Assembly: GCA_029834535.1 (NCBI GenBank)
Contig: JAQMWT010000004.1
Span: forward strand, 46,309-110,308
Direction of reading: 5' to 3'
Source of the DNA: Chrysophaeum taylorii
Lineage: Eukaryota > Sar > Pelagophyceae > Pelagomonadales > Pelagomonadaceae
DNA length: 64,000 bases
Position 1 is the stretch's first letter. Every line of letters begins with the position of its first letter. Of this stretch, positions 1-64,000 are shown piece by piece. A program made the translations under genes and the position numbers. The notes under the pieces are model-generated. The model saw nothing but the letters and a program-made list of their open reading frames with translations. It had not been told where the DNA came from and did not search any database.

Positions 1-420
1 GTTAAAATTGGTTCTTGATGGTCGCGACCAGGACCAGTTCGAATTATATGCAGACAGGAGCAGGCCAGTAAGTTCACCTAGTCCGAATCTCTAACCGCAG
101 TAAGTTCACCTGTTTCCGTTGCGTTTACCTGGTCAGTAAGTTCACCTAGTCCCAATCTCTAACCCCAGTAAGTACGGCGTAAACCCACTCGTGCTCACAC
201 CCACTCACCCCACTCTCCATTGAGCTCGTCGCTCTCACCTCCGCCAATCTAAGCTGCTTTGATCCGTACACGCCGCTAGCCTTTGCGTTTACTCTAAAAA
301 CCCCAGTAAGTTCACTTGGTCCCAGTAAGTTCACCTGGTCACTAAGTTCACCTAGTCCCAATCTCAAACCCCAGTAAGTTCACCTGGTCCCAGCAAGTTC
401 ACCTACAGTGCGCGTGTAGA
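1..420. repeat. Degenerate CAGTAAGTTCACCTGGTCC repeats
   Basis: Eight or more imperfect copies of a roughly 19-base motif (CAGTAAGTTCACCTGGTCC) lie at about 66-180 and 300-412, often followed by AATCTCTAACCC. The stretch at 180-300 has no recognisable gene. A more degenerate block of the same motif in inverted orientation lies at about 61600-61740. The sequence from about 265 onward can be aligned with the reverse complement of 61600-61760, so this block is the outer edge of the large inverted repeat. Function unknown; no coding potential is credible here. Confidence 0.75.
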
Positions 421-735
421 CGCCGTGAGGGGGCTTATCGGTATTGCGCAGCACGTGTGGGGTAGGGTGGAGTCGTCGACCCGGAAGAGGATATCCTCGC
501 GGTTGCCGACTCGATAGTGAGCCACGTAGAGCTGGAGGTGGCAGAAGACGGGCCTTGGGCAAGAGGACGCCGACCTTGCGGGGCGTCTGCCCCTGGCTCT
601 TGTTGATCGTTTGGCGTCGGCGGGCCTTAAGGGATACTGGTTGGAGGAGCCTCGGTGACACGACACGATCGATCATGTATCTGGTACCGTTGCAGTGGCC
701 GTGCGACGGGTCGATGTTGCGAAAACCTTAAGCTC
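403..735 (-). pseudogene. Helitron-type PIF1-family helicase, C-terminal remnant
   Basis: On the minus strand a peptide with TINKSQGQT followed by VGVLLP, and then in another frame PRPVFCHLQLYVAHYRVGN, matches the last conserved motifs of the PIF1-like helicase domain found in Helitron Rep/Hel proteins. The consensus there is INKSQGQT, then GVYLPRPVFSHGQLYVALSRV. One frameshift around 555-565 separates the two halves, and no upstream helicase or Rep domain remains, so this is a dead fragment. A second copy, more decayed, lies inverted at about 61280-61590. A cellular PIF1 helicase is a less likely source because the LPRPVFSHGQLYVA-type string is typical of Helitrons. Helitron termini were not located. 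Confidence 0.8.
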
Positions 736-1032
736 GCGCTCGAAGTCAGCATGCCGTTGGTTGTCAGGGAGTTGAAAACTCGACTGTAAAGAGCGAGGCG
801 TCGTCTTCCGACCCAACCTAGTCGGCCGAAAAGAACTCCGACGCCTCGTCTCCGGGAACGGCCGCGGTCATGCGCGCGTTGTCAGCATCGACAACATCGT
901 TTCGACGGGGCGTGAGAATGGCGCGCTGAAAGAGCCGCCGCGGGTCGTGGAAATAGTCTGCGAGGTCGCCGTATACGGCTTGGAGGATCAATGCCTGGCT
1001 CGCGAGCCTACCTGATCCTTACCCTGAATCGG
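736..1032. other. Non-coding flank of the Helitron remnant
   Basis: No open frame of interest. The sequence is about 90 percent or more identical by eye to the reverse complement of 60598-60900, and ends at the same LINE insertion point (CCTTACCCTGAATCGGGG then ACAAACA). It is therefore part of the duplicated Helitron-derived block and not a unique spacer. Confidence 0.7.
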
Positions 1033-1125
1033 GGACAAACATACCCCACAAACCCACCCACATCATTCATGCTCCCCACACACACCCCCCTCTTAGCAGT
1101 CGACATTTAAAGACAAACAGACAAC
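1033..1125 (+). repeat. 5'-truncated LINE fragment (3' UTR only)
   Basis: This stretch of about 90 bp (TACCCCACAAACCC through CGACATTTAAA, then GACAAACAGACAAC) is the same sequence that ends the full LINE at about 8070-8161. It is a severely 5'-truncated copy whose 3' end lies on the GACAAACAG target motif. The full-length LINE follows directly, which gives a tandem head-to-tail arrangement. Confidence 0.75.
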
Positions 1126-1147
1126 TGCTGACGCAAGTCCCGCCACC

Positions 1148-4100
1148 ATGGCTTCGGGCAGTCGGGGACTGGCTTTCTCGTGCTTCCGGCGTCTCCTGCT
1201 CCTTTCCGCCATCTTCGCCATTTTCCTCATTGTCAGCTCGCCATCAGCCCCCGCGAGTCATCCATTCCGTGTTTGGCCTTCGCTCTCGGTGCAGGTCTCC
1301 TGCGGCGTCAAGCGGCTCGATGTCTTCCCCACCGACGTCGATTACTTTTGGTCCCAGCGTCTCATGTTCCCCATAGGCTTTACTGTGCTTACGTTAGTGC
1401 GGCTCTTGACTCTCCTCCTGGTTAAGAGTTGTATGGTCACTATCCCGCAAGCTGCTGCTGCCGGCTCATCTGTAGCCACCGCCTGCAGCTCTTTGCCTTG
1501 CGCACCCTTCAAGGCCGCTTGCACTGGACCTCTTACCACCCTCTGCAACTTGGTAAGCACGCTCGTGCGGATCTCACCCGCACGTGCTCGTCACCGCCTC
1601 GCCCACCGCAATCATCGTTGCCACCGCCATTGCTGCTACTCGCGGGCGGCCCAGCTGCGTCTCATGCGCGGCTTCTGGTCGCTCCGCCGTGCGGTTCAGC
1701 GTGATCCTTTGCATCGATCCGCCCGGTGCCTTGCCGTCTATGGTTGCCTTATTCTCACGCACGCCGAGGCACGCAGAGTCTACGGTCATGTCCCGCGGCC
1801 TTTCGCCACCTTCTTCAAACGCGTCGCTTTTGTTTCGCGCCATGCCACTTCCGTGGCCCTTGGCCTTGCTCTTGACGCGTTTCTCCCTTACGAGCAACAT
1901 CGCGATCCCCGTGGAGCTGCCTCGGAGTCCGCCCCTCGTGCGGCGTCACCTGCAACCTCGGAGCCACCCCCAGCCACACCCGCTCGTCGGCCTCGCCATC
2001 GACGCCGACAGGAGTCCGCCCCCCGTGTGGAATCACCGGCACCCTCGGTTGCGCCCCCAGCCACGCCTGCTCCTCATCCTCCCCACCGGCACCAACAGGA
2101 GTCCGCCCCTCGTGCGGAGTCTCCTGCAACCTCGGATACGTCCTCAGGTCCGCATGCTCCGCGTCCTCGTCGTCAGCGCCGACAGGAGCTCACCACTCCA
2201 CCGTCCACGGACATGGGGCCGGATTCCCCTCCTCCCGCACCCGGACCAGACCGACACCACTCCCGTCGCCGCAGGTCTTCCCCCACGCCCACTGACACCA
2301 CACCTCCTGGGCCTGTGGCTATGGACCTGGAGTCATCGGAGGCAGGGTCCGCTACTTCCCCGCCTCGCCGTCGGGAACCCACCAATGCGACTCCCCCTCC
2401 GCCCGCTGCGACACCGGCACCGCGCCGCCATGGCCCCCGCCGCCGCGCGCCACCATCCGGGTCTGTTGCTACGGACATCGCGCCTCCACCGAACGCGGGG
2501 ATCGCCAATACCACCGCGCCCCTCCCAATACCCACCACGGCGCCAGCCACCCACCCTCCCGGCCCCTCTGCCGGAAACTCTCCTGCATCGCGTCGCCGAC
2601 GCCCACACCGCCAGCGGTCCTCCGCCACAGTTCATGACCCCGTACCACTCGAGCCTGCGCCTATGGACCTCGAACCGTCCTTCATGTACACCCACAGTGC
2701 CGCCGAGAACCTCCCCTCGTCTGGCACACACCCTCGTCCCACCGGCACGGACATGGACCTTGAGGTCGACCATCCTTCGCCACCGGTTCCCGCGCACACC
2801 GCTGCCCCTGACATCTCTACGCCAACGCCTTCGCCCTCTGTCGAGGCTCCTGGCTCGTCGCACGCCCCCCTACCGCGTCTCCACGCCTTGCCAGCCGATC
2901 GTGCTCGAGCCTGCACCCATCCCACTTTGCCAGCGGTCGCCCGCGCTGCACGCACCCAACATCTACACGCCCAGGCGCGTGCAGCCCGGCTGAACCTCGT
3001 CGCAGCTCGGCGCCACGATCCTGGTCAGTCTCGCCACCACGCTGCAACTCTTCTCCAGCGCCAGTTTCGCGCACGGACTCAACCCCAGGCAGCTCTCGCT
3101 ACCGACAGCCCTCCATCGTCTGCTGCGGCCACACCGGCTCACTCGCCGCCCGCCCCCGCGACCCAGAGCTCGTCAACTCCCCCTCCGCCACCACAGCCGG
3201 CTCTGCCTCCGACCCCTGTTCCGCACTCAACTTTCTCGTCCACCGCTCGTGCTGCCCGAAGTCGCGCTCAGCATACTCTTGCACGTGCTGCCCGACAGAA
3301 CCTCGTTGCGGCCCTGCGCCGCGCTCCTGGTCAGCCACGTCACACCGCCGCGCTCCGTCTTCAACGCTTTGTTCGCGCTCGGCAGCACCTCCGTGCCCGT
3401 CGCTCACCTGCTACACCCACACAGTCCGTCACACCCACTGCCACCAGTACTTCCCCGGCGTCTGCCACACCCACGCCAAATTCCTCGCCACCCTCGGGCC
3501 CGTCACCTACCCCTCAGCCGCCGCTATCTGCCTCGCCTTCACGCGCATACACCAACTCTGCACATCCGGATGTCGCCCGCGTTATACGCACCCGCGCTCA
3601 ACACGCTCAAGCACGTGCTGCCCGGCAGAACCGCGTCGCGGCCTTGCGCCAGACTCCTGGCCCGCCACTCCACTACGCAGCGGCCCTTCTTCAGCACCAA
3701 TTTCGAGCCTGGAAACGATTACGTGCTCGTCGATCCCTGGCAATAATCCGCCGCTTCCTGCGCCACACGGCCGGCCGCTATGTCAGCTACCTCAGGGACC
3801 GCGCTTGTCCTATATGCTCCAGCCCTTGCTTTACCCGTTGCCAAGTCCGCTGCTGTCGCGTGGTCCTGCACCACGCCTGCGTTGGTCAGTGGGCGCTAAG
3901 CAACCTCGCCGGCGACCAAGGCGACCCTGACGTGGCGCCCACCAACCGCACGCGCCTTCCGCCGTGCCCCAACTGCCGCAGTCCTATACGCATGGTCCGC
4001 CCTCATCAACGCTGGGTGTCTGTGCACTCTCTCCCCCAGGTCCGCGCTGCCGCACCCCATCGCATTTTCCCACTTGCTGCAGCCCTTGCCGCCACCACCG

Positions 4101-5872
4101 CCCGATATCGCATTCGAGCGCGTATGCGCGACGCTGCCCTTGCCGCTCGAGCCGCTGCTGCTGCGGAACGCCATCTCGCCGCTATGCACGCTGCTGCTGC
4201 CGCTGCTGCGGCACTCCAACTCGACGCGGGACGGGCCGCCGCCGCTGCTGCCAGCGCCGACGCTTACCTCGCTCATCGCGCTGCCACCCACGCTGCTCGA
4301 GCTGCCCGTGCCGCCCGCCTCTCCCACATTGGCTCCCGCACGCGATCCACTGGCACCCGCAACACCCCTACCACCCCTCCCGCTGGCAACCGCCGCACCA
4401 CTGCGTCTGGCAACCGCACTGCGAATGCAACAGACAACCGCAACACCCCTGCCGCTGGCACCCGGACCACCCCCACTACTAGCACCCCCCCCCCCGCCGC
4501 TGCCGCCGGCAACCGCCGCGCCCCTGCCCCTGCCACCAGCCACCGCAACACCCCTGTCGCGGCTGCAGCCTCCACGAGCGCGTCTCCTGGCATTTCCCCC
4601 ATTGGGCCACGGTCACATTCGGCGCCACCGTCTGTCGCCTCCGCCCACCCTACGTCATCCGGGCCAGCCCCCTCCCTCCCGACACGCCGTCCACGTGACC
4701 TGAGCGATTTGCGCTCTGCGATCGACGAGGTCTCCATCAAAGACCTCATTATATCGCCGTGCTCGTGCATTCGCACCATTCCCGCCCAATTCCGCGAGGC
4801 ATGGGCGTGCGCAATGGCCGAGGTGTGTTCGTGGTTTGAAGACGCCACTTCCGATAACGCTCGTGACCGTGCCCTCCTTTGGTACATGAGCCTTCACAGC
4901 CTACTTCTTCGGCGAGCACCACGAGGCGGCGCCCGTCGGCCCGACGTGCTCACTGACCGCTTTGCAGCCTTCGCCGCTGGGCGTTACGACCTCCTCATTG
5001 ACGGCTACCTCCACGACGTGACTCGCGTGCGCTCCCATGTACGCTCACGGGCGGCCCCCGACGATGACGCGGACGCACTTCGTGCATTGCGACTCGCGGA
5101 ATCTGGCGACCTCTCTCGGGCATGCCGTATTCTCACCAGCCTGGGCATCGCCGACCCATGCCACCCAGACGTCATGCGCCAACTCGAGTCCAAACATCCT
5201 GCTCGCAAGGAGGACCTACCCACTTTCCCCAACCACCCGCAACGGCTCGCCACACTCTCGGTCGCCCTGCGTGAAACTCACCGCACGCTCCGGCCGAAGG
5301 CTGGTGTGGGCCCCGACCAGTGCCGCAATGAATTCCTCTCCGTTTTCGCCCAGCCCTTCCCGAGCAACGTCAAGGCACGCTCGGCGATGGACAAAATCGA
5401 CAACCTTGAGACCTTGTTCGTTCGTGGAGCTCTTCCTGACTGGTATTACTTCATCACCACCACGGTAACCCTCATTCCGTTGGTGAAACGACGCGCCTCT
5501 GACGCTAACCAAGCACCTGATGTTCGACCTATCGCCATTGGCACCGTCCGCCGCCGTGCCACTGGACGGTGCCTTGTGCGTAGCCTCCACTCCGAGATCT
5601 CCGAGGCACTGTACCCGATCAACGTTGCCGTCGGGGTCAAGGGCGGCCCCTCGCGCCTCGTCTTTGGCGTCCGCACCCACGCGGAGCAGTACCCCGACCA
5701 GGTCATCATCAAGCTGGACAAACGCAACGCCTTCAACGAGCTCAAGCGCCGGACCGTCGTGGACAAACTCGCAAACCACGCCAACGCTAAGCTGCGTGCC
5801 TTTGGCCACTTTATGTTCAAGCAATTACGGCCGGCATCCTGGGTGGTTGGCGTACTGTCTGGTAACGCATGA
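1148..5872 (+). CDS. LINE polyprotein, N-terminal part: hydrophobic leader, Pro-rich region, IQ-like repeats, RING-like finger, start of reverse transcriptase
   Basis: The start codon sits in a textbook Kozak context (CGCCACCATGG). Residues 1-100 include hydrophobic stretches. Residues about 240-600 are Pro/Ala/Arg-rich with repeated SAPRAESPATS-like units. Three repeats of about 58 residues (nt 2935-3110, 3240-3410, 3570-3745) carry ARAARxNxVAALR then AAxxLQxxFRA, resembling IQ motifs. At nt 3803-3990 there is a RING-like CPIC...HHAC...CPNC cluster, followed by an Ala-rich helix-prone segment (nt 4080-4330). Reverse transcriptase begins after nt 4690, with DVRPIAIGT and motif A KLDKRNAFNELKR (nt 5711-5749). 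The frame then stops at 5872 just where motif B should be. The function is target-primed reverse transcription; the roles of the RING-like and IQ-like parts are not known. Confidence 0.75.
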   Translation: MASGSRGLAFSCFRRLLLLSAIFAIFLIVSSPSAPASHPFRVWPSLSVQVSCGVKRLDVFPTDVDYFWSQRLMFPIGFTVLTLVRLLTLLLVKSCMVTIPQAAAAGSSVATACSSLPCAPFKAACTGPLTTLCNLVSTLVRISPARARHRLAHRNHRCHRHCCYSRAAQLRLMRGFWSLRRAVQRDPLHRSARCLAVYGCLILTHAEARRVYGHVPRPFATFFKRVAFVSRHATSVALGLALDAFLPYEQHRDPRGAASESAPRAASPATSEPPPATPARRPRHRRRQESAPRVESPAPSVAPPATPAPHPPHRHQQESAPRAESPATSDTSSGPHAPRPRRQRRQELTTPPSTDMGPDSPPPAPGPDRHHSRRRRSSPTPTDTTPPGPVAMDLESSEAGSATSPPRRREPTNATPPPPAATPAPRRHGPRRRAPPSGSVATDIAPPPNAGIANTTAPLPIPTTAPATHPPGPSAGNSPASRRRRPHRQRSSATVHDPVPLEPAPMDLEPSFMYTHSAAENLPSSGTHPRPTGTDMDLEVDHPSPPVPAHTAAPDISTPTPSPSVEAPGSSHAPLPRLHALPADRARACTHPTLPAVARAARTQHLHAQARAARLNLVAARRHDPGQSRHHAATLLQRQFRARTQPQAALATDSPPSSAAATPAHSPPAPATQSSSTPPPPPQPALPPTPVPHSTFSSTARAARSRAQHTLARAARQNLVAALRRAPGQPRHTAALRLQRFVRARQHLRARRSPATPTQSVTPTATSTSPASATPTPNSSPPSGPSPTPQPPLSASPSRAYTNSAHPDVARVIRTRAQHAQARAARQNRVAALRQTPGPPLHYAAALLQHQFRAWKRLRARRSLAIIRRFLRHTAGRYVSYLRDRACPICSSPCFTRCQVRCCRVVLHHACVGQWALSNLAGDQGDPDVAPTNRTRLPPCPNCRSPIRMVRPHQRWVSVHSLPQVRAAAPHRIFPLAAALAATTARYRIRARMRDAALAARAAAAAERHLAAMHAAAAAAAALQLDAGRAAAAAASADAYLAHRAATHAARAARAARLSHIGSRTRSTGTRNTPTTPPAGNRRTTASGNRTANATDNRNTPAAGTRTTPTTSTPPPAAAAGNRRAPAPATSHRNTPVAAAASTSASPGISPIGPRSHSAPPSVASAHPTSSGPAPSLPTRRPRDLSDLRSAIDEVSIKDLIISPCSCIRTIPAQFREAWACAMAEVCSWFEDATSDNARDRALLWYMSLHSLLLRRAPRGGARRPDVLTDRFAAFAAGRYDLLIDGYLHDVTRVRSHVRSRAAPDDDADALRALRLAESGDLSRACRILTSLGIADPCHPDVMRQLESKHPARKEDLPTFPNHPQRLATLSVALRETHRTLRPKAGVGPDQCRNEFLSVFAQPFPSNVKARSAMDKIDNLETLFVRGALPDWYYFITTTVTLIPLVKRRASDANQAPDVRPIAIGTVRRRATGRCLVRSLHSEISEALYPINVAVGVKGGPSRLVFGVRTHAEQYPDQVIIKLDKRNAFNELKRRTVVDKLANHANAKLRAFGHFMFKQLRPASWVVGVLSGNA

Positions 5873-7850
5873 CGCCGCACAGGCCCTTGACACCCGCTTA
5901 CGTTCATGTGCCGGCTACGCACGATTTGGCATGGACGACGGCGTCATCTCTGGTTCCCCTCGTGAGGTTGTCGACGCCCTCCTGCAGTACGCCCGCGACA
6001 TCCAAGCTAGCGGCGAGGAGCTCCGCCTCGACAAGTGCGTGGCGTTCTGTCCGGCACTTGGCATGGGTCTTCTCGATCACCCCGATGTTCACGACCACGT
6101 CCAAGTTGCGCCTGACGGCACGCGTACTCTTGCTGGTATCCCCGTTGTCGCCGACGGCCTCGTAATCTACGGTGTGCCCATCGGCTCCCCCGGCCACGCC
6201 GGAGATGCCTATGTCGAAGCTACCTTGCAACGCGAGGTTGACGCTCAGGTGAGCTACATGAGCCGTATTCGCACCAAGCTCCAGAACGTCTCCCTCCACT
6301 GCATGTACTCGTTGGGCCGCTACTGCATCGCCCCGCGCATGGACTACCTCGCGCAACACTGCTACCCCGCCAATGCCTTGAGCGCGCTCCGCCGCTTCGA
6401 CGTTGCCGTCCTCAGCTTCGTCGCCACAGCACTTGGCGCAGAGCCGCGTCAGGTTTTTGACTCCACCGGCATCGTCCTCCAACGCCTCCGTCTTCCTGCT
6501 CGAAGTGGGGGTGGCGGCATTCGCTCCTGCGCCGACCTCAGCCCCGCCGCCTTTGTTGGCACGGCGGCCCAGGCCCTCCCACACCTCGTCGACCTTCGCG
6601 ATCCTACGGGTGCCTTGGAGGTCCCTGGCTACCTCCCCCGCCTCGCCTCGGTCCTGGGTGCCACTTCTTTTCGCACAGGTAACGAGTTGCACCGTTGGCA
6701 CCACCTCCTCGCATCCGGTTGCCGCCTGGGGCGAGCACTCGAGACTGCGTGGGACGGACTTCGGGCTGATCTCCGTACCACGCTGGCTTCCCACGGCGGC
6801 GCTGGTTCCGGCGATCCCGCCAACGTTCATCTCGTCGACGGTCCTCTCTCCCACGAATTCGTCTCCATGGGCGTCCTCGTCGACCCCACCATCTCGACAC
6901 CCGTGCTCATACCCCAACTCCAGCGTGCTCTAACCTCCCAGCGCGAGACAGCTCGGGCCACTGCACTCCAGCGCCTTGCGGCCACCCTGCCCATCACCGA
7001 TGCACTTCGAGTAGCGGCGTCCTCATGGGATCGCTTCTCGACCACGTTCATCAGCTCGTGGCCCAGCTCCGCCCTTCAAATCCCCAACCGCTGCTGGGCT
7101 GAGACGTGTGCCCAGTACTTTGGCTACCCCTCTCCAGCTTGTTCGGGCCTCGTGGGCACTCGCATTCTGGGCACTGACGTCGTTCTCGACGCTCACGGCA
7201 AGGTGCTTCTCACGCAGGCCAACCTTGTCAACCGCGGAGGAGCGCGGACCACCTGGCATGACGGCCAGCTCGAGTGCGTCCTCTGCAGCGTCAAAGAGGC
7301 CGGCATCCCAGCCCTGTCCGAGGTTTTCGGCATCTTTGCTGACGTCGTCGCCCCTACCATTCGCACGCGCCTCTACGGCCGGTACCGAGGCAATCTCGCC
7401 CGTCGCCACGTCGTCCCAGACATCCTCACCACGCTCGACAACAAGGAGCAACTCTACGACATCAAAACCCTCGCTTGGGGTTCGTTACACACCGCCCACG
7501 CCCTCCATCCCTCCCACCCGTCGCCTGTCGATCGGCGCGCAGCGCAAGTCCACTCCGAATACCTCGCTCACGCCCGCGGCATCGACGCCATCATCCCCCA
7601 GCCGGGTACAGCACCACCGCCTGGCTTCTTGGGCCCTGTCGAACAGCGGCTACGTACCTACGGCACCGTCGCCGGCCTCGTCTTTGGTGCTTTCGGTGAG
7701 GCCAGCGCGGCGTGCCACGCTCTCGCCCAAACATGCGCAGAGCGCATCGCTGCGCGAACCTGGGTGGCAAGCGGCTGCGTCAACTTCACAGAGGCAAAGG
7801 CGGCCCAAACTCGCCGCATCTACCGTGAGTGGGGGATCGCCAACGCATAA
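5860..7850 (+). CDS. LINE polyprotein, C-terminal part: reverse transcriptase motif C, thumb, restriction-like endonuclease
   Basis: This continues the 1148-5872 frame after a frameshift near 5860. Open sequence on this frame reaches back to 5520, but only the part after about 5860 looks like LINE protein. Motif C is RFGMDDGVISG (nt 5918-5950), an MDD variant of the usual (Y/F)xDD. The conserved motif B (GxxQGxPL) between motifs A and C is absent, implying a small deletion. A CVLC pair lies near nt 7280. A VPDI...LYDIKTL arrangement (nt 7412-7474) fits PD-(D/E)xK. The C-terminal block around nt 7500-7800, with VEQRLRTYGTVAGLVFGAFGEAS, is strongly conserved with the truncated copy at 59767-60587. 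The endonuclease call is by motif only. Confidence 0.7.
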
Positions 7851-8161
7851 GGCCGGGCTCGCTGAGCCCTCACCGCCCTCACCCATGTCGCCGCCTCGGG
7901 GAACCCCACCCAGGCCGCCCGATCCCAGCAGGACGTCACCCTTCGTCGCGCATACGCCCGGCGGCAGCATGCGTACGACCTACGGGCGGGACCCGTCCTC
8001 TCTTCGCCTGCCCCACGACTCGGCGATGACCCCGACTAGGTCCCGCGTACTTATCTCCGCCCGTCAGGCACATCCTACCCCACAAACCCACCCACATCCT
8101 TCATGCCCCCCCCCCACACACACCCCTCTTAGCAGTCGACATTTAAAGACAAACAGACAAC
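7851..8161 (+). other. LINE 3' UTR
   Basis: Non-coding tail of the LINE after the stop codon at 7848-7850. It ends with CCCACAAACCCACCCACATC, a C-rich tract, CTTAGCAGTCGACATTTAAA and the target motif GACAAACAGACAAC. The distal 140 bp is repeated immediately downstream (8162-8302) and in the inverted copy at 59767-60060. Confidence 0.7.
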
Positions 8162-8317
8162 TGCCCCACGACTCGGCGATGACCCCGACTAGGTCCCGCG
8201 TACTTATCTCCGCCCGTTAGGCACATCCCTCCTACCCCACAAACCCACCCACATCCTTCATGCCCCCCCCACACACCCCCCTCTTAACAGTCGACATTTA
8301 GAGACAAACAGGCAAAC
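8162..8317 (+). repeat. Second 5'-truncated LINE 3'-UTR copy
   Basis: A near-copy of 8009-8147 (CCCCACGACTCGGCGATGACC through CGACATTTAGA) follows the full LINE head-to-tail and again ends on GACAAACAGGCAAAC. Each copy terminating on the same motif fits repeated insertion of truncated LINE copies into one target. The Gypsy-1 sequence starts directly after it. Confidence 0.7.
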
Positions 8318-8341
8318 ATCTGCCGATTAGTAGTAAGGATG

Positions 8342-9353
8342 CCGTGATGAGCACGTTGGCCGACGACCATTACAGCATGGATAAGCTGCGGTATTTACTG
8401 CCGGTAAGCTTACGCGACACGGTCGCACCGATTTTCCGATAGCACTTGAATAAATACAAGGAAGAGTGCAAGGATCTCGACCATCCGGCGTCCTTTTACT
8501 TACGTCGGGACGTCGACGATGGCGAGTACGGTTCAGTGGTACGACGACAACGACGACTGAACAGAGAGTACTGCATCAAGATTAAAAATTTTTCCGATCG
8601 AGTTGCCCTTTGCCTATGACGACAGAGGAGTTACTACGAAAACTTCAGAGTACGACCCTGGCATCCGTTCCGAAAAGGCCTGGGGAACGCCATGTGCACA
8701 CTTATTGCACCAAATTCCAGAGCGAGGCGATGGCCTACTGCTCTGTGGCAAATCGAGTCCTCAATGATGTCGAGATCATTTCTTATTTGATACGTGGACT
8801 GGAGTCCAGCGACTTACGATCCCGCGTGCGGACCATGCGCAGCGGGCACCCGACGACGTACGACACGTTTGCGTCGACGTTGTCACTGATTACGCGGCTC
8901 GATAACGATTACGCGACCGCGTTGGAAGAGCGGAACGACCGCAACTCGAAGAACCCGTCGAACGGGAAATCGCAGAAACCGCTGCATGGACGCGGAGGCC
9001 GAGCACCAGCCTGGGGACCGAACGATAAGAAGACGAAATACGAATCGTTGCGATTAGAAGAGAATCCGAAAAGTGGTACGAGCTCACATGCAAGAATTGT
9101 GGATTTTCCCTCTCGACCCACGACAAGGATGAACATGGGAGCCGCGTCATTTGCAACCGCGAGCCCGATGAGTATTATGTGGCGATGTGCAAGTACATCG
9201 AAAACGACAAGAAACCACCCTCTCGAGGCAGATGGGAGAGTCGACAGAAGAAGGATAACCAGTCGCGCGATGATGGCAGTTCGAATGCCACTCTCGGTTC
9301 GAGCGCCGCTCATGATGTTCAGAACAGTCTCAACGACATGGGCGCGCAGCTGA
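8342..9353 (+). pseudogene. Gypsy-1 Gag, N-terminal deleted and frameshifted
   Basis: 8342-8600 encodes ADDHYSMDKLRYLLP and following residues, broken by stops; the same segment in copy 2 (55466-55248) reads through. An open frame from 8610 gives a Gag capsid-like stretch (GERHVHTYCTKFQSEAMAYC, then RTRTMRSGHP-type residues at 8815-8860) closely similar to copy 2 at 55312-54700. A frameshift near 9080 moves the reading frame into the 9179-11857 frame, where the CKNCGFSLSTHDK zinc-knuckle-like segment continues. Copy 2 encodes about 200 additional N-terminal residues of coiled coil that are absent here. Confidence 0.75.
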
Positions 9354-11857
9354 CCACGGTCATGGATTCCGTGAAGCACTTCAAAAATGGACACGGCCGA
9401 TCGTCTTCGACACGACCGGGCCGTCGAGATAGCCGGAGCCCCCGACGCCGCGAGAAGAGCCGCAGTCACAGTTCGCGTTCGCGCCGACGGAAGGAAAGCC
9501 GGAGCCCTAGCAGACATTCGCGCCGACGCCGGCGACGAAGATCTCGCGACCGCGATTCGGACGGTGGACGTTACCGAGAAGATTCGGGACATTCGTCTGC
9601 CACGTTCGCATTTACGACCCCGTGCGGTCAACAGTTACCATTCGGAGTGATGATGTACCCGGACACGGACACCCGCTCCGACGACGCAGCCGACGCCCTT
9701 GCCGCGGCCGCATTCGACGATCGTGCTCGTCCGCCGCCGGACGAGCCACCCAACGAAGTGCTGACCGATCGTCGGTCTTTGGCACGGATTTATGAAGAGA
9801 TGTCAAGCGATGAACTCGAAGAGTCGAGCAATGAACTCGACGCTCCACGATACTGGGAAAGCGATTCGGACTCGGAAGACGACGAAGCCGCACCTTGTGA
9901 GCCAGTGTCCTCGATTACGCTACTTGAAAAGTCGTCCAAGGACGACCCACCGTTTGTTTTTGACGAGGAAGCCCTCGACGCTATCGGCCTATATTTGGAT
10001 CCCCCCGAGATGACCTTTGGCGACCGGACTGGCAGTGAGCCAGACATGGATGTCTGCAGCGATAGCACGGATGATCATTCGACAGATGAGACGATGACCA
10101 TTGCGAGCGATGCAGAAGACGACCTTACGATAGATTTGACGTCGGGGACGACGCCATCTTTTCCTGCGGACCCCCCCGAAACGGTTTCGGTTACGACGGA
10201 TCGAGCCACGGACACACCGCCGGAAGAAAAGGATGCGAAATCGCACATTGCGCCGGACGAGAAGCTACGTGCACGGTCCGATGATGAAGGGGACGCTCCT
10301 CCAATCGAGCAATGCCTGGATTTGTCACCGCCCGAAGAAGAGAGCAGTCGCGGCGTTGCCGGAGTCGAGCCGAACCCGACCGAAGAAGATGGATGTAAGA
10401 AGAAGATTAGCAGCGTTCTCGATCGGGACGAAGAGGAGCCGACGTGGAACCTGCAGGATTGGTGGACGAGAACTCGGAACTTCTTGCTGAAGAATCCACC
10501 AGAACGACCGCTCAGCAACGGAATCGAAGCCGCAGCCGACACGGAACCGATCGGCACCGACTGTGACGATCAACAGATTACGAATGAATATACGGATGCA
10601 GTATGGAAAGACGAAATGAACGATTTATGCGAGAGGTCCTTTGCTTCCGAGAACGCCGAAGACCAGGATCCCCTACCAGTATCGATTCCCTCCGAGATTG
10701 CCATGGAGGAAGAGCGGAAGCCACTAGATAAAGAGGCTGCCGCGAGCGTTGCGTCGATGACGCCGACGACAGATGATACGAGAGCTCAAGCCGCGGTGTC
10801 GATGCCCAACCCCGGCGACGAGCGAGTCAAAGCCCGATGTTCTCACACTTCGTTAACGCCGCAAGATGGCAAGACTATCGAAGATGAGTTGGTTACCCTC
10901 AGTTGTTTGGATACGGGTGCTCTTACGTTTATGGCCTGTCACATCTACAGGGATCGTGACGGACCGAGATTCTCGGCGACAATCGGTGTCGATGGAATGG
11001 CAGATGTTTCTTATATTCGCCGCGAAATGGTCAGAAAGTTGGCCAAAGATAAGTTGATTTTCGATGAAGGCGAGCTTCCGATTAAGCCCAAGCTGTGCGG
11101 ATCGGGGTTGAATACGACGACGATCTATCGTTGGATCGCGATCCGGGTTGCCCTCGCCGACGACATCGCTGCCCCCATTGTCGCTATTGTGGCCGACACC
11201 AATTATCTTTTCCTGTTGGGAGGGCGCGATATCCGAGTTTCAGGAGCCGTCGTGGACAACCCCCACGATCGGATCTGTATTTATCGAACCCAAGTCGTCT
11301 ACGGACGCAAGAAGATTAAAGTCAAGGGCGAACGAGTCGATGCACCCATTGTGACCTTTCGATCTGTTTACGATCGAGACCCGATAACCGTGCCGATTTA
11401 CAATCATCAGCACGACGCCTTTCGGCAGAGTCTCGACCTGGTCAAGACTCGAGTTTACGCTCGTCTGAGCACGATTAAAGATCTCCACAGCCCGCCGCCA
11501 GAACGAGCGGTAGCCTTGACGACGCGGGGACATTCTACGACCAAACTCTCCCCAGCTCCGGGAGAAGCCGCGCGGGAAGTAGTTGCTTACGCTGCGCGCA
11601 CGCTTCAAATCGAGCCCGGTCGAACTTGCAATTTACCGGTTATTTTGTCGAAGCCTATGGAAAAAGGACAGGTTTTCGTTGCTACGTTTGCTGAAAACGA
11701 GCAGTTGGGAGTTGTCGAAGGGATGTGTTCTTCTTGCGAAGAGCACGACAGGTCATCTGCTCGCGTGGCTGTGACTTCACGGATGAAGTGCCGACGGTCG
11801 TCACTCAAGGCGAGGTTCTCGCAATTGGCGACATCGTTCGGTACGAAGATGAGTTGA
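9179..11857 (+). CDS. Gypsy-1 Gag C-terminal RS domain, acidic region and aspartic-protease-like domain
   Basis: Open for 892 residues. Residues about 70-130 (nt 9390-9570) form an arginine-serine domain (SRSPRRREKSRSHSSRSRRR) like those of splicing factors. A very acidic, Asp/Glu-rich stretch follows (nt 9750-10300). The protease-like region (nt 10960-11300) has IGVDGMADVSYI where retroviral-type proteases have D(S/T)GA, and LFLLGGRDIRVSGAVVD where they have ILGxDFL. The catalytic Asp position is kept, but the following Thr/Ser and Gly are replaced by Gly and Met in both Gypsy copies. The frame is lost at about 11785, where the sequence shifts into the methyltransferase frame. The upstream Gag zinc-knuckle-like piece (CxxC...H...C) begins in the preceding frame. 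Confidence 0.8.
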   Translation: MAMCKYIENDKKPPSRGRWESRQKKDNQSRDDGSSNATLGSSAAHDVQNSLNDMGAQLTTVMDSVKHFKNGHGRSSSTRPGRRDSRSPRRREKSRSHSSRSRRRKESRSPSRHSRRRRRRRSRDRDSDGGRYREDSGHSSATFAFTTPCGQQLPFGVMMYPDTDTRSDDAADALAAAAFDDRARPPPDEPPNEVLTDRRSLARIYEEMSSDELEESSNELDAPRYWESDSDSEDDEAAPCEPVSSITLLEKSSKDDPPFVFDEEALDAIGLYLDPPEMTFGDRTGSEPDMDVCSDSTDDHSTDETMTIASDAEDDLTIDLTSGTTPSFPADPPETVSVTTDRATDTPPEEKDAKSHIAPDEKLRARSDDEGDAPPIEQCLDLSPPEEESSRGVAGVEPNPTEEDGCKKKISSVLDRDEEEPTWNLQDWWTRTRNFLLKNPPERPLSNGIEAAADTEPIGTDCDDQQITNEYTDAVWKDEMNDLCERSFASENAEDQDPLPVSIPSEIAMEEERKPLDKEAAASVASMTPTTDDTRAQAAVSMPNPGDERVKARCSHTSLTPQDGKTIEDELVTLSCLDTGALTFMACHIYRDRDGPRFSATIGVDGMADVSYIRREMVRKLAKDKLIFDEGELPIKPKLCGSGLNTTTIYRWIAIRVALADDIAAPIVAIVADTNYLFLLGGRDIRVSGAVVDNPHDRICIYRTQVVYGRKKIKVKGERVDAPIVTFRSVYDRDPITVPIYNHQHDAFRQSLDLVKTRVYARLSTIKDLHSPPPERAVALTTRGHSTTKLSPAPGEAAREVVAYAARTLQIEPGRTCNLPVILSKPMEKGQVFVATFAENEQLGVVEGMCSSCEEHDRSSARVAVTSRMKCRRSSLKARFSQLATSFGTKMS

Positions 11858-12792
11858 ACGTTTCTACGATCAACGAGCTTGCGAACGAATGTGAAGAAGG
11901 GTACGACAAGGGGAACCCTTCTTTCGCCGTTTCCGTCGCTAGTCACTTGACGCGCTGCGACGAATCTCCCCCACCGATGTTGCTGATCACGGCGCAGAAG
12001 GACGCTCCAGCCGCTGCTGTGGACGAGTCCTCCCCCAAACGACGAAAGCGAGACGACGATTTTGCTCGACGGTCTGAAGAAGATGAAAAGAAGTGCCGCG
12101 AGATCACCGAAGCGGTGATCCGCCGCCGATACGAAAAGGTTCGATGGCTTCCGACCACTTATCGCAAGGTGGTGACGCTGTTCAGTGGAGCCGGAGGCAG
12201 GACATTAGGTCTCCAACGAGCTAACGAAATGTGTGGGACGTCGTTTCGAGTCGTGCTAGCACTCGATGCGTCGGACACCGCCAACAAGATCCACCGCATG
12301 AATTTTCCGAACATTCCTGTGGTGCAGCAAACGCTTTGTGGTCGCTATGTTACAACCTTGCAGTTGATCGAATCTTATTTACCTCACGCGGAATGGTCGT
12401 CGTCGATGTGTATCGCGTCGCCACCCTGCGTCCACTCCGCTCTGTGCAACTTGACTTCCAGAGATGTTGGGAAGAGAGTCACCGCCACCCACTGGACGAT
12501 GAAATTATGCTAGATGGCAGGTTTCTTCATGTGGTCGATAGAGCAGGAGGTCTCGATTATTTATTATGTTGCGCGTTTACACCCTTACGTGTACGTCGTC
12601 AATTTTTACGACATAGCGCCTCGTTTGATGAGCTGTCGCGTGCGGTTATAGGTTTCCAGCAATCCGCTCCATTTACGAGCAGTTCCCAAGACTCGCAAGA
12701 ATATGCAACAAGAGTTCGCCGCTGCGCTTGGCTACGCAGACGAGCGGCATTTACTTCAGATGAACAATTTAGGATCATCACGAGCCGCGACA
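11785..12792 (+). CDS. C5-cytosine DNA methyltransferase-like domain of Gypsy-1
   Basis: Open from within the frame to 12513, then continuing past a TAG at 12511-12513. Motif I is VTLFSGAGGRTLGL (nt about 12172-12213), the AdoMet-binding FxGxGG loop. Motif II/III is VVLALDASDTANKI...NFPNIPVV (nt 12250-12325). Motif IV is IASPPCVHSALCN, with the catalytic cysteine codon at 12427-12429. Past the stop come HPYVYVVNFYDI, where the ENV motif VI would be, and SCRVRL, like the QxRxR motif VIII (up to about 12645). The stretch ALGYADERHLLQMNNLGSSR (nt about 12720-12780) may hold motifs IX-X. It lies directly after the protease and before the reverse transcriptase. The domain call is firm from motifs I and IV. 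Activity is unlikely in this copy because of the stops and the missing ENV glutamate. Confidence 0.88.
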
Positions 12793-12869
12793 GACGCAGC
12801 TTATGAGTTACGCGTGTCCCGCTTCGCGTAGGACCGCACCGTTCCGATTACAGATCTCTGAATCTGAAA

Positions 12870-13642
12870 ATGACTTCGGAGTTGCTGACGATGCCCCTTG
12901 ATTTTGATTGGGCCGGCTTCTCCAGGACGACGTCGTTGAAGCACTTGGCGTCCGTCGTGCCACCAGACACGATGGCTTTATTGGTACTCGATCTGCACAA
13001 CTCGGCCACCAAGGATTTTCGCCTGGGCGGCGAGGCTTTGCCGTCCGCGTTGAGTCCTGCAGGCCGACCGTTTGATTATTATTTGCAAATCGACGAAACC
13101 ACCCTTCGTCACGTACAAGTTCCGCTGTTAAACACGCGCACACGTGTCGTAAGATGGGTGTCGACTGATGATCTCCAAGATCGCACCAAATGGAAACCTC
13201 CAGAGGTGCCGTTGCTTCCGCCTGCAACAGATGAGCCGGGGACGTCTCATGCTTCTTCTGCTGCCCCCCCCCGGCAACCAGATTTGGACGTTCCGCCAGA
13301 TCCCGAGCGAGATCGGGAACCGATGATTAAGAGCGAGCCGAGTGTTCGTGTCAAGGCGAGAAGATCAACAAAAGCCACCCGGAAGTGAGACTCGAATATG
13401 AGAAAAAGTTCGATGTGCCATGGAAAGATGCGCCGCGCGATACTGATGGTGCACCGCTGCCGCAAACTCCCGAGCATGTCAAAGATAACCCCGTTATGAA
13501 AGTGAAGATTCCTACGAAGGAAGAAGTTGACAAGGTTGTTCGGGAGCTTGGAATTCCTGACAATCGGCACTTAGATGACGAGGCGAAGCTGATGCTCCGT
13601 CACTGTGTGCAATATTCTTGGTTTTTTTCGACCCGATTATGA
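12870..13642 (+). pseudogene. Gypsy-1 linker between methyltransferase and reverse transcriptase
   Basis: Two overlapping frames (12870-13388 and 13385-13642) encode a region well conserved with copy 2 (51200-50325). It has SVVPPDTMALLVLDLHNS, a Pro-rich stretch around 13200-13320 and then TKEEVDKVVRELGIPDNRHLDDEAK. No known catalytic motif was recognised. Conservation between two roughly 80-percent-identical copies indicates it was real protein, perhaps the tail of the methyltransferase module plus the N-terminal extension of the reverse transcriptase. A 1-base shift at about 13375-13385 breaks it. Confidence 0.6.
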
Positions 13643-15100
13643 GACCCGTGGACTCGCCTCCTGTATCTCTACGATTCAAAGACGCGAATCCGCGACCGAT
13701 TAAGATGACGCCCTACCGACCGACGCCTGCGGAGCTCGATTGTCTCCGCAAGCAGATCAGTGAGTGGTGTCGGGTGGTGTTATTCGCCCGGCCAACTCCC
13801 CTTGGGGCTTTCCGGTGCTGATGCTTCCCAAGAAATGAGCTGAGATTGGAACGTCACACGCGCTCCGTGCTGCAGTTGACCTACGTCAGCTCAACGATCA
13901 ACTGGTAAATGACAGTTGGCCGAACATTCGACAAGACGATCCTTCAGCTTTTCTCGCCATGCGACGCTGGCGGACATGCATTGATGCTAGATGGGGATAC
14001 CACAACCTTCGTCTGGATCCGGCAGCGCAAGAGGCTGTCACGATGGTTAGCCCACTTGGCGCTCATAGTTTATTGCTATTACCTCGGGGTGTGAAGACGG
14101 CCGGAGCTCTTTCTGCAAGCAGATGGCGAGCGACCTTTCGAATTGGATGTATCGAGACTTGGTTGCGTTTGTTGACGATATTATGATGGGATCCGACGAT
14201 CTTCATCGACATTTGCAACTTTTGATCGAAGTTATGTATCATTTGGCACAGAGAGGGTACAGCGGTCGAACCGCGAAGTTCCACCTTCTCGAGGATGAGA
14301 TATAATTTATGGGACACATTTCGACCCCAGAAGGCTTGAAGCCGAATCCGAAGACGCTGGAAGCACTGCAGAAGATGCCGATTCCAGGTACTTTGCCGAA
14401 TACTTCTCCGAAGACCCAGATGCGCTCTTTCATCGGCATGAGTAATTACTGCCGGCGATATGTGAAAGGCTACTCGAAGATTGTGGAACCGCTGAGACGA
14501 TTATGTCTCGAAGGCGCAAAGTTCGAGTGGACGCCCGAGTGTCAAAAGGCTTGGGATACGATTATTGAAGCTTTGGTTGATTCCAGAGGAGTCTACCACC
14601 CCGATTATGATCTGCCCTTTCAGATCCGATCCGACGCTTCCAAGGATGGACTTGGAGCATATTTTTCTCTTCCAGATTGTCGAAGTCGAGGACAAGGCAG
14701 GAAGGGTGACTCGAGAAGAACGAGTGATTGAATACTGGAGCCGAGCCGTGCCGAAGGAGATGCGCAATTACGAGCCCCGTCGGCTGGAGCTGCTGGCTGT
14801 TATCCTTTCTCTATAGCACTTTCGAGCCTGTATCGAAGGGCACCGGACTGTTTTGGAGACCGATCACCGAAATTTGACGATTTTACGTAAGGCGACGCAC
14901 TCGTCTGGACAGCTTGCTCGTTGGGCGATGCGCCTCGCCAACTTTGACCCTGAACTTGGTTACAAGTCGGGAAAGTCACCGGGAATGAGTATCCCTGACT
15001 GTCTCTCTCATATAGATCATGTCATCGAGACTGACGAGTTTGGAGAGCCTTTGAACCACGCTTATTTGGCGTTCCAAGAGATTCCCCGACCTATTGATGA
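13618..15100 (+). pseudogene. Gypsy-1 reverse transcriptase and RNase H
   Basis: Broken in several places but clear. PRPIKMTPYRPTPAEL starts the domain (13690). IDARWGYHNLRLDP is the motif-A region (about 13980-14025). AFVDDIMMGS is the catalytic motif C (about 14165-14195), an FVDD variant typical of Ty3/Gypsy. GHISTPEGLKPNPKTLEAL and FIGMSNYCRRYVKGYSKI (14310-14490) are the usual thumb and connection. RNase H has SDASKDGLGAYF (14630) and LETDHRNLTILRK (about 14850-14895). Stops or shifts occur near 13837, 14304, 14665 and 14814. All motifs are in the normal order for Ty3/Gypsy (reverse transcriptase, RNase H, then integrase). Confidence 0.88.
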
Positions 15101-16495
15101 CCAAGGAATTCCTGCCTCCGGCTGTCACTCCATATTGTCGCTTGTCACGACCGAACTGCCGGAAGACGAGGAAGAAGATCCCGGAAAAGATCCGATGAGA
15201 TTGGCAACGTCTCACGCTACGAGACAACGTCGGAAGAACCGCGTGCGCGATGAGCCACAGGTCTTCAAGGACGCAGCCGCCTACAAGGACTATATTGACA
15301 AAACTCCCGATAATATGACGCTCGATGAGATCGCGCGTGAGCAAGAATCTGATGCTACTTGCGAGGATATTCGCTATCGGATGGCTCAAGGTCAGACGTC
15401 GCGACGTTACCGAGCGAACGAACGATATGAAGTTGTAAAGGACATTCGTTACCGCATTTCTGCTGATTTGCACTCGATGATTGTGGCCCCTGCCACATTG
15501 CGCAAGCGCATTATTCGACTCTACCATGACACTCCGGATAACGGTGGTCATATGGGACGTCACAGTACTGTCCAGGCTATCCAATAACGATTTTGGTGGC
15601 CCCACATGTCGAACGAAGTCGGAGTCTTCATTGCTGAATGTTTAGTTTGCCAGAAAGCTCGTACTCCTGAGCCGAAACGAGCTGGACTCTTGAACCAGCC
15701 TGTCTACGATGGTGATGGCGCTGTTCTATGCATGGGTTTATTTGGACCCTTGCCCAGCGCTGGTCCCGAGACGTATCTTCTAGTGCTTTTCGATCCGTTC
15801 TCGCACTTCTTGATTTTGGATGTTTTGAACGATAGGACGGCTGAATCCGTTCTGGCGTCTTTTGTCATTAACATCCTCCTCAAGGGCCACTTGCCCCAGA
15901 TGATTCGCACCGACAACGGTTAAGAGTTCGTGAACAAGTTGATGCGCGAGTTTTGCCATCTCTTCGACATGCGATACCAAACTACGATCCCCTATCATGC
16001 CCAGTCGAACCCGGCTGAGCGTGTGAACCGATTTATCAAGGCCTTCCTCCGTGCCTGCCTTCAGGGTCGGAACATCGCGGATAGGCCCGACTTTGCCCAT
16101 TATATTGCGTTTTGCTACAACCGCAAGTTATTCCAGGCACGCAGATTTCTCCCTTTATGCTACGCCTGAACCGTCAGTCTATGTTGCCGACCGATTATAC
16201 ACTTATGGATTTCGATACCAGATGTTGCTAAAGACTCGCTCTGATGCAGTCGCTGAAACTCGTGAACGATTGAAGTATTATACGAATATCGTCCACGAAG
16301 CTCGTGATAAAGCTTTGAAGAAACAACGATTGGCTTACAACGCCGATCATGTCGATGTCGAATACCAGGAAGGATCGCATGTTTCGCTCTACATTCCTTT
16401 CCTTCAGAACAAGCTTCGACCGGAATGGCGAGGACCGTTTATTATCAAGGAACGCCTTTCCCCGGTCACCTATAGGATTGAGTCTCTCGACTCTC
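15100..16495 (+). pseudogene. Gypsy-1 integrase, 3'-truncated
   Basis: The zinc-binding N-terminus is seen as LYHDTPDNGGHMGRHSTVQ (15520-15580) followed by CLVCQKAR (15640-15660). In the core, MGLFGPLPSAG (15730-15765) has Gly where copy 2 has the catalytic Asp (MDLFGPLPSAG). RTDNG (15907-15921) carries the second Asp and NPAERVNRFIKAFL (16008-16050) the Glu. A C-terminal segment VSLYIPFLQNKLRPEWRGPF (16381-16440) resembles the Gypsy integrase tail. Stops lie at 15585 and 15922, and there is a shift near 16140. The sequence ends abruptly at about 16495, where the next bases read as the antisense of copy 2. Confidence 0.85.
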
Positions 16496-16496
16496 C

Positions 16497-18150
16497 GCCC
16501 GCAGGATTAGCCCGAGCATGATGGGGAATCGTGGTACTATACCGAACATTGAAGAGATGACAAAACTCTTCCATCAATTTGTTGACGAACTCTTCTCCAT
16601 TGTCAGTACGACAAGAAATAAGAAAATGGATCAAAAAAGATGATCAGGTACGTCTCGGGACCGGCACTAGGCAAGGGTCCGAACAAATCCATACACAGGA
16701 CGGAGCAATCACCATCATACACAGGTTGCTGAAGAAGACCTGCTCTCTTTGGTTCAGGCGTGCGAGCTTTCTTGCACACTATGCAACCAGCAATATAAGC
16801 ACCCACCTCATTAGACATGTGGGACCACCAAGAACGTTCAAGTATCGACTGCACCGTACTTTGACGACCCATGTGACCACCACTGAGAGGTGTGTCATGG
16901 TACAATCGGACGATGCGCGTCCGTGAAGTTCGGGGTGCGACTATCATCGGGTGCAAGTCAGGTGCGGCACGATAGAGGACTCCTTTCACCACTCGATAGC
17001 GACAATTGGTTCCGTACCGACGAAGAGAATGGCCTTGAGCCATGCGATAACGAATCTCCTCGCAAGGTAGCATCAGTGATCTGCTCTTTGGCTATCTCTT
17101 CCAAAGTCAAATTATCCGGAATCTTGTCGATGTACGCTTGGTAATCATCGGCATCACATAAAATACTAGGTTGGGTCTGCAGACGTTGCTTCTGACGTTG
17201 TCTCGTAGCGTGAGACGTGACCAATTGCATCGGATCGTCGCGACCATCTTCTTCTTCCTCCACAGGCAGCTCAGTCGTAACAAACGAAAGAATGACATGG
17301 CACCCAGGTAAAGGTACTCCTTCATCATCGACAGGGCGAGGAAGTTCTTGGCACACTAGGCACGCACACTACGTACGCGTGGTTCAAGGGTTCACCAAAC
17401 TCATCCGTCTCGATGACATGATCGATAGGATTGCGAGAGAGAGAGTCAGGGATACTCATTCCCGGCGACTTTCCTAGTCTGCAACCCAATTCAGGATCGA
17501 AATTGGCGAACCGCATCGTCCATCGAGCCAATTGCCCAGACGAGTGCTTCGCCTTTCGTAAAAACGTCAAATTGCGATGATCCGTCTCAAGGATCGTCTT
17601 GTGACCTTCGATATGAGAGCGAAAATGCACAAGAGAAAGAATAACTGCCAGTAGCTCTAGCCGGCGGGGCTCATAGTTCCGCATCTCTTTCGGCTCGGCT
17701 CCAGTACTCAATCACTCGTTCCTGTCGTGTCACCTTGCCGGTTTCGTCCTTGACTTCCACGAGCCGAAAAAAATACGCGCCCAGACCATCCTTGGAAGCA
17801 TCCGAGCGGATCTGAAAAGGAATATCGTAGTCAGGATGATAAACTCCGCGAGAGTCCACCAAAGCTTCGATGATCGTGTCCCATGCCTTTTGGCACTCAG
17901 GCGCCCACTCAAACTTAACGCCTTCAAGACACAATCGCCTAAGCGGCTCCACTTCGAATAATTCTTCACATATCGGCGGCAATAGTCGCTCATGCCAATG
18001 AAAGATAGAATCGGGGTCTTCTGGGACGTGTCAGGCAACGTACCGGGAATCGGCATTTGCTGCAGCGCTTCTGGAGTCTTGGGATTCGGCTTCAAGCCGC
18101 CCGGAGTCGAAATATGTCCCAAAAACTCGATTTCATCCTCGAGGAGGTGG
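16497..18150 (-). pseudogene. Gypsy-2 3' part: end of reverse transcriptase, RNase H and integrase core
   Basis: Read on the minus strand: GHISTPGGLKPNPKTPEAL (18122), the RNase H block with SDASKDGLGAYFF (about 17815) and LETDHRNLTFLRK (about 17570), then the integrase zinc finger (YHDTPLSGGHMGRQ, about 16880-16910). CMDLFGPLPSAG follows with the catalytic Asp intact (about 16660-16700), then RTDNGEEF and finally FNVRYSTTIPHHARANPAG (16555-16500). The alignment with Gypsy-1 ends at about 16497. The left edge at 18150 is the target-site copy GGTGG of the Copia-1 insertion. Frameshifts near 17325 and 17680 break the frame. Confidence 0.85.
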
Positions 18151-18464
18151 TGCAGAGTATTCCGCTAGGCAGTGGTTAGATCACTGAGAGACCATCCCGT
18201 CTCACCGCGTGAGTCTGGCAAAGGTAGGTTTCAGGGAACCCAGGCAGTGGTCCCCATAGCCTCGGCACACGACAGACGACACACAGCAACACTTCAGCGT
18301 AACATGTAATTGCTACGTACCTGCGGGACGCGCTAGACCATGATGATGAGCGCGAGCACAGATCAGAGGACTATTTGACTGTGTAGAAAGGAAGGAAAAG
18401 GGCAAGGAAGAGGTCGCGTTCTCGACGGACGGAACAAGGGTAGGAGTTAGCAGATTTCTCTGCG
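18151..18464 (-). repeat. 3' LTR of Copia-1
   Basis: 314 bp, matching 40215-40528 at more than 90 percent by eye; starts TGCAGAGTATTCCGC and ends TTTCTCTGC. Differences from the 5' LTR include several transitions and a changed last base, indicating an old insertion. The adjacent polypurine tract (minus strand GAGGGGGCG) is at 18465-18473. Confidence 0.85.
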
Positions 18465-18804
18465 CCCCCTCGAGATGTCTCGTGGTTGAGGAACATGACA
18501 TATATTGAGAAATGTGATGGAGGGCGAGATCAGGATAAACAAGAAGTGCACTTCAGAGGTCACATAAAGTGGCACAACAGGTTCATCAGCAGACAGATGT
18601 TAGGGCTTGGACTTGGTGATAACACTCTGAATGCTTTTGGCAAGGGAAACTTTGAAGGAGGGAAGTGAACGTGATGAGGCAGATGTCAATGATAACGGTG
18701 AGGAGATTGCTTGGTCCTCTTGGACTTCACATATAGCGGAAACGTCATCATCTTCAGGTTCAGAAGGATGATTGATGCTCCTTGCAGAGCAAGGTTGAGG
18801 TATG
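18465..18804. other. Copia-1 3' non-coding region
   Basis: Between the 3' LTR and the SINE-like insertion. Short frames only; no recognisable protein. It holds the polypurine tract at its left edge and one copy of the SINE target duplication (GTTGAGGTATG) at its right edge. Confidence 0.6.
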
Positions 18805-19196
18805 CCTGCGATCGCTAACCGTTGGTTGCGATGGAGGACGGCGCCTAACACGCTTGCTCCCTGCGACGGCCCCGGCCGTCCCGGAGTGAGACGGTGCCTG
18901 CTCGCCTCCCGGGCTGGCCGGTTAGCACCCGGAAAGTCCGCGCTGGGACGGGGTTCGCTCGGTTGGACAGAACGCGACGGACAGGTCGATTGTTCGCGGA
19001 CCAACACGTCCGCGACCTGCGACGCTTTTGCACGACCTCGCACAATACCGCGCGCGGTGGCGGTCCACCATCAACCAACTCCGCCCTCGTCCCTCTGCCC
19101 CAACTGCGCGAATTTTCTCTGTGATTCCGCACCGGCTCCTGCCGGTCCGGCCTGGCTCCCATGCTCGGGAGAGGTCTGAAGCTAGTTAGTTAGTTA
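18805..19196 (+). mobile_element. SINE-like retroposon, divergent subfamily
   Basis: About 390 bp between perfect 11-bp target duplications GTTGAGGTATG (18794-18804 and 19197-19207), ending in (TTAG)n. It shares the head (GGTTGCGATGGAGGACGG) and the last 50 bp (GTCCGGCCTGGCTCCCATGC, then GGGAGAGGTCTGAAG) with the other copies, but its middle (about 18950-19120) is unrelated to theirs. Frames across it exist only because it is GC-rich. Confidence 0.8.
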
Positions 19197-20411
19197 GTTG
19201 AGGTATGATCCTGTGGGTAAGAGCAAGCAAGTGATGCAAGATTTGAGGGATAAGGCTGCTCGATTGCAGTTCATCGAGGTTATTCTCGAGGAACTGTGGG
19301 ATGGTGAAAGGATCTTGAAGGGACTCAGTTTGTTGTGAGGCAGGATGATGAGTCGTGCGGATTAACTCGTTTCGGAGTTGAAGGAGAGTATCATCAGGCA
19401 TGCCAAACACTAAGTCGTGTTGGTCATTCAGTGCGAGAGTGAGTCCATTGAGTAACTCACACACCGTGAATAGGGCTACCAGCAGAATATTGGTATTGGT
19501 AGTCTGGGAATAGCCGATTTTCCATGTCACGGAGGTTTGTGACAGCAGTGGTCAAATCAGACCGTAAAAAAAAAGAAGAAAAAAGCAGCATTTTCGGTAG
19601 TTAAGGAGTGGAGGCGCTGGTCCATTTGCCCATATGAAGTTTGGAGAGTTATAGCCTGTTGGGTAAGTTGAGTCACCTGAGAGGATAATGCCGCAAGATC
19701 TGGAAAGGTGGCAGTAATAGGTTGTGTTGGTGCCGGGGCAGTAGGTGCCACTGGCGGGTAGTTTAATGACTCTTCGGTCGCAGCGGTAAGTTCGTTATAG
19801 AGATCAGGGTAACGTGATGATAAGAGCTTAGCAAAATCTTTGCGATCGGTGTCGCAAAAGGCAGTTGGTGACGATACTTCGTCAAAGATAGATGGTGGTC
19901 GTTCATCATCCGCTAGTGTGCTGTACTCAGTAATGTGATGTACGAGAGAACGGCAGGGAGCGTGAACCAAAGGCTGATAAGCGCTTGCCTTAATAATCGA
20001 CTGTCTCTTTGCATGTGTGCGAACAATTGTCACAAAAAGCGACAAGTGTTCAAGATGAAGCCGACAAATATACTTGAGGTTGAAGGGGTAGGCCACCGCA
20101 TTTGGTTATTCTGTTGAGTGACATTGAACACCACAGCATCGGCAAATGTTTCTAGGGAGCTGGAGCCAGGCCGGATTGCAGCAGCAGAGGATGAAAGCAG
20201 ACGGGTAATGTCGTCGCGATTCGGTTTCCTGCGGTTCGGAGGAGTGTTGGTAGACAATTCAGCGGGCGTAAGTGTGCGAGGTAGTTCGCGACGGACGGGC
20301 GTGACTCCACGTGGTGGCTGCTGCGCCAGTGATGCATTGGCGACGCACACAAACAAAAGTAGTGGCAAAAGATGAGGGCTAGTTTAATGACATTGCGGTC
20401 AGGGCTAGAGA
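19197..20411 (-). pseudogene. Copia-1 extra coding region downstream of RNase H
   Basis: Minus-strand frames 20368-20030, 20096-19557 and 19530-19186 cover a region that normally does not exist in Copia elements, which end soon after RNase H. One frame reads SSPTAFCDTDRKDFAKLLSS, then ATEESLNYPPVAPTAPAP, then a heptad-like stretch around 19570-19680. It is entered through a TAMSLN(stop)P site at about 20384 and contains another SLNY at about 19765. It may be a Gag-like protein left by an older element or a genuine third product. No family was recognised and the frames are broken. Confidence 0.45.
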
Positions 20412-21489
20412 TTAGGTATCTTCTTGGTATGAGTCAGTAGCATGGTGCATACCTAGAAGAGAACGGAGCGTGGTAAAGTCGGCTGCAAGAGGCTTTGTGA
20501 AGCCATCAGCTACATTTAACTTGCCAGGGACATGGTGAACACGAATTTTCTGTAGTGCGACATATTCGCGAATTTCGAACCATCGAGTGGAAAGGGCTTT
20601 GCTACGAGAAGAGCCGTCAGGATTGTTGGAAGTGTGCACAGCTGCAGCATTATCAGACAAAAGAGGTAGGCTTCTGATGAAGCGCATATCCTCGGCAATA
20701 GGATTGTCATCAGCGTCAAAATCGGAAGGAGGGTCAGCTTGCGTATTCATGTGGAATGTCGGATTAACAACAAACGAGAGCTCAAGAAGTAACTTACGGA
20801 GCCAGACTGCTTCGTCAGCGCAGATGCTGAGAGCAATAAGCTCAGCTTCGTGGGTAGAACACGAACCTATGGGTTGTAGTTTGCTTTTCCAGGCGATGAG
20901 GCAGTTGGACAGGTAGAAAACAAAGCCAGTAGTGGACTTTCAGTCTCCCTGTTCAAGTGAAGGAGCATTGTCAGCATCCACCATAGCAACTAGAGGGTCG
21001 AACTTGCCAGCAGTAATGTCTTTGTCCCGGTCGTCGATTATTGTTGACAGGTCAACTCTGTTAGATGAAATGTCGCGTAGATGATTTTCGATAGCATTCC
21101 CTTTAGGGCGAAACCAGAGACGAAGAGCTCGATTGGCAGGTTTGCTGAGGTAACTTAGGAGGTGACAGAGCATTTGGACATGCACATAGGTGGGAGAATG
21201 TATACCTCGGGAACAGCGCCCGAGATGTAGGGAGAAATCGGGGACAAGCAACTTGCATGAAGACCAATTTGCCAAGTAGCGCGGCGAAGTGACCGTGGAT
21301 GTAAATTTCCACGTCGGAAGAAGGGGAGCCTTCTTTATAAGTGAAAGTGGGCGACATAGGATACTTCAGTGGAGTGAGATTTTATAATTTAGGGTGATCG
21401 TTGAATAGTGCTTCTAGTTTGGCTTGGACATCTAACGATATGGAGCCATCCGGCGTTCAGCAGACACGCATTCCCAGAAGAGTATGAGC
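20412..21489 (-). pseudogene. Copia-1 end of reverse transcriptase and RNase H
   Basis: Minus strand: 21357-20940 encodes the reverse transcriptase/RNase H connection (PTYVHVQMLCHLLSYLSKPAN...LRLWF). After about 20940 come the segments SLPLLSDNAAAVHTSNNPDG and finally REYVALQKIRVHHVPGKLNV...GFTKPL (20600-20490), the canonical end of Copia RNase H. Frame changes occur at about 21490, 21100 and 20935. This part follows directly on the 22914-21493 frame. Confidence 0.85.
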
Positions 21490-22930
21490 TGGCTAAAATT
21501 GTTCCACAGAAAAGCGCTCATGTAACGCTTCTTGTAACTCTGTGCGGAGAGTGTCGTCATTTGACACTATAACAATATCGTCCACTGATAAACTGCAGAT
21601 GACGAAGCGAGTGTGTGTGGACGTACGAACATATAAACAAGTATCCGCATGGAGTCGCTTGTATCCAAGACTCCGAAAGAAGCTGTCAATCTCTTTGTTC
21701 CAGAGAGAAGGAGATTGTTTGAGTCCATAGAGGGATTTCAGCAGCCTGGGTAAACGGCGGCCACGGTATTCGTCGTCTTGTGGATCGAGTAGTTTGATAC
21801 CATCCGGGAGCTGGACGAAGACGTGTGCGTCAATGTCGGACTGGACGAACGCGTTGGGCACGTCACTGTGGTAGACCGGTAGGTTTTCGTAAGCCGCGAT
21901 TGCTAAGATGACACGTATAGCAGTCATAGTTGCCATAGGGCTAAACGTCCCAAAGAAATCGGCGCCAAGTGAGGCTAGAAATCCACGCAAGACTAATATG
22001 GCCTTGTGCTTGATGTAATCGCCAGACGCGTTCGTCTTGATATTGAGGACGAGCCGGCTGTCAATTGGACAAGTAGAGGCATCAGGTAGAGATAGCTTAA
22101 AGCAGCCGAAGCGCACTATGTCATGTAGTTCCTTTGCGATGGCCTTGACATCAACTCGTCTGTCTTCAGGGGAAAGGCCCTGAAGACACTCGAGTTTGTA
22201 CTCGTCGATGGATACGTCGGCCTCTTGGACTTTGTGTTCGTTCGGACCTATAGTGGCTGGAGAGCCATAGTTTAACGACGCTTCGGTCGAAGCAGTGTAG
22301 AGGACTTCAGGATATGCGCTAGTGGCACAAGTGGAAGGGGTAGACTGGTCAGGTTCCAAGGCAACCACAAGGAGTGGTTCCTCATGAAGTACCTGGGTGA
22401 TGTACTCGGTAGAGCATGGGAGGTATTCCTCCAGGTCAGACAGTTCGGCGGATGTAGCGCCAAACTCAGATGGCGAGTGATCGATGAGACTGGTGGGTGC
22501 CAGGTAACAGTAGGCGTATTGTAATGGAGAAACACCAAATGCTGAAGCATGTTCCATGAACATAGCGACAAGTGAAGACGGGAGGTGACCACATGGAGTG
22601 TCAGCAGTGATGTGGGTAGAGACTGGGATGCTGGATGCGCATTTGGTTTGCGAGAAAACACCATCCAGTATGGGATAGCGAGACAGAAGGTCGGTACGCA
22701 ATGGAAGGAGGTGTTTGAGCAGCAGAGCCTGTTCCCCCTCTGGGCAGAGAGCAGTCCAGTGGATGCCATCAGAGTTGTGGAGGGCGAAAAGGGTGGGTGA
22801 TTTGAAATCGAGAAAGCGATGTTGAAGGTCCCAGCGGAAGTCAGGGAGTTTGCCACCAGCGGCTTTATAGGCACCAACCGTAGAAGCTTGGAGCCGAGTA
22901 TTGACAGAAGTCATGGAGGGGGCTTTGCGT
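21490..22930 (-). CDS. Copia-1 reverse transcriptase
   Basis: A 473-residue open frame (22914-21493). Residues about 270-470 are Copia reverse transcriptase: RLVLNIKTNASGDYIKHKA, then YHSDVPNAFVQSDIDAHVFV (motif A, Asp near nt 21865), LLKSLYGLKQSPSLWNKEI, and CSLSVDDIVIVSNDD (motif C, SVDD, nt about 21600-21560). An STEASLNYG peptide at about 22270-22250 precedes the domain and looks like the integrase/reverse-transcriptase processing site. The N-terminal 200 residues are the variable linker after integrase. The frame ends at 21493, where the sequence shifts. Confidence 0.88.
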
Positions 22931-23582
22931 TATTTGGGGCGCTTAGTCCCCGGGACAAGTTGAAGGTTGTCTTGAGAGAACAAGTCCTTGTAAGAAGGAA
23001 GAATTGGCGGTGGCGAAATAGTATCGTCGTCAGCAGAAGTAGTGTCGGCAGCATGAGGTGAGGCTGCTGGTGTGGGCTTGGGGGGATGGGGCGGAGTCGG
23101 CGACGGAGCAGGTGCGGGAGGGTGCCCCCTCTCAGTATGAATCCCCCCCTGCAACGCATCATCGGGGTCTTCATCGCGATGAGGGTTAATGTCGAAGGAT
23201 ACTGGCGGAGCATCAGGTGGAGGGGCATGTTCAGGATCCAAGGTGGAGCGGCGAATCATGTAGGTGAAGGTCAGTTTGGAGGTGATGCGAAGCTGGCCAT
23301 TTGCCGGATTAAGGACAACATCAGCCTGATGGTCAACATGAGGAGAGACAAGGGGGTTTTGGAAGTTGGCGCAGCATAGGTAGAGATAGCGTCGCCGAGA
23401 GGGCTCATACTTGTGGTGTTCATGAGGCTCAAGGAGGAGGAAGCACTCGCTGCCAAATATCTTGAGGAAATCATGTTGAGGTGTTGCGAGTTGATTATAC
23501 AGAAACTGTTGAGGGCTGATGATGGCATGGTGAATGCGTTCGAGTGAGGCATTTGGCAAGAGATCGTACGATTGGATGGTGT
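22930..23582 (-). pseudogene. Copia-1 integrase, C-terminal part
   Basis: Minus strand from the GGATC target copy of the nested element: ASLERIHHAIISPQQFLYNQL and FLKIFGSECFLLLEPHEHHKY are the usual end of the Copia integrase core (sPxExL then FGCxxY). A Pro-rich tail with AP/SP repeats follows (23230-23000). It continues the integrase encoded at 33925-34810, which lies 10.3 kb away only because of the nested Copia-2. Confidence 0.82.
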
Positions 23583-23587
23583 GGATC

Positions 23588-23783
23588 TAGAGAACAGTAA
23601 TCACAACTGTGTTGCTCTTCAGCAGAGCGTGAGAACAGTGGTAGTCTGTCCTCGAATCTGTCTCTTAATCGAGGACAGCCGGTGTGAATAACACAGCGTT
23701 TTCTTAAATCAAAAGGTGGCAAAGTTAAGAGAACTAACCCTAGAATAGGGGGTACTAACCCTAATTCGGATTTTCTATCTCTA
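23588..23783 (-). repeat. 3' LTR of left Copia-2
   Basis: 196 bp, TAGAGAACAGTAATCACAAC to TTTTCTATCTCTA. It carries an AACCCTAGAATAGGG-type stretch near its right end, seen in all four LTRs of this family. Three related LTRs lie at 33724, 40600 and 49495. Confidence 0.92.
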
Positions 23784-24680
23784 CGCCCTCACAGATTGAA
23801 CGCGGGGAGCGAAATCTGGATCAAACTAAGCAGGAAGCGTCTTACCATCGACAAGAATGTAGAGAATGTTCTGGACAGAGTCGTACGGTGGAAGAGTAGC
23901 CGAAAGAGTAACTTGATGTGATGGTGGTGAGGATGAAGTGGAGTGAACACCGTAGGCGTCTTTGAACTTGTGAAATAAGTTGCCTGGAATGAGCTTCGAA
24001 AAAAGTTTATGAACTTGTGAAATAAGTTGCGTGGAAGGAGCATCGAAACATGATCAGCGACTTGGTAGAGAGTAGGACACCAGAGAGGTCTAATGGTCGA
24101 ATTAGCTTGGTAGTCACGAAGGCGAAATTCTCGTAAGTTGATATGACGAGAAGGAGCACTGACTTTAGGATGATTAGCGACATGTAGTGCGCTAGCGTTA
24201 TCAATAGGCAATGGGATAGCGTGAGCTTGATCACACGAAAACAGATAGGGGTGAGACGAGAAAAGCTTGTATAACCAGTGACATTCATCAGTGGCTGCGC
24301 TGGCGGCGATGAGTTCAGCTTCCATGGTGCTTTTGCAGTAAGAGTTTGTCGTTTGCTAGACCAAAATACGAGATTGCCAAAGACGAATATACATGCACCA
24401 GGATTGGATCGTAAGCGAGGGTCAGAACGATCAGCAAAGCTTGCATCAGTAAAACAGATAATAGGTGAACGAAGGTGATGCAGTTCAGGATAGCGGGCGA
24501 TCAGATGCTGAATAAAGGGGGTAATAGAGGGGCTGGCGGATGAATAGTCGAGGGAATCATTCGGAGTGCCCTTTAAGTAGCGAAGTAAAACATATAAGTG
24601 CAGAAGGTGTGTTTGGTCGGGATTGTGCATCCCCTTGCAGCATTTGTTGCACAAGGTGGTGATGTCAGGCCGACATGTGA
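23784..24680 (-). pseudogene. Left Copia-2 RNase H
   Basis: Minus strand: frames 24654-24007 and 24325-23789. CFTDASFADRSDPRLRSNPG and FVFGNLVFWSSKRQTLTAK, then MEAELIAASAATDECHW and HINLREFRLRDYQAN, are RNase H of Copia type (DASxA, then ExE). A shift near 24320 splits it. Its end near 23800 is followed by the polypurine tract and the 3' LTR. Confidence 0.88.
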
Positions 24681-25682
24681 CAAATAATTGCTGGTGCCAC
24701 AGTAGAAAGGGAAGTTTTGGCGTAATACGTCTAAGGTAGCAGCCAAGTCGGAGACAAATTTAGTAGAAGGCCTTTGGGCGAGGATGTCCGAATAGGGGAC
24801 GTCTATACTATGTAGGTTGAGCTTATGCGCAGCGAGCATCTTGGTGATCTTCGCTGCTACATTCATAGTGAGATGACCAGCGGAGACATTGTAGTGAACA
24901 TCGATGCCAAGAAAGGATCTGATGTTGTCCTGCCACGTACCTTTGCCATATTCAGTCTCCAGAGCGGTGCGAAGAGACGCAATTTTGGCAGTGTTGGTAC
25001 CAGCGATCAATAGGTCATCGACTGAAACGGATAGTAATACCCATTTGTTGATAGATCGATCCCAATTGATATAGAGGCAAGTGTCGACTTGTGAGTGTTC
25101 GAGCTCATGTTGTCGAAGGAACGAGTCGAGTTTGATGTTCCAAAACGAAGCTGACTGTTTGAGGCCATAGAGAGCCTTGACGAGTCGGAGAGCGAGCTTC
25201 GACTCTGGATGGTTCTTCTGTATCTGCTGGATAAGATTTGGCGCGACACGTATTCCTCGAGGAAAGTCGATCCATACTGGGCGATCGAGTGCCGATTGGA
25301 TGAATGCCTGAGGAATGTCCGCGTGCGCGACCGGGAGCTTGTGCTTCACAGCGATGGCGAGCAGTAGCCGGTTGGTAGCAAGCATTGCGGTTGTGGAGGA
25401 TGTGGCATAAAAGTCAATGCCTGCACGTGCCAAGAAACCTCGGGCGACTAGACGAGCTTTATAGCGGTCCGGAGTGCCGTCAGCAAAATACTTGATCTTC
25501 AGCACGACTTTCGTCGAGATAGACGAACGGTCGGGCGGTAAAGGTTCCAGCTTGAAGACACCGTTGGAGCACAATCCGTCAATTTCTCTGCGAATCGAAG
25601 CGATATGCTTTAACTTATCTTCTTCGCTGAGTCCTTTGAGTTCGACTATCTTTTCGACATCTCCGCGCATCAACACTACCAT
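24573..25682 (-). CDS. Left Copia-2 reverse transcriptase (second, downstream copy)
   Basis: A 369-residue open frame covers the whole catalytic core. KARLVARGFLARAGIDFYAT and AHADIPQAFIQSALDRPVWI (motif A, nt about 25330-25270), LVKALYGLKQSASFWNIKL, LLSVSVDDLLIAGTNT (motif C, SVDD, about 25040-24995) and IRSFLGIDVHYNVSAGHLTM are all intact. The start is artificial: the true upstream part was displaced by the rearrangement at 25683-26645, and the first residues derive from that junction. Confidence 0.88.
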   Translation of the reverse strand: MVVLMRGDVEKIVELKGLSEEDKLKHIASIRREIDGLCSNGVFKLEPLPPDRSSISTKVVLKIKYFADGTPDRYKARLVARGFLARAGIDFYATSSTTAMLATNRLLLAIAVKHKLPVAHADIPQAFIQSALDRPVWIDFPRGIRVAPNLIQQIQKNHPESKLALRLVKALYGLKQSASFWNIKLDSFLRQHELEHSQVDTCLYINWDRSINKWVLLSVSVDDLLIAGTNTAKIASLRTALETEYGKGTWQDNIRSFLGIDVHYNVSAGHLTMNVAAKITKMLAAHKLNLHSIDVPYSDILAQRPSTKFVSDLAATLDVLRQNFPFYCGTSNYLSHVGLTSPPCATNAARGCTIPTKHTFCTYMFYFAT

Positions 25683-26645
25683 CTAGCTTCTCGTCACAGG
25701 CATGCCTTCATGCATGATTCTGGCGAACTCGGACAACTCTTCCTAAGTCAAAGTGATCCGAATCAAAATATTATACAAGAAGTCATGGACTATGATTTGC
25801 AGCACATCGATCACGTCGTGTTGCAGCTCGTGACCGCCGAAGATATTGTCTATCAGCCCGAAAAGATAGATCGATCCCAATTGATATAGAGGCAAGTGTC
25901 GACTTGTGAGTGTTCGAACTCATGTTGTCGAAGGAACGAGTCGAGTTTGATGTTCCAAAACGAAGCTGACTGTCTGAGGCCATAGAGAGCCTTGACGAGT
26001 CGGAGAGCGAGCTTCGACTCTGGATGGTTCTTCTGTATCTGCTGGATAAGATTTGGCGAGACACGTATTCCTCGAGGAAAGTCGATCCATACTGGGCGAT
26101 CGAGTGCCGATTGGATGAATGCCTGAGGAATGTCCGCGTGCGCGACCGGGAGCTTGTGCTTCACAGCGATGGCGAGCAGTAGCCGGTTGGTAGCAAGCAT
26201 TGCGGTTGTGGAGGATGTGGCATAAAAGTCAATGCCTGCACGTGCCAAGAAACCTCGGGCGACTAGACGAGCTTTATAGCGGTCCGGAGTGCCGTCAGCA
26301 AAATACTTGATCTTCAGCTCGAATTTCGTCGAGATAGACGAACGGTCGGGCGGTAAAGGTTCCAGCTTGAAGACACCGTTGGAGCACAATCCGTCGATTT
26401 CTATGCGAATCGAAGCGATATGCTTTAACTTGTCTTCTTCGCTGAGTCCTTTTAGTTCGACAATCTTTTCGGGCTCATAGACAATATCTTCGGCGGTCAC
26501 GAGCTGCAACACGACGTGATCGATGTGCTGCAAATCATAGTCCATGACTTCTTGTATAATATTTTGATTCGGATCACTTTGACTTAGGAAGAGGTGTCCG
26601 AGTTCGCCAGAATCATGCATGAAGGCATGCCTGTGACGAGAAGCT
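25683..26645 (-). other. Duplication-inverted-duplication inside left Copia-2 reverse transcriptase
   Basis: The first half of the reverse transcriptase is present twice in direct orientation, at about 26465-25866 and 25655-25055 and nearly identical. Between them, 25687-25866 is an inverted copy of 26645-26468 (starting GCTTCTCGTCACAGGCATGC). In the right-hand Copia-2 the region corresponding to this junction is missing, so it cannot act as a control. The very high identity says this is recent, or an assembly error. Confidence 0.8.
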
Positions 26646-26731
26646 AGATGGTAGTGTTGATGCGCGGAGATGTCCCACAAAAGAGAGGAACCCATACAAC
26701 AGAATTCTTGGTTCCATTGACGCGCATAGTA
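25853..26731 (-). pseudogene. Left Copia-2 pre-reverse-transcriptase linker and first (truncated) reverse transcriptase copy
   Basis: The frame 26695-25853 encodes SAHQHYHLASRHRHAFMHDS...DPNQNIIQEVMDYDLQHIDH, then the reverse transcriptase up to CLYINWDRSI, and stops at the inverted segment before motif C. It therefore cannot make an enzyme. It continues the frame 28396-26732 after a shift at about 26730. Confidence 0.8.
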
Positions 26732-28840
26732 CTATGCCGGTGACATTTCGTCGTGGCACACATAGTTCTCGAGAACAGAATTGTCGTTATCAGGATGGTC
26801 AACCAACACAGATGAGTGGTATGGCTTCCTGGGGAAGTCAACATACAAGAGTTCTGCGTCGGTTTCTCTCTGCAAATCCAGTGCGGTGCCGCCCATGATA
26901 CCATAGTCTTGTGTGGTAATTGCTAGGAGACATCCTTTCGGGACATCAATAGGCGGCTTAGCATCTCTTCGAATGTTGAGAACAGAGGCGATGCTGGCGG
27001 CGTGGCCCTGGTGCAGAGCGCTGACACTGATGAGGAACATCAATGTGCTGGACATGTTGGCTGTGGCGTGAGCCGTGGGTTGCTCCTGCTGGTATTTCCA
27101 GTTGCGACCATACTCTGAGGCGACAATGCGTCTGGTGAAGAGTTTTCCATCGTCAACACGTTTCACGATATAGAGTTGGTCCATAGGGATGCGAAATCCA
27201 CGTTCGTCATTGAGATCTGCTTTGAGCTTATCGCTCTGGTTGCGATGCACGAGAACTGGAGTAAAACCTGAATCGTCGAGAACAACCTCTAGGCGATCTT
27301 TTCGTTTGGGCATCAGAATGCTACCATCCGGCGGAGGTGGCCGGTCGAGGAACGAAAAATCCTGTTCAGGTGTCGCGTGGCTGACGGGACTTGAATCAGC
27401 AGCGGGAGTTGGATCCGGTTCTTTGTGTTTGTCGTCATCGCTAGGTTTATCACCGTGCTCGTCTTCGTGAGTCTCGCCCTCATTTTTCGATTCCTGTCTA
27501 ACTTCCGGCATTTGCTGTTCGCTTATAGCTGGTAGCGGGTCCTCTTGTCGTGCCTCTGTTGGGATCTGTGCGAGTGCTTTGATCCGTTCGATCTCCTTGT
27601 TACGGTTGACTGGCATGTATGCGTCAACATGAGAGTCGTTAGAGGTGACGATTTTTCCATATCGCCCTTGATGTACAAGCAAGATAGAGCTGTGAACATC
27701 TCGAATAAATCGGTCCGTTCCGGGGAAGTTCGGGAGATAGTTGTTCCTATGAAAGTAAGAGGCGGAGACGCTGGAGGGTTCCAGCTTGTGACTTTGAGGG
27801 TAGACAAAAGTGACAGGTTCGCCAAAGGGGAGAAGCTTCAAGAGCGGTGCCATGGGTGTCATGATACGCCGGGGAACGGTGCACGTCATGTTTGTGCGCG
27901 AGGGCAGTCCATGAGAGCGCTGGTTGTCGGCTTGGATCTTATGCAGGAGAGCAAATGGGTGATAATATTCAGCGGCAATAGACTTTCCTTCGATGCGTAC
28001 ACTGCGAAGGTCGAGGAGACGAACGACGGTGCCTCGGGTGTTTTCCTTGATAATGTTTTCAGCAAAGTTCCGCTGGTGGAGGTGGCGACCAAGGATTTGG
28101 AATTGGAGACCAAGCTGCACCTTGAGGGGGTGGAAAGCTTCGGAGCGAAAAGTTGAGAAGGCATCAGACGATATGATCTTCACATTGACATCGAATTCGA
28201 CTTTAATCACGTTGACCACATAGAGGATGCCGGCCAGAACATCCTGTGCGTCTAATTTCCGTGAAATAGACCCATTTGTGTGCGGAGATAATACACACAA
28301 AGTGCATGATGTAGCGAAATCCGCCGTAGCACTTGCTGATGCTCGGGTATGATACATCCATGTGGAGGTGTTGGCCAGGAGCATAGGCCAGTTCATCCTG
28401 TGACCAGGAATTTTCCTCGTGACTGAAGCTTACATGCGATTGGCAGCGCTTGCATTCACTACAGTCTTGCAGATACCGATCATCACCTGGGCGGAGATTC
28501 GTTACATTAGCGGCAATCGTGCGGCGAAGAAACTCTGGTTGCTGGTGGTGTATGCGGTGCCAGCGAGTGACCAAAAGCACTCTTTTGGCGTGCTGAATGG
28601 TGCCGGCCTTGTGCAAGGGATGCAGAGCAGCAGTCGAAGCGCTGGGGGGGCTGGGTCCCTTGTCGACTCGGATTTTAGCGACGGTTGCCTTGGCAAGAAG
28701 CGTCTCGAGGTTTGTCGATTTGCTTGGGTTGCGGATGGCATGTCGATTTGCTTGGTTTGCGGATGGCAAGAAGCGTCTCGAGGTTTGTCGATTTGCTTGG
28801 TTTGCGGATGGCATCATGGTGAGCATCTGCAACGGCATTG
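26732..28840 (-). CDS. Left Copia-2 integrase core and linker
   Basis: Minus-strand frames 28838-28203 and 28396-26732. The zinc-binding part is TRWHRIHHQQPE...DCSECKRCQSH (about 28580-28430). The core follows with HMDVSYPSISKCYGGFRYI (first Asp), KIISSDAFSTFRSEAF (second Asp, about 28170) and NFAENIIKENTRGTVVRLL (Glu, about 28060). A long linker rich in Glu/Asp/Pro follows (27560-27300). The 554-residue frame has no stop. A frame change at about 28240 splits the core between the first and second Asp. Confidence 0.85.
28690..28815. repeat. Short tandem duplication in left Copia-2
   Basis: The segment encoding AIRKPSKSTNLETLL is present nearly three times on the minus strand (units of about 30-50 bp containing GTCGATTTGCTTGGTTTGCG). 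The right-hand copy has it once, at 44170-44215. This is a local expansion in this copy only. Confidence 0.75.
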
Positions 28841-29880
28841 AAGAGGGAGGTGAAGTTCAGGTCTTCCTCTGCTAAGAGACGACTGGAAATCGCCGAGAAG
28901 AATTCTGCAACCTGGTTGATGTCGCCGGGGCTGGGGGTGCCATGGCGTATCGTGGCCCATTCGACGTGAAGGTTCACGTGGTGGTGCGATCCGTGGAATG
29001 CGAGGACAGCGCTGTACTTTGCCTGCAGCATGTGGTGCGGGACGGCGTTGGCCAGTGCCTTGAACGCGAAGTACGGCGGGTGCTGTTTGAACAGTCGGAG
29101 CAGTTCCGGGTCCGAGTGGTGTCCAAACTTTGCGATTTCGTGGAGGGTCGCGTAGCGGATGTAGTCTGGAGAGATCAGCAGCAAGGCATTGGAGTAGCTC
29201 GTGTTGGTGGGGTACGAGCCAGTGACCGAGTAGCACTTGGTGCTTTTCTGAAGCGTGTCTCCGATGTGGCCGACATAGTCCGCGTAAGTGGGACGTGCTT
29301 TGGACATAATGAGTCCCTTGGGGTCATCGAGAGCAATTCGCCCTTGTGAGTCGATCGCGGCAAAGCCAGGATGCGAACGATTCATATAGTGGACCCAAGT
29401 GGACGGGCGCGAACAGCTGTGAGCGGCGGCCAAGGAGGTGGTGTACGCGATGACCAGAAAGGCGGTGCCCTTGGGAACATCCAGGGAAAAGGAGTGCGTT
29501 GGGGAGAAGACTGCGGGTTAATGGGAACAGTCCAAAGTATGAGGGGGCCTGGAATGTAGTGTGAGGGAGGCGCGCGATAAGTATCCACGTGCGACGGCAG
29601 TAGCGGCGGTGTCGGTGATGGCTCCATCCAAATGGTAGGCACATTGAGACTCGGAGGCATGAAAACAGCGGATGGTGTTCCAAGCGGCGAGAGTGGGGTG
29701 TTGCGACAAATGGTTGTGCAGGAGTGTGAAACCAGGAGGCGGGATATGGACGCCAGTGCGGCGTAGGGGGTGCCGTCGGCATCTAGACCGAGATCCGTGA
29801 AGGGCTTGGTGAGACGTGCGAGCTTTTGGCAGATGCGGGCATTCTCGGAAATCGAGAGTTTCGAGGCGTTGGCGGGCTTG
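28841..29880 (-). pseudogene. Left Copia-2 region between methyltransferase and integrase
   Basis: Minus-strand frames 29433-28675 and parts of 29782-29324 and 29961-29518 match the uninterrupted right-hand copy (45250-44200). They include GYSKARPTYADYVGHIGDTL-like residues, LLLISPDYIRYATLHEIAKF and FNAVADAH. No known domain; highly conserved between the two copies. Frameshifts occur near 29440 and 29750. Confidence 0.7.
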
Positions 29881-30620
29881 TAGGAGTAGGTAGCCTTGTG
29901 CTGGTAGTAGTCCAATGTGGAGCGGGGCACTGTACCACGAAGGGCGGGTTTGGCGATCCATAGATCGTCAGGGATGGTGTGACTGGGGTCCAGGAGAGGA
30001 ACCATGCTCGGAGGCGAGGTTAACCAAGGAGAGGCGGTTTTCTCGAGGTTGTAGCCGGTGAGCGGGTGCCGGGCATACACAGCGAGATAGCGTGTCTTGC
30101 TGATGACGTCACCAAAAGCAGAGGCATTGTAGACGCCGGAGTGGCAGAAGTAGCCAAAGCGCTGATAACCCTTTGCGAGTTGAGCATACTCGTGGTGAGT
30201 TCGGGGGCTGGGAGGTACGTTCTCGACAATGGTATAGGTCGGGAGCGTGCAACGAACGAAGCGGATTTGTTCTTTGACGAAAAGGTCGGCGGTGACTGGA
30301 GTGGCATAACCGTCGTGTTCTTTCATTACACTCAGATGTTGGCAGGGCAATGTGAAAACCGCCAGGTCGAATGTAGGGAGTCGTATTCTGCCGGTTTGGC
30401 GTGCGGCATTGAGTTTCTGAGGTCAGCATAGTGCTGGGCGTGCGGGAAGAGTTGTTGCGCACGGGTGCGTAGGATGTCGTTGATTTCGCAGGTGACCACG
30501 ACAGTAAGGCGTTTGTCGAATCGTTTGCGAAAAGTGTCGAAACCTTCCTGGTGGAGTCCACCTGCAATAATGGCTGTTTTGAGCAGAGGGGTTTGTGATT
30601 GCATAGAGAGGTCTGCTGAG
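29880..30620 (-). CDS. C5-cytosine DNA methyltransferase-like domain of left Copia-2
   Basis: Split by one frameshift (about 30420-30350). The first frame (31261-30332) has KTAIIAGGLHQEGFDTFRKR (motif I), VVVTCEINDILRTRAQQLFP (motif II, with the AdoMet-binding Glu) and HAQHYADLR. The second (30350-29382) starts at PCQHLSVMKEHDG (motif IV, catalytic Cys), then TYTIVENVPPSPRTH (motif VI, ENV intact) and GVYNASAFGDVISKTRYLAVYAR (motif VIII region). It lies directly downstream of the protease. The same domain is uninterrupted in the right-hand copy. Confidence 0.88.
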
Positions 30621-30761
30621 CCATTGAAGGCGTAGTGGACGACAGGATGTTGGAGGTTGAGCAGTTCGTTGAGATACAGAGAATGGGTTTGTAACTTGGC
30701 GAAATCAAGCATGTGCGATTGTGAGCGTGTCTTTGAGACATGCTGTGTGACGTGTGCAATC

Positions 30762-31463
30762 TCATCCTTGAGTGACATTCGTTTTCTTGTGTGGAAACTG
30801 AGAACAGTGGCGAATGTTTGCTTTGGATGGGATGGCAGGGACAACAGGCCGTTTGGTTTGCGAGTGGCGAGTACGACGGCGGTCTTTCCTATAAGTGTTG
30901 CATAATCGTGGGGGTCTGAGGTTGAGGACTTTAGAGGCTCGTAGAGGTAGGGCTCGTGGGGCAGTGGCGGGTCGGTTGATTGTACATGCAGAGCTTTGAG
31001 CTGAGATGTTGCGATAACTTGAAGACCTTGCCTGAATTGCGGGACTACCGTAAATAAGAGATATAAAGCGTAACCGGTTTTGTTTTTTTGTATCCTTTGA
31101 ACATAGACCTGCAGTCTGCAGATACAGCGGTTTAACAACGATGAAGTGGCTGGTGAGGGTGCCTCGTCCCATATGAATGGTGTGTTCGGGAATTCGGCGT
31201 ATGGTCTCGGGGACAAAGTTTTGAATTGTGCGCGTAAAGCAAAAAGATGCGCCACCGTCAATCAGGGAGGATTCGGTGCCGGGTCCATTGCATCCGTGCA
31301 GCGAGTTAGTCTTCTTTGAGGTCTTTTCTGGAGTGTAAGTTGCACAAATAAAATCTGCGACTCTTCGTGAGATAGTTGATGAGGCCGGGAAATTCGTCAT
31401 CTTGAGGTTTGGTGCCCGATGGAGTAAGATGTGTTTGGCGGTACAGGCGTCGTCGGCAACCAT
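30762..31463 (-). CDS. Left Copia-2 aspartic protease
   Basis: Open frame, minus strand. GTESSLIDGGASFCFTRTIQ (about 31280-31225) contains DGGA in place of D(S/T)GA; the Asp and the second Gly are kept. A VKPLYLQTAGLCSKD-type segment follows. The last 100 residues are in a shadow frame: the true product shifts near 31110 into the 31261-30332 frame that leads to the methyltransferase. Confidence 0.78.
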   Translation of the reverse strand: MVADDACTAKHILLHRAPNLKMTNFPASSTISRRVADFICATYTPEKTSKKTNSLHGCNGPGTESSLIDGGASFCFTRTIQNFVPETIRRIPEHTIHMGRGTLTSHFIVVKPLYLQTAGLCSKDTKKQNRLRFISLIYGSPAIQARSSSYRNISAQSSACTINRPATAPRALPLRASKVLNLRPPRLCNTYRKDRRRTRHSQTKRPVVPAIPSKANIRHCSQFPHKKTNVTQG

Positions 31464-33719
31464 CAGCGAAAAAGCTGGTGGAGAGCACGCATGTAGTCAC
31501 TGTGACGTTTTGCGTAGTCTTCGGCGGAGTCATCTTCATCATTGGTTTCGGGAATGGTGTCGTCGTATAGGTTTATCTGACCGTTGTCGTCGTAGAAACC
31601 GAGGTGTCCTTTGTCGTCTTGTTCATCGGTTTCGGCTTCGCCCTCATCAGGTGGATCGTCCTGGGGATCGGACGTTAACATCTGGAGGAATTCGGCGGCG
31701 TCGTTTTCGGCTTCGGAGAGAAGTATCTCATCGGAAATTGTGGTGATGAGGTGGATTAGCTTGTTCATGTGTTCGGAGCTGGACGTATGTTGGCGACCGG
31801 CTTGGCTAAGATTCCGCGTGGTTTGGAGCTTGCGACGGACTTCACGAAGGGGGACTTTGAAGCGTTGGTCAGGAGTAGATGGTTTGGGTGGATGATGTTG
31901 TGTGGGGAAAGTGACCTTGCGAAGATGCGGGTGCGCGCGTTTTTCGGGGGTGACAGGAGGAGCGCGGGGACGGTGCTTGTTTTTCGGTGGGGTGACAGGG
32001 GCTGCCTTGGGCTTAGGACTGTCATTGGTGTCGTAGTAAGACGGGGAGCGAGGATTAGGTGGCTTTTTGCCTGGAGGGGGCTTCTTGAGGTGCCGCGAAA
32101 TTTGCTTCTTGCGGTGCGCGTGGAGTTGGTGAATGAGGTCATTGTCTTCCTCTTGATCAAGGTTGGCCTCCGCGAGAAAAACAGCGACGGGGTCGGCGTC
32201 TTCGACGGGGTCCGGTGGGGTGTCGTCTTCAGAGGGAGAGGTGCCATCATCGTCTTCGGTGAGCTGGAGACCATGACGGCGGGAGCGAAAGCGGGGGTTG
32301 TCTTTGTCCTTTGTTGGCAGACGACCGAAGTCGGTGACGAAGCGCAAAGGCTTTAAGTTGAGAGTTGGGTGAGGTTTGTGGTGAGCCCAAAAGTTGCGCT
32401 TAAACGTTGAAGTGACGGTGATGCGAGCGATGAGCTTAGGAAGGTGATGGATGGCTTCCTTGTCTTCGTCGAGTAACAGCGAGTCGCTGGGATTGCGCCG
32501 ACAGTTAGCAAGACGTGCAAAGCCCTTGATGTGTGTTGGGGCGCGGGAGTCAAGCAAGCTTGGGGGTACTTGAAGCGAAGAATTTGGTGAATTCTTCGAG
32601 GATCTTGTCGTCGGGAAGTTGGAGAGAAGCGTCGGTGGTGATCTGGCGTAGTTGCTGCTGGACATGACGCATGTAGTCGATGTAGTGAGCAGGCTCATGT
32701 AGTTCGGGGTTGAACGGAGTGTCCAGAAAGGCATTATAGACATAATGCGCATGGTGGATGTGGTTCTGGCCCGTGTGCTTGTCGAGTGCTAGGCGAACTT
32801 GAAGCACAAATTCGAGTCCTATCGGGCAGGAGGATCCGAATGCATCGATTTCGTCGTATGCTGGGTGCTTGACGGAGTCGCTACCGGCATGTAGGAGACG
32901 GCGAAATAGGGGGTGTACAGTCTCGCGAAGATATACGATGAAGTCGGCTTCTTTTCCTTGGAGATGGGGCTGAGTGATCGGATATAACTTGCCTTTTGTC
33001 TTATCGGTCGGGTCCTTGTCTTTGGCATTGAGTTCTTGGAGCTTTGGCTCGTATACGTTGTCCAGGAAGTGCTTGCCGAACTTGCGGTAGACACCCTTGT
33101 AGTAGACGTAACGGCCTTGGGAATCTGGCGTGTTCCCGGCGGTAGAGTGGTTGTCGGGGTCCTTGTCGTATTCGTCGATACAGTGGCTTAGGAGGGCGTC
33201 AGCGAGATCATTGGATCCGCGCAGGACGGATTCCCACGTGTAGAAGCCCTGTAGGAAGTACTGAGTTATACCTGTTTCAGGCATCAGGTGTTCGACGAAC
33301 AATTGCATGACGCGAAATGAAAGCATCTGGGGTGTGACTTGAGCCGAATCCATTGACTTGAGGACGGCGCTAGGCGGGTCACGAAAGGTGTTAGCTTTTG
33401 TCTAGTCTTGTTGAGCTGGAGGGGGGGTTGGAGCCGCAGCAGCGACGGCAGGTGGTGGTGCTTGCGTTGCTTGCATTTGGTTCAGCATGGCGCGAAGGTC
33501 TTGTTTTTGGGCTGCCATCTCCCTTTGATGCCGAGCTTCGTACACTTGAGCTTGTTGTTGCTTGTCTCTTTGGTATCTGGCTTCTAGGCGAGCTTCTTGT
33601 TCTCGCATCTCCTTCTGGAGTTCTTGATTGGTTGGCATTTTGCTTGGGTTCAGGAACGTCAGTGAGCGGGGCTTGTCTGGGAATCCTGAGGCTCTGCTGA
33701 TACCGGGACTGGTGCCCAA
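31463..33719 (-). CDS. Left Copia-2 Gag
   Basis: Minus-strand frames 33719-33402, 33353-32550 and 32752-31463. The N-terminus (MGTSPGISRASGFPDKPRSL) begins a few bases inside the 5' LTR boundary. A coiled-coil, Gln/Glu/Lys-rich stretch (33640-33470) is followed by a helical capsid-like part (TPQMLSFRVMQLFVEHLMPE...QGFYTWESVLRGSNDLADAL). The C-terminal part is basic and acidic with PVTPPKN and PVTPEKR repeats. No CCHC knuckle was seen. Frame changes near 33400 and 32700. Confidence 0.75.
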
Positions 33720-33723
33720 TACC

Positions 33724-33919
33724 TAGAGAACAGTAATCACAACTGTGTTACCCTTCAGCAGAGCGCGAGAACAGTGGTAGTCTGTCCTCTAATCTGTCTC
33801 TTAATCGAGGACAGCCGGTGTGAATAACACGGCGTTTTCTTAAATCAAAAGATGGCAAAGTTAAGAGAACTAACCCTAGAATAGGGGGTACTAACCCTAA
33901 TTCGGATTTTCTATCTCTA
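33724..33919 (-). repeat. 5' LTR of left Copia-2
   Basis: 196 bp, TAGAGA...TCTCTA, about 3 percent different from the 3' LTR (differences at about six sites). A candidate primer-binding site (TTGGGCACCAGTCC on the minus strand) adjoins its inner edge. Target copy GGATC follows at 33920-33924. Confidence 0.9.
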
Positions 33920-33924
33920 GGATC

Positions 33925-34812
33925 ACAGCCCACCGGAAGTCGATGGCAGGTTCCACGATCATGGCACCACGGTAATGGGCATTGAGAAGGTTACGGAGGC
34001 GAGTAGAGGAGGCGGAGGCGATGAAGCCTATGCTCTGTTCGACCTCGTGGTTAAAATGATGAAGGTAAGGTGGGAAAGCAACAAGGTTGATGCCGTGTTC
34101 GACCCTGCAGGGAGCGGTGATGTGTTGGCTGAAGTACGGCCGAAACTCGTCGGAGTATACTGTGCGTAGATGCACATTGAGTTGAGTTTTGCAAAAGGCA
34201 TGTACGTAGTCTAATGCTTGCGTAAATTCGGTGGCGTTTTAGTAGTGCGGGTGAAGTAGGCTAGTAGGAACTTCGATAGTAGTTCTTTGAAAACAACAAT
34301 ATGGGAGAAGCCGCCCCATTCTGAAGGTATGGTTACGTCGCCACCGTCGCAAGCCCAGACTTCGCCAGGTCGGTGGGCCTGTTCAAAATTGGGCTTGGTT
34401 TCGTTAGTATGGGCGTGGCGGTGACGTTTGTTGTGGCAAATGCAGTATATGCACATATCCCTATATGGAATATCGGATGCTGAGAAGCCGGGCCGAGCAA
34501 GGACGTCTGGGGCTTTGGCGGCAACGTTATCAGGACAGTGATGTACATTGTGGAAGCGGCTGGCGCGTTCTTCGTCATTTTGGTATTCGACGGTACCATG
34601 GGCGAGTGATTTGCGAGGGATTGCCTTGACCGGGATGTGTTTCTTCCGACGGACATTGAATTTGAGTTCTGTGGATGCATCTAGTGATGGGGCATCAGGA
34701 TCATCGCTAGTGTCAGCATCATCAGCAGGGGTAGTTGTAGAGAGGGCTTCCTCCGGTGTTGTTCCTGAGGAGCGGTAGTTTAACGACTTTTCGGTCTAGC
34801 TGCAGTTGGAAA
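33925..34812 (-). pseudogene. Copia-1 integrase, N-terminal and core part
   Basis: Minus strand. After a stop, TEKSLNYRSSG (34790-34755) marks the likely cleavage boundary. A linker with VRRKKHIPVKA follows, then a zinc-binding HNVHHCPDN...CIYCICHNKRH and GEVWACDGGDVTI (first catalytic Asp, about 34330). The rest follows in another frame (34175-33897): TVYSDEFRPYFSQHI (second Asp) and HHFNHEVEQSIGFIA (Glu). The frame is broken near 34200 and the domain continues at 23582-22930 beyond the nested Copia-2. Confidence 0.85.
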
Positions 34813-34818
34813 TGTGAC

Positions 34819-36099
34819 TCATGAATGCATCCGCCAGGAAGATAGTGTCTGAACTGTGACTGGAAAGAAGCAGTTCACAGGTGAGGAAGGTAAATACATA
34901 AGTCTCAAGGTAGCATTGTCATGTTGAAAGGAAGGGGTCAAGATAAGTGACTTCATATCGACGACCACGCGACAAATGTGAGTGTGAAGAATGTGATAAG
35001 TGCCCGCAGCTAGAGCATTGCTAAGTAGGTCGCAGCATAAGTCTTTCTTCAATGAAAGTAAGAAGGACGTCTGGAAGCGAGTGTGCTTGTTGGCCTTGAT
35101 AAGTTCGGCTCGCGTAGGGTGGCGGAGTTTGCCGTTGCGAGGGTCCAAGAGGATTATGTTGGCATATCCCCGGATAGTTGGCAATGGGGCCGACATATAG
35201 TGAATTTTGGATCCGAGCTTGCGGTCGCTGCCGCGTAAGTAGCCAATATACCTGCTATGAGAAAGATGGTAACCTTCCAAAGAAAAATATCTGTCCTTGA
35301 AAGTGAATTGATCGGAGGATTGGTTGTATGAGAGACAGTTGGGCATAACAAGAGAGCACTGTTGGAGTAAGTTGCGGATGGCAGGGACAGTGTTGTGGGC
35401 TGTGTTGACAGGGGGGTAGGCTTGCACTAGCCATAGGTATCCCTGAAACGAATCGAGATGGAGCGTCTTATCGGCGGGATTATCGCTGGCGGTTAGGGTG
35501 TAAGTAGATCCATATGCGTCGATGGAAGCCTGATATTTGCTTGCTTTGTTCTCAACTAGTAAGTTGCCATCAGAGTGGTGTCCACCGGTGAGAGTGTGGA
35601 TATTGAAGGTAGATGAGGAAGTTGTAAGAAATAGCCTAGGAGCGGGCTGGTTAGTTTCGAAAATCGCAATATAGTAAGATACAGGTGTAGCGTTGTTCGG
35701 CGAGATTCTGGCAAACGAATTGTATAGAGTGATAAATGCCTTGAGGCGGAGAGGATTTGAAGATCCGGGTAGTGGTTGATTAGAGGATCTATTGAAACCA
35801 AGGTGATTATAATAACACATCGAGTGCGTTTTATGTGTGTGTTGTTCGAAAGCCTGCTGTGAATGAAGCCTGAGAAAGAGTACGTTGAGAGTCTCAAACT
35901 CATAGAAGCTTGACCGAACGGAACCAGTACGAGAGTACAAAGGAAACGTCTTGGGAGATTGAACCAGTGGTGGATCTGGGTAAGTGCGAACCCAGCCGTG
36001 AGACAGAGTCTTGGAGAGCCAGCGGGTTTAGGCACGGAGTTAATGTCATCTGCTATGTCCAAGAAGCGCTTCGGGTGCTGGTTCGGCCTGGACAGGATG
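34819..36099 (-). CDS. Copia-1 conserved region between methyltransferase and integrase (unknown)
   Basis: Frame 35940-34819 (373 residues) plus part of 36104-35556. Recognisable features: IILLDPRNGKLRHPTRAELI (about 35160-35100), which resembles the LDDPKGL and RYATLxEIAKF pieces in the same place in Copia-2. Otherwise Ser/Thr/Asn-rich with LTGGHHSDGNLLVENKASKY. Its place between the DNMT-like motifs and the integrase suggests a remainder of the methyltransferase (target recognition) plus a linker. No homology recognised. Confidence 0.5.
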
Positions 36100-36690
36100 T
36101 ACATGGGTCCAGTATTTTACCTGCGAGCAATGCAGGTCCATCGTTCCCGTGATTGGTAATCGCCGCACATATAGGTAGGGAGGCGGTCGACTACATCAAC
36201 AGTGTAGTCCAGTGTAGCGTGAATGAGGTTAGCCACGGAGATGTGATCCCTGTGAATACACTTGTGAGGGGGTGTCATCTCCGCAAGTAGGACTAAGGGT
36301 TTGATGACAGAGAGCATACTGTCAAAGAGGGAGTCGTCGAGCAAACTGACCAAGTCGGATGTTTTGGTGCTCTCGAGAAGATTTCGGTTGGTACAAGGGG
36401 GAGTGATTTCTATCACATCACAGTAAAAATTCGTCTTTCATCCTCAGTTATAGACTGGAGATGGTCGAGGAAAGAGGGTAGAGATTCGAAAATAAAAGTC
36501 TTTGGAAAGTGTTTGCATAACATGCGCACAAGCGTTTCATCGGACTCTACGGCAATCTTGACGTTGATGTTTTAAGCCCAAGTCATTGGTGGCCTGTGAC
36601 AGAAACGCAGGTGTTGACAATCCAGAGCATAGTAACGTGACTGTTGGTTTGCGAGAGCCATTGTTGGTAGTTGATAGGAATGCTGGGCGA
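36100..36690 (-). pseudogene. C5-cytosine DNA methyltransferase-like domain of Copia-1
   Basis: Minus strand, in two frames. About 36650-36580: TVTLLCSGLSTPAFLSQAT (motif I). After a shift: VKIAVESDETLVRMLCKHFP (motif II, with the AdoMet-binding Glu), then about 36430-36380 VIEITPPCTNRNLLES (motif IV; catalytic Cys codon at 36393-36395). About 36310-36280: LVLLAEMTPP in the place of motif VI, and about 36170-36120: GDYQSRERWTCIARR, a textbook motif VIII (QxRxR). The catalytic context TPPCTNR differs from both Gypsy (SPPCVHS) and Copia-2 (LPCQHLS). It is frameshifted at about 36560 and near 36420. Confidence 0.87.
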
Positions 36691-37310
36691 GTGCGTAATC
36701 AAGCGAGAGGTGGAGTGTTGTTTGTTCCCTACATATTCATTCTGCTTCCGAAGGTTGAGAAGTAGAGTACGCAGCCACGGTCTAGTTTCGAGCTTGGTGA
36801 CCAGGTAATTGTAATAGTGACAAAGGTCACGATTTTCGTTGTACCTCTTCAGCGGGGAGGATAGTGAACGTAGCTCAAGGTTCCTATCGCGTGCAATTGT
36901 GTAGGGTAGACACGGTAGTGTGCCGGGAGGTCGTGGTCGACGTAGTGAATGGGCACATGCACGTCTTTATCAAGTAAGCTAGTGAGATGCGACATATTTG
37001 GTGTTCGCTGTCATTGAGAGTGACAGTTAGCTGAGCCTTGTTCCACTCGGGGGCACTTAGGATAAACAAGTGTCGACCCTGCACTGGTTTGAGGAATAGA
37101 GCATTGTCAAGCTTGACGTAGCCGATGCCTGGGTGAGCAGGTAAGGGGGATACGATATTTTTCGTGACCATTATATGCGATACCTGCTGTTGTCCAGTGG
37201 CAGTTTGGACAAATGGGGCACATTTAGGGTCGATGGGAGCAATGTGGTTCGGTAAAGCAAAATCAAATGTGGTCATCAACGAGATGGAGGCACAGCTATC
37301 CAAGTATAGA
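36691..37310 (-). pseudogene. Copia-1 aspartic protease
   Basis: Minus strand, frame 37303-36884 with a few upstream residues: FLYLDSCASISLMTTF (about 37310-37265) is the active-site loop with DSCA in place of D(S/T)GA. IGYVKLDNALFLKPVQGRHL and FILSAPEWNKAQLTVTLND correspond to the rest of the fold. 36691-36884 links it to the methyltransferase and contains a broken frame. Confidence 0.72.
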
Positions 37311-38357
37311 AATTGGAAATGGAGGGGAAGATTGTGGTCTCTCCGGTATTGGTGAGAAAAGCGTTTTCGCGAGGTACACTCGTGACACTGGTAGAGGGAA
37401 TGCTGGCTGCGAACAAATTCGTCTGAGTGAGTAGTTTTGAGGTGACCACAACTTGTGAAAAGGTAATTGGAACGACGGGCGTGGTAGGTTCGCCGTTGTC
37501 CTTGCCGAGACCGTTGTTAAGATCGAATGGTGAGAGATCTTATGTGTTGCTCGATAATGTAGTATTGGCCGCAGCTTGATCGAAACTCCTTCGGCACATT
37601 GCTGCATTGACATGTGACGAGAGCTCCGCCAGTCGCTCAGGTGACAATTTTGCTATGGCGTCAGCAGTAAAATTGACTGATTCCGCGGCAGCAGTGGCTG
37701 GTGAAGAGCTGATGCCACTTGTGTTAGATGGAGTAGAGGTGTTGGGTGCAGACACGGTAGGTTGGTCTCCCCCATAGTTTAACGACGCTGCGGTCGAAAG
37801 CAGATGTATGTCAACATTCCGAACGATATCTTCGGCATAGGAAAGTTGATCATTTAAGCGGAGCAAGTCTGTATTGTCGTCTGGGTTAGACGTAGTAGCG
37901 ATAATATCTGCAGGTTGCAACAACGTTTCAAATAGCTTTGTAATCTTATCTTGCAGCTGAGATGTAGCGGTAGTTTAATTAACGTATTTGGAGAGTTCGC
38001 GGAGTTGATCTTCGAGTGCATGCATAGTATGCTTCGTGCGATCTAACAATTTCATATCAGATCGAGAAGGTCTGTCAAAGGTGCGAGCATACACAGGGCG
38101 ATCGTTAGATTGACTAGGACTGCGAGCTCTGGTGACATAGGAGTCACCGGATCGGTAGTAGCTAAGATCATTGGGAGAGAAGGGCTGACTAGCGTCTTTT
38201 GAGTTACGTAGGCGTCGTGCGTTAAACGCGGGTTTCGACTGTTGTCCATTGGCTGAGTTGGTAAGTGACGCAAGTACATGTGCTGTGTGCGCCAGTTCAG
38301 TGTATGTGGAGTCCAGCAGTTGAGTTAGCAGTAATTTGGGTTTTTGATATGTGGGCA
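37311..38357 (-). pseudogene. Copia-1 Gag, C-terminal part
   Basis: Minus-strand frames 38430-37975 (the first residues belong to the SINE) and 37923-37540. A basic Arg/Ser-rich stretch (YVTRARSPSQSNDRPVYART) is followed by a helical part (LDRTKHTMHALEDQLRELSK). Then comes STAASLNYGGDQPT at about 37800-37770, a likely processing site, and LSPERLAELSSHVNAAM. No zinc knuckle. Stop and shift near 37975. Confidence 0.6.
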
Positions 38358-38720
38358 CCCTTACCCTGATCGCCGACTGCGGTTGCGATGGAGGACGGTG
38401 CCTCATGAATCCTGAGCCTTGCGAGGGCATCCGCCCTCCCGGCGTAGGTTGGCACCTATTCGCCTCCCGGGCGGGCCGGTTGGCAGCCGGAACGTTCGCA
38501 GTGGGACGGGGTATGGCCGGGGGGCGAAGACGGAAGGTTATCGACGAGTTGGTTGTCAGTCACATCGCGGTCTCCTCGTCGCATGGCGACAAGCTTGATG
38601 GTCACTCTCCGCCGACCGACCTTTCGGCGCTCCTCGTCTACAGGCCCGTGATTCCGGACTGGCACCTGTCGGTCCGGCCTGGCTCCCATGCTCGGGAGAG
38701 GTCTGAAGTTAGTTAGTTAG
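38358..38720 (+). mobile_element. SINE-like retroposon in Copia-1 Gag
   Basis: About 363 bp starting CCCTTACCCTGATCGCC and ending GAAGTTAGTTAGTTAG. The target duplication is 14 bp with two mismatches (TTGATATGTGGGCA at 38344-38357 and TTGATGTGTGGACA at 38721-38734). Nearly identical to the copies at 46318 and 54326. Confidence 0.85.
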
Positions 38721-38734
38721 TTGATGTGTGGACA

Positions 38735-39150
38735 GTCCTTCTACGCAAGGGATCCAAGAGACTGGCGGTTCAAGACGTCTTTTGTCGCTTGTAGTATTGG
38801 ACACTGAGTTGTAGAGGCCCAGTGCGTATTCAAGAATAGCTGAAGAGTCAGAAGGATGACATAGTCTGTTAGCTTCGGGTTGTGCTCTAGTGGAGGTGCG
38901 TGTTTCGTAGATGAGGCACCAGTCGACCCATCCTCTATCGTAACGATTGTTGCTGGTGTTGTCAGAGGATAGCTCATTTTAGCTGATCCTGAGGAAGCTG
39001 GGAAATGGCAGCTTCAGTAAAGTTTGCCGACTCGGCAGTATGGCACAAGGAAAGCCGGCCATTGGAATCAGTAGGAAGAATAGCGCTGGGTCCAGACTCA
39101 GTAAAACGCTCTGGCCCGTAGTTTAACGACATTTCGTCGGAAACAGATGT
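38735..39150 (-). pseudogene. Copia-1 Gag, N-terminal part
   Basis: Minus strand: SDEMSLNYGPERFTESGPSA at about 39145-39090, followed by a frame 38977-38741 with LTDYVILLTLQLFLNTHWAS. It continues across the SINE into the 38357-37540 part. The SLNY peptide suggests an extra cleavage inside Gag. Confidence 0.5.
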
Positions 39151-40214
39151 GGGAAAGAGTTCCGCGTGAGGTCAAGTTCGAAAACGTGGGTGTCCAACAG
39201 TTGATTTGAAACAGGAGATGCTTGAAAGAATGCACACATTTAATGAACAACATGTACACCAATTATACACAACAGCGTTTAATTCTTGATTCAAATACGA
39301 GACATCATTCGGAGACACTGCTTCGAAAAAGGTTAAGTATTTATTGGTAATGGCTGGCTAGGCCGAGCGCAAGTTCGCGAGAATGGGTGAGGTTAAGGTT
39401 GCATTCACCATCCTTAAGGCGATCGTCAATTTCGGGCGGAAAAGCCCTGACCTCGTTAGCGCAGCAAACAGTAGCCAACTGTGCTACTTGGTATGATATG
39501 AGTGGGAATACCTCAGATATGAGGCACCTGGCATTCGAAGGCAAATCTTCAACATAATCAAGGTGAACACCGCCACTCTGGTGTTGGAATGGTTGTTCTC
39601 GCCGAGAAAATCAACGGGAACCTTAGGTAAGGGAATGTCAGCACCCAGACTGCTTTGGGTGCGACCTTTACTGCTCGTTCTACAAGAGAACTGTGACTGA
39701 ACCTGTGGGTTGTCAGAGAGCAGAATTGACACCTTCTAGAACATTCTAGGGGGCTCTGTCTAGCGGTGATGTCTATGTACACTCATCAGGTAAACAATGG
39801 AAGCGCCTATTTGGCAACTGTGCAAAACTGTGGTTCCTGCCAGTGTTAAAGGGGCATACACTGAACAGGCAGTTGGTAAGGGGGTGCTTGGAGAGCGGCA
39901 TGTTGTGTACTATCGTGGAGCACCCGAAAAAAATGAGGACATACCCAAAATATTCAAAGCGCGCGTGCAACCAATACAGGACTTGTACAGACTACACACA
40001 CACGACACTTTCACGACAATACGATACTATAAACAAGCACACAGGGGGTACGCAGTCTTAACGTGTGCGATGTAGCTATGTACAACCCATGTTATAGCGT
40101 ATACAAACAATTGTGCTGCATGGCGAGGCTAGATCGGCGCGGTAACGATCCAAAACCCAATGGTAAAAGTGCATGCAACACATGATCCCTCAGGACCCCG
40201 CTGGGCCCATAACC
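39151..40214 (-). other. Copia-1 leader and possible Gag start
   Basis: About 1 kb between the 5' LTR and Gag. A minus-strand frame at 39544-39341 (EVRAFPPEIDDRLKDGECNL and following) may be decayed Gag; otherwise only short frames. The primer-binding candidate TATGGGCCCAGCGGGG (minus strand) lies next to the LTR at about 40195-40212. Confidence 0.45.
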
Positions 40215-40528
40215 TGCAGAGTATTCCGCTAGGCAGTGGTTAGATCACTGAGAGACCATCCCGTCTCGCCGCGTGAGTCTGGCGAAGGTAGGTTTCAGGG
40301 AACCCAGGCAGTGGGTCCCCTAGCCTCGGCACACGACAGACGATACATAGCAACACATCAGTGTATCATGTAACTACTACGTACCTGCGGGACGCGCTAG
40401 ACCATGATGATGAGCGTGAGCACAGATCAGAGGACTATTTGACTGCGTAGAAAGGAAGGAGAAGGGTAATGAAGAGATCGCGTTCTCAACGGACGGAATA
40501 AGGGTAGGAGTTAGCAGGTTTCTCTGCA
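40215..40528 (-). repeat. 5' LTR of Copia-1
   Basis: 314 bp, TGCAGAGTATTCCGC to TTTCTCTGCA, with 7-bp perfect inverted ends. Target copy GGTAG follows (40529-40533). Confidence 0.85.
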
Positions 40529-40594
40529 GGTAGAAGTTCGTCCACTATATCCTCGCTGCGCTAAATGGCACAGCACTTCAATCGAGACTCGTAA
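40529..40594 (-). pseudogene. 66-bp Gypsy-2 reverse transcriptase fragment between two Copia insertions
   Basis: The minus strand reads LIEVLCHLAQRGYSGRT-like residues, the short segment that in Gypsy-1 lies between GSDDLHRHLQL (14190-14220) and KFHLLEDEI (14275-14300). It is the only original sequence left between Copia-1 and the right Copia-2, and shows both entered the same Gypsy gene. Confidence 0.8.
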
Positions 40595-40599
40595 ATGAC

Positions 40600-40796
40600 T
40601 AGAGAACAGTAATTTCAACTGTGTTGCCCTTCAGCAGAGCGTGAGAACAGTGGTAGTCTGCCCTCGAATCTGTCTCCTAAAACGAGGACAGCCGGTGTGA
40701 ATAACACAGCGTTTTCTTAAATCAAAAGGTGCTAAAGTTAAGGGAACTAACCCTATAATAGGGGGTACTAACCCTAATTCGGATTTTCTATCTCTA
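40600..40796 (-). repeat. 3' LTR of right Copia-2
   Basis: 197 bp. Same family as 23588-23783 but with shared differences from the left element (for example TTTCAACTG and CCTAAAACGAGG), so the two insertions come from different source copies. Confidence 0.92.
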
Positions 40797-41514
40797 CGCC
40801 CTCACAGATTGAACTCGGTGAGCGAAATCTGGATCAAACTAAGCAGGAAGCGTCTTACCATCGACAAGAACATAGAGAGTGTTCTGGGTAGAGTCGTACG
40901 GTGGGAGAGTAGCAGAAAGAGCAACTTGATGAGATGGCGGTGAAGAAGAGGTTGAGTGAACACCGTAGGCGTTTTTGAACTTGTGGAATAAATTGCGTGG
41001 AAGGAGCTTCGAAAAATGATCAGCGACCTGGTAGTGAGTAGGACACCAGAGAGGACGAATGACCGAGTTGGCTTGGTAGTCACGAATGAGAAATTCTCGT
41101 AAGTTGGCATGACGAGAGGGAGCACTGACTTTAGGGTGATTATCGACATGGAGTGCGCTAGCGTTATCAATAAGCAGGGAAATAGCGTGAGCTTGATCAC
41201 ACGAAAATAAATAAGGGTGTGGGAGGAGAATAGCTGGTGAAACCAGTGACATTCATCGGCGGCTGCGCTGGCGGCGATGAGTTCAGCTTCCATGGTGCTT
41301 TTGGCAGTAAGAGTTTGGCGTTTGCTAGACCAGAATACGAGACTGCCAAAGACGAAGATACATGCACCAGAATTGGATCGCAAGCGAGGGTCAGAACGGT
41401 CAGCAAAACTTGCATCAGTAAAACAAATAATGGGCGAACGAAGGTGATGCAGTTCAGAATAGCGGCTGATCAGATGCTGAATAAAGGGCGTAATAGAGGG
41501 GCTGTCGGATGAAT
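40797..41514 (-). pseudogene. Right Copia-2 RNase H
   Basis: Minus-strand frames 41415-41197, 41383-40802 and 41252-40839: CFTDASFADRSDPR, FVFGSLVFWSSKRQTLTAKS, MEAELIAASAAADECHW, HANLREFLIRDYQANSVIRP. Frameshifted twice. Upstream it is cut by the SINE-associated deletion at 41515. Confidence 0.87.
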
Positions 41515-41876
41515 AACTAACTAACTAACTTCAGACCTCTCCCAAGCATGGGAGCCAGGCCGGACCGACAGGTGCCAGTCCGGAATCACGGGCCTGTAGA
41601 CGAGGAGCGCCGAAAGGTCGGTCGGCGGAGAGTGACCATCAAGCTTGTCGCCATGCGACGAGGAGACCGCGATGTGACTGACAACCAACTCGTCGATAAC
41701 CTTCCGTCTGCGCACCCCGGCCATACCCCGTCCCAATGCGAACGTTCCGGCTGCCAACCGGCCCGCCCCAGAGGCGAATAGGTGCCAACCTACGCCGGGA
41801 GGGCGGATGCCCTCGCAAGGCTCAGGATTCATGAGGCACCGTCCTCCATCGCAACCATGCGGTCGGCGATCAGGGT
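41515..41876 (-). mobile_element. SINE-like retroposon at a deletion in right Copia-2
   Basis: The reverse-complement copy of the family, starting ATAACTAACTAACTAAC. No target duplication: the left flank (GCTGTCGGATGA) and right flank (GCGAAGCGATATGC) correspond to points about 1 kb apart in the left Copia-2 (near 24540 and 25595). The missing kilobase is most of the reverse transcriptase. Confidence 0.85.
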
Positions 41877-42703
41877 AGCGAAGCGATATGCTTTAACCTA
41901 TCTTCTTCGTATAGCCCATTGAGTTCGACAATCTTTTTAGGCTCATAGACGATATCTTCAGCAACCACGAGTTGTAATACGACATGATCGATGTGCTGCA
42001 AGTCATAGTCCATGACTTCTTGGAGAATATCTTGATTCGGATCACTTTGACTTAGGAAGAGGTGTCCGAGTTCGCCATAATCATGCGTGAAGGCATGCCT
42101 GTGACGAGACGCTAAGTGGTAGTGCTGATGCGCTGAGATGGCCCACAAAAGAGAGGAGCTCATACAACAGAATTCTTGGTTCCATTGACGCGCATAGTAC
42201 TCTGCCGGTGACAGTTCGTCATGGCACACATAGTTCTCGAGAACAGAATTGTCGTTGTCCAGGTGGTCGACCAATACAGATGAGTGGTGCGGCTTCCTTG
42301 GGAAGTCGACGCACAAGAGTTCTGCGTCGGTTTCTCTCTGCAGATCCAGTGCAGTGCCGCCCATGATACCATAGTCTTGTGTGGTATTTGCTAGGTGGCA
42401 TCCTTTCGGGACATCATTTGGCGGCCTAGCATCCCTTCTAATGTTGAGATCGGATGCGATGCTGGCGGCGTGGCCCTGGTGCAGAGCGCTCACACTGATG
42501 AGGAACATCAATGTGCTGGACATGTTGGCTGTGGCGTGAGCCGTGGATTGCTCCTGCTGGTATTTCCAGTTGCGACCTTGCTCTGAGGCGATAATGCGCC
42601 TGGTGAAGAGCTTTCCATCGTCAACACGTTTCGCGATATAGAGTTGATCCTTAAGGATGCGAACTCCGCGCTCGTCCTTGAGATCTGCCTTGAGTTTGTC
42701 ACT
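41877..42703 (-). pseudogene. Right Copia-2 pre-reverse-transcriptase linker
   Basis: Frame 42523-41870 and the preceding stretch match 28396-26470 of the left copy (SALHQGHAASIAS, DYGIMGGTALDLQRETDAEL, EVMDYDLQHIDHVVLQL). A TAG at about 42704 replaces the Gln of the left copy and ends the long upstream frame. Its 3' end is cut at LKHIAS by the SINE. Confidence 0.85.
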
Positions 42704-45700
42704 CTAGTTACGATGCACGATAACTGGAGTAAAACCTGAATCGTCGAGAACAACCTCTAGTCGATCATTTCGTTTGGGCATCGGAATGCTACCATCCGCC
42801 GGGGGTGGCCGGTTGAGAAACGAAAAATCCTGTCCAGGTGTCTCGTCGCTGACGGGACTTGGATCAGCAGCAGGGGTTGGATCCGGTTCTTTGTGCTCGT
42901 CGTCATCTTCAGGTTTGTCATCATGGGTGTCATCTTGAGTCTCGCCCTCATGTTTCGATTCCTGTCTAGCTTCCGGCATTTGCTGTTCGCTTATAGCTGG
43001 GAGCGGGTCCTCTTGCCGTGACTCTGTTGGGATCTGCGTGAGTGCTTTGATCCGTTCGATCTCCTTGTTGCGGTTGACTGGCATGTCTGCATCAACGTGG
43101 AAGTCGTTAGAGGTGACGATTTTTCCATATCGCCCCTGATGTACAAGCAGTAGGGAGCTATGAACATCACGGATAAATCGGTCCGTGCCGGGGAGGTTGG
43201 GGACGTAATTGTTGCTTGTGAGATAGGAGGCGGAGACGCTGGAGGGTTCCAGCTTGTGACTTTGAGGGTAGACAAAGGTGACAGGTTCACCAAAGGGAAG
43301 GAGCTTCAAGAGCGGTGCCATGGGTGACATGATGCGCCGGGGGACGGTGCAAGTCATGTTTGTGCGCGAGGGCAGTCCATGAGAGCGCTGGTTGTCGGCT
43401 TGGATCTTGCGCAGCAGAGCAAATGGGTGATAGTACTCGGCGGCAATGGACTTTCCTTCGATGCGGACACTGCGCAGATTGAGGAGGCGAACTACAGTGC
43501 CTCGGGTGTTTTCCTTTATGATGTTTTCCGCAAAGTTCCGCTGGTGGCGGTGGCGACCAATGATTTGAAACTGGATGCCGAGTTGCACCTTGAGCGGGTG
43601 GAATGCTTCGGAGCGGAAAGTTGAGAATGCATCGGATGATATAATTTTCGCGTTTACATCGAATTCGATCTTAATCACATTGACCACGTAGAGGATGCCA
43701 GCCAGAACGTCCTGTGCGTCTAGTTTCCGCATAAAATAGACCCACTTGTGTGCTGAGATAATACAGACAAAATGCATGATGTTGCAAAAGCCACCATAGC
43801 ATTTGCTGATGCTCGGGTATGAGACATCCATATGGGGATGTTGGCCAGGAGCATAGGCCAATTCATCCTGTGACCAGGAGTTGTTATTGTGACTGAAGCT
43901 TACATGCGATTGGCAGCGCTTGCATTCACTGCAGTCTTGCAGATACCGATCATCACCTGGGCGGAGATTCGTTACATTGGCGGCAATCGTGCGGCGAAGA
44001 ATCTCTGGTTGCTGGTGATGTATGCGGTGCCAGCGAGTGACCAAAAGCACTCCTTTGGCGTGCTGAATGGCGCCGGGCGTGTGCAAGGGAGGCAGAGCAG
44101 TAGTCGAAGCGCTGGGGGGACTGGGTCGCTTGTCAACTCGGACTTTAGCAACGGTTGCCTCGGCAAGAAGCGTCTCGAGGTTTTTCGATTTGTTTGGTTT
44201 GCGGATCGCATCATAGTGAGCATCTGCTACGGCATTGAAGAGGGAGGTGAGGTTGAGGTCCTCCTCTGCTAAGAGACGGCTGGAGATACTCAGGAAGAAT
44301 TCTGCAACCTGGTTGATGTCTCCGGGGCTGGGGATGCCATTGCGTATTGTTGCCCATTCGATGTGAAAGTTCACGTGGTGGTGCGATTCGTGGAGTGCGA
44401 GGACAGCGCTGTACTTTGCCTGCAGCATGTGGTGCGGGACGGCGTTGGCCAGTGCCTTAAACGCGAAGTACGGCGGGTGCTGTTGGAACAGGCGGAGCAG
44501 TTCCGGGTCCGAGTGGTGTCCAAACTTTGCGATTTCGTTGAGGGTCGCATAGCGGATGTGGTCTGGAGAGATCAGCAGCAAGGCGTTGGAGTAGCTCGTG
44601 TTGGTTGGGTACGAGCCAGTGACCGAGTAACACTTGGTGCTTTTCTGAAGCGTGTCTCCGATGTGGCCGACATAGTCCGCGTAAGTGGGACGTGCTTTGG
44701 ACATTATGAGTCCCTTGGGGTCATCGAGAGTAATTCGCCCTCGTGAGTCGATCGCGGCAAAGCCAGGATGCGAACGATTCATGTAGTGGACCCAAGTGGA
44801 CGGGCGCGAGCAGCTGTGAGCGGCGGCCAAGGAGGTGGTGTAGGCGACGACCAGAAAGGCGGTGCCCTTGGGAACATCCAGGGAAAAGGCGTGCGTTGGG
44901 GAGAAGACTGCGGGTTGATGTGAACAGTCCAATATCCGAGGGGGCCTGGAGTGTAGGGTGAGGGAGGCGCGGGGAAAATAGCCACAGGCGACGGCAGTAG
45001 CGACGGTGCCGGTGATGGCTCCATCCAAATGGTAAGCACATTGGGACTCTGAGGCATGAAAACAGCGGAGGGTGTTCCAAGCGGCGAGAGTGGGATGTTG
45101 CGACAAATGATTGTGCAGCAATGTGAAAACCAGTAGGTGGGAAATGTACTCCATGGTGGCGTAGGGGGTGCCGTCGGCATCTAGACCGAGATCCGTGAAG
45201 GGCTTGGTGAAGCGTGCGAGCATTTGGCAGATGCGGGCATTTTCGGAAATCGAGAGTTTGGAGGCGTTGGCGGGTGCGTAGGAAAAAGTGGCCTTGTGTT
45301 GGTAGTAGGTCAAGGTGGAGCGGGCCACAGTGCCACGAAGGGCGGGGTTGGCGATCCATAGATCGTCGGGGATAGTGTTGCTGGGGTCCAGAAGTGGAAC
45401 CATGCTCGGTTGCGATGTTAACCAAGGAGAAGCGTCTTTCTCGAGGTTGTAATCGGTTAGCGGGTGTCGGGCATAGACAGCGAGATATCGGGTTTTGCTG
45501 ATGGCGTCGCCGAAAGCGGAGGCATTGTAGACACCGGTGTGTTTGAAGTAACCTAAGCGCTGATAGCCTTTGGCGAGTTGGGTGTACTCGTGATGAGTTC
45601 GGGGGTTGGGAGGGACGTTCTCGACAATGGCGTAGGTCGGGAGCGTGCAGCGAACAAAGCGGATTTGTTCTGTGACGAAAAGGTCGGCGGTCACCGGAGT

Positions 45701-46243
45701 GGCGTCGCCGTCATATTCTTTCATTGCACTCAAATGTTGACATGGCAGTTTGAAAACCGCCAAGTCGAAATGGGGTAGTCGAATTTTGCCGGTTTGCAGA
45801 GCGGCATTGAGTTTTCGTAGATCGGCATAATGCTGAGCGTGCGGGAAGAGTTGTTGCGCGCGAGCGCGCATAATAGGGTGAATTTCACAGGTGACCACGA
45901 CAGTAATACGGTTGTCGAAGCGTTTGCGAAAAGAGATGAAACCTTCTTGGTGAAGTCCACCTGCAATAATAGCTGTTTTTAGCGGAGGGGGTTGTGCTTG
46001 CGCACAGAGGTCCGCTGAGGTAGTGAAGGCATATTGGACAACAGTACGCGGGAGGCTAATGAGGTCCGATAAAAATATGGAGTGATGCTGTAGCTTAGCA
46101 AAATCCAACATGTGAGATTGCGAGCGTGTCTTTGCGACGTGCTGTGTGATGTGTGCTAGTTCATCCTCGAGTGACATTCTTGTTCCAGTGTGAAAGCTAA
46201 CCACAGCGCGGAATGTTTGCTTTGGATGCGAGTGCATGGACAA
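42704..46243 (-). CDS. Right Copia-2 polyprotein: C5-DNA methyltransferase-like domain, integrase and linker
   Basis: A 1179-residue uninterrupted frame and the best-preserved gene here. Residues 88-260 are a DNMT-like domain: AIIAGGLHQEGF (91-102, motif I), VVTCEIHPIMRARAQQLFP (motif II, Glu120), FDLAVFKLPCQHLSAMKEY (motif IV, catalytic Cys168), TYAIVENVPPNP (motif VI, ENV 208-210), GVYNASAFGDAISKTRYLAVY (motif VIII region). About 330-700 is a conserved unknown region that may hold the target-recognition part and motifs IX-X. The integrase follows: WHRIHHQQPEIL...CSECKRC, then HMDVSYPSISKCYGG, KIISSDAFSTF and NFAENIIKENTRG as D, D, E. The start codon is arbitrary because the upstream coding sequence is cut by the SINE at 46318. 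It stops at a TAG where the left copy has Gln. Confidence 0.9.
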   Translation of the reverse strand: MSMHSHPKQTFRAVVSFHTGTRMSLEDELAHITQHVAKTRSQSHMLDFAKLQHHSIFLSDLISLPRTVVQYAFTTSADLCAQAQPPPLKTAIIAGGLHQEGFISFRKRFDNRITVVVTCEIHPIMRARAQQLFPHAQHYADLRKLNAALQTGKIRLPHFDLAVFKLPCQHLSAMKEYDGDATPVTADLFVTEQIRFVRCTLPTYAIVENVPPNPRTHHEYTQLAKGYQRLGYFKHTGVYNASAFGDAISKTRYLAVYARHPLTDYNLEKDASPWLTSQPSMVPLLDPSNTIPDDLWIANPALRGTVARSTLTYYQHKATFSYAPANASKLSISENARICQMLARFTKPFTDLGLDADGTPYATMEYISHLLVFTLLHNHLSQHPTLAAWNTLRCFHASESQCAYHLDGAITGTVATAVACGYFPRASLTLHSRPPRILDCSHQPAVFSPTHAFSLDVPKGTAFLVVAYTTSLAAAHSCSRPSTWVHYMNRSHPGFAAIDSRGRITLDDPKGLIMSKARPTYADYVGHIGDTLQKSTKCYSVTGSYPTNTSYSNALLLISPDHIRYATLNEIAKFGHHSDPELLRLFQQHPPYFAFKALANAVPHHMLQAKYSAVLALHESHHHVNFHIEWATIRNGIPSPGDINQVAEFFLSISSRLLAEEDLNLTSLFNAVADAHYDAIRKPNKSKNLETLLAEATVAKVRVDKRPSPPSASTTALPPLHTPGAIQHAKGVLLVTRWHRIHHQQPEILRRTIAANVTNLRPGDDRYLQDCSECKRCQSHVSFSHNNNSWSQDELAYAPGQHPHMDVSYPSISKCYGGFCNIMHFVCIISAHKWVYFMRKLDAQDVLAGILYVVNVIKIEFDVNAKIISSDAFSTFRSEAFHPLKVQLGIQFQIIGRHRHQRNFAENIIKENTRGTVVRLLNLRSVRIEGKSIAAEYYHPFALLRKIQADNQRSHGLPSRTNMTCTVPRRIMSPMAPLLKLLPFGEPVTFVYPQSHKLEPSSVSASYLTSNNYVPNLPGTDRFIRDVHSSLLLVHQGRYGKIVTSNDFHVDADMPVNRNKEIERIKALTQIPTESRQEDPLPAISEQQMPEARQESKHEGETQDDTHDDKPEDDDEHKEPDPTPAADPSPVSDETPGQDFSFLNRPPPADGSIPMPKRNDRLEVVLDDSGFTPVIVHRN

Positions 46244-46317
46244 CAGGCCATTGGTTTGGCGATTGGCGAGAACTATTGCTGTTTTTCCTATAATCTTCTT
46301 GTAATCGTGGGGATCCT

Positions 46318-46689
46318 TACCCTGATCGCAGACCGCATGGTTGCGATGGAGGACGGTGCCTCATGAATCCTGACCCTTGCGAGGGCATCCGCCCTCCCGG
46401 CGTAGGTTGGCACCTATTCGCCTCTCGGGCGGGCCGGTTGGCAGCCGGAACGTTCGCAGTGGGACGGGGTATGGCCGGGGGGCGCAGACGGAAGGTTATC
46501 GACGAGTTGGTTGTCAGTCACATCGCGGTCTCCTCGTCGCATGGCGACAAGCTTGATGATCACTCTCCGCCGACCCACCTTTCGGCGCCCCTCGTCTACA
46601 GGCCCGTGATTCCGGACTGGCTCCTGTCGGTCCGGCCTGGCTCCCATGCTCGGGAGAGGTCTGAAGTTAGTTAGTTAGTTAAGTTAGTT
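46318..46689 (+). mobile_element. SINE-like retroposon with perfect 15-bp target duplication
   Basis: About 372 bp, TTACCCTGATCGCAGACC to (GTTA)n. The flanking copies AATCGTGGGGATCCT at 46303-46317 and 46690-46704 are identical; the empty site is seen at the equivalent place in left Copia-2 (about 30903, AATCGTGGGGGTC). The clearest proof that this family moves as a retroposon. Confidence 0.92.
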
Positions 46690-46704
46690 AATCGTGGGGA
46701 TCCT

Positions 46705-47330
46705 CGGTCGACGTGTTTATAAGCTCATAAAGGTATGGTTCGTGTGGCAATGGCGGGTCGGTTGCTTGGACATTTGGAGCTTTGAGCTGCGATGTTGCTA
46801 TAACCTGTAGACCTTTTCTTATCGGAATTGCGAGACGACCAGAAATACGAGATATAAAGCGTAGCCGGTGGATTCTTTTATGTCGCTTGAGGAGAGATCT
46901 GCGGCCTGCAAGTACAACGGTTTGACACCGATGAAATGGCTGGTCAAGGTGCCTCTTCCTATGCGTATGGTGTGTTCGAGAATCCGGCGTATGGACTCGG
47001 GAACAAAGTGTCGAATTGTGCGGGTGAAGCAAAATGATGCGCCACCGTCAATTAAGGACGTTTCGGTGCCGGGTCCATTGCACCCGTGCAGCGAGCTAGT
47101 CTTCTTTGAGGTCTTGCCTGGAGTGTAAGTTGCACAAATAAAATCTGCGACTCTGGGGGAGATTGTTGATGATGTCGGGAAATTCGTCATCGTGAGGCTT
47201 GGTGCCTGATTGAGTAAGATGTGGTTGGCGGCACAGGCGTCGTCGGCAACCATCAGCGAAAAAGCTGACTCTGGTGGAGAGCACGCATGTAGTCACTGTG
47301 ACGTTGTGCGTGATCATCGGCAGAATCATC
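46705..47330 (-). pseudogene. Right Copia-2 aspartic protease
   Basis: Frame 47253-46819, minus strand: GTETSLIDGGASFCFTRTIR with DGGA, then LTSHFIGVKPLYLQAADLSS. It corresponds to 31463-30900 of the left copy. A shift near 46860 moves it into the frame running toward the methyltransferase, which is interrupted by the SINE at 46318-46689. Confidence 0.78.
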
Positions 47331-49490
47331 TTCGTCGTGGACTTCGGGGATGGTGTCGTCGTAGAGGCCTAGGTGTCTGTGGTCATCATAGAAACCGAGA
47401 TGGCCTTGGCCATATTTTTCGTCAGTTTCGCCCTCATCAGGTGGATCATCCTGAGGACGACGATAGCACCTGAAGAAACTCAGCGGCATCGCTATCGGCT
47501 TCGGAGAGAAGTATCTCCTCGGAGATGGTGGTGATGAGGTTGATTAGCTTGCTCATGCGCTCGGAGCTGGACGTGTGTTGGCGACCGGCTTGGCTGAGAT
47601 TCCGCATGGTTTGGAGCTTGCGACGGACTTCACGAAGGGGGACCTTGAATCGTTGGTCAGGAGTATATGGTTTGGGCGGATGCGGTTGGGTTGGGAAGTT
47701 GACCTTGCGAAGATGCGGGTGCTCGCGTTTGTCGGGGGTGACAGGAGCAGCACGGGGATTTTGCTTGTTCTTCTGTGGGGTGACAGGGGTGGCTTTGGGC
47801 TTTGGACTGTCATTGATGTCATAGTACGACGGAGAGCGAGGATTGTGAGGCTTTTCGGGGGGGGGCTTCTTGGGATGTCGTGTAAACGGCTTCCTTCTAT
47901 AGGCGTGTAATTGTTGGATGAGATCATTGTCGTCATCTTGATCGAGGTCGGCCTCGGCCTCCGTGAGAAAAACAGCGACAGGGCCGGTGTCTCCAGTGGG
48001 ATCCGGAGGGATTTCATCTTCGGAGGGAGAGGTGTAATCATCGTCTTCGGAGAGGTGGAGACCATGACGGCGGGAGTGAAAACGTGGATTGTCTTTGTCT
48101 TTAGTCGGCAGACGACCAAAGTCAGTGACGAATCGCAAAGGCCTGAAGTTGAGGATGGGATGAGGCTCGAGGTGAGCCCAAAAGTTGCGCTCAAACGTGG
48201 AGATGACTGTGATGCGAGCGATTAGCTTGGGAGGGTGATGGATGGCTTCCTTGTCTTCGTCGAGCAACAGCGAGTCGTTTGGAGTACGCAGACAGTTAGC
48301 AAGACGCGCGAAGCCCTTGATGTGTGTTGGGGCGCGGGAGTCAAGCAAGCTTGGGGGGTACTTAAAGCGAAGTAGTTGGTGGATTTCTTCGAGGATCTTG
48401 GCGTCGGAGAGTTGTAGAGAAGCATCGTTTGTAATCTGGCGCAGTTGCGGCTGGACATGACGCATATATTCAATATAGTGCGCGGGCTCGTGGATCTCCG
48501 GGTTGAACGTGAACGGCGTGTCCAGAAGGCATTATAGACATAATGCGTATGGTGGACGTGGTTCTGGCCCTTGTGCTTGTCGAGTGCGAGGCGAACTTGG
48601 AGTACGAATTCGAGTCCTATCGGATGGGAAGATCCGAGTGCGTCAATTTCGTCGTATGCTGGGTGCTTGACGGAGTCGCTACCGGCATGCAGGAAACGGC
48701 GAAACAGGGGGTGCACGGTCTCGCGGAGGTACACGATGAAGTCGGCTTCTTTTCCTTGAAGGTGAGGTTGGGTGATCGGGTACAACTTGCCTTTCGTCGT
48801 ATCGGTCGGGTCTTTGTCTTGGTCTTTTAGTTCTTGGGGTTTTGGCTCGTATACGTTCTCCAAGAAGTGTTTACCGAACGTGCGGTAGACGCCTTTGTAG
48901 TAGACGTAACGGGCTTGGAAGTCTTGCGTGTTCCCTGATGTAGCGTGGTGGTCGGGGTCTTTATCGTACTCTTTGATGCAGTGGCTGAGAAGAGCGTCAG
49001 CGAGATCGTTAGATCCACGCAAGACGGATTCCCACGTATAGAAGCCCTGCAGGAAACATTGGGTTGTGCCTGTTTTAGGCGTCACATGTTCAACGAACAA
49101 CTGCATGACACGAAACGAAAGCATTTGGGGCGTGACTTGTGCGGAGTCCATGGACTTGAAGACGGCGCTAGATGGGCCATTAAAGGTGTTAGCCTTGGTC
49201 TTGGGGTCTTGTTGAGCTGGAGGGGGGGGTGGAGCCGCAGCAGCGACGGCAGGTGGTGGTGCTCCTTGCGTAGCTTGCATTTGGGCGGCGAACGCGGTGA
49301 ATTGAGCATTGAATTCTGCCCTCAAGCGACCTTCTTGGTCTTTCATGGCTTGAGCATGTTCGGTCTTCTGAGTGGCCAACTCTTCTTGAAGTTCTTTATT
49401 GGCTGGCATCTTGTTTCGGTTCAGGAACGTCAGGGAGCGGAACTCTTCTGGAAATCCTGAGGCTCTGCTGATACCGGGACTGGTGCCCAA
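47331..49490 (-). CDS. Right Copia-2 Gag
   Basis: Frames 49490-48222 and 48465-47446 on the minus strand. Coiled-coil start (LQEELATQKTEHAQAMKDQE), Pro/Ala linker, capsid-like helical part (TPQMLSFRVMQLFVEHVTPK), then an acidic and basic tail with ATPVTPQKNKQNPRAAPVTP. A frame change at about 48520 divides it. The start near the LTR (MGTSPGISRASG) is shared with the left copy, supporting it as the true initiator. Confidence 0.78.
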
Positions 49491-49494
49491 TACC

Positions 49495-49688
49495 TAGAAA
49501 ACAGTAATTTCAACTGTGCTACCCTTCAGCAGAGCGTGAGAACAGTGGTAGTCTGCCCTCGAATCTGTCTCCTAAAACGAGGACAGCCGGTGTGAATAAC
49601 ACAGCGTTTTCTATCAAAAGGTGCTAAAGTTAAGGGAACTAACCCTATAATAGGGGTTACTAACCCTAATTCGGATTTTCTATCTCTA
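49495..49688 (-). repeat. 5' LTR of right Copia-2
   Basis: 194 bp, TAGAAAACAGTAATTTC to TTTTCTATCTCTA, with a 3-bp deletion relative to the 3' LTR. The inner edge adjoins the candidate primer site TTGGGCACCAGTCC (minus strand). Confidence 0.9.
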
Positions 49689-50500
49689 ATGACGGTGGAG
49701 TTCATCCGATCCCATCATAATATCGTCGACAAACGCGACCAAGTCCTTATACATCCATGTGGACAAATCGCTAGCCATCTGCTTACAGAAGAGAGCTCCT
49801 GCTGTTTTCACTCCCAGAGGCAAGCGCAAGAAACTATGGGCTCCAAGTGGACTAACCATCGTGACGGCGTCCTGAGCGGCGGCGTCCAAACGTAGGTTAT
49901 GATAACCCCATCGAATATCAATGCACGTCCGCCAACGGCGCATGGCAAGAAAAGCCATGCATCATCTTGACGAATATTCGGCCAACTGTCATTGACCAGC
50001 TGTTCATTGAGCTGACGCAAGTCAATTACAGCACGAAAAGCATTCGACGTCCCGGCCTCTGCTCCCTTCTTAGGCAGCATCAGTACAGGGCATCCCCACG
50101 GAGAGTTCGCCGGTCGGATGACTCCATCGCGACAACACTCGGTGATCTGCTTTCTGAGACACTCGAGCTTTGCTGGCGTCAACCTATAAGGCGTCATCTT
50201 GATCGGTCGTGGGTTTTCGTCTTTAAATCGCAGAGAAACCGGCGGCGAATCCACGGGTCTCATAATCGGATCAAAAAAGGCCCACGCGTATTGCACGCAG
50301 TGGCTCAGCATCATCTTCGCATCCTCATCCAGATGCGGGTTGTCGGGAATTCCCAATTCTCGAACAACCTTCTCGACTTCTTCCTTCGTCGGAGTTGCGA
50401 CTTTCATCTTCGTTGTCCTTGACGTGCTCCGGCGGCCGCGATAACGGTGCACCGTCCGAGCGGCGCGGCACATCCTTCCATGGCACATCGAACTTTTCTT
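49689..50500 (-). pseudogene. Gypsy-2 reverse transcriptase, N-terminal part
   Basis: Minus-strand frames 50488-49808 and 49958-49686: PRPIKMTPYRLTPAKLECLR, WPNIRQDDAWLFL, then (in the next frame) DIRWGYHNLRLDAAAQDAV and VAFVDDIMMGSDELHRH (motif C, about 49735-49700). It is cut at 49689 by the right Copia-2 and continues at 40594 and 18150. A shift occurs near 49960. Confidence 0.88.
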
Positions 50501-51200
50501 CGTATTTGAACCTCACCTCAGGGTGGCTCTTGTTGATCTTTTCACCTTTGACGCTCACATTCGGCTCGCTCCTTACTTTCGGCTCCTGTTCAGGTTCATG
50601 ATCCGGCGGAACGTCCACTTCTGATTGTCGGGGAGGCCCAGCAGAAGAAGCATGAGCCGTCCCCGGCGCATCTGTTGGAAGCGGAAGCACAGATACTTCT
50701 GGCCGTTTCCATTTGGTGGGATCCCGGGGATCATCTCCCGACACCCACTTAACGACACGTGTAGGCGCATTCAACAGCGGAATCTGTACGTGACGAAGGG
50801 TGGTGTCGGCAATTTGCAATTACTGCTCAGATGATCGATCTGTCGGGCTCAACGCGATCGGCAGGACTTCGCCACTTTGGCGGGAACCTCTGGTCACGGA
50901 GTTGTGCAGATCGACTGCTAAAATCGCAAGAGTGTATGGAGGGACGACAGACGCTAAGTGCTCGAATGAATCTGTCTTAGACAGGTCAGCCCAATCATGG
51001 TCCAGCGGCATCGTGAGCAGCTCTGCCGTCATCTGGAGAGTCAAAGGCTGAGTGTCCGAGCGGTGCGGTCGTAAGCGGAGAGGAACTCGCGTAACGGTGC
51101 GAGCCGTATATGTAGCGTCTCGGGACGAACCTAGATTATTCAGCTGGAGCAGGTGGCGTTCATCTGCGTAACCTAATGCAGCAGCAAATTTCTGTTGCAT
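50325..51200 (-). pseudogene. Gypsy-2 linker between methyltransferase and reverse transcriptase
   Basis: Frames 51200-50820 and 50819-50325. The first starts with KFAAALGYADERHLLQLNNL, probably the last methyltransferase motifs, and goes on with LASVVPPYTLAILAVDLHNS. The second is Pro-rich and ends in the TKEEVEKVVRELGIPDN-like segment. Matches 12720-13640 of Gypsy-1. Confidence 0.65.
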
Positions 51201-51790
51201 GTTCGCACAGGTCTTCGGAGCCTCTTGCAGGTGCAGTGGGTGACTGGAGACCTACAACCGCACGCGAGAGCTCATCAAAGTGGGCGTGATATCATGAAAA
51301 TTGACGACGTACACGTAAGGGTGTAAGCGCGCTATATAAGAAATAATGGTCGCCTCCTGTTCAATCAGCCACATCATGAAGCCAGCCACTTTGCACAGCT
51401 TCATCGTCCAATTAGTGGCCGTAACCCCCCTGCCAACATCTCTGGACGTCAAGTTGCAGAGTGCTGAATGAACGCAGGGTGGAGACGCGACACACATCGA
51501 CGATGACCATTCCGCTTCAGGCAAACAAGCCTTGATCAATCGGAGGGTCGTGTCATATCGTCCGCAGAGCGTGTGCTGAACCACAGGTATCTTCGGGAAA
51601 TTCTTTTGATTAATCTTGTTCGCAGCTGTTGAAGAGTCAAGAGCAAGGACGACTCCAAACGACGTCCCGCACAAGTCATTCGCACGTTGCAGCCGCTAAA
51701 GTACTGCCTCCGGCGCCGCTAAATAGCATCACTACCTTGCGATACGTGATCGGCTGCCATTGGACTTTTTCAAATCTTCGGCGAATCTCG
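51050..51790 (-). pseudogene. C5-cytosine DNA methyltransferase-like domain of Gypsy-2
   Basis: Motif I VVMLFSGAGGSTL (about 51740-51700) ends the frame 53415-51676. After a shift, frame 51674-51252 has GVVLALDSSTAANKINQKNFP (motif II/III), SSSMCVASPPCVHSALCNL (motif IV; Cys codon at 51474-51476), HPYVYVVNFHDI in place of the ENV motif, and LMSSRVRL (motif VIII-like). The motif VI glutamate is missing, as in Gypsy-1. The single shift between motifs I and II is the only visible lesion in the catalytic half. Confidence 0.88.
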
Positions 51791-53415
51791 CCTTCTGTAA
51801 CTTCTCGGCACTTCTCTTCCTCCTCCTCGTCGGTTCGTCGGTCGAAAGCGTCGTTACCGAGCGATTCTTGACGAGAATTCCTATCCTTATCAGCCGAAGG
51901 AGACGCCTTCTGCACCGAGCTCAAAAGCATCGGCTCGGGAGCCGCATCGCCTTGAGTCAGATGGCTTGCGACCGAAACAGCAAACGATAGGCTGGCCTTG
52001 TCCCCTTCGGCTTCACAGTCCTTCGTTAATTCGTCGACCGTCTCAACATTCAGCTCGTCATCAAAACAAACAATATCTCCCAAAGCGAGAATTTCACCTT
52101 GAGTAATCACGGTCGGCACATCCTGGGTAGAGGAGATCGCCACTCGAGCTGCGAACTTGTCGTGATCCTCAGGAGAAGAACACATTCCATCGACTACCCC
52201 AAGTTGCTCGTATCCAGAAGACGTCGCGACGAAAACTTGCCCGGTTTCCATGGGCTCTGAAAGAGCGACTGGCACGCAGTAAGTGCGCCCAGGCAAGACC
52301 TTCATCGTGCGCGCAGCATAGGCTACCACTTCATGGGCATCGCTGTTCGAACTTTGAGAAGGCGTAGCTGTAGGGACTCCCGAAGTCGTCGAAGCTGCCG
52401 CTCGTTTCGGCGGTGGATGCTGGAGGTCTTCAATCTTGCACAAGCGAGCGTAAACGCTGTCCTCAACTGTGCTCAGGCTCTTTTGCATCGCATGGTGCTG
52501 TTGCCCATAAACCTGAACTACCACGGGGTTGCGCTCATCATAAGTTGATCTGAACGTCAAAATCGGAGAATCGACTCGTCGATCCTGCACCTTCAACTTC
52601 TTGCGCCCATAAGCGACTTGTGTGCGGAGAAACGCAATGCGATTTCGCGGGTAGTCCACTATGGCTCCCAGCACCCGAATATCGCGCGCTCCCAGCAGAA
52701 ATAGGTGATTAGTATCGGCCACGATGCCAGCCACTGGGACTGCCACGTCGTCCGCGAGCGCAACTCGTAATGCGACCCATTTGTGGATAGTCGTCTTATT
52801 AAATCCTGACCCGCACAGGGTGCGCTCGACTGGGAGATCGCCTCGGTCGAGGATTATATTATCCTTCGCCAGTTTTTCGACCATCCCACGACAAATATAG
52901 GGGACATCCGCCATTCCATCAACGCCTATAGTCGTTGCGAACTTCGGCCCGTCTCGTCGTCCGTAAATATGTCCAACTATGAACGTAAGTGTGCCAGGGT
53001 CCAGAAAACCGATGGTGATGAGGCCTTGCTCGATCTTTTCCCCATCGTGCGGCGAAAGTGCAGTATGATGGCATCGTCCCTCCGGTTCCGCATCGCCCGG
53101 CATCTGCATCGTCACCGCTGCCATATCTAGCGTCCCACGTCTCGCCTCTATATCTATATTGGCGCTCGCTGCGGTCTCTTTGTCTGGTGGCTCTCTCTCT
53201 TCTTCCATCGCAACCTCGGGTGGGCTCGGCGCTTCGGCTGCTTCCTCATTCCCAAGTTTCGCTGGCAACAAAATCCGACACTTCTCAATCGGAGGAACAT
53301 GTACTTCCTCCTTTGTCTCCTCTGACGATTTTCGCAATTTCTCGTCCATCAAATCGGACATTCCCGTCCACTTCTCCTCCATCGGCGCCGCTGTGGTCTG
53401 CTCTGTTGCGACCAA
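51676..53415 (-). CDS. Gypsy-2 protease-like domain and methyltransferase N-terminus
   Basis: A 579-residue open frame, minus strand. ATTIGVDGMADVPYICRGMV (about 52930-52880) and LFLLGARDIRVLGAIVDYPR (about 52700-52640) form the protease-like core with the same D-G-M-A replacement as Gypsy-1. A region rich in acidic residues precedes the methyltransferase motif I. The frame ends two residues after motif I because of a small indel. Confidence 0.8.
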   Translation of the reverse strand: MVATEQTTAAPMEEKWTGMSDLMDEKLRKSSEETKEEVHVPPIEKCRILLPAKLGNEEAAEAPSPPEVAMEEEREPPDKETAASANIDIEARRGTLDMAAVTMQMPGDAEPEGRCHHTALSPHDGEKIEQGLITIGFLDPGTLTFIVGHIYGRRDGPKFATTIGVDGMADVPYICRGMVEKLAKDNIILDRGDLPVERTLCGSGFNKTTIHKWVALRVALADDVAVPVAGIVADTNHLFLLGARDIRVLGAIVDYPRNRIAFLRTQVAYGRKKLKVQDRRVDSPILTFRSTYDERNPVVVQVYGQQHHAMQKSLSTVEDSVYARLCKIEDLQHPPPKRAAASTTSGVPTATPSQSSNSDAHEVVAYAARTMKVLPGRTYCVPVALSEPMETGQVFVATSSGYEQLGVVDGMCSSPEDHDKFAARVAISSTQDVPTVITQGEILALGDIVCFDDELNVETVDELTKDCEAEGDKASLSFAVSVASHLTQGDAAPEPMLLSSVQKASPSADKDRNSRQESLGNDAFDRRTDEEEEEKCREVTEGEIRRRFEKVQWQPITYRKVVMLFSGAGGSTLAAATCE

Positions 53416-54325
53416 AACTGCATCGGCTAAAACCGTTTCGGGGGGGGGGGGGCCTAGGAAAAGAAGACGTCGTCCCCGACGTCAACTCAAAAAGTCTAAC
53501 GTCGTCGTCATGAACTTCCCTGCAAGACATGCACATGACGAATGGGGGGACACTGGAACCTGCGGCGCGGGTTCGCGGGTTCGTCGGTCTCCGAGTCTGA
53601 GTCTTCCCAGTAGCGCGGAGAATCCAAAGCTTCATCCGATATTGCTTCCACGTACGATCTAGAAGGCCACCGAACGATCCGAGCGTCGGTCGTAGTTTGC
53701 TCCTGTTGCAAACGATGGCTGCCCGTCGCAGCGGCATCGGCAAAATCATCGGAGACTCGGGCGGGGCGCGCCGTCGGGTAAAAGACAACTCCCGACGATG
53801 GCTGCGCTTCGCATAGAGATTGGAACGTGGAGGTTGCGCTCGAATGTCCCGAACTGTCCTGATATCGGCCTCCGTCGTATTCGTCATCGCGCTGCCGATG
53901 ACGTCTGCGCCGGCGCGAATTGCGACTAGAACTCCGGCTATTGCGGCCACTGCGGGGGCTCGGACTGGATGTAGGACTATTGGCCTTATGATCAGGGCTC
54001 TTACTTCGGCGTCGGCGCGACGATCGTCTAGAAGGTGACCGTCCGTCTCGCTGTCGTGTAGAATACGACTTGCTATCTTTGATGCTTCTGACCTCGCTCA
54101 CCATGGTCGCCATTGTGGTTCCAAGCTCGGTGAGGGCCGTTTGAATCTCGGTAGGAGGTTCCGATCCGCGCGTAGCGTGCGCATTAGATGCATCGTCACG
54201 CTTCTCCCAATCGGAACGCGATATGGGTTGCTTTTTGTGTTTCCGAATGCGCTTCCACATCGCACAGTGATAACGGTCCGGATCGCGGTTGCAAACCACG
54301 CGATTTCGGTGTTCATCTTCATCAT
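53416..54325 (-). pseudogene. Gypsy-2 Gag C-terminus: zinc-knuckle tail, RS domain and acidic region
   Basis: Frame 54299-53508: after the second half of the zinc-knuckle-like segment (VCNRDPDRYHCAMWKRI) comes an RS-rich domain (STRQRDGRSPSRRSSRRRRS, about 54050-53990) and an acidic stretch. A run of 13 G at 53439-53451 causes a frame change before the protease frame. Equivalent to 9179-10900 of Gypsy-1. Confidence 0.78.
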
Positions 54326-54686
54326 ACCCTTACCCTGATCGCCGACTGCGGTTGCGATGGAGGACGGTGCCTCATGAATCCTGAGCCTTGCGAGGGCATC
54401 CGCCCTCCCGGCGTAGGTTGGCACCTATTCGCCTCCCGGGCGGGCCGGTTGGCAGCCGGAACGTTCGCAGTGGGACGGGGTATGGCCGGGGGGCGAAGAC
54501 GGAAGGTTATCGACGAGTTGGTTGTCAGTCACATCGCGGTCTCCTCGTCGCATGGCGACAAGCTTGATGGTCACTCTCCGCCGACCGACCTTTCGGCGCT
54601 CCTCGTCTACAGGCCCGTGATTCCGGACTGGCACCTGTCGGTCCGGCCTGGCTCCCATGCTCGGGAGAGGTCTGAAGTTAGTTAGT
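54326..54686 (+). mobile_element. SINE-like retroposon in Gypsy-2 Gag
   Basis: About 361 bp, ACCCTTACCCTGATCGCC to GAAGTTAGTTAGT, flanked by TCTTCATCAT (54316-54325 and 54687-54696). It splits the zinc-knuckle-like coding segment between STHDE and the following residues. Nearly identical to the copy at 38358. Confidence 0.88.
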
Positions 54687-54696
54687 TCTTCATCAT

Positions 54697-55466
54697 GGGT
54701 GGACCAGAAGTGTCCGCACTCCTTGCACGTCTTCTTACACCTCCAAAACGGATCTCGTAAGATCAGCGGAACCGTATTTCCAGACGGTTTATCCGCATCT
54801 TGCTTAGCTTGTTGATCGGATGCCATCGCTCGACCTCCCCGCCCACGCGGCGGTTTATTCGGTTTCGGATTGGAGGGTCCCTGATCCTTTTCCTCCTCCG
54901 TCAACTTCCGAAAGTCGTTCTCAAGTCTCGTAATGAGCGCCACCGTCGACGTAAAAGTCACGTAGCTATCCGGGTGACCGCTCCTCATAGTCCGCACACG
55001 GGTCCGTAAATCCTTGGACGCCAAACCGCTAATAAGCTGATCGATGATATCAACGTCATCCATCGTGCGGTTGGACTCGGTACAAAAGGCTAACGCCTCG
55101 TTATAGAACTTGGTACAGTACGTTTTTACGTGTCGCTCCCCACTCTTGTTCGGAACCGAAGTCTGAGTGACCTTCCGCAGCTTATCGAGCAGCTCCTGCT
55201 GCCTGGTCGGAGGTCGGCAAGTCGATCTAAAATAACCCAAAACTCGATCACAGTAAGCTGTTAAGACGACGGAGGCGCCGAATCGCGGCTCCATGCTCTT
55301 CGTCGTCAGCATCCAATTTCAAATAAAATGACGGACTGTGCGGCAGCTCATCGCAGAGCTCCTCGTACTTCCGCAAATGCTCCTCGAAAATTGGCGCAAC
55401 GGTATCGCGCAAATGCACCGGTAATAAGTAGCGTAATTTCTCGACCGAGAAATGGTCGTCTGCCAA
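54697..55466 (-). pseudogene. Gypsy-2 Gag capsid part and first half of the zinc-knuckle-like segment
   Basis: Frames 55466-55248 (ADDHFSVEKLRYLLPVHLRD) and 55312-54697 (GERHVKTYCTKFYNEALAFC, LRTRVRTMRSGHPDSYV, then KTCKECGHFWSTHDE). These match 8342-9100 of Gypsy-1 residue by residue with some changes. Frameshifts occur at about 55260 and near 55460. Confidence 0.8.
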
Positions 55467-56076
55467 AAGTATGCATCACCGCTGCCGAATTTATGTCAAA
55501 TTGCCGTTGATCTCGGCCTTCAATGACGAGTTTGAAGTTGTCAGCTTTCAAACTGGAAGTGGGGCGACGAGATCGGCCTAAGTTGGCCTTCTCGAAAGCG
55601 TCCGCAAACGTCTGCGATAATCCCCGTAACAATTTCGTACCTTCATCTTCGGTTTCTGCCCTACCCACAGTCTCCGTATCGACTCGGGGCGGAGGTTCAT
55701 CCCCCGTTTCAGTGCTCCTTTCCGGTCCAGGCCGCCTCGCGGGTGTTTCCGGTTCGGGCCGACTCACGGGTCGTTCACGGCTGCTCTCACGACGCATACG
55801 TTCGGCTGCTAATTCGTCTCGCTCACGACGAAATCGTTCAACCTCCTCACGTAAGGTCCTCGTTGTTTCGAGCTCTTGCCGCAACGCTTCATTCAGCATA
55901 TTGAGCTCTTGTCGAGCCGCTTCTTCCTTAGCTTCAGCCCTTTCACGGGCAAATCGCTCAGCTAGTCGTTCGTTTTCGCGTCGTCTCCGCTCGAGGTCTT
56001 CACGAATTCGACGTCGGGTTGCGGATCCGCGCTCAATCGGAGTGCGCTCGCCACGGTCCGGGGTCGTTGGACTCAT
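55348..56076 (-). CDS. Gypsy-2 Gag N-terminal coiled coil
   Basis: Open frame of 242 residues. Residues 20-90 are a charged coiled coil (RREDLERRRRENERLAERFA-type heptads through LREEVERFRRERDELAAERM). A Pro-rich hinge with RPGPERSTETGDEPPPRVDT follows, then KLLRGLSQTFADAFEKANLG and FKLVIEGRDQRQFDINSAAV. The last 40 residues are in a shadow frame; the true product shifts near 55465 into the next Gag frame. This part is absent from Gypsy-1. Confidence 0.72.
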   Translation of the reverse strand: MSPTTPDRGERTPIERGSATRRRIREDLERRRRENERLAERFARERAEAKEEAARQELNMLNEALRQELETTRTLREEVERFRRERDELAAERMRRESSRERPVSRPEPETPARRPGPERSTETGDEPPPRVDTETVGRAETEDEGTKLLRGLSQTFADAFEKANLGRSRRPTSSLKADNFKLVIEGRDQRQFDINSAAVMHTFGRRPFLGREITLLITGAFARYRCANFRGAFAEVRGALR

Positions 56077-56286
56077 CGGCGAAAAAATTGCTGTATCTGG
56101 AGGTGCCTCGTGGGGTAATTCGGCAACGTTGACTGCCTCGGCCTCTCGTAATTCACCTTCCTCGCGGCCTGTCTCAATGGCGGCGGGAGGACTGGAGGAG
56201 ATCCCTCCTCACGCACGTCTGCGTCTTCATCCACATCTTTACTACTAATCGACAGGTGTTTGTCTGTCTGTCTGTCTGGCTTGGCG
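56077..56286 (-). other. Gypsy-2 5' leader
   Basis: The minus strand starts CAGACAGACAGACAAACACC and TGTCGATTAGTAGTAAAGATG, matching the Gypsy-1 start at 8303-8341. No LTR was recognised. The GACAGACAAAC stretch is a close match to the LINE target motif. Confidence 0.6.
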
Positions 56287-56565
56287 GACGTTTCCGGACG
56301 GTCCGTTAGAAGTCTTTGCGAACGACGCGGAAGACCAGAGGGGAAGGACCGGGGGAAGAGTCGCGAAGCCCAACGTTCGCGCATTTTCGAACCGAAGTAG
56401 GGCATACGTGCGACAAAGCCAAAGCCGAGCCAAACGCCCGACGCCCCAAAGTCGTAGGACACGACCAAGTCGTGGAGTTCTCGAGGACGACCAAGTTGAG
56501 GAGGTCGCCAAGTCGAACGCGGGGTGAGTCGACGGACGTAGTCTATATACGCGGATCGACAAAAC

Positions 56566-57650
56566 ATGAGCGGCGCCGCGGTTCCCAGCGGAACCATCGG
56601 GAGCGCGGGAATGTCTGGAGACCGCGACCGAGCTCGAACGAACGCGATTCGGCACTTCAATGCTTTCGCCAACGGCAAAGGCGACCGGCCCCGGGGCCCC
56701 TTCAGCGATGTGGACGTTGCGGTCTTGGCGGCGCCCAGGGTTTGGGAACGCTTCGCCTTCTATCTCGTCGAGGAAACGAGCCTCGGAACGACGAGCATCC
56801 TCGACATTTTGGGCATCGTCCTCCGGGCCGCCAAGACCAGGTTCGACGTTCGGGGAGCGGCGGCGGACGTCAAAGACTTCTTCGTGTGTCTCAACTCGGA
56901 TTCGCGCTCGGAATGGGCCGTCTGGTATCGTGGTATACGCCACAACATCCAGCGGATCAAGTCTCAACGCTCGATGGCGGCGGGCGAAGATGAGGACCAC
57001 ACGGCCCCAGCTATATACCCGTGCCAAATTGACCGCATTGTCCGGGCCTACGCTCGGAAGGGCAGCCAAGAATCCGCCAGGCGCATCCACACGATCTACG
57101 GCCTCTGGATGGCAGGGGCTCGATCGAGCGAGCCCAGGTGGATGGCGCTAGGAAACGTGGGACGCTTCGACGTCCAGTTCAACGCGTGGTTCATCACGGT
57201 GCCGCAGTCCAAGGTCTCGAAGACCAAGCTCACTGCCTGGATTGCGGGGAACGGGTGGGAACGCTGCATTCTTACGTCCCTTGCCGACAACATGGTCATC
57301 AGTCGCCTCGAAGTCCAGGAGGACGACGGCACTCGCTGGCTCTTCCCCGACCTCGTCAACACCGACAGCTCCGCGAAGAGGATCGGGCGATACGTCAAGG
57401 ACCTGTTGCCGCGTTCCTCAACGGCGGCCCGAGGCTCGCGTGCTCGCAGCTTCGAAGCCGTCGAAATTACTGGCGGCGACGACAGGCTTCCCGACAACGC
57501 CTCCGCGGCTAGCTTCCGCCACGGTGTCTGCGAGTATCTTGCCGGCTCGTTGGCCCTCGAGCACTGCGTAATGGTGACGGGACACGAGCTTCGCTCTGTC
57601 TCAGCATTATTCGAATACTTCCGGAAGTTGAACTGCTGCAGTCATGCCGG
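56566..57650 (+). CDS. Tyrosine recombinase (Crypton-like)
   Basis: Open to 57750, but the conserved part ends near 57640. It would cut and rejoin DNA through a covalent tyrosine link. Candidate catalytic residues: Arg186 in WMAGARSSEP, Lys216 in TVPQSKVSKT, Arg318 in AASFRHGVCEYLA (the usual box II His is replaced), His340 in MVTGHELRS and Tyr351 in SALFEYFRKL, in the standard R-K-(H)xxR-H-Y order. Residues 40-170 would be the core-binding N-terminal domain. The TGHxxxSxSALxEY arrangement is typical of Cryptons and related eukaryotic tyrosine recombinases. The start at 56566 follows a leader of about 270 bp. The frame is intact, so this protein could be active if expressed. Confidence 0.82.
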
Positions 57651-59064
57651 GCGCAATCATCCTCGCGGGCTGGCGCAAGCCGGCTTGGGGCCAAATACCC
57701 CGCGGTCCCGTGCCGGCGTCCATCGACGTCATCCTCGCCCTCGGCGTTGACCCCGACAAGCTCGTCGATGTCATAAAAGTCGTGCTTCAGATCGACACCC
57801 AGTACCCCGAAGAATATCAACGCGACGGGAGGCTGTGGAGCCTCATCACGGCGGCCTTCGCCAGCATCGTCATGTACTACCCCGAGCGGCAGGACGCAAT
57901 TATTTCCTGTTCGTTAACCTTAAGCTTCGAGACGCCATCAATCATATCTTTGGTACGCAGTACGGCGCGCCCGACGCCGTCCTTCGCCAATGGAGCCGCA
58001 AAATTCGCTCTGCGTTCGACGAGGCCAACCTTCACCTCACAGGCCGCTGGATCTCAGTCGATGAGGATCGTGAGATGGCTCGCCAGCGCAACGAAAACCG
58101 CAGCTCCACGGAAAGTTCGATCAACTCCACGGAAAGTTTGATCAGCGGTAGATGATGGTTGGCTGCCTGCTCGATAACTTTGGAGTCGCGCAGCCAGCCC
58201 AACCACCGTAACTGCAGCCAATCGAGCCACCGGAGCAGCCACTCCTGCCGCCTCCACCGGCGCTGCCGCCTCCAGCAGCGCACACCCCGTCGCTCCGCTT
58301 CCACCACCGCCGCCGCCTCCCGCGATGACATCGGCGTCGGTCCCGGCCTTGGCTCCGGCCCCGGTCGTGCCTCAACCCGAGCGGATCGTGAACGCACCAA
58401 TCCCCGCACCGGCGCCCACAGCCGTTGTCGTGCCCCCGCCCACGCCGGCGGCAGTCATGCCGCCTTTGGTCATGCAATCTCGAGGCCCTCTCCCACCCTT
58501 CGTCTTCCCGGCCTGCACTCACGCGACCGCTCCTCCAACAGTCAACAACATGCTCGTGCGTTCCAGCGCAACACCCTCACTCGACCTCGACAAACTCAGT
58601 GGCGTCGCCGCCGTGGATGTCGTTGTCGGGTGGTTAGGACATAAATTGCCTCCCACCATGACACGCCAGGACAAGAGACGCCGCGAGAATCTGCTCAAGT
58701 GTGTCAGGTTTATGCGAACCGACGCCGAAATCAAGGGATTGGCATCGTCGAACATGGAAATTGGCAAAAGCGCGCCCTTGCCACCAAACTCCTCGGCTTC
58801 GTACGCCGCTACCTTGCGATGTTGTACATGAAGCACAAGAACCCATCGGATCCGATGCCCAAGGCCTTCGAAGCGAAGGGCGGCATGAAGGCCAACTACA
58901 TCGACGACCGAGTCAGTCAGATCTCCAAACTCCCCGGAGTCTCTCGCCGGAATTTCCTAATCTCAAGAGCAAACTTCCACAATTTCCGAAAGGAGATCGA
59001 GGACACGTTCGACCCCGATTTCGCCCCTGCTGCCAAACGGCCGCGCATCGCGAGCAGCAACTAA
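57644..59064 (+). pseudogene. Second gene of the tyrosine-recombinase element (unknown, frameshifted)
   Basis: Starts MPGAIILAGWRKPAWG at 57644, shifts frame near 57895 (NYFLFVNLKLRDAINHIFGT continues it), passes a Pro-rich part (58325-58530), shifts again near 58765 and ends with NFRKEIEDTFDPDFAPAAKR plus PRIASSN at 59064. The PAAKRPR near the C-terminus looks like a nuclear localisation signal. The parts may be one protein with intron or frameshift mutations. No family was recognised; it may be a DNA-binding partner of the recombinase. Confidence 0.5.
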
Positions 59065-59428
59065 TCCGAACACCGCGAGCACGCCCTGGAACCGCCCCTA
59101 AGCCGCCGGCCGTCCGCGACCGGGGGAACAAGCTGACATTAGCAAGTAAAAAAAGCATCACGCATAGGTTTACAACCTCGGGCCGACCCCGTAGCCTCGT
59201 GCCAGAAGGCCGCGAAAGGGTCCTTCTACGCGGCGCGAGCCGCCGGTGTCGAAGAAGCGGCTTTAGCGGCGCGGAGGTGCCGAGACGCCGGAGGGCTCTA
59301 CAAAAGCCGCGGGCGGCGCCGGAGGCGCCGCCGCGGCGCTGGAGGGCGCCACTAAAGCCTTCGGCGCCGCCAAAGCCGCCGGGGCAAACGGCGGCGGCGT
59401 CACCGGCGCCGCCAAAGCCGCTGGCGCC
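59065..59428. other. GC-rich 3' region of the tyrosine-recombinase element
   Basis: Very GC-rich, with GGCGCCGCC-type runs and no convincing protein. Long frames here are due to composition. Confidence 0.6.
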
Positions 59429-59690
59429 TTCGGCGCCTTTTCGGCACCTCTTCGGCGCCTTTTCGGCACCTCTTCGGCGCCTTTTCTTTTTTTTTTTTTT
59501 TTCGGCACCTCTTCGGCGCCTCTTCGGCACCTCTTCGGCGCCTTTTCGGCACCTCTCCGGCGCCTTTTCGGCACCTCTTCGGCGCCTTTTCGGCACCTCT
59601 TCGGCGCCTTTTCGGCACCTCTTCGGCGCCTTTTCGGCACCTCTTCGGCGCCTTTTCGGCACCTTCGGCGCCTTCCCGGCGCCTTCGGCG
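59429..59690. repeat. Minisatellite of about 20-22 bp
   Basis: At least ten copies of a TTTTCGGCACCTCTTCGGCGCC-like unit (CGGCACCTCTTCGGCGCC core), with a run of 15 T at about 59486-59500. The apparent proteins across it (repeated APLRRLF) are artefacts of the repeat. A trinucleotide-rich GGCGCC pattern continues on both sides. Confidence 0.85.
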
Positions 59691-59766
59691 CCGGCGCCGG
59701 CGCCTCCGGTGCCGGAACGCTTTTTTTCCGGCACGGTGTCCGGAAACGTCTCTTTTTCTGTTTGTC

Positions 59767-60587
59767 TTTAAATGTCGACTGCTAAGAGGGGGGTGTGTGT
59801 GGGGAGCATGAAGGATGTGGGTGGGTTTGTGGGGTATGAGGGATGTGCCTGACGGGCGGAGATAAGTACGCGGGACCTAGTCGGGGTCATCGCCGAGTCG
59901 TGGGGCAGGCGAAGAGAGGACGGGCACCGCCCGTAGGTCGTACGCATGCTGCCGCCGGACGTATGTGCGACGACGTGACGTCCTGCTGGGATCGGGCGGC
60001 CTGGGTGGGGTTCCCCGAGGCGGCGACATGGGTGAGGGCGGTGAGGGCACAGAGAGCCCGGCCTAATGCGTTGGCGATCCCCCACTCACGGTAGATGCGG
60101 CGAGTTTGGGCCGCCTTTTGCCTCTGTGAAGTCGGCGCAGCCGCTTGCCACCCAGGTTCGCGCAGCGATGCGCTCTGCGCATGTTTGGGCGAGAGCGTGG
60201 CACGCCGCGCTGGCCTCACCGAAGGCACCAAAGACGAGGCCGGCGACGGTGCCGTACCTACGTAGCCGCTGTTCGACAGGGCCCAAAAAAGCAAGGCGGT
60301 GGTGCTGTACCCGGCTGGGGGATGATGGCGTCGATGCCGCGGGCGTGAGCGAGGTATTCGGAGTGGACTTGCGCTGCGCGCCGATCGACAGGCGACGGGT
60401 GGGAGGGGTGGAGGGCGTGGGCGGTGTAGAACGAATCCCAAGCGAGGGTTTTGATGTCGTAGAGTTGCTCCTTGTTGTCGAGCGTGGTGAGGATGTCTGG
60501 GACGACGTGGCGATGGGCGAGATTGCCTCGGTACCGGCCGTAGAGGTGCGTGCGAATGGCAGGGGCGACGACGTCAGCAAAGATGTT
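59767..60587 (-). mobile_element. 5'-truncated LINE copy
   Basis: 821 bp on the minus strand, about 97 percent identical by eye to 7331-8147 of the long LINE. It covers the end of the endonuclease region and the 3' UTR. It is flanked by a 9-bp target duplication CTGTTTGTC (59758-59766 and 60588-60596). Coding is broken by a shift near 60290. It sits at the same point of the Helitron block as the left LINE cluster. Confidence 0.85.
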
Positions 60588-60596
60588 CTGTTTGTC

Positions 60597-60906
60597 CCCC
60601 GATTTAGGGTAAGGATCAGGTAGGTTCGCGAGCCAGACAGTGATCCTCCAAGCCGTCTACGGCGACCACGCAGACTGTTTCCACGACCCGCGGCGGCTCT
60701 TTCAGCGCGCCATTCTCACGCCCCGTCGAAACGATGTTGTCGATGCTGACAACGCGCGCACGACCGCGGCCTTTTTTTCCCGGAGACGAGGCGTCGGAGA
60801 TCTTTTCGGCCGACTAGGTTGGGTCGGAAGACGACGCCTCGCTCTCAAGAGTCGAGTTTTGAACTCCCTGACAACCAACGGCATGCTGACTTTGATCGCG
60901 AGCTTA
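60597..60906. other. Non-coding flank of the right Helitron remnant
   Basis: Reverse complement of about 736-1032, with a few differences. Contains no gene. It ends at the SINE-like insertion. Confidence 0.7.
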
Positions 60907-61274
60907 CTAACTAACTAACTTCAGACCTCTCCCGAGCATGGGAGCCAGGCCGACCGACAGGAGCCAGTCCGGAATCACGGGCCTGTAGACGAGGGGCGCC
61001 GAAAGGTGGGTCGGCGGAGAGTGATCATCAAGCTTGTCGCCATGCGACGAGGAGACCGCGATGTGACTGACAACCAACTCGTCGAAACCTTGGTCTTCGA
61101 CCCCCGGCCATACCCGTTCCCACTGCGACGTTCCGGGTGCCAACCGGCCCGCCGAGAGGGCGAATAGGTGCCAACTACGCCGGGATAGGGCGGATCCCCT
61201 CTGCAAGGCTCAGGCTTTTCATGAGGCACCGTCCTCCTAGAAACCGCGGTCGGCGATCAGGGTCAACGGGTATG
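60907..61274 (-). mobile_element. SINE-like retroposon in the right Helitron remnant
   Basis: Reverse-complement copy starting CTAACTAACTAACTTCAG. Probable short target duplication GAGCTTA (60900-60906 and 61275-61281). It is more diverged from the other copies (several indels). The left arm lacks it, so it inserted after the duplication. Confidence 0.8.
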
Positions 61275-61279
61275 GAGCT

Positions 61280-61600
61280 TAAAGTCTTCGAAAAACTCGA
61301 CCCGTCCGCACGGCCCACGCAACGGTCCCAGATACAGGAATCGATCGTCGTCGTTGTCACGAGGCTCTACAACCTGTATACCTTAAGGCCGCCGACGCCC
61401 AAACGATCACCAAGAGCCAGGCAGACGCCCGCGAGGTCGGCGTTCCTCTTGGCGGAATGCCGTCTTTCTCTGCCACGTAGTCTACGGGCTTCTCTGTCGA
61501 TCGGCAACCACGAGGCATATCCTCTGTCTGGGTCGACGACGTCTCCCCACCCTACCCCACACGTGTGCGCATACCGATAAGCCCCCTCCGGGTCTCACGC
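61280..61600 (+). pseudogene. Helitron-type helicase C-terminal remnant, second copy
   Basis: A frame with AADAQTITKSQADAREVGVP corresponds to the motif INKSQGQTxRKVGV, followed by PHPTPHV-type residues and broken frames. It is the inverted counterpart of 403-735 at about 80-85 percent identity and carries more indels. Not functional. Confidence 0.72.
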
Positions 61601-61762
61601 GCACTATAGGTTAACTTACTGGGACCAGTAAACTTGCTTGCAACCAGTGAACTTTCTGAGGTTAAGATTGGGACTAGGTGAAATTGGTGACCAGGGGCTT
61701 ACTGAGACCAGTGTGAACTTTTTACTGGGCTTTTAGGTAAACTCAAAGATAGCGGCGTGTGC
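61601..61762. repeat. Degenerate CAGTAAGTTCACCTGG repeats, inverted
   Basis: Reverse-complement versions of the 1-420 motif (TTACTGGGACCAGTAAAC and relatives). The homology with the left arm runs out at about 61762, just after AGCGGCGTG. Confidence 0.65.
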
Positions 61763-61777
61763 GAGTCGGGTTTTTTC

Positions 61778-61900
61778 CGGCTTTTTCTCGGGGGGCAAGC
61801 CCCCCGAACCCCCCGGGAATTGGGGGGCTCTGCCCCCCAAACCCCCCGCCGGGGGACACCCCCGGACCCCCCACCGCCTCGACGGCCGCCGCGTCTCGGG
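61778..61900. repeat. G/C palindromic hairpins
   Basis: GGGGGGCAAGCCCCCC and GGGGGGCTCTGCCCCCC are near-perfect inverted repeats with 4-5 base loops, followed by GGGGGACACCCCC. Such stacked hairpins could fold in DNA or RNA. No coding content. Confidence 0.8.
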
Positions 61901-62150
61901 AGCCGACCAGAAACGCCGTTCGCACACGCCGTGGAAAATTTCAGTCTTCGGTTCTTGAAGATTTCTGCGCACTTTTTCGTTCTTGGGTTAGGGTTGTGTA
62001 CCTTTTCCTTGCTTTCCGTTGCGCGAAGCGTTCTGGGGGTTAGCGTTATGCCTGTTTATTTTCAAGCTTTGCGTTTTTTTTGGGATGGACTGTGGATGGC
62101 GGATGCCGCTTTCTTTATTGGAGTTTCCCCCTATAGTTGGATGGAATATT
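61901..62150. other. AT-rich spacer
   Basis: Short spacer with no recognised gene; base composition returns to average. Frames crossing it are chance. Confidence 0.5.
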
Positions 62151-64000
62151 TTTGGTGTAGGCGCTCCGGGGTGGCGGCGGGCGTGATGGAGAGGGCGGTG
62201 GGAGAGAACGGGATGGCGTGGCGCATATCCGGGATAGCGGACGCGCCGTCGCGGTCGACGGTCCAGTGGAGTTTCTCGCGGCGAGGACGGCCGCTAGCGG
62301 GAAGAGCGCGCGTGGAGGCGGTGGCCGCGGAAGCGGACTTCGCCGTAGACGCGAGCGGGGTGAGGTCTTCGCTTCTTCTTCTTCCGCGGCGATGGCCAGA
62401 CGCGGCCACGGGCGGTCGTCGTGACGCGCGCGGGCGGCGCGGTAGCCGGTCGTCGGCGCTGTGCGCGCGGCACGCTCCGTCGCGGTCGTCGCCGCGTTTC
62501 GTGGTCTTCGATCCCGGGCGAGGGCGCTCCAGCGAGGGTCGCGCGGCGAGTTTGCGATGGCCAGAACCCGGCGCAGAGCCCCGGACGTGGCGCGATTCAC
62601 CGTCGACCAAAGCGAAATCGCGGTCGCAGACGCGTCGAGCTTCGACGACGGCCTCGGCGAGAAAGCCGCGACTTTACGCGCAGCCGTGTCGCCCGCGTGG
62701 GAGAGTCCGAGGCCGCGGTCGGGACGGCGGTGGCCGCTCGCAGCGGCGACGAAGACGCCGGCACGCATCCGTATCGAAGCGCCGGGCCCGGCGGCGCGCG
62801 CACCGCCCGTCGAGCGCGCCGCCGAGTTTTTTTCGGGTTGGTCGACTGGACGTCAACCCGCGGGCGAGTCCGAGTCCGCGGGCGAGTCCGAGTCCGCGGT
62901 CGCGACGTCGGTGGCCGCTCGCAGCGGCGACGAAGCCGGCGGCACGCATCGTATCGAAGGTGAAACGATGTTCGATCCACCGAGTCGACGGTCGAGTCTC
63001 GTTCGCTGCGGAAGCGGGCTTTGACCGCAGACGCGAGCGCGGCAAGCCGTCTCGATTTCGGTGGCCGCTCGCAGCGGCGACGAAGACGCCGGCCGCATCG
63101 CGGCGTACCGAAGAGTTCGCGCGAAAAGAGGCGATCGTCGCATTTTTGCGCGCGCCAGAACCCCGAAAGAACCCGCGAAAGAAAACCCCCCCGGCGAGAG
63201 AGTCCGAGGCCGCGGTCGGACGGCGGTGGCCGCTGGCAGCGGCGACGAAGACGCCGGCACGCATCGTATCGAAGCGGCGCGGCGCACCGCCCGTCGAGCG
63301 CGCCGCCGAGTTTTTTTCGGGTTTGTCGACTGGACGTCAACCCGCGGGCGAGTCCGAGTCCGCGGTCGCGACGGCGGTGGCCGCTCGCAGCGGCGACGAA
63401 GCCGGCGGCACGCATCGTATCGAAGGTTAAACGGTGGTCGATCCACCGAGTCGACGGTCGAGTCTCGTTCGGTCGCGCGCGTTCTCGAGGACCGTCCCGT
63501 CGGAAGAGCGAGTCGTGGCCGTGAAGCGGGCTTTGACCGCAGACGCGAGCGCGGCAAGCCGTTGTCGATTTCGGTGGCCGGTCGCAGCGGCGACGAAGAC
63601 GCCGGGCAGCATCGCGCGCGTACCGAAGAGTTCGCGCGGAAAAAGGCGAAACGCGTCGCATTTTTGCGCGCGCCAGAACCCCGAAAGAACCCCGAAAGAA
63701 AATAAACGCCGGCGGAGATTCGAGGCCGCGGTCGGAGGGGACGGCGGTGTCCGCTCGCAGCGGCGACGGCAGACCGCCGGCACGCGACCGTATCGAAGCG
63801 CTGGCAGAGCGTCGAGCGCCGCGCGCCGCCCTCGGAGCGCGCCGCCGAGTTTTTATCGGGTTGGTCGACTGGCACGTCAACCCGTGGTCGGTCGCAGTGC
63901 GGCGACGAGACGCCGGGCAGCACCGCGCGTACCGAAGAGAGTTCGCAGCGGAATAAGGCGAAATCGCGTCGCATTTTTGCGCGCGCCAGAGAACCCCGAA
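62150..64000. repeat. GC-rich higher-order satellite
   Basis: A core GTGGCCGCTCGCAGCGGCGA with CGAAGACGCC recurs at about 62728, 62909, 63060, 63226, 63378, 63573 and 63748 (spacing about 150-195 bp). Longer-range modules recur every 470-540 bp: GGGTTGGTCGACTGG at about 62836, 63316 and 63858; CCACCGAGTCGACGGTCGAG at about 62975 and 63443; CGCATTTTTGCGCGCGCCAG at about 63138, 63656 and 63970. The array runs off the window. Long frames on both strands reflect composition. Confidence 0.82.

Follow-up and report, generated by a model that had tools for sequence, protein, structure and literature searches.

Cytosine methyltransferases borne by retrotransposons are already known from Klebsormidium and Symbiodinium. 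The Pol frame of the LTR Gypsy element KnitGypsy-Dnmt3 of Klebsormidium nitens contains a cytosine methyltransferase that is multi-copy, evolves under purifying selection and was placed in DNMT3, and in Symbiodinium the elements SymbioDIRS-Dnmt3 and SymbioLINE-Dnmt bring several methyltransferase-bearing retrotransposon classes, in many copies, into a single genome, the SymbioDIRS domains methylating CG in yeast (PMC5890265, in the passages cited here). PMC12344493 mentions DNMT3 in 'LTR Copia and DIRS', citing this 2018 streptophyte and dinoflagellate work, which in those passages names Gypsy and not Copia; a pelagophyte or other stramenopile example was not found in the parts of PMC12344493 considered. 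The pelagophyte alga Chrysophaeum taylorii widens this known phenomenon, with three methyltransferase-bearing Copia families and one Gypsy family in one genome. The elements resemble those described in copy number, in purifying selection and, for Gypsy, in the placement within Pol, and the Symbiodinium host likewise had DNMT5 without a detected DNMT1 (PMC5890265). However, the host lineage is a different one, the C. taylorii domains are matched to generic C5 profiles, the Gypsy domain lies between protease and reverse transcriptase (RT), and the Copia elements carry the domain, whereas the Symbiodinium carriers are DIRS and LINE elements and Copia there is without it, according to the same passages.

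The window, a stretch of 64,000 nucleotides of the C. taylorii assembly, is a nest of LTR retrotransposons (Table 1), in which five methyltransferase-bearing copies were examined: two of Gypsy, two of Copia-2 and one of Copia-1. The initial annotation had placed the families side by side; they do share one locus, yet Copia-2 copy 1 sits within Copia-1, in its integrase, and both Copia-1 and Copia-2 copy 2 sit within Gypsy-2, the latter having entered the RT, which is cut at 49688. LTRs, target duplications and an integrase ahead of an RVT_2-type RT assign the Copia elements to Ty1/Copia, the integrase (rve) match being weak (E 0.01). Likewise, RT-RNase H ahead of integrase assigns Gypsy to Ty3/Gypsy, with RT_RNaseH (7.9e-7) followed by Integrase_H2C2 (7.6e-5, under its cut-off) at 14817-15584. 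The one RT-bearing piece of Gypsy-2 that was scanned gave no Pfam match, and its RT was named by eye. The two Gypsy copies match at 74.7% of DNA positions (52256-49688 of Gypsy-2 against 11652-14213 of Gypsy-1). The reading obtained by joining the Gypsy-2 pieces across the insertions contains stops, and Copia-2 has cleaner LTR ends and target duplications than Copia-1.

Table 1. Elements, domains and motif positions in the window (MTase, C5-methyltransferase-like domain)
Feature	Position	Strand	Details
Gypsy-1 protease-like motif GVDGMADVSYI	10985..11017	+	upstream of MTase; named by position and motif read by eye
Gypsy-1 (subfamily A) MTase	12120..13030	+	broken by frame changes; limits approximate
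Gypsy-1 motifs	I 12181, IV 12418, VIII 12628, IX 12870, X 12948	+	VI not found
Gypsy-2 RNase H-integrase part, past Copia-1 insertion (inferred)	16603..18150	-	
Copia-1 element	18151..40527	-	LTRs 18151-18463 and 40215-40527, 93.6% identical; contains Copia-2 copy 1
Copia-1 RT	21496..22929	-	RVT_2 E 5.4e-37; across nested Copia-2 from Copia-1 MTase
Copia-2 copy 1	23587..33919	-	LTRs 23587-23783 and 33723-33919, 97%; target duplication GGAT, 4 bp
Copia-2 copy 1 RT	24576..25682	-	RVT_2 E 7.9e-39
Copia-2 copy 1 MTase	28930..30600	-	PF00145 E 3.1e-9 on 29385-30422; limits approximate
Copia-2 copy 1 motifs	I 30542, IV 30330, VI 30210, VIII 30078, IX 29122, X 29032	-	
Copia-1 MTase	34970..36690	-	motifs IV to X legible; limits approximate
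Copia-1 motifs	IV 36381, VI 36267, VIII 36138, IX 35101, X 35008	-	
Gypsy-2 fragment between Copia-2 copy 2 and Copia-1 insertions	40528..40598	-	flank reading
Copia-2 copy 2	40599..49688	-	LTRs 40599-40796 and 49494-49688, 96.5%; target duplication ATGA
Copia-2 copy 2 MTase	44324..46000	-	open frame, 559 aa; motifs I to X
Copia-2 copy 2 motifs	I 45941, IV 45728, VI 45608, VIII 45476, IX 44519, X 44429	-	
Gypsy-2 gag-protease-MTase-RT part	49689..56208	-	outer limit approximate
Gypsy-2 (subfamily B) MTase	50880..51780	-	motifs I to X; broken; limits approximate
Gypsy-2 motifs	I 51706, IV 51465, VI 51351, VIII 51255, IX 51009, X 50937	-	

The proposal of the initial annotation that Gypsy, Copia-1 and Copia-2 each carry a C5-methyltransferase-like domain after the protease was borne out, as motifs IV, VIII, IX and X follow in order downstream of the protease in all five window copies. 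The scan patterns were derived from the families' own intact copies, and the scan hence measures retention rather than identity. Motif VI was found in four of the five copies and motif I also in four, in canonical form in Gypsy only; the motif I of the Copia families is far from FxGxGG, and that of Copia-1, not found by the scan in the window copy, is legible in relatives. Protease motif and motif I lie about 230-390 aa apart in copies where both are legible, and the next Pol domain is integrase in Copia and RT in Gypsy. The domains extend beyond the ranges first given for them, as far as motif X. The catalytic Cys shares one alignment column in 6/6 sequences checked and the motif VI Glu in 5/6, motif VI reading E-M-T in Copia-1 and E-Q-E in Gypsy, and the intact copies examined retain the catalytic Cys together with the motif VI and VIII residues. 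In Gypsy, LIE(Q/R) is present in 22/22, PPCVHS in 21/22 and RVR in 21/22, motifs IX-X being called by eye. An AlphaFold model from a window-only alignment of 4 sequences had a pLDDT of 27.6.

Profile searches gave significant matches for Copia-2 and for Gypsy. In addition to the copy 1 match, the 1218-aa frame of Copia-2 copy 2 matched PF00145 (E 1.8e-7) and TIGR00675 of NCBIfam (E 5e-7), and a PDB profile search returned the cytosine-specific methyltransferase 8yf3 as a marginal match (E 0.026). For Gypsy, PF00145 matched 19/19 intact subfamily-A relatives (best E 2.5e-6); the broken first piece of Gypsy-1 (E 3.7e-4, 20.4 bits against a cut-off of 22) and the subfamily-B relative L082 (3.1e-4) stayed under the cut-off, and the Gypsy-2 window pieces gave no PF00145 match. 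In the PDB profile search DNMT2-type chains appeared at E 0.28-0.3, ranked below GGA1 at 0.16 and 0.27. Neither the Gypsy nor the Copia-2 domain found a match at E <= 0.01 in the protein database search, and a scan of viral contigs found none.

Copia-1 fails in the PF00145 check when taken alone. Neither its window pieces, its relatives L075 and L072 cut to the domain, nor L089 of Copia-3 (a third Copia family with the domain, located outside the window) gave a match, L064 and L071 cut to the domain reached 0.033 and 0.22, and its PDB profile search returned none. The window domain is nevertheless homologous to those of the intact copies L071 and L075 and to Copia-3 L089, and its methyltransferase identity follows from homology to Copia-2 and alignment with a deep C5-methyltransferase profile. 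In hhalign against a 90-row profile of DNMT2 type, the single deep profile used, Gypsy scored 6.9e-11, Copia-2 2.8e-5 and Copia-1+3 0.009, each with 0/60 shuffles as good, and DNMT5 as positive control scored 4.4e-6. Against a two-row DNMT5 profile, Copia-1+3 was weakly above shuffles (3/60 as good) and Gypsy no better than shuffles (44/60). From these comparisons the domains are almost certainly C5-methyltransferase homologues.

That the Copia-1 motifs are accidental, with methyltransferases in Copia-2 and Gypsy only, is extremely improbable: that neither Copia-1 nor Copia-3 reaches significance with PF00145 would fit such an accident, as would motifs I-VIII of Copia-1+3 alone, for which shuffles were as good in 45/100 against Copia-2 and 18/100 against host DNMT2, but BLAST aligned Copia-1 and Copia-2 in colinear pieces over motifs IV-VIII and IX-X (E 0.002), the whole domains were matched by 0/150 shuffles (1/30 in another run), the deep profile by 0/60, and Copia-3, at 45-52% identity, still has the motifs. 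Over motifs IX-X alone, shuffles were as good in 10/150 for Copia-1 against Copia-2 (1/150 with Copia-3 added), 11/150 for Gypsy against Copia-2, 84/100 and 46/150 for Gypsy against Copia-1 and Copia-1+3, and 26/100 and 71/100 for Copia-1+3 against host DNMT2 and DNMT5. The initial annotation had envisaged separate captures, or an ancient one with strong divergence. With branches of 2.2-3.6 changes per column leading to the families in the tree, the domains indeed do not form a single shallow clade, and three captures have become less supported: the Copia-1, Copia-3 and Copia-2 rows split from the rest (support 90/93, unstarred), and this split together with the colinear alignment favours one capture, from which the Copia domains probably descend, in a Copia ancestor. 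The Gypsy domain may be a second capture, as the best tree groups it with DNMT2/DNMT5 rows away from Copia, with long branches flagged that meet, so that the tree does not fix the number of captures. A single capture for all three families, the protease-methyltransferase block having passed between Copia and Gypsy, is possible though on the unlikely side; it would account for the same post-protease position in both superfamilies and for the alignment of Gypsy with Copia-1 over motifs I-IV (0/150 shuffles as good), and one clade of all families was not rejected (p-AU 0.41). Against it stand the best tree and the alignment of Gypsy with Copia-2, not above shuffles (22/30 as good) in a shallow-profile comparison of little power, in which DNMT2 against DNMT5 itself failed (17/30).

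Each of the three window families has many copies in the host genome, the Gypsy-1 domain alone giving 142 rows. The domain is under purifying selection, with dN/dS mostly 0.05-0.2: the median between Gypsy A and B was 0.049 (56/57 pairs with finite dS), Copia-2 L079 against five others gave 0.10-0.15, and Copia-1 gave 0.15, 0.18 and 0.29 with three further pairs saturated, three Copia-2 pairs with L077 reaching 0.38-0.61. LTR retrotransposons can thus retain a methyltransferase domain over a long time, and such domains need not be seen as rare oddities.

In Copia-1 and Copia-3 an in-frame UGA is located between protease and methyltransferase. Among 36 loci, the junction codon was TGA in 25/26 readable cases and TGG in one, and C followed TGA in 24/25; the loci are related rather than independent, and the window's own copy (L041) is unreadable there. 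This conserved UGA-C suggests readthrough. Tca2 of Candida albicans similarly has an in-frame UGA, there separating gag from the Pol frame, although the S. cerevisiae test system showed no detectable readthrough and a methyltransferase is not mentioned in the part of PMC2194720 cited here. Readthrough in Copia-1 and Copia-3 would yield a minority Gag-Pro-MTase-INT-RT product, so that the enzyme would be packed in pol amounts. The packed enzyme could then methylate cytosines in the double-stranded cDNA of its own element ahead of integration. Such methylation would influence how a host with a DNMT5 maintenance enzyme deals with the new copy, which would be tolerated, or silenced at an early point, instead of being destroyed.

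Of the putative roles of the domain, self-methylation of the element's cDNA is the most probable. Its catalytic activity is reasonably probable, cDNA as the main substrate is a tentative assignment, and the combined reading, a Pol-embedded C5-cytosine methyltransferase inherited as a working part of C. taylorii LTR retrotransposons and self-methylating their cDNA, is evenly balanced. DNMT2 is an RNA enzyme, DNMT5 belongs to a DNA enzyme family and is a maintenance enzyme in fungi. It is rather unlikely that the domain no longer methylates DNA, serving instead to bind nucleic acid or as a structural component of Pol, or methylating element RNA or the tRNA primer in the manner of DNMT2; the degenerate motif I of Copia-1, -2 and -3 points that way, as do the DNMT2 type of the sole deep profile set used, which matches all three families, and the CpG footprint not found (o/e 0.87-1.40 in 16 blocks, hence no depletion, and no CpG transition excess in 30 Gypsy loci). 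Conversely, the intact copies aligned have kept the catalytic positions (Cys, Glu and Arg), and the host DNMT5 likewise has unusual motifs I (MCSGTEAP) and IV (TSC). Action in trans on the chromatin of the host, with host DNA or that of rival elements being marked in place of the element's own cDNA, would be helped by high copy number, with nuclear access plausible if the protease frees the domain; it is judged distinctly unlikely, as the domain of Gypsy and Copia-2 belongs to the Pol frame and the Copia-1/-3 enzyme is probably low-level, via readthrough.

In the assembly, which contains 81.5% of BUSCOs (PMC10366177, in the part cited here), no host C5-methyltransferases besides DNMT2 and DNMT5 were seen. 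The other C5-methyltransferases seen there are all Copia- or Gypsy-borne. It is very doubtful that de novo cytosine methylation has passed from the host to its retrotransposons; in that case new methylation would come with or from transposing elements, with DNMT5 keeping it. As these two enzymes are the only ones seen, the host is well suited to studying whether de novo methylation is supplied by transposons. Oxford Nanopore reads went into the published genome (PMC10366177, same part), and element methylation may therefore be testable without new sequencing.

The initial annotation had described a C5-cytosine methyltransferase-like domain after the protease in the Gypsy, Copia-2 and Copia-1 elements, and a motif scan bore this out. 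With patterns derived from intact copies of the same families, motifs IV, VIII, IX and X were located in the correct order in all five window copies, and motifs VI and I in four each, the former being absent from Gypsy-1 and the latter from Copia-1. Both window copies of Copia-2 matched the Pfam C5-methyltransferase profile PF00145 (E 1.8e-7 and 3.1e-9), as did 19/19 intact relatives in Gypsy subfamily A (best 2.5e-6); a subfamily-B relative gave 3.1e-4, below the cut-off. The broken piece of Gypsy-1 reached 3.7e-4, at 20.4 bits against a cut-off of 22, and the Gypsy-2 pieces of the window gave no match. The Copia-1 pieces of the window were not matched. The NCBIfam model TIGR00675 matched Copia-2 (5e-7) and Gypsy (0.0013) and left Copia-1 without a match.

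Among four Copia-1 relatives trimmed to the domain, L064 and L071 gave PF00145 values of 0.033 and 0.22, and L075 and L072 gave none. BLAST between the Copia-1 and Copia-2 domains returned two colinear pieces, each at E 0.002, covering motifs IV-VIII (18.75% identity) and IX-X (26%), and hhalign of the whole domains scored better than 150/150 column shuffles (29/30 in an earlier run). The same methyltransferase is carried by a third Copia family, Copia-3 (locus L089, C483:21501-26600), with motifs S-P-C, E-M-T and Q-A-R-E-R; its domain is 52% and 45% identical to that of Copia-1, half by half, and found no match in PF00145. Motifs IX-X of Copia-1 and Copia-3 combined scored above 149/150 shuffles against Copia-2. 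Motifs I-VIII alone did not beat the shuffles against Copia-2 (45/100 as good), host DNMT2 (18/100) or DNMT5 (7/100), and did beat them against Gypsy (1/100). Against a 90-row DNMT2-type profile, comprising the host DNMT2 and relatives, E-values were 6.9e-11 for Gypsy, 2.8e-5 for Copia-2 and 0.009 for Copia-1 with Copia-3, with 0/60 shuffles as good for each; DNMT5, as positive control, gave 4.4e-6 (0/40). With a two-row DNMT5 profile, the shuffles as good numbered 0/60 for Copia-2, 3/60 for Copia-1 with Copia-3 and 44/60 for Gypsy. When the families were aligned together, a single column took up the catalytic Cys of 6/6 sequences checked and another the motif VI Glu of 5/6, that of Gypsy being displaced by 7 columns.

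It had been proposed that the families captured their domains separately, or diverged strongly after an ancient capture. In a tree of 30 rows (5 Gypsy, 5 Copia-1/3 and 4 Copia-2, with 14 DNMT2 and 2 DNMT5 as the only references), the Copia rows separated together from the rest (support 90/93, not starred), which speaks against independent captures by the Copia families. The Gypsy rows were left with the DNMT2 and DNMT5 rows; long branches meet in this tree, and a single clade of all retrotransposon rows was not rejected (p-AU 0.41). The likeliest history is a single capture by an ancestral Copia element; the Gypsy domain either derives from that event or was acquired separately.

The nest was worked out by self-comparison of the window and reading of the flanks (see table). 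The Copia-1 integrase reading resumes across the Copia-2 copy 1 site once the 4-bp duplication is deleted, and rejoining Gypsy-2 restores its RT sequence, with stops present. Each of the window's two Copia families matched RVT_2, and in Gypsy-1 RNase H is followed by a match to the integrase zinc-binding domain. In intact relatives the domain lies in one open frame with its Pol neighbours: two such frames exceed 3,000 aa, a single frame spans protease to RT in L025, and a Copia-2 at C96 has an open frame of 1,952 aa. The protease-like active-site motifs depart from D-S/T-G, the protease label being given by eye and by position.

Positions of the nested elements, protease-like motifs and SINE-like repeats in the window
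Feature	Position	LTR identity	Target duplication	Location or basis
Copia-1	18151-40527	93.6%	less clean	within Gypsy-2 RT region
Copia-2 copy 1	23587-33919	97%	GGAT	within Copia-1 integrase
Copia-2 copy 2	40599-49688	96.5%	ATGA	within Gypsy-2 RT region
Gypsy protease-like motif D-G-M-A	10985-11017			motif scan
Copia-1 protease-like motif D-S-C-A	37286-37309			motif scan
Copia-2 protease-like motif D-G-G-A	31245-31265 and 47035-47055			motif scan
SINE-like repeat copies	38357-38721, 41514-41877, 46307-46683, 54323-54687, 60903-61274

Further copies were found in the genome (70.8 Mb, 697 contigs), of which the window represents C4:46309-110308. The counts are lower bounds, because the searches score the best candidates only, and one copy may yield several matches, as pieces. 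At least 142 matches were obtained for the Gypsy domain (142 of 986 candidates scored), at least 88 for the whole Copia-2 domain (78 of 771), at least 151 for its first part (150 of 346) and at least 78 for the Copia-1 domain (74 of 1600). Copia-2 RT gave at least 119, of which 66 were compared with 78 of the 88 whole-domain matches and 11 further ones from the PF00145 search; 37/66 had a listed Copia-2 methyltransferase upstream of them in the same orientation, at a distance of ≤6 kb (median 2.4 kb).

Nei-Gojobori dN/dS values, biased down somewhat as copies were picked for open frames, had a median of 0.178 for the domain within Gypsy subfamily A (167/171 pairs, four with dS ≤0.03 being dropped). 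Between subfamilies A and B the median was 0.049 (56/57 pairs with finite dS), at a dS of 1.55-3.0 and therefore near saturation; Gypsy RT across the same split gave a median of 0.036 (dS 1.44-1.83, 16 copies). For Copia-2, L079 against five others gave 0.10-0.15 and the remaining ten pairs 0.14-0.61, the top three (0.38-0.61) all involving L077. Copia-1 gave 0.15, 0.18 and 0.29, three L064 pairs being saturated. Identity between the Gypsy subfamilies was 82% in the domain, 87% in RT and 60% in the protease-bearing stretch, and within Copia-1 79% in the domain, 67% in integrase and 58% in protease, with different copies used per region. Judged by sequence, the methyltransferase-like domains are real, many-copied and conserved, with a putative enzyme activity and role.

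In Copia-1 a stop closes the protease frame and the methyltransferase resumes in the same frame. The junction, for which the pattern allowed any codon, was readable on both sides at 26 of 36 loci (35 Copia-1 and one Copia-3, often close relatives of one another; the window's own Copia-1 falls outside the readable set). The codon was TGA at 25 and TGG at one, and TGA was followed by C in 24/25 and by CTA or CTG in 22. Copia-3 shares this in-frame TGA before the methyltransferase, and the stop is absent from open Gypsy and Copia-2 frames. UGA-C is a leaky stop context. A Sindbis paper titled on this context stands in the reference list of PMC2194720. The natural reading is that the Copia-1/3 methyltransferase would be made by UGA readthrough, though splicing or restart may act at this junction instead.

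Two host enzymes were identified outside the elements. L001, a DNMT2 gene lying beyond the window, is 100% identical in protein to C. taylorii CTAYLR_008533, and L002 with L088 (C621) forms a DNMT5-like gene, one long open frame with methyltransferase (PF00145 7.9e-18) and SNF2 (6.8e-14) domains and a weak RING. The latter matched PDB chain 7r76_A, which we take to be Cryptococcus DNMT5, at E 3e-143 (database name DNA repair protein Rad8). With 123 of 474 candidates scored, PF00145 had at least 57 matches genome-wide; of these 57, two are the host genes just named and 55 coincide with Copia-2 (33 and 22, from two comparisons). Consequently, no DNMT1 or DNMT3 was seen by this exon-by-exon search, the assembly containing 81.5% of BUSCOs (PMC10366177). 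The window showed no CpG depletion (o/e 0.87-1.40 over 16 blocks), and 30 aligned Gypsy loci showed no CpG excess of C-to-T changes (2.18% at CpG versus 2.03% at CHG and 1.88% elsewhere). These data argue against CpG sites having long been heavily methylated and deaminated, and are silent on methylation in other contexts and in young copies.

Cytosine methyltransferases are described in Symbiodinium LINE and DIRS elements and in Klebsormidium Gypsy, the DIRS domains methylating CG in yeast (PMC5890265). The Symbiodinium Copia elements are described there as lacking the domain, whereas in C. taylorii Copia families carry it. DNMT3 is named in LTR Copia and DIRS elements in PMC12344493. PMC6338049 lists stramenopiles among the groups in which adenine or cytosine methylases are encoded by Gypsy and DIRS retrotransposons, so the occurrence of such elements in a stramenopile has a published precedent; a brown-algal DNA transposon with a 4mC/6mA-type methyltransferase is given in PMC12477816. 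Searches of an open-licence library yielded no report of methyltransferase-bearing elements in pelagophytes or of a UGA before the domain, and the main text of the C. taylorii genome paper (PMC10366177) has no words beginning transpos- or retro-.

Elsewhere in the window, long frames at 1097-7850 include RING-like and non-LTR RT-like stretches by eye, with no significant Pfam match, and a frame at 56542-57750 resembles by eye a tyrosine recombinase of DIRS/Crypton type, likewise without a Pfam match. Part of 7331-8160 is repeated inverted at 59754-60585 (95.7% identical), and the GC-rich DNA at 62690-64000 carries arginine-rich frames and diverged repeats, which measure ~80-375 bp and share 81-91% identity. 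The five copies of the SINE-like repeat, ~362 bp long, are 91-100% identical, with a TTAG-repeat tail on the copy read.
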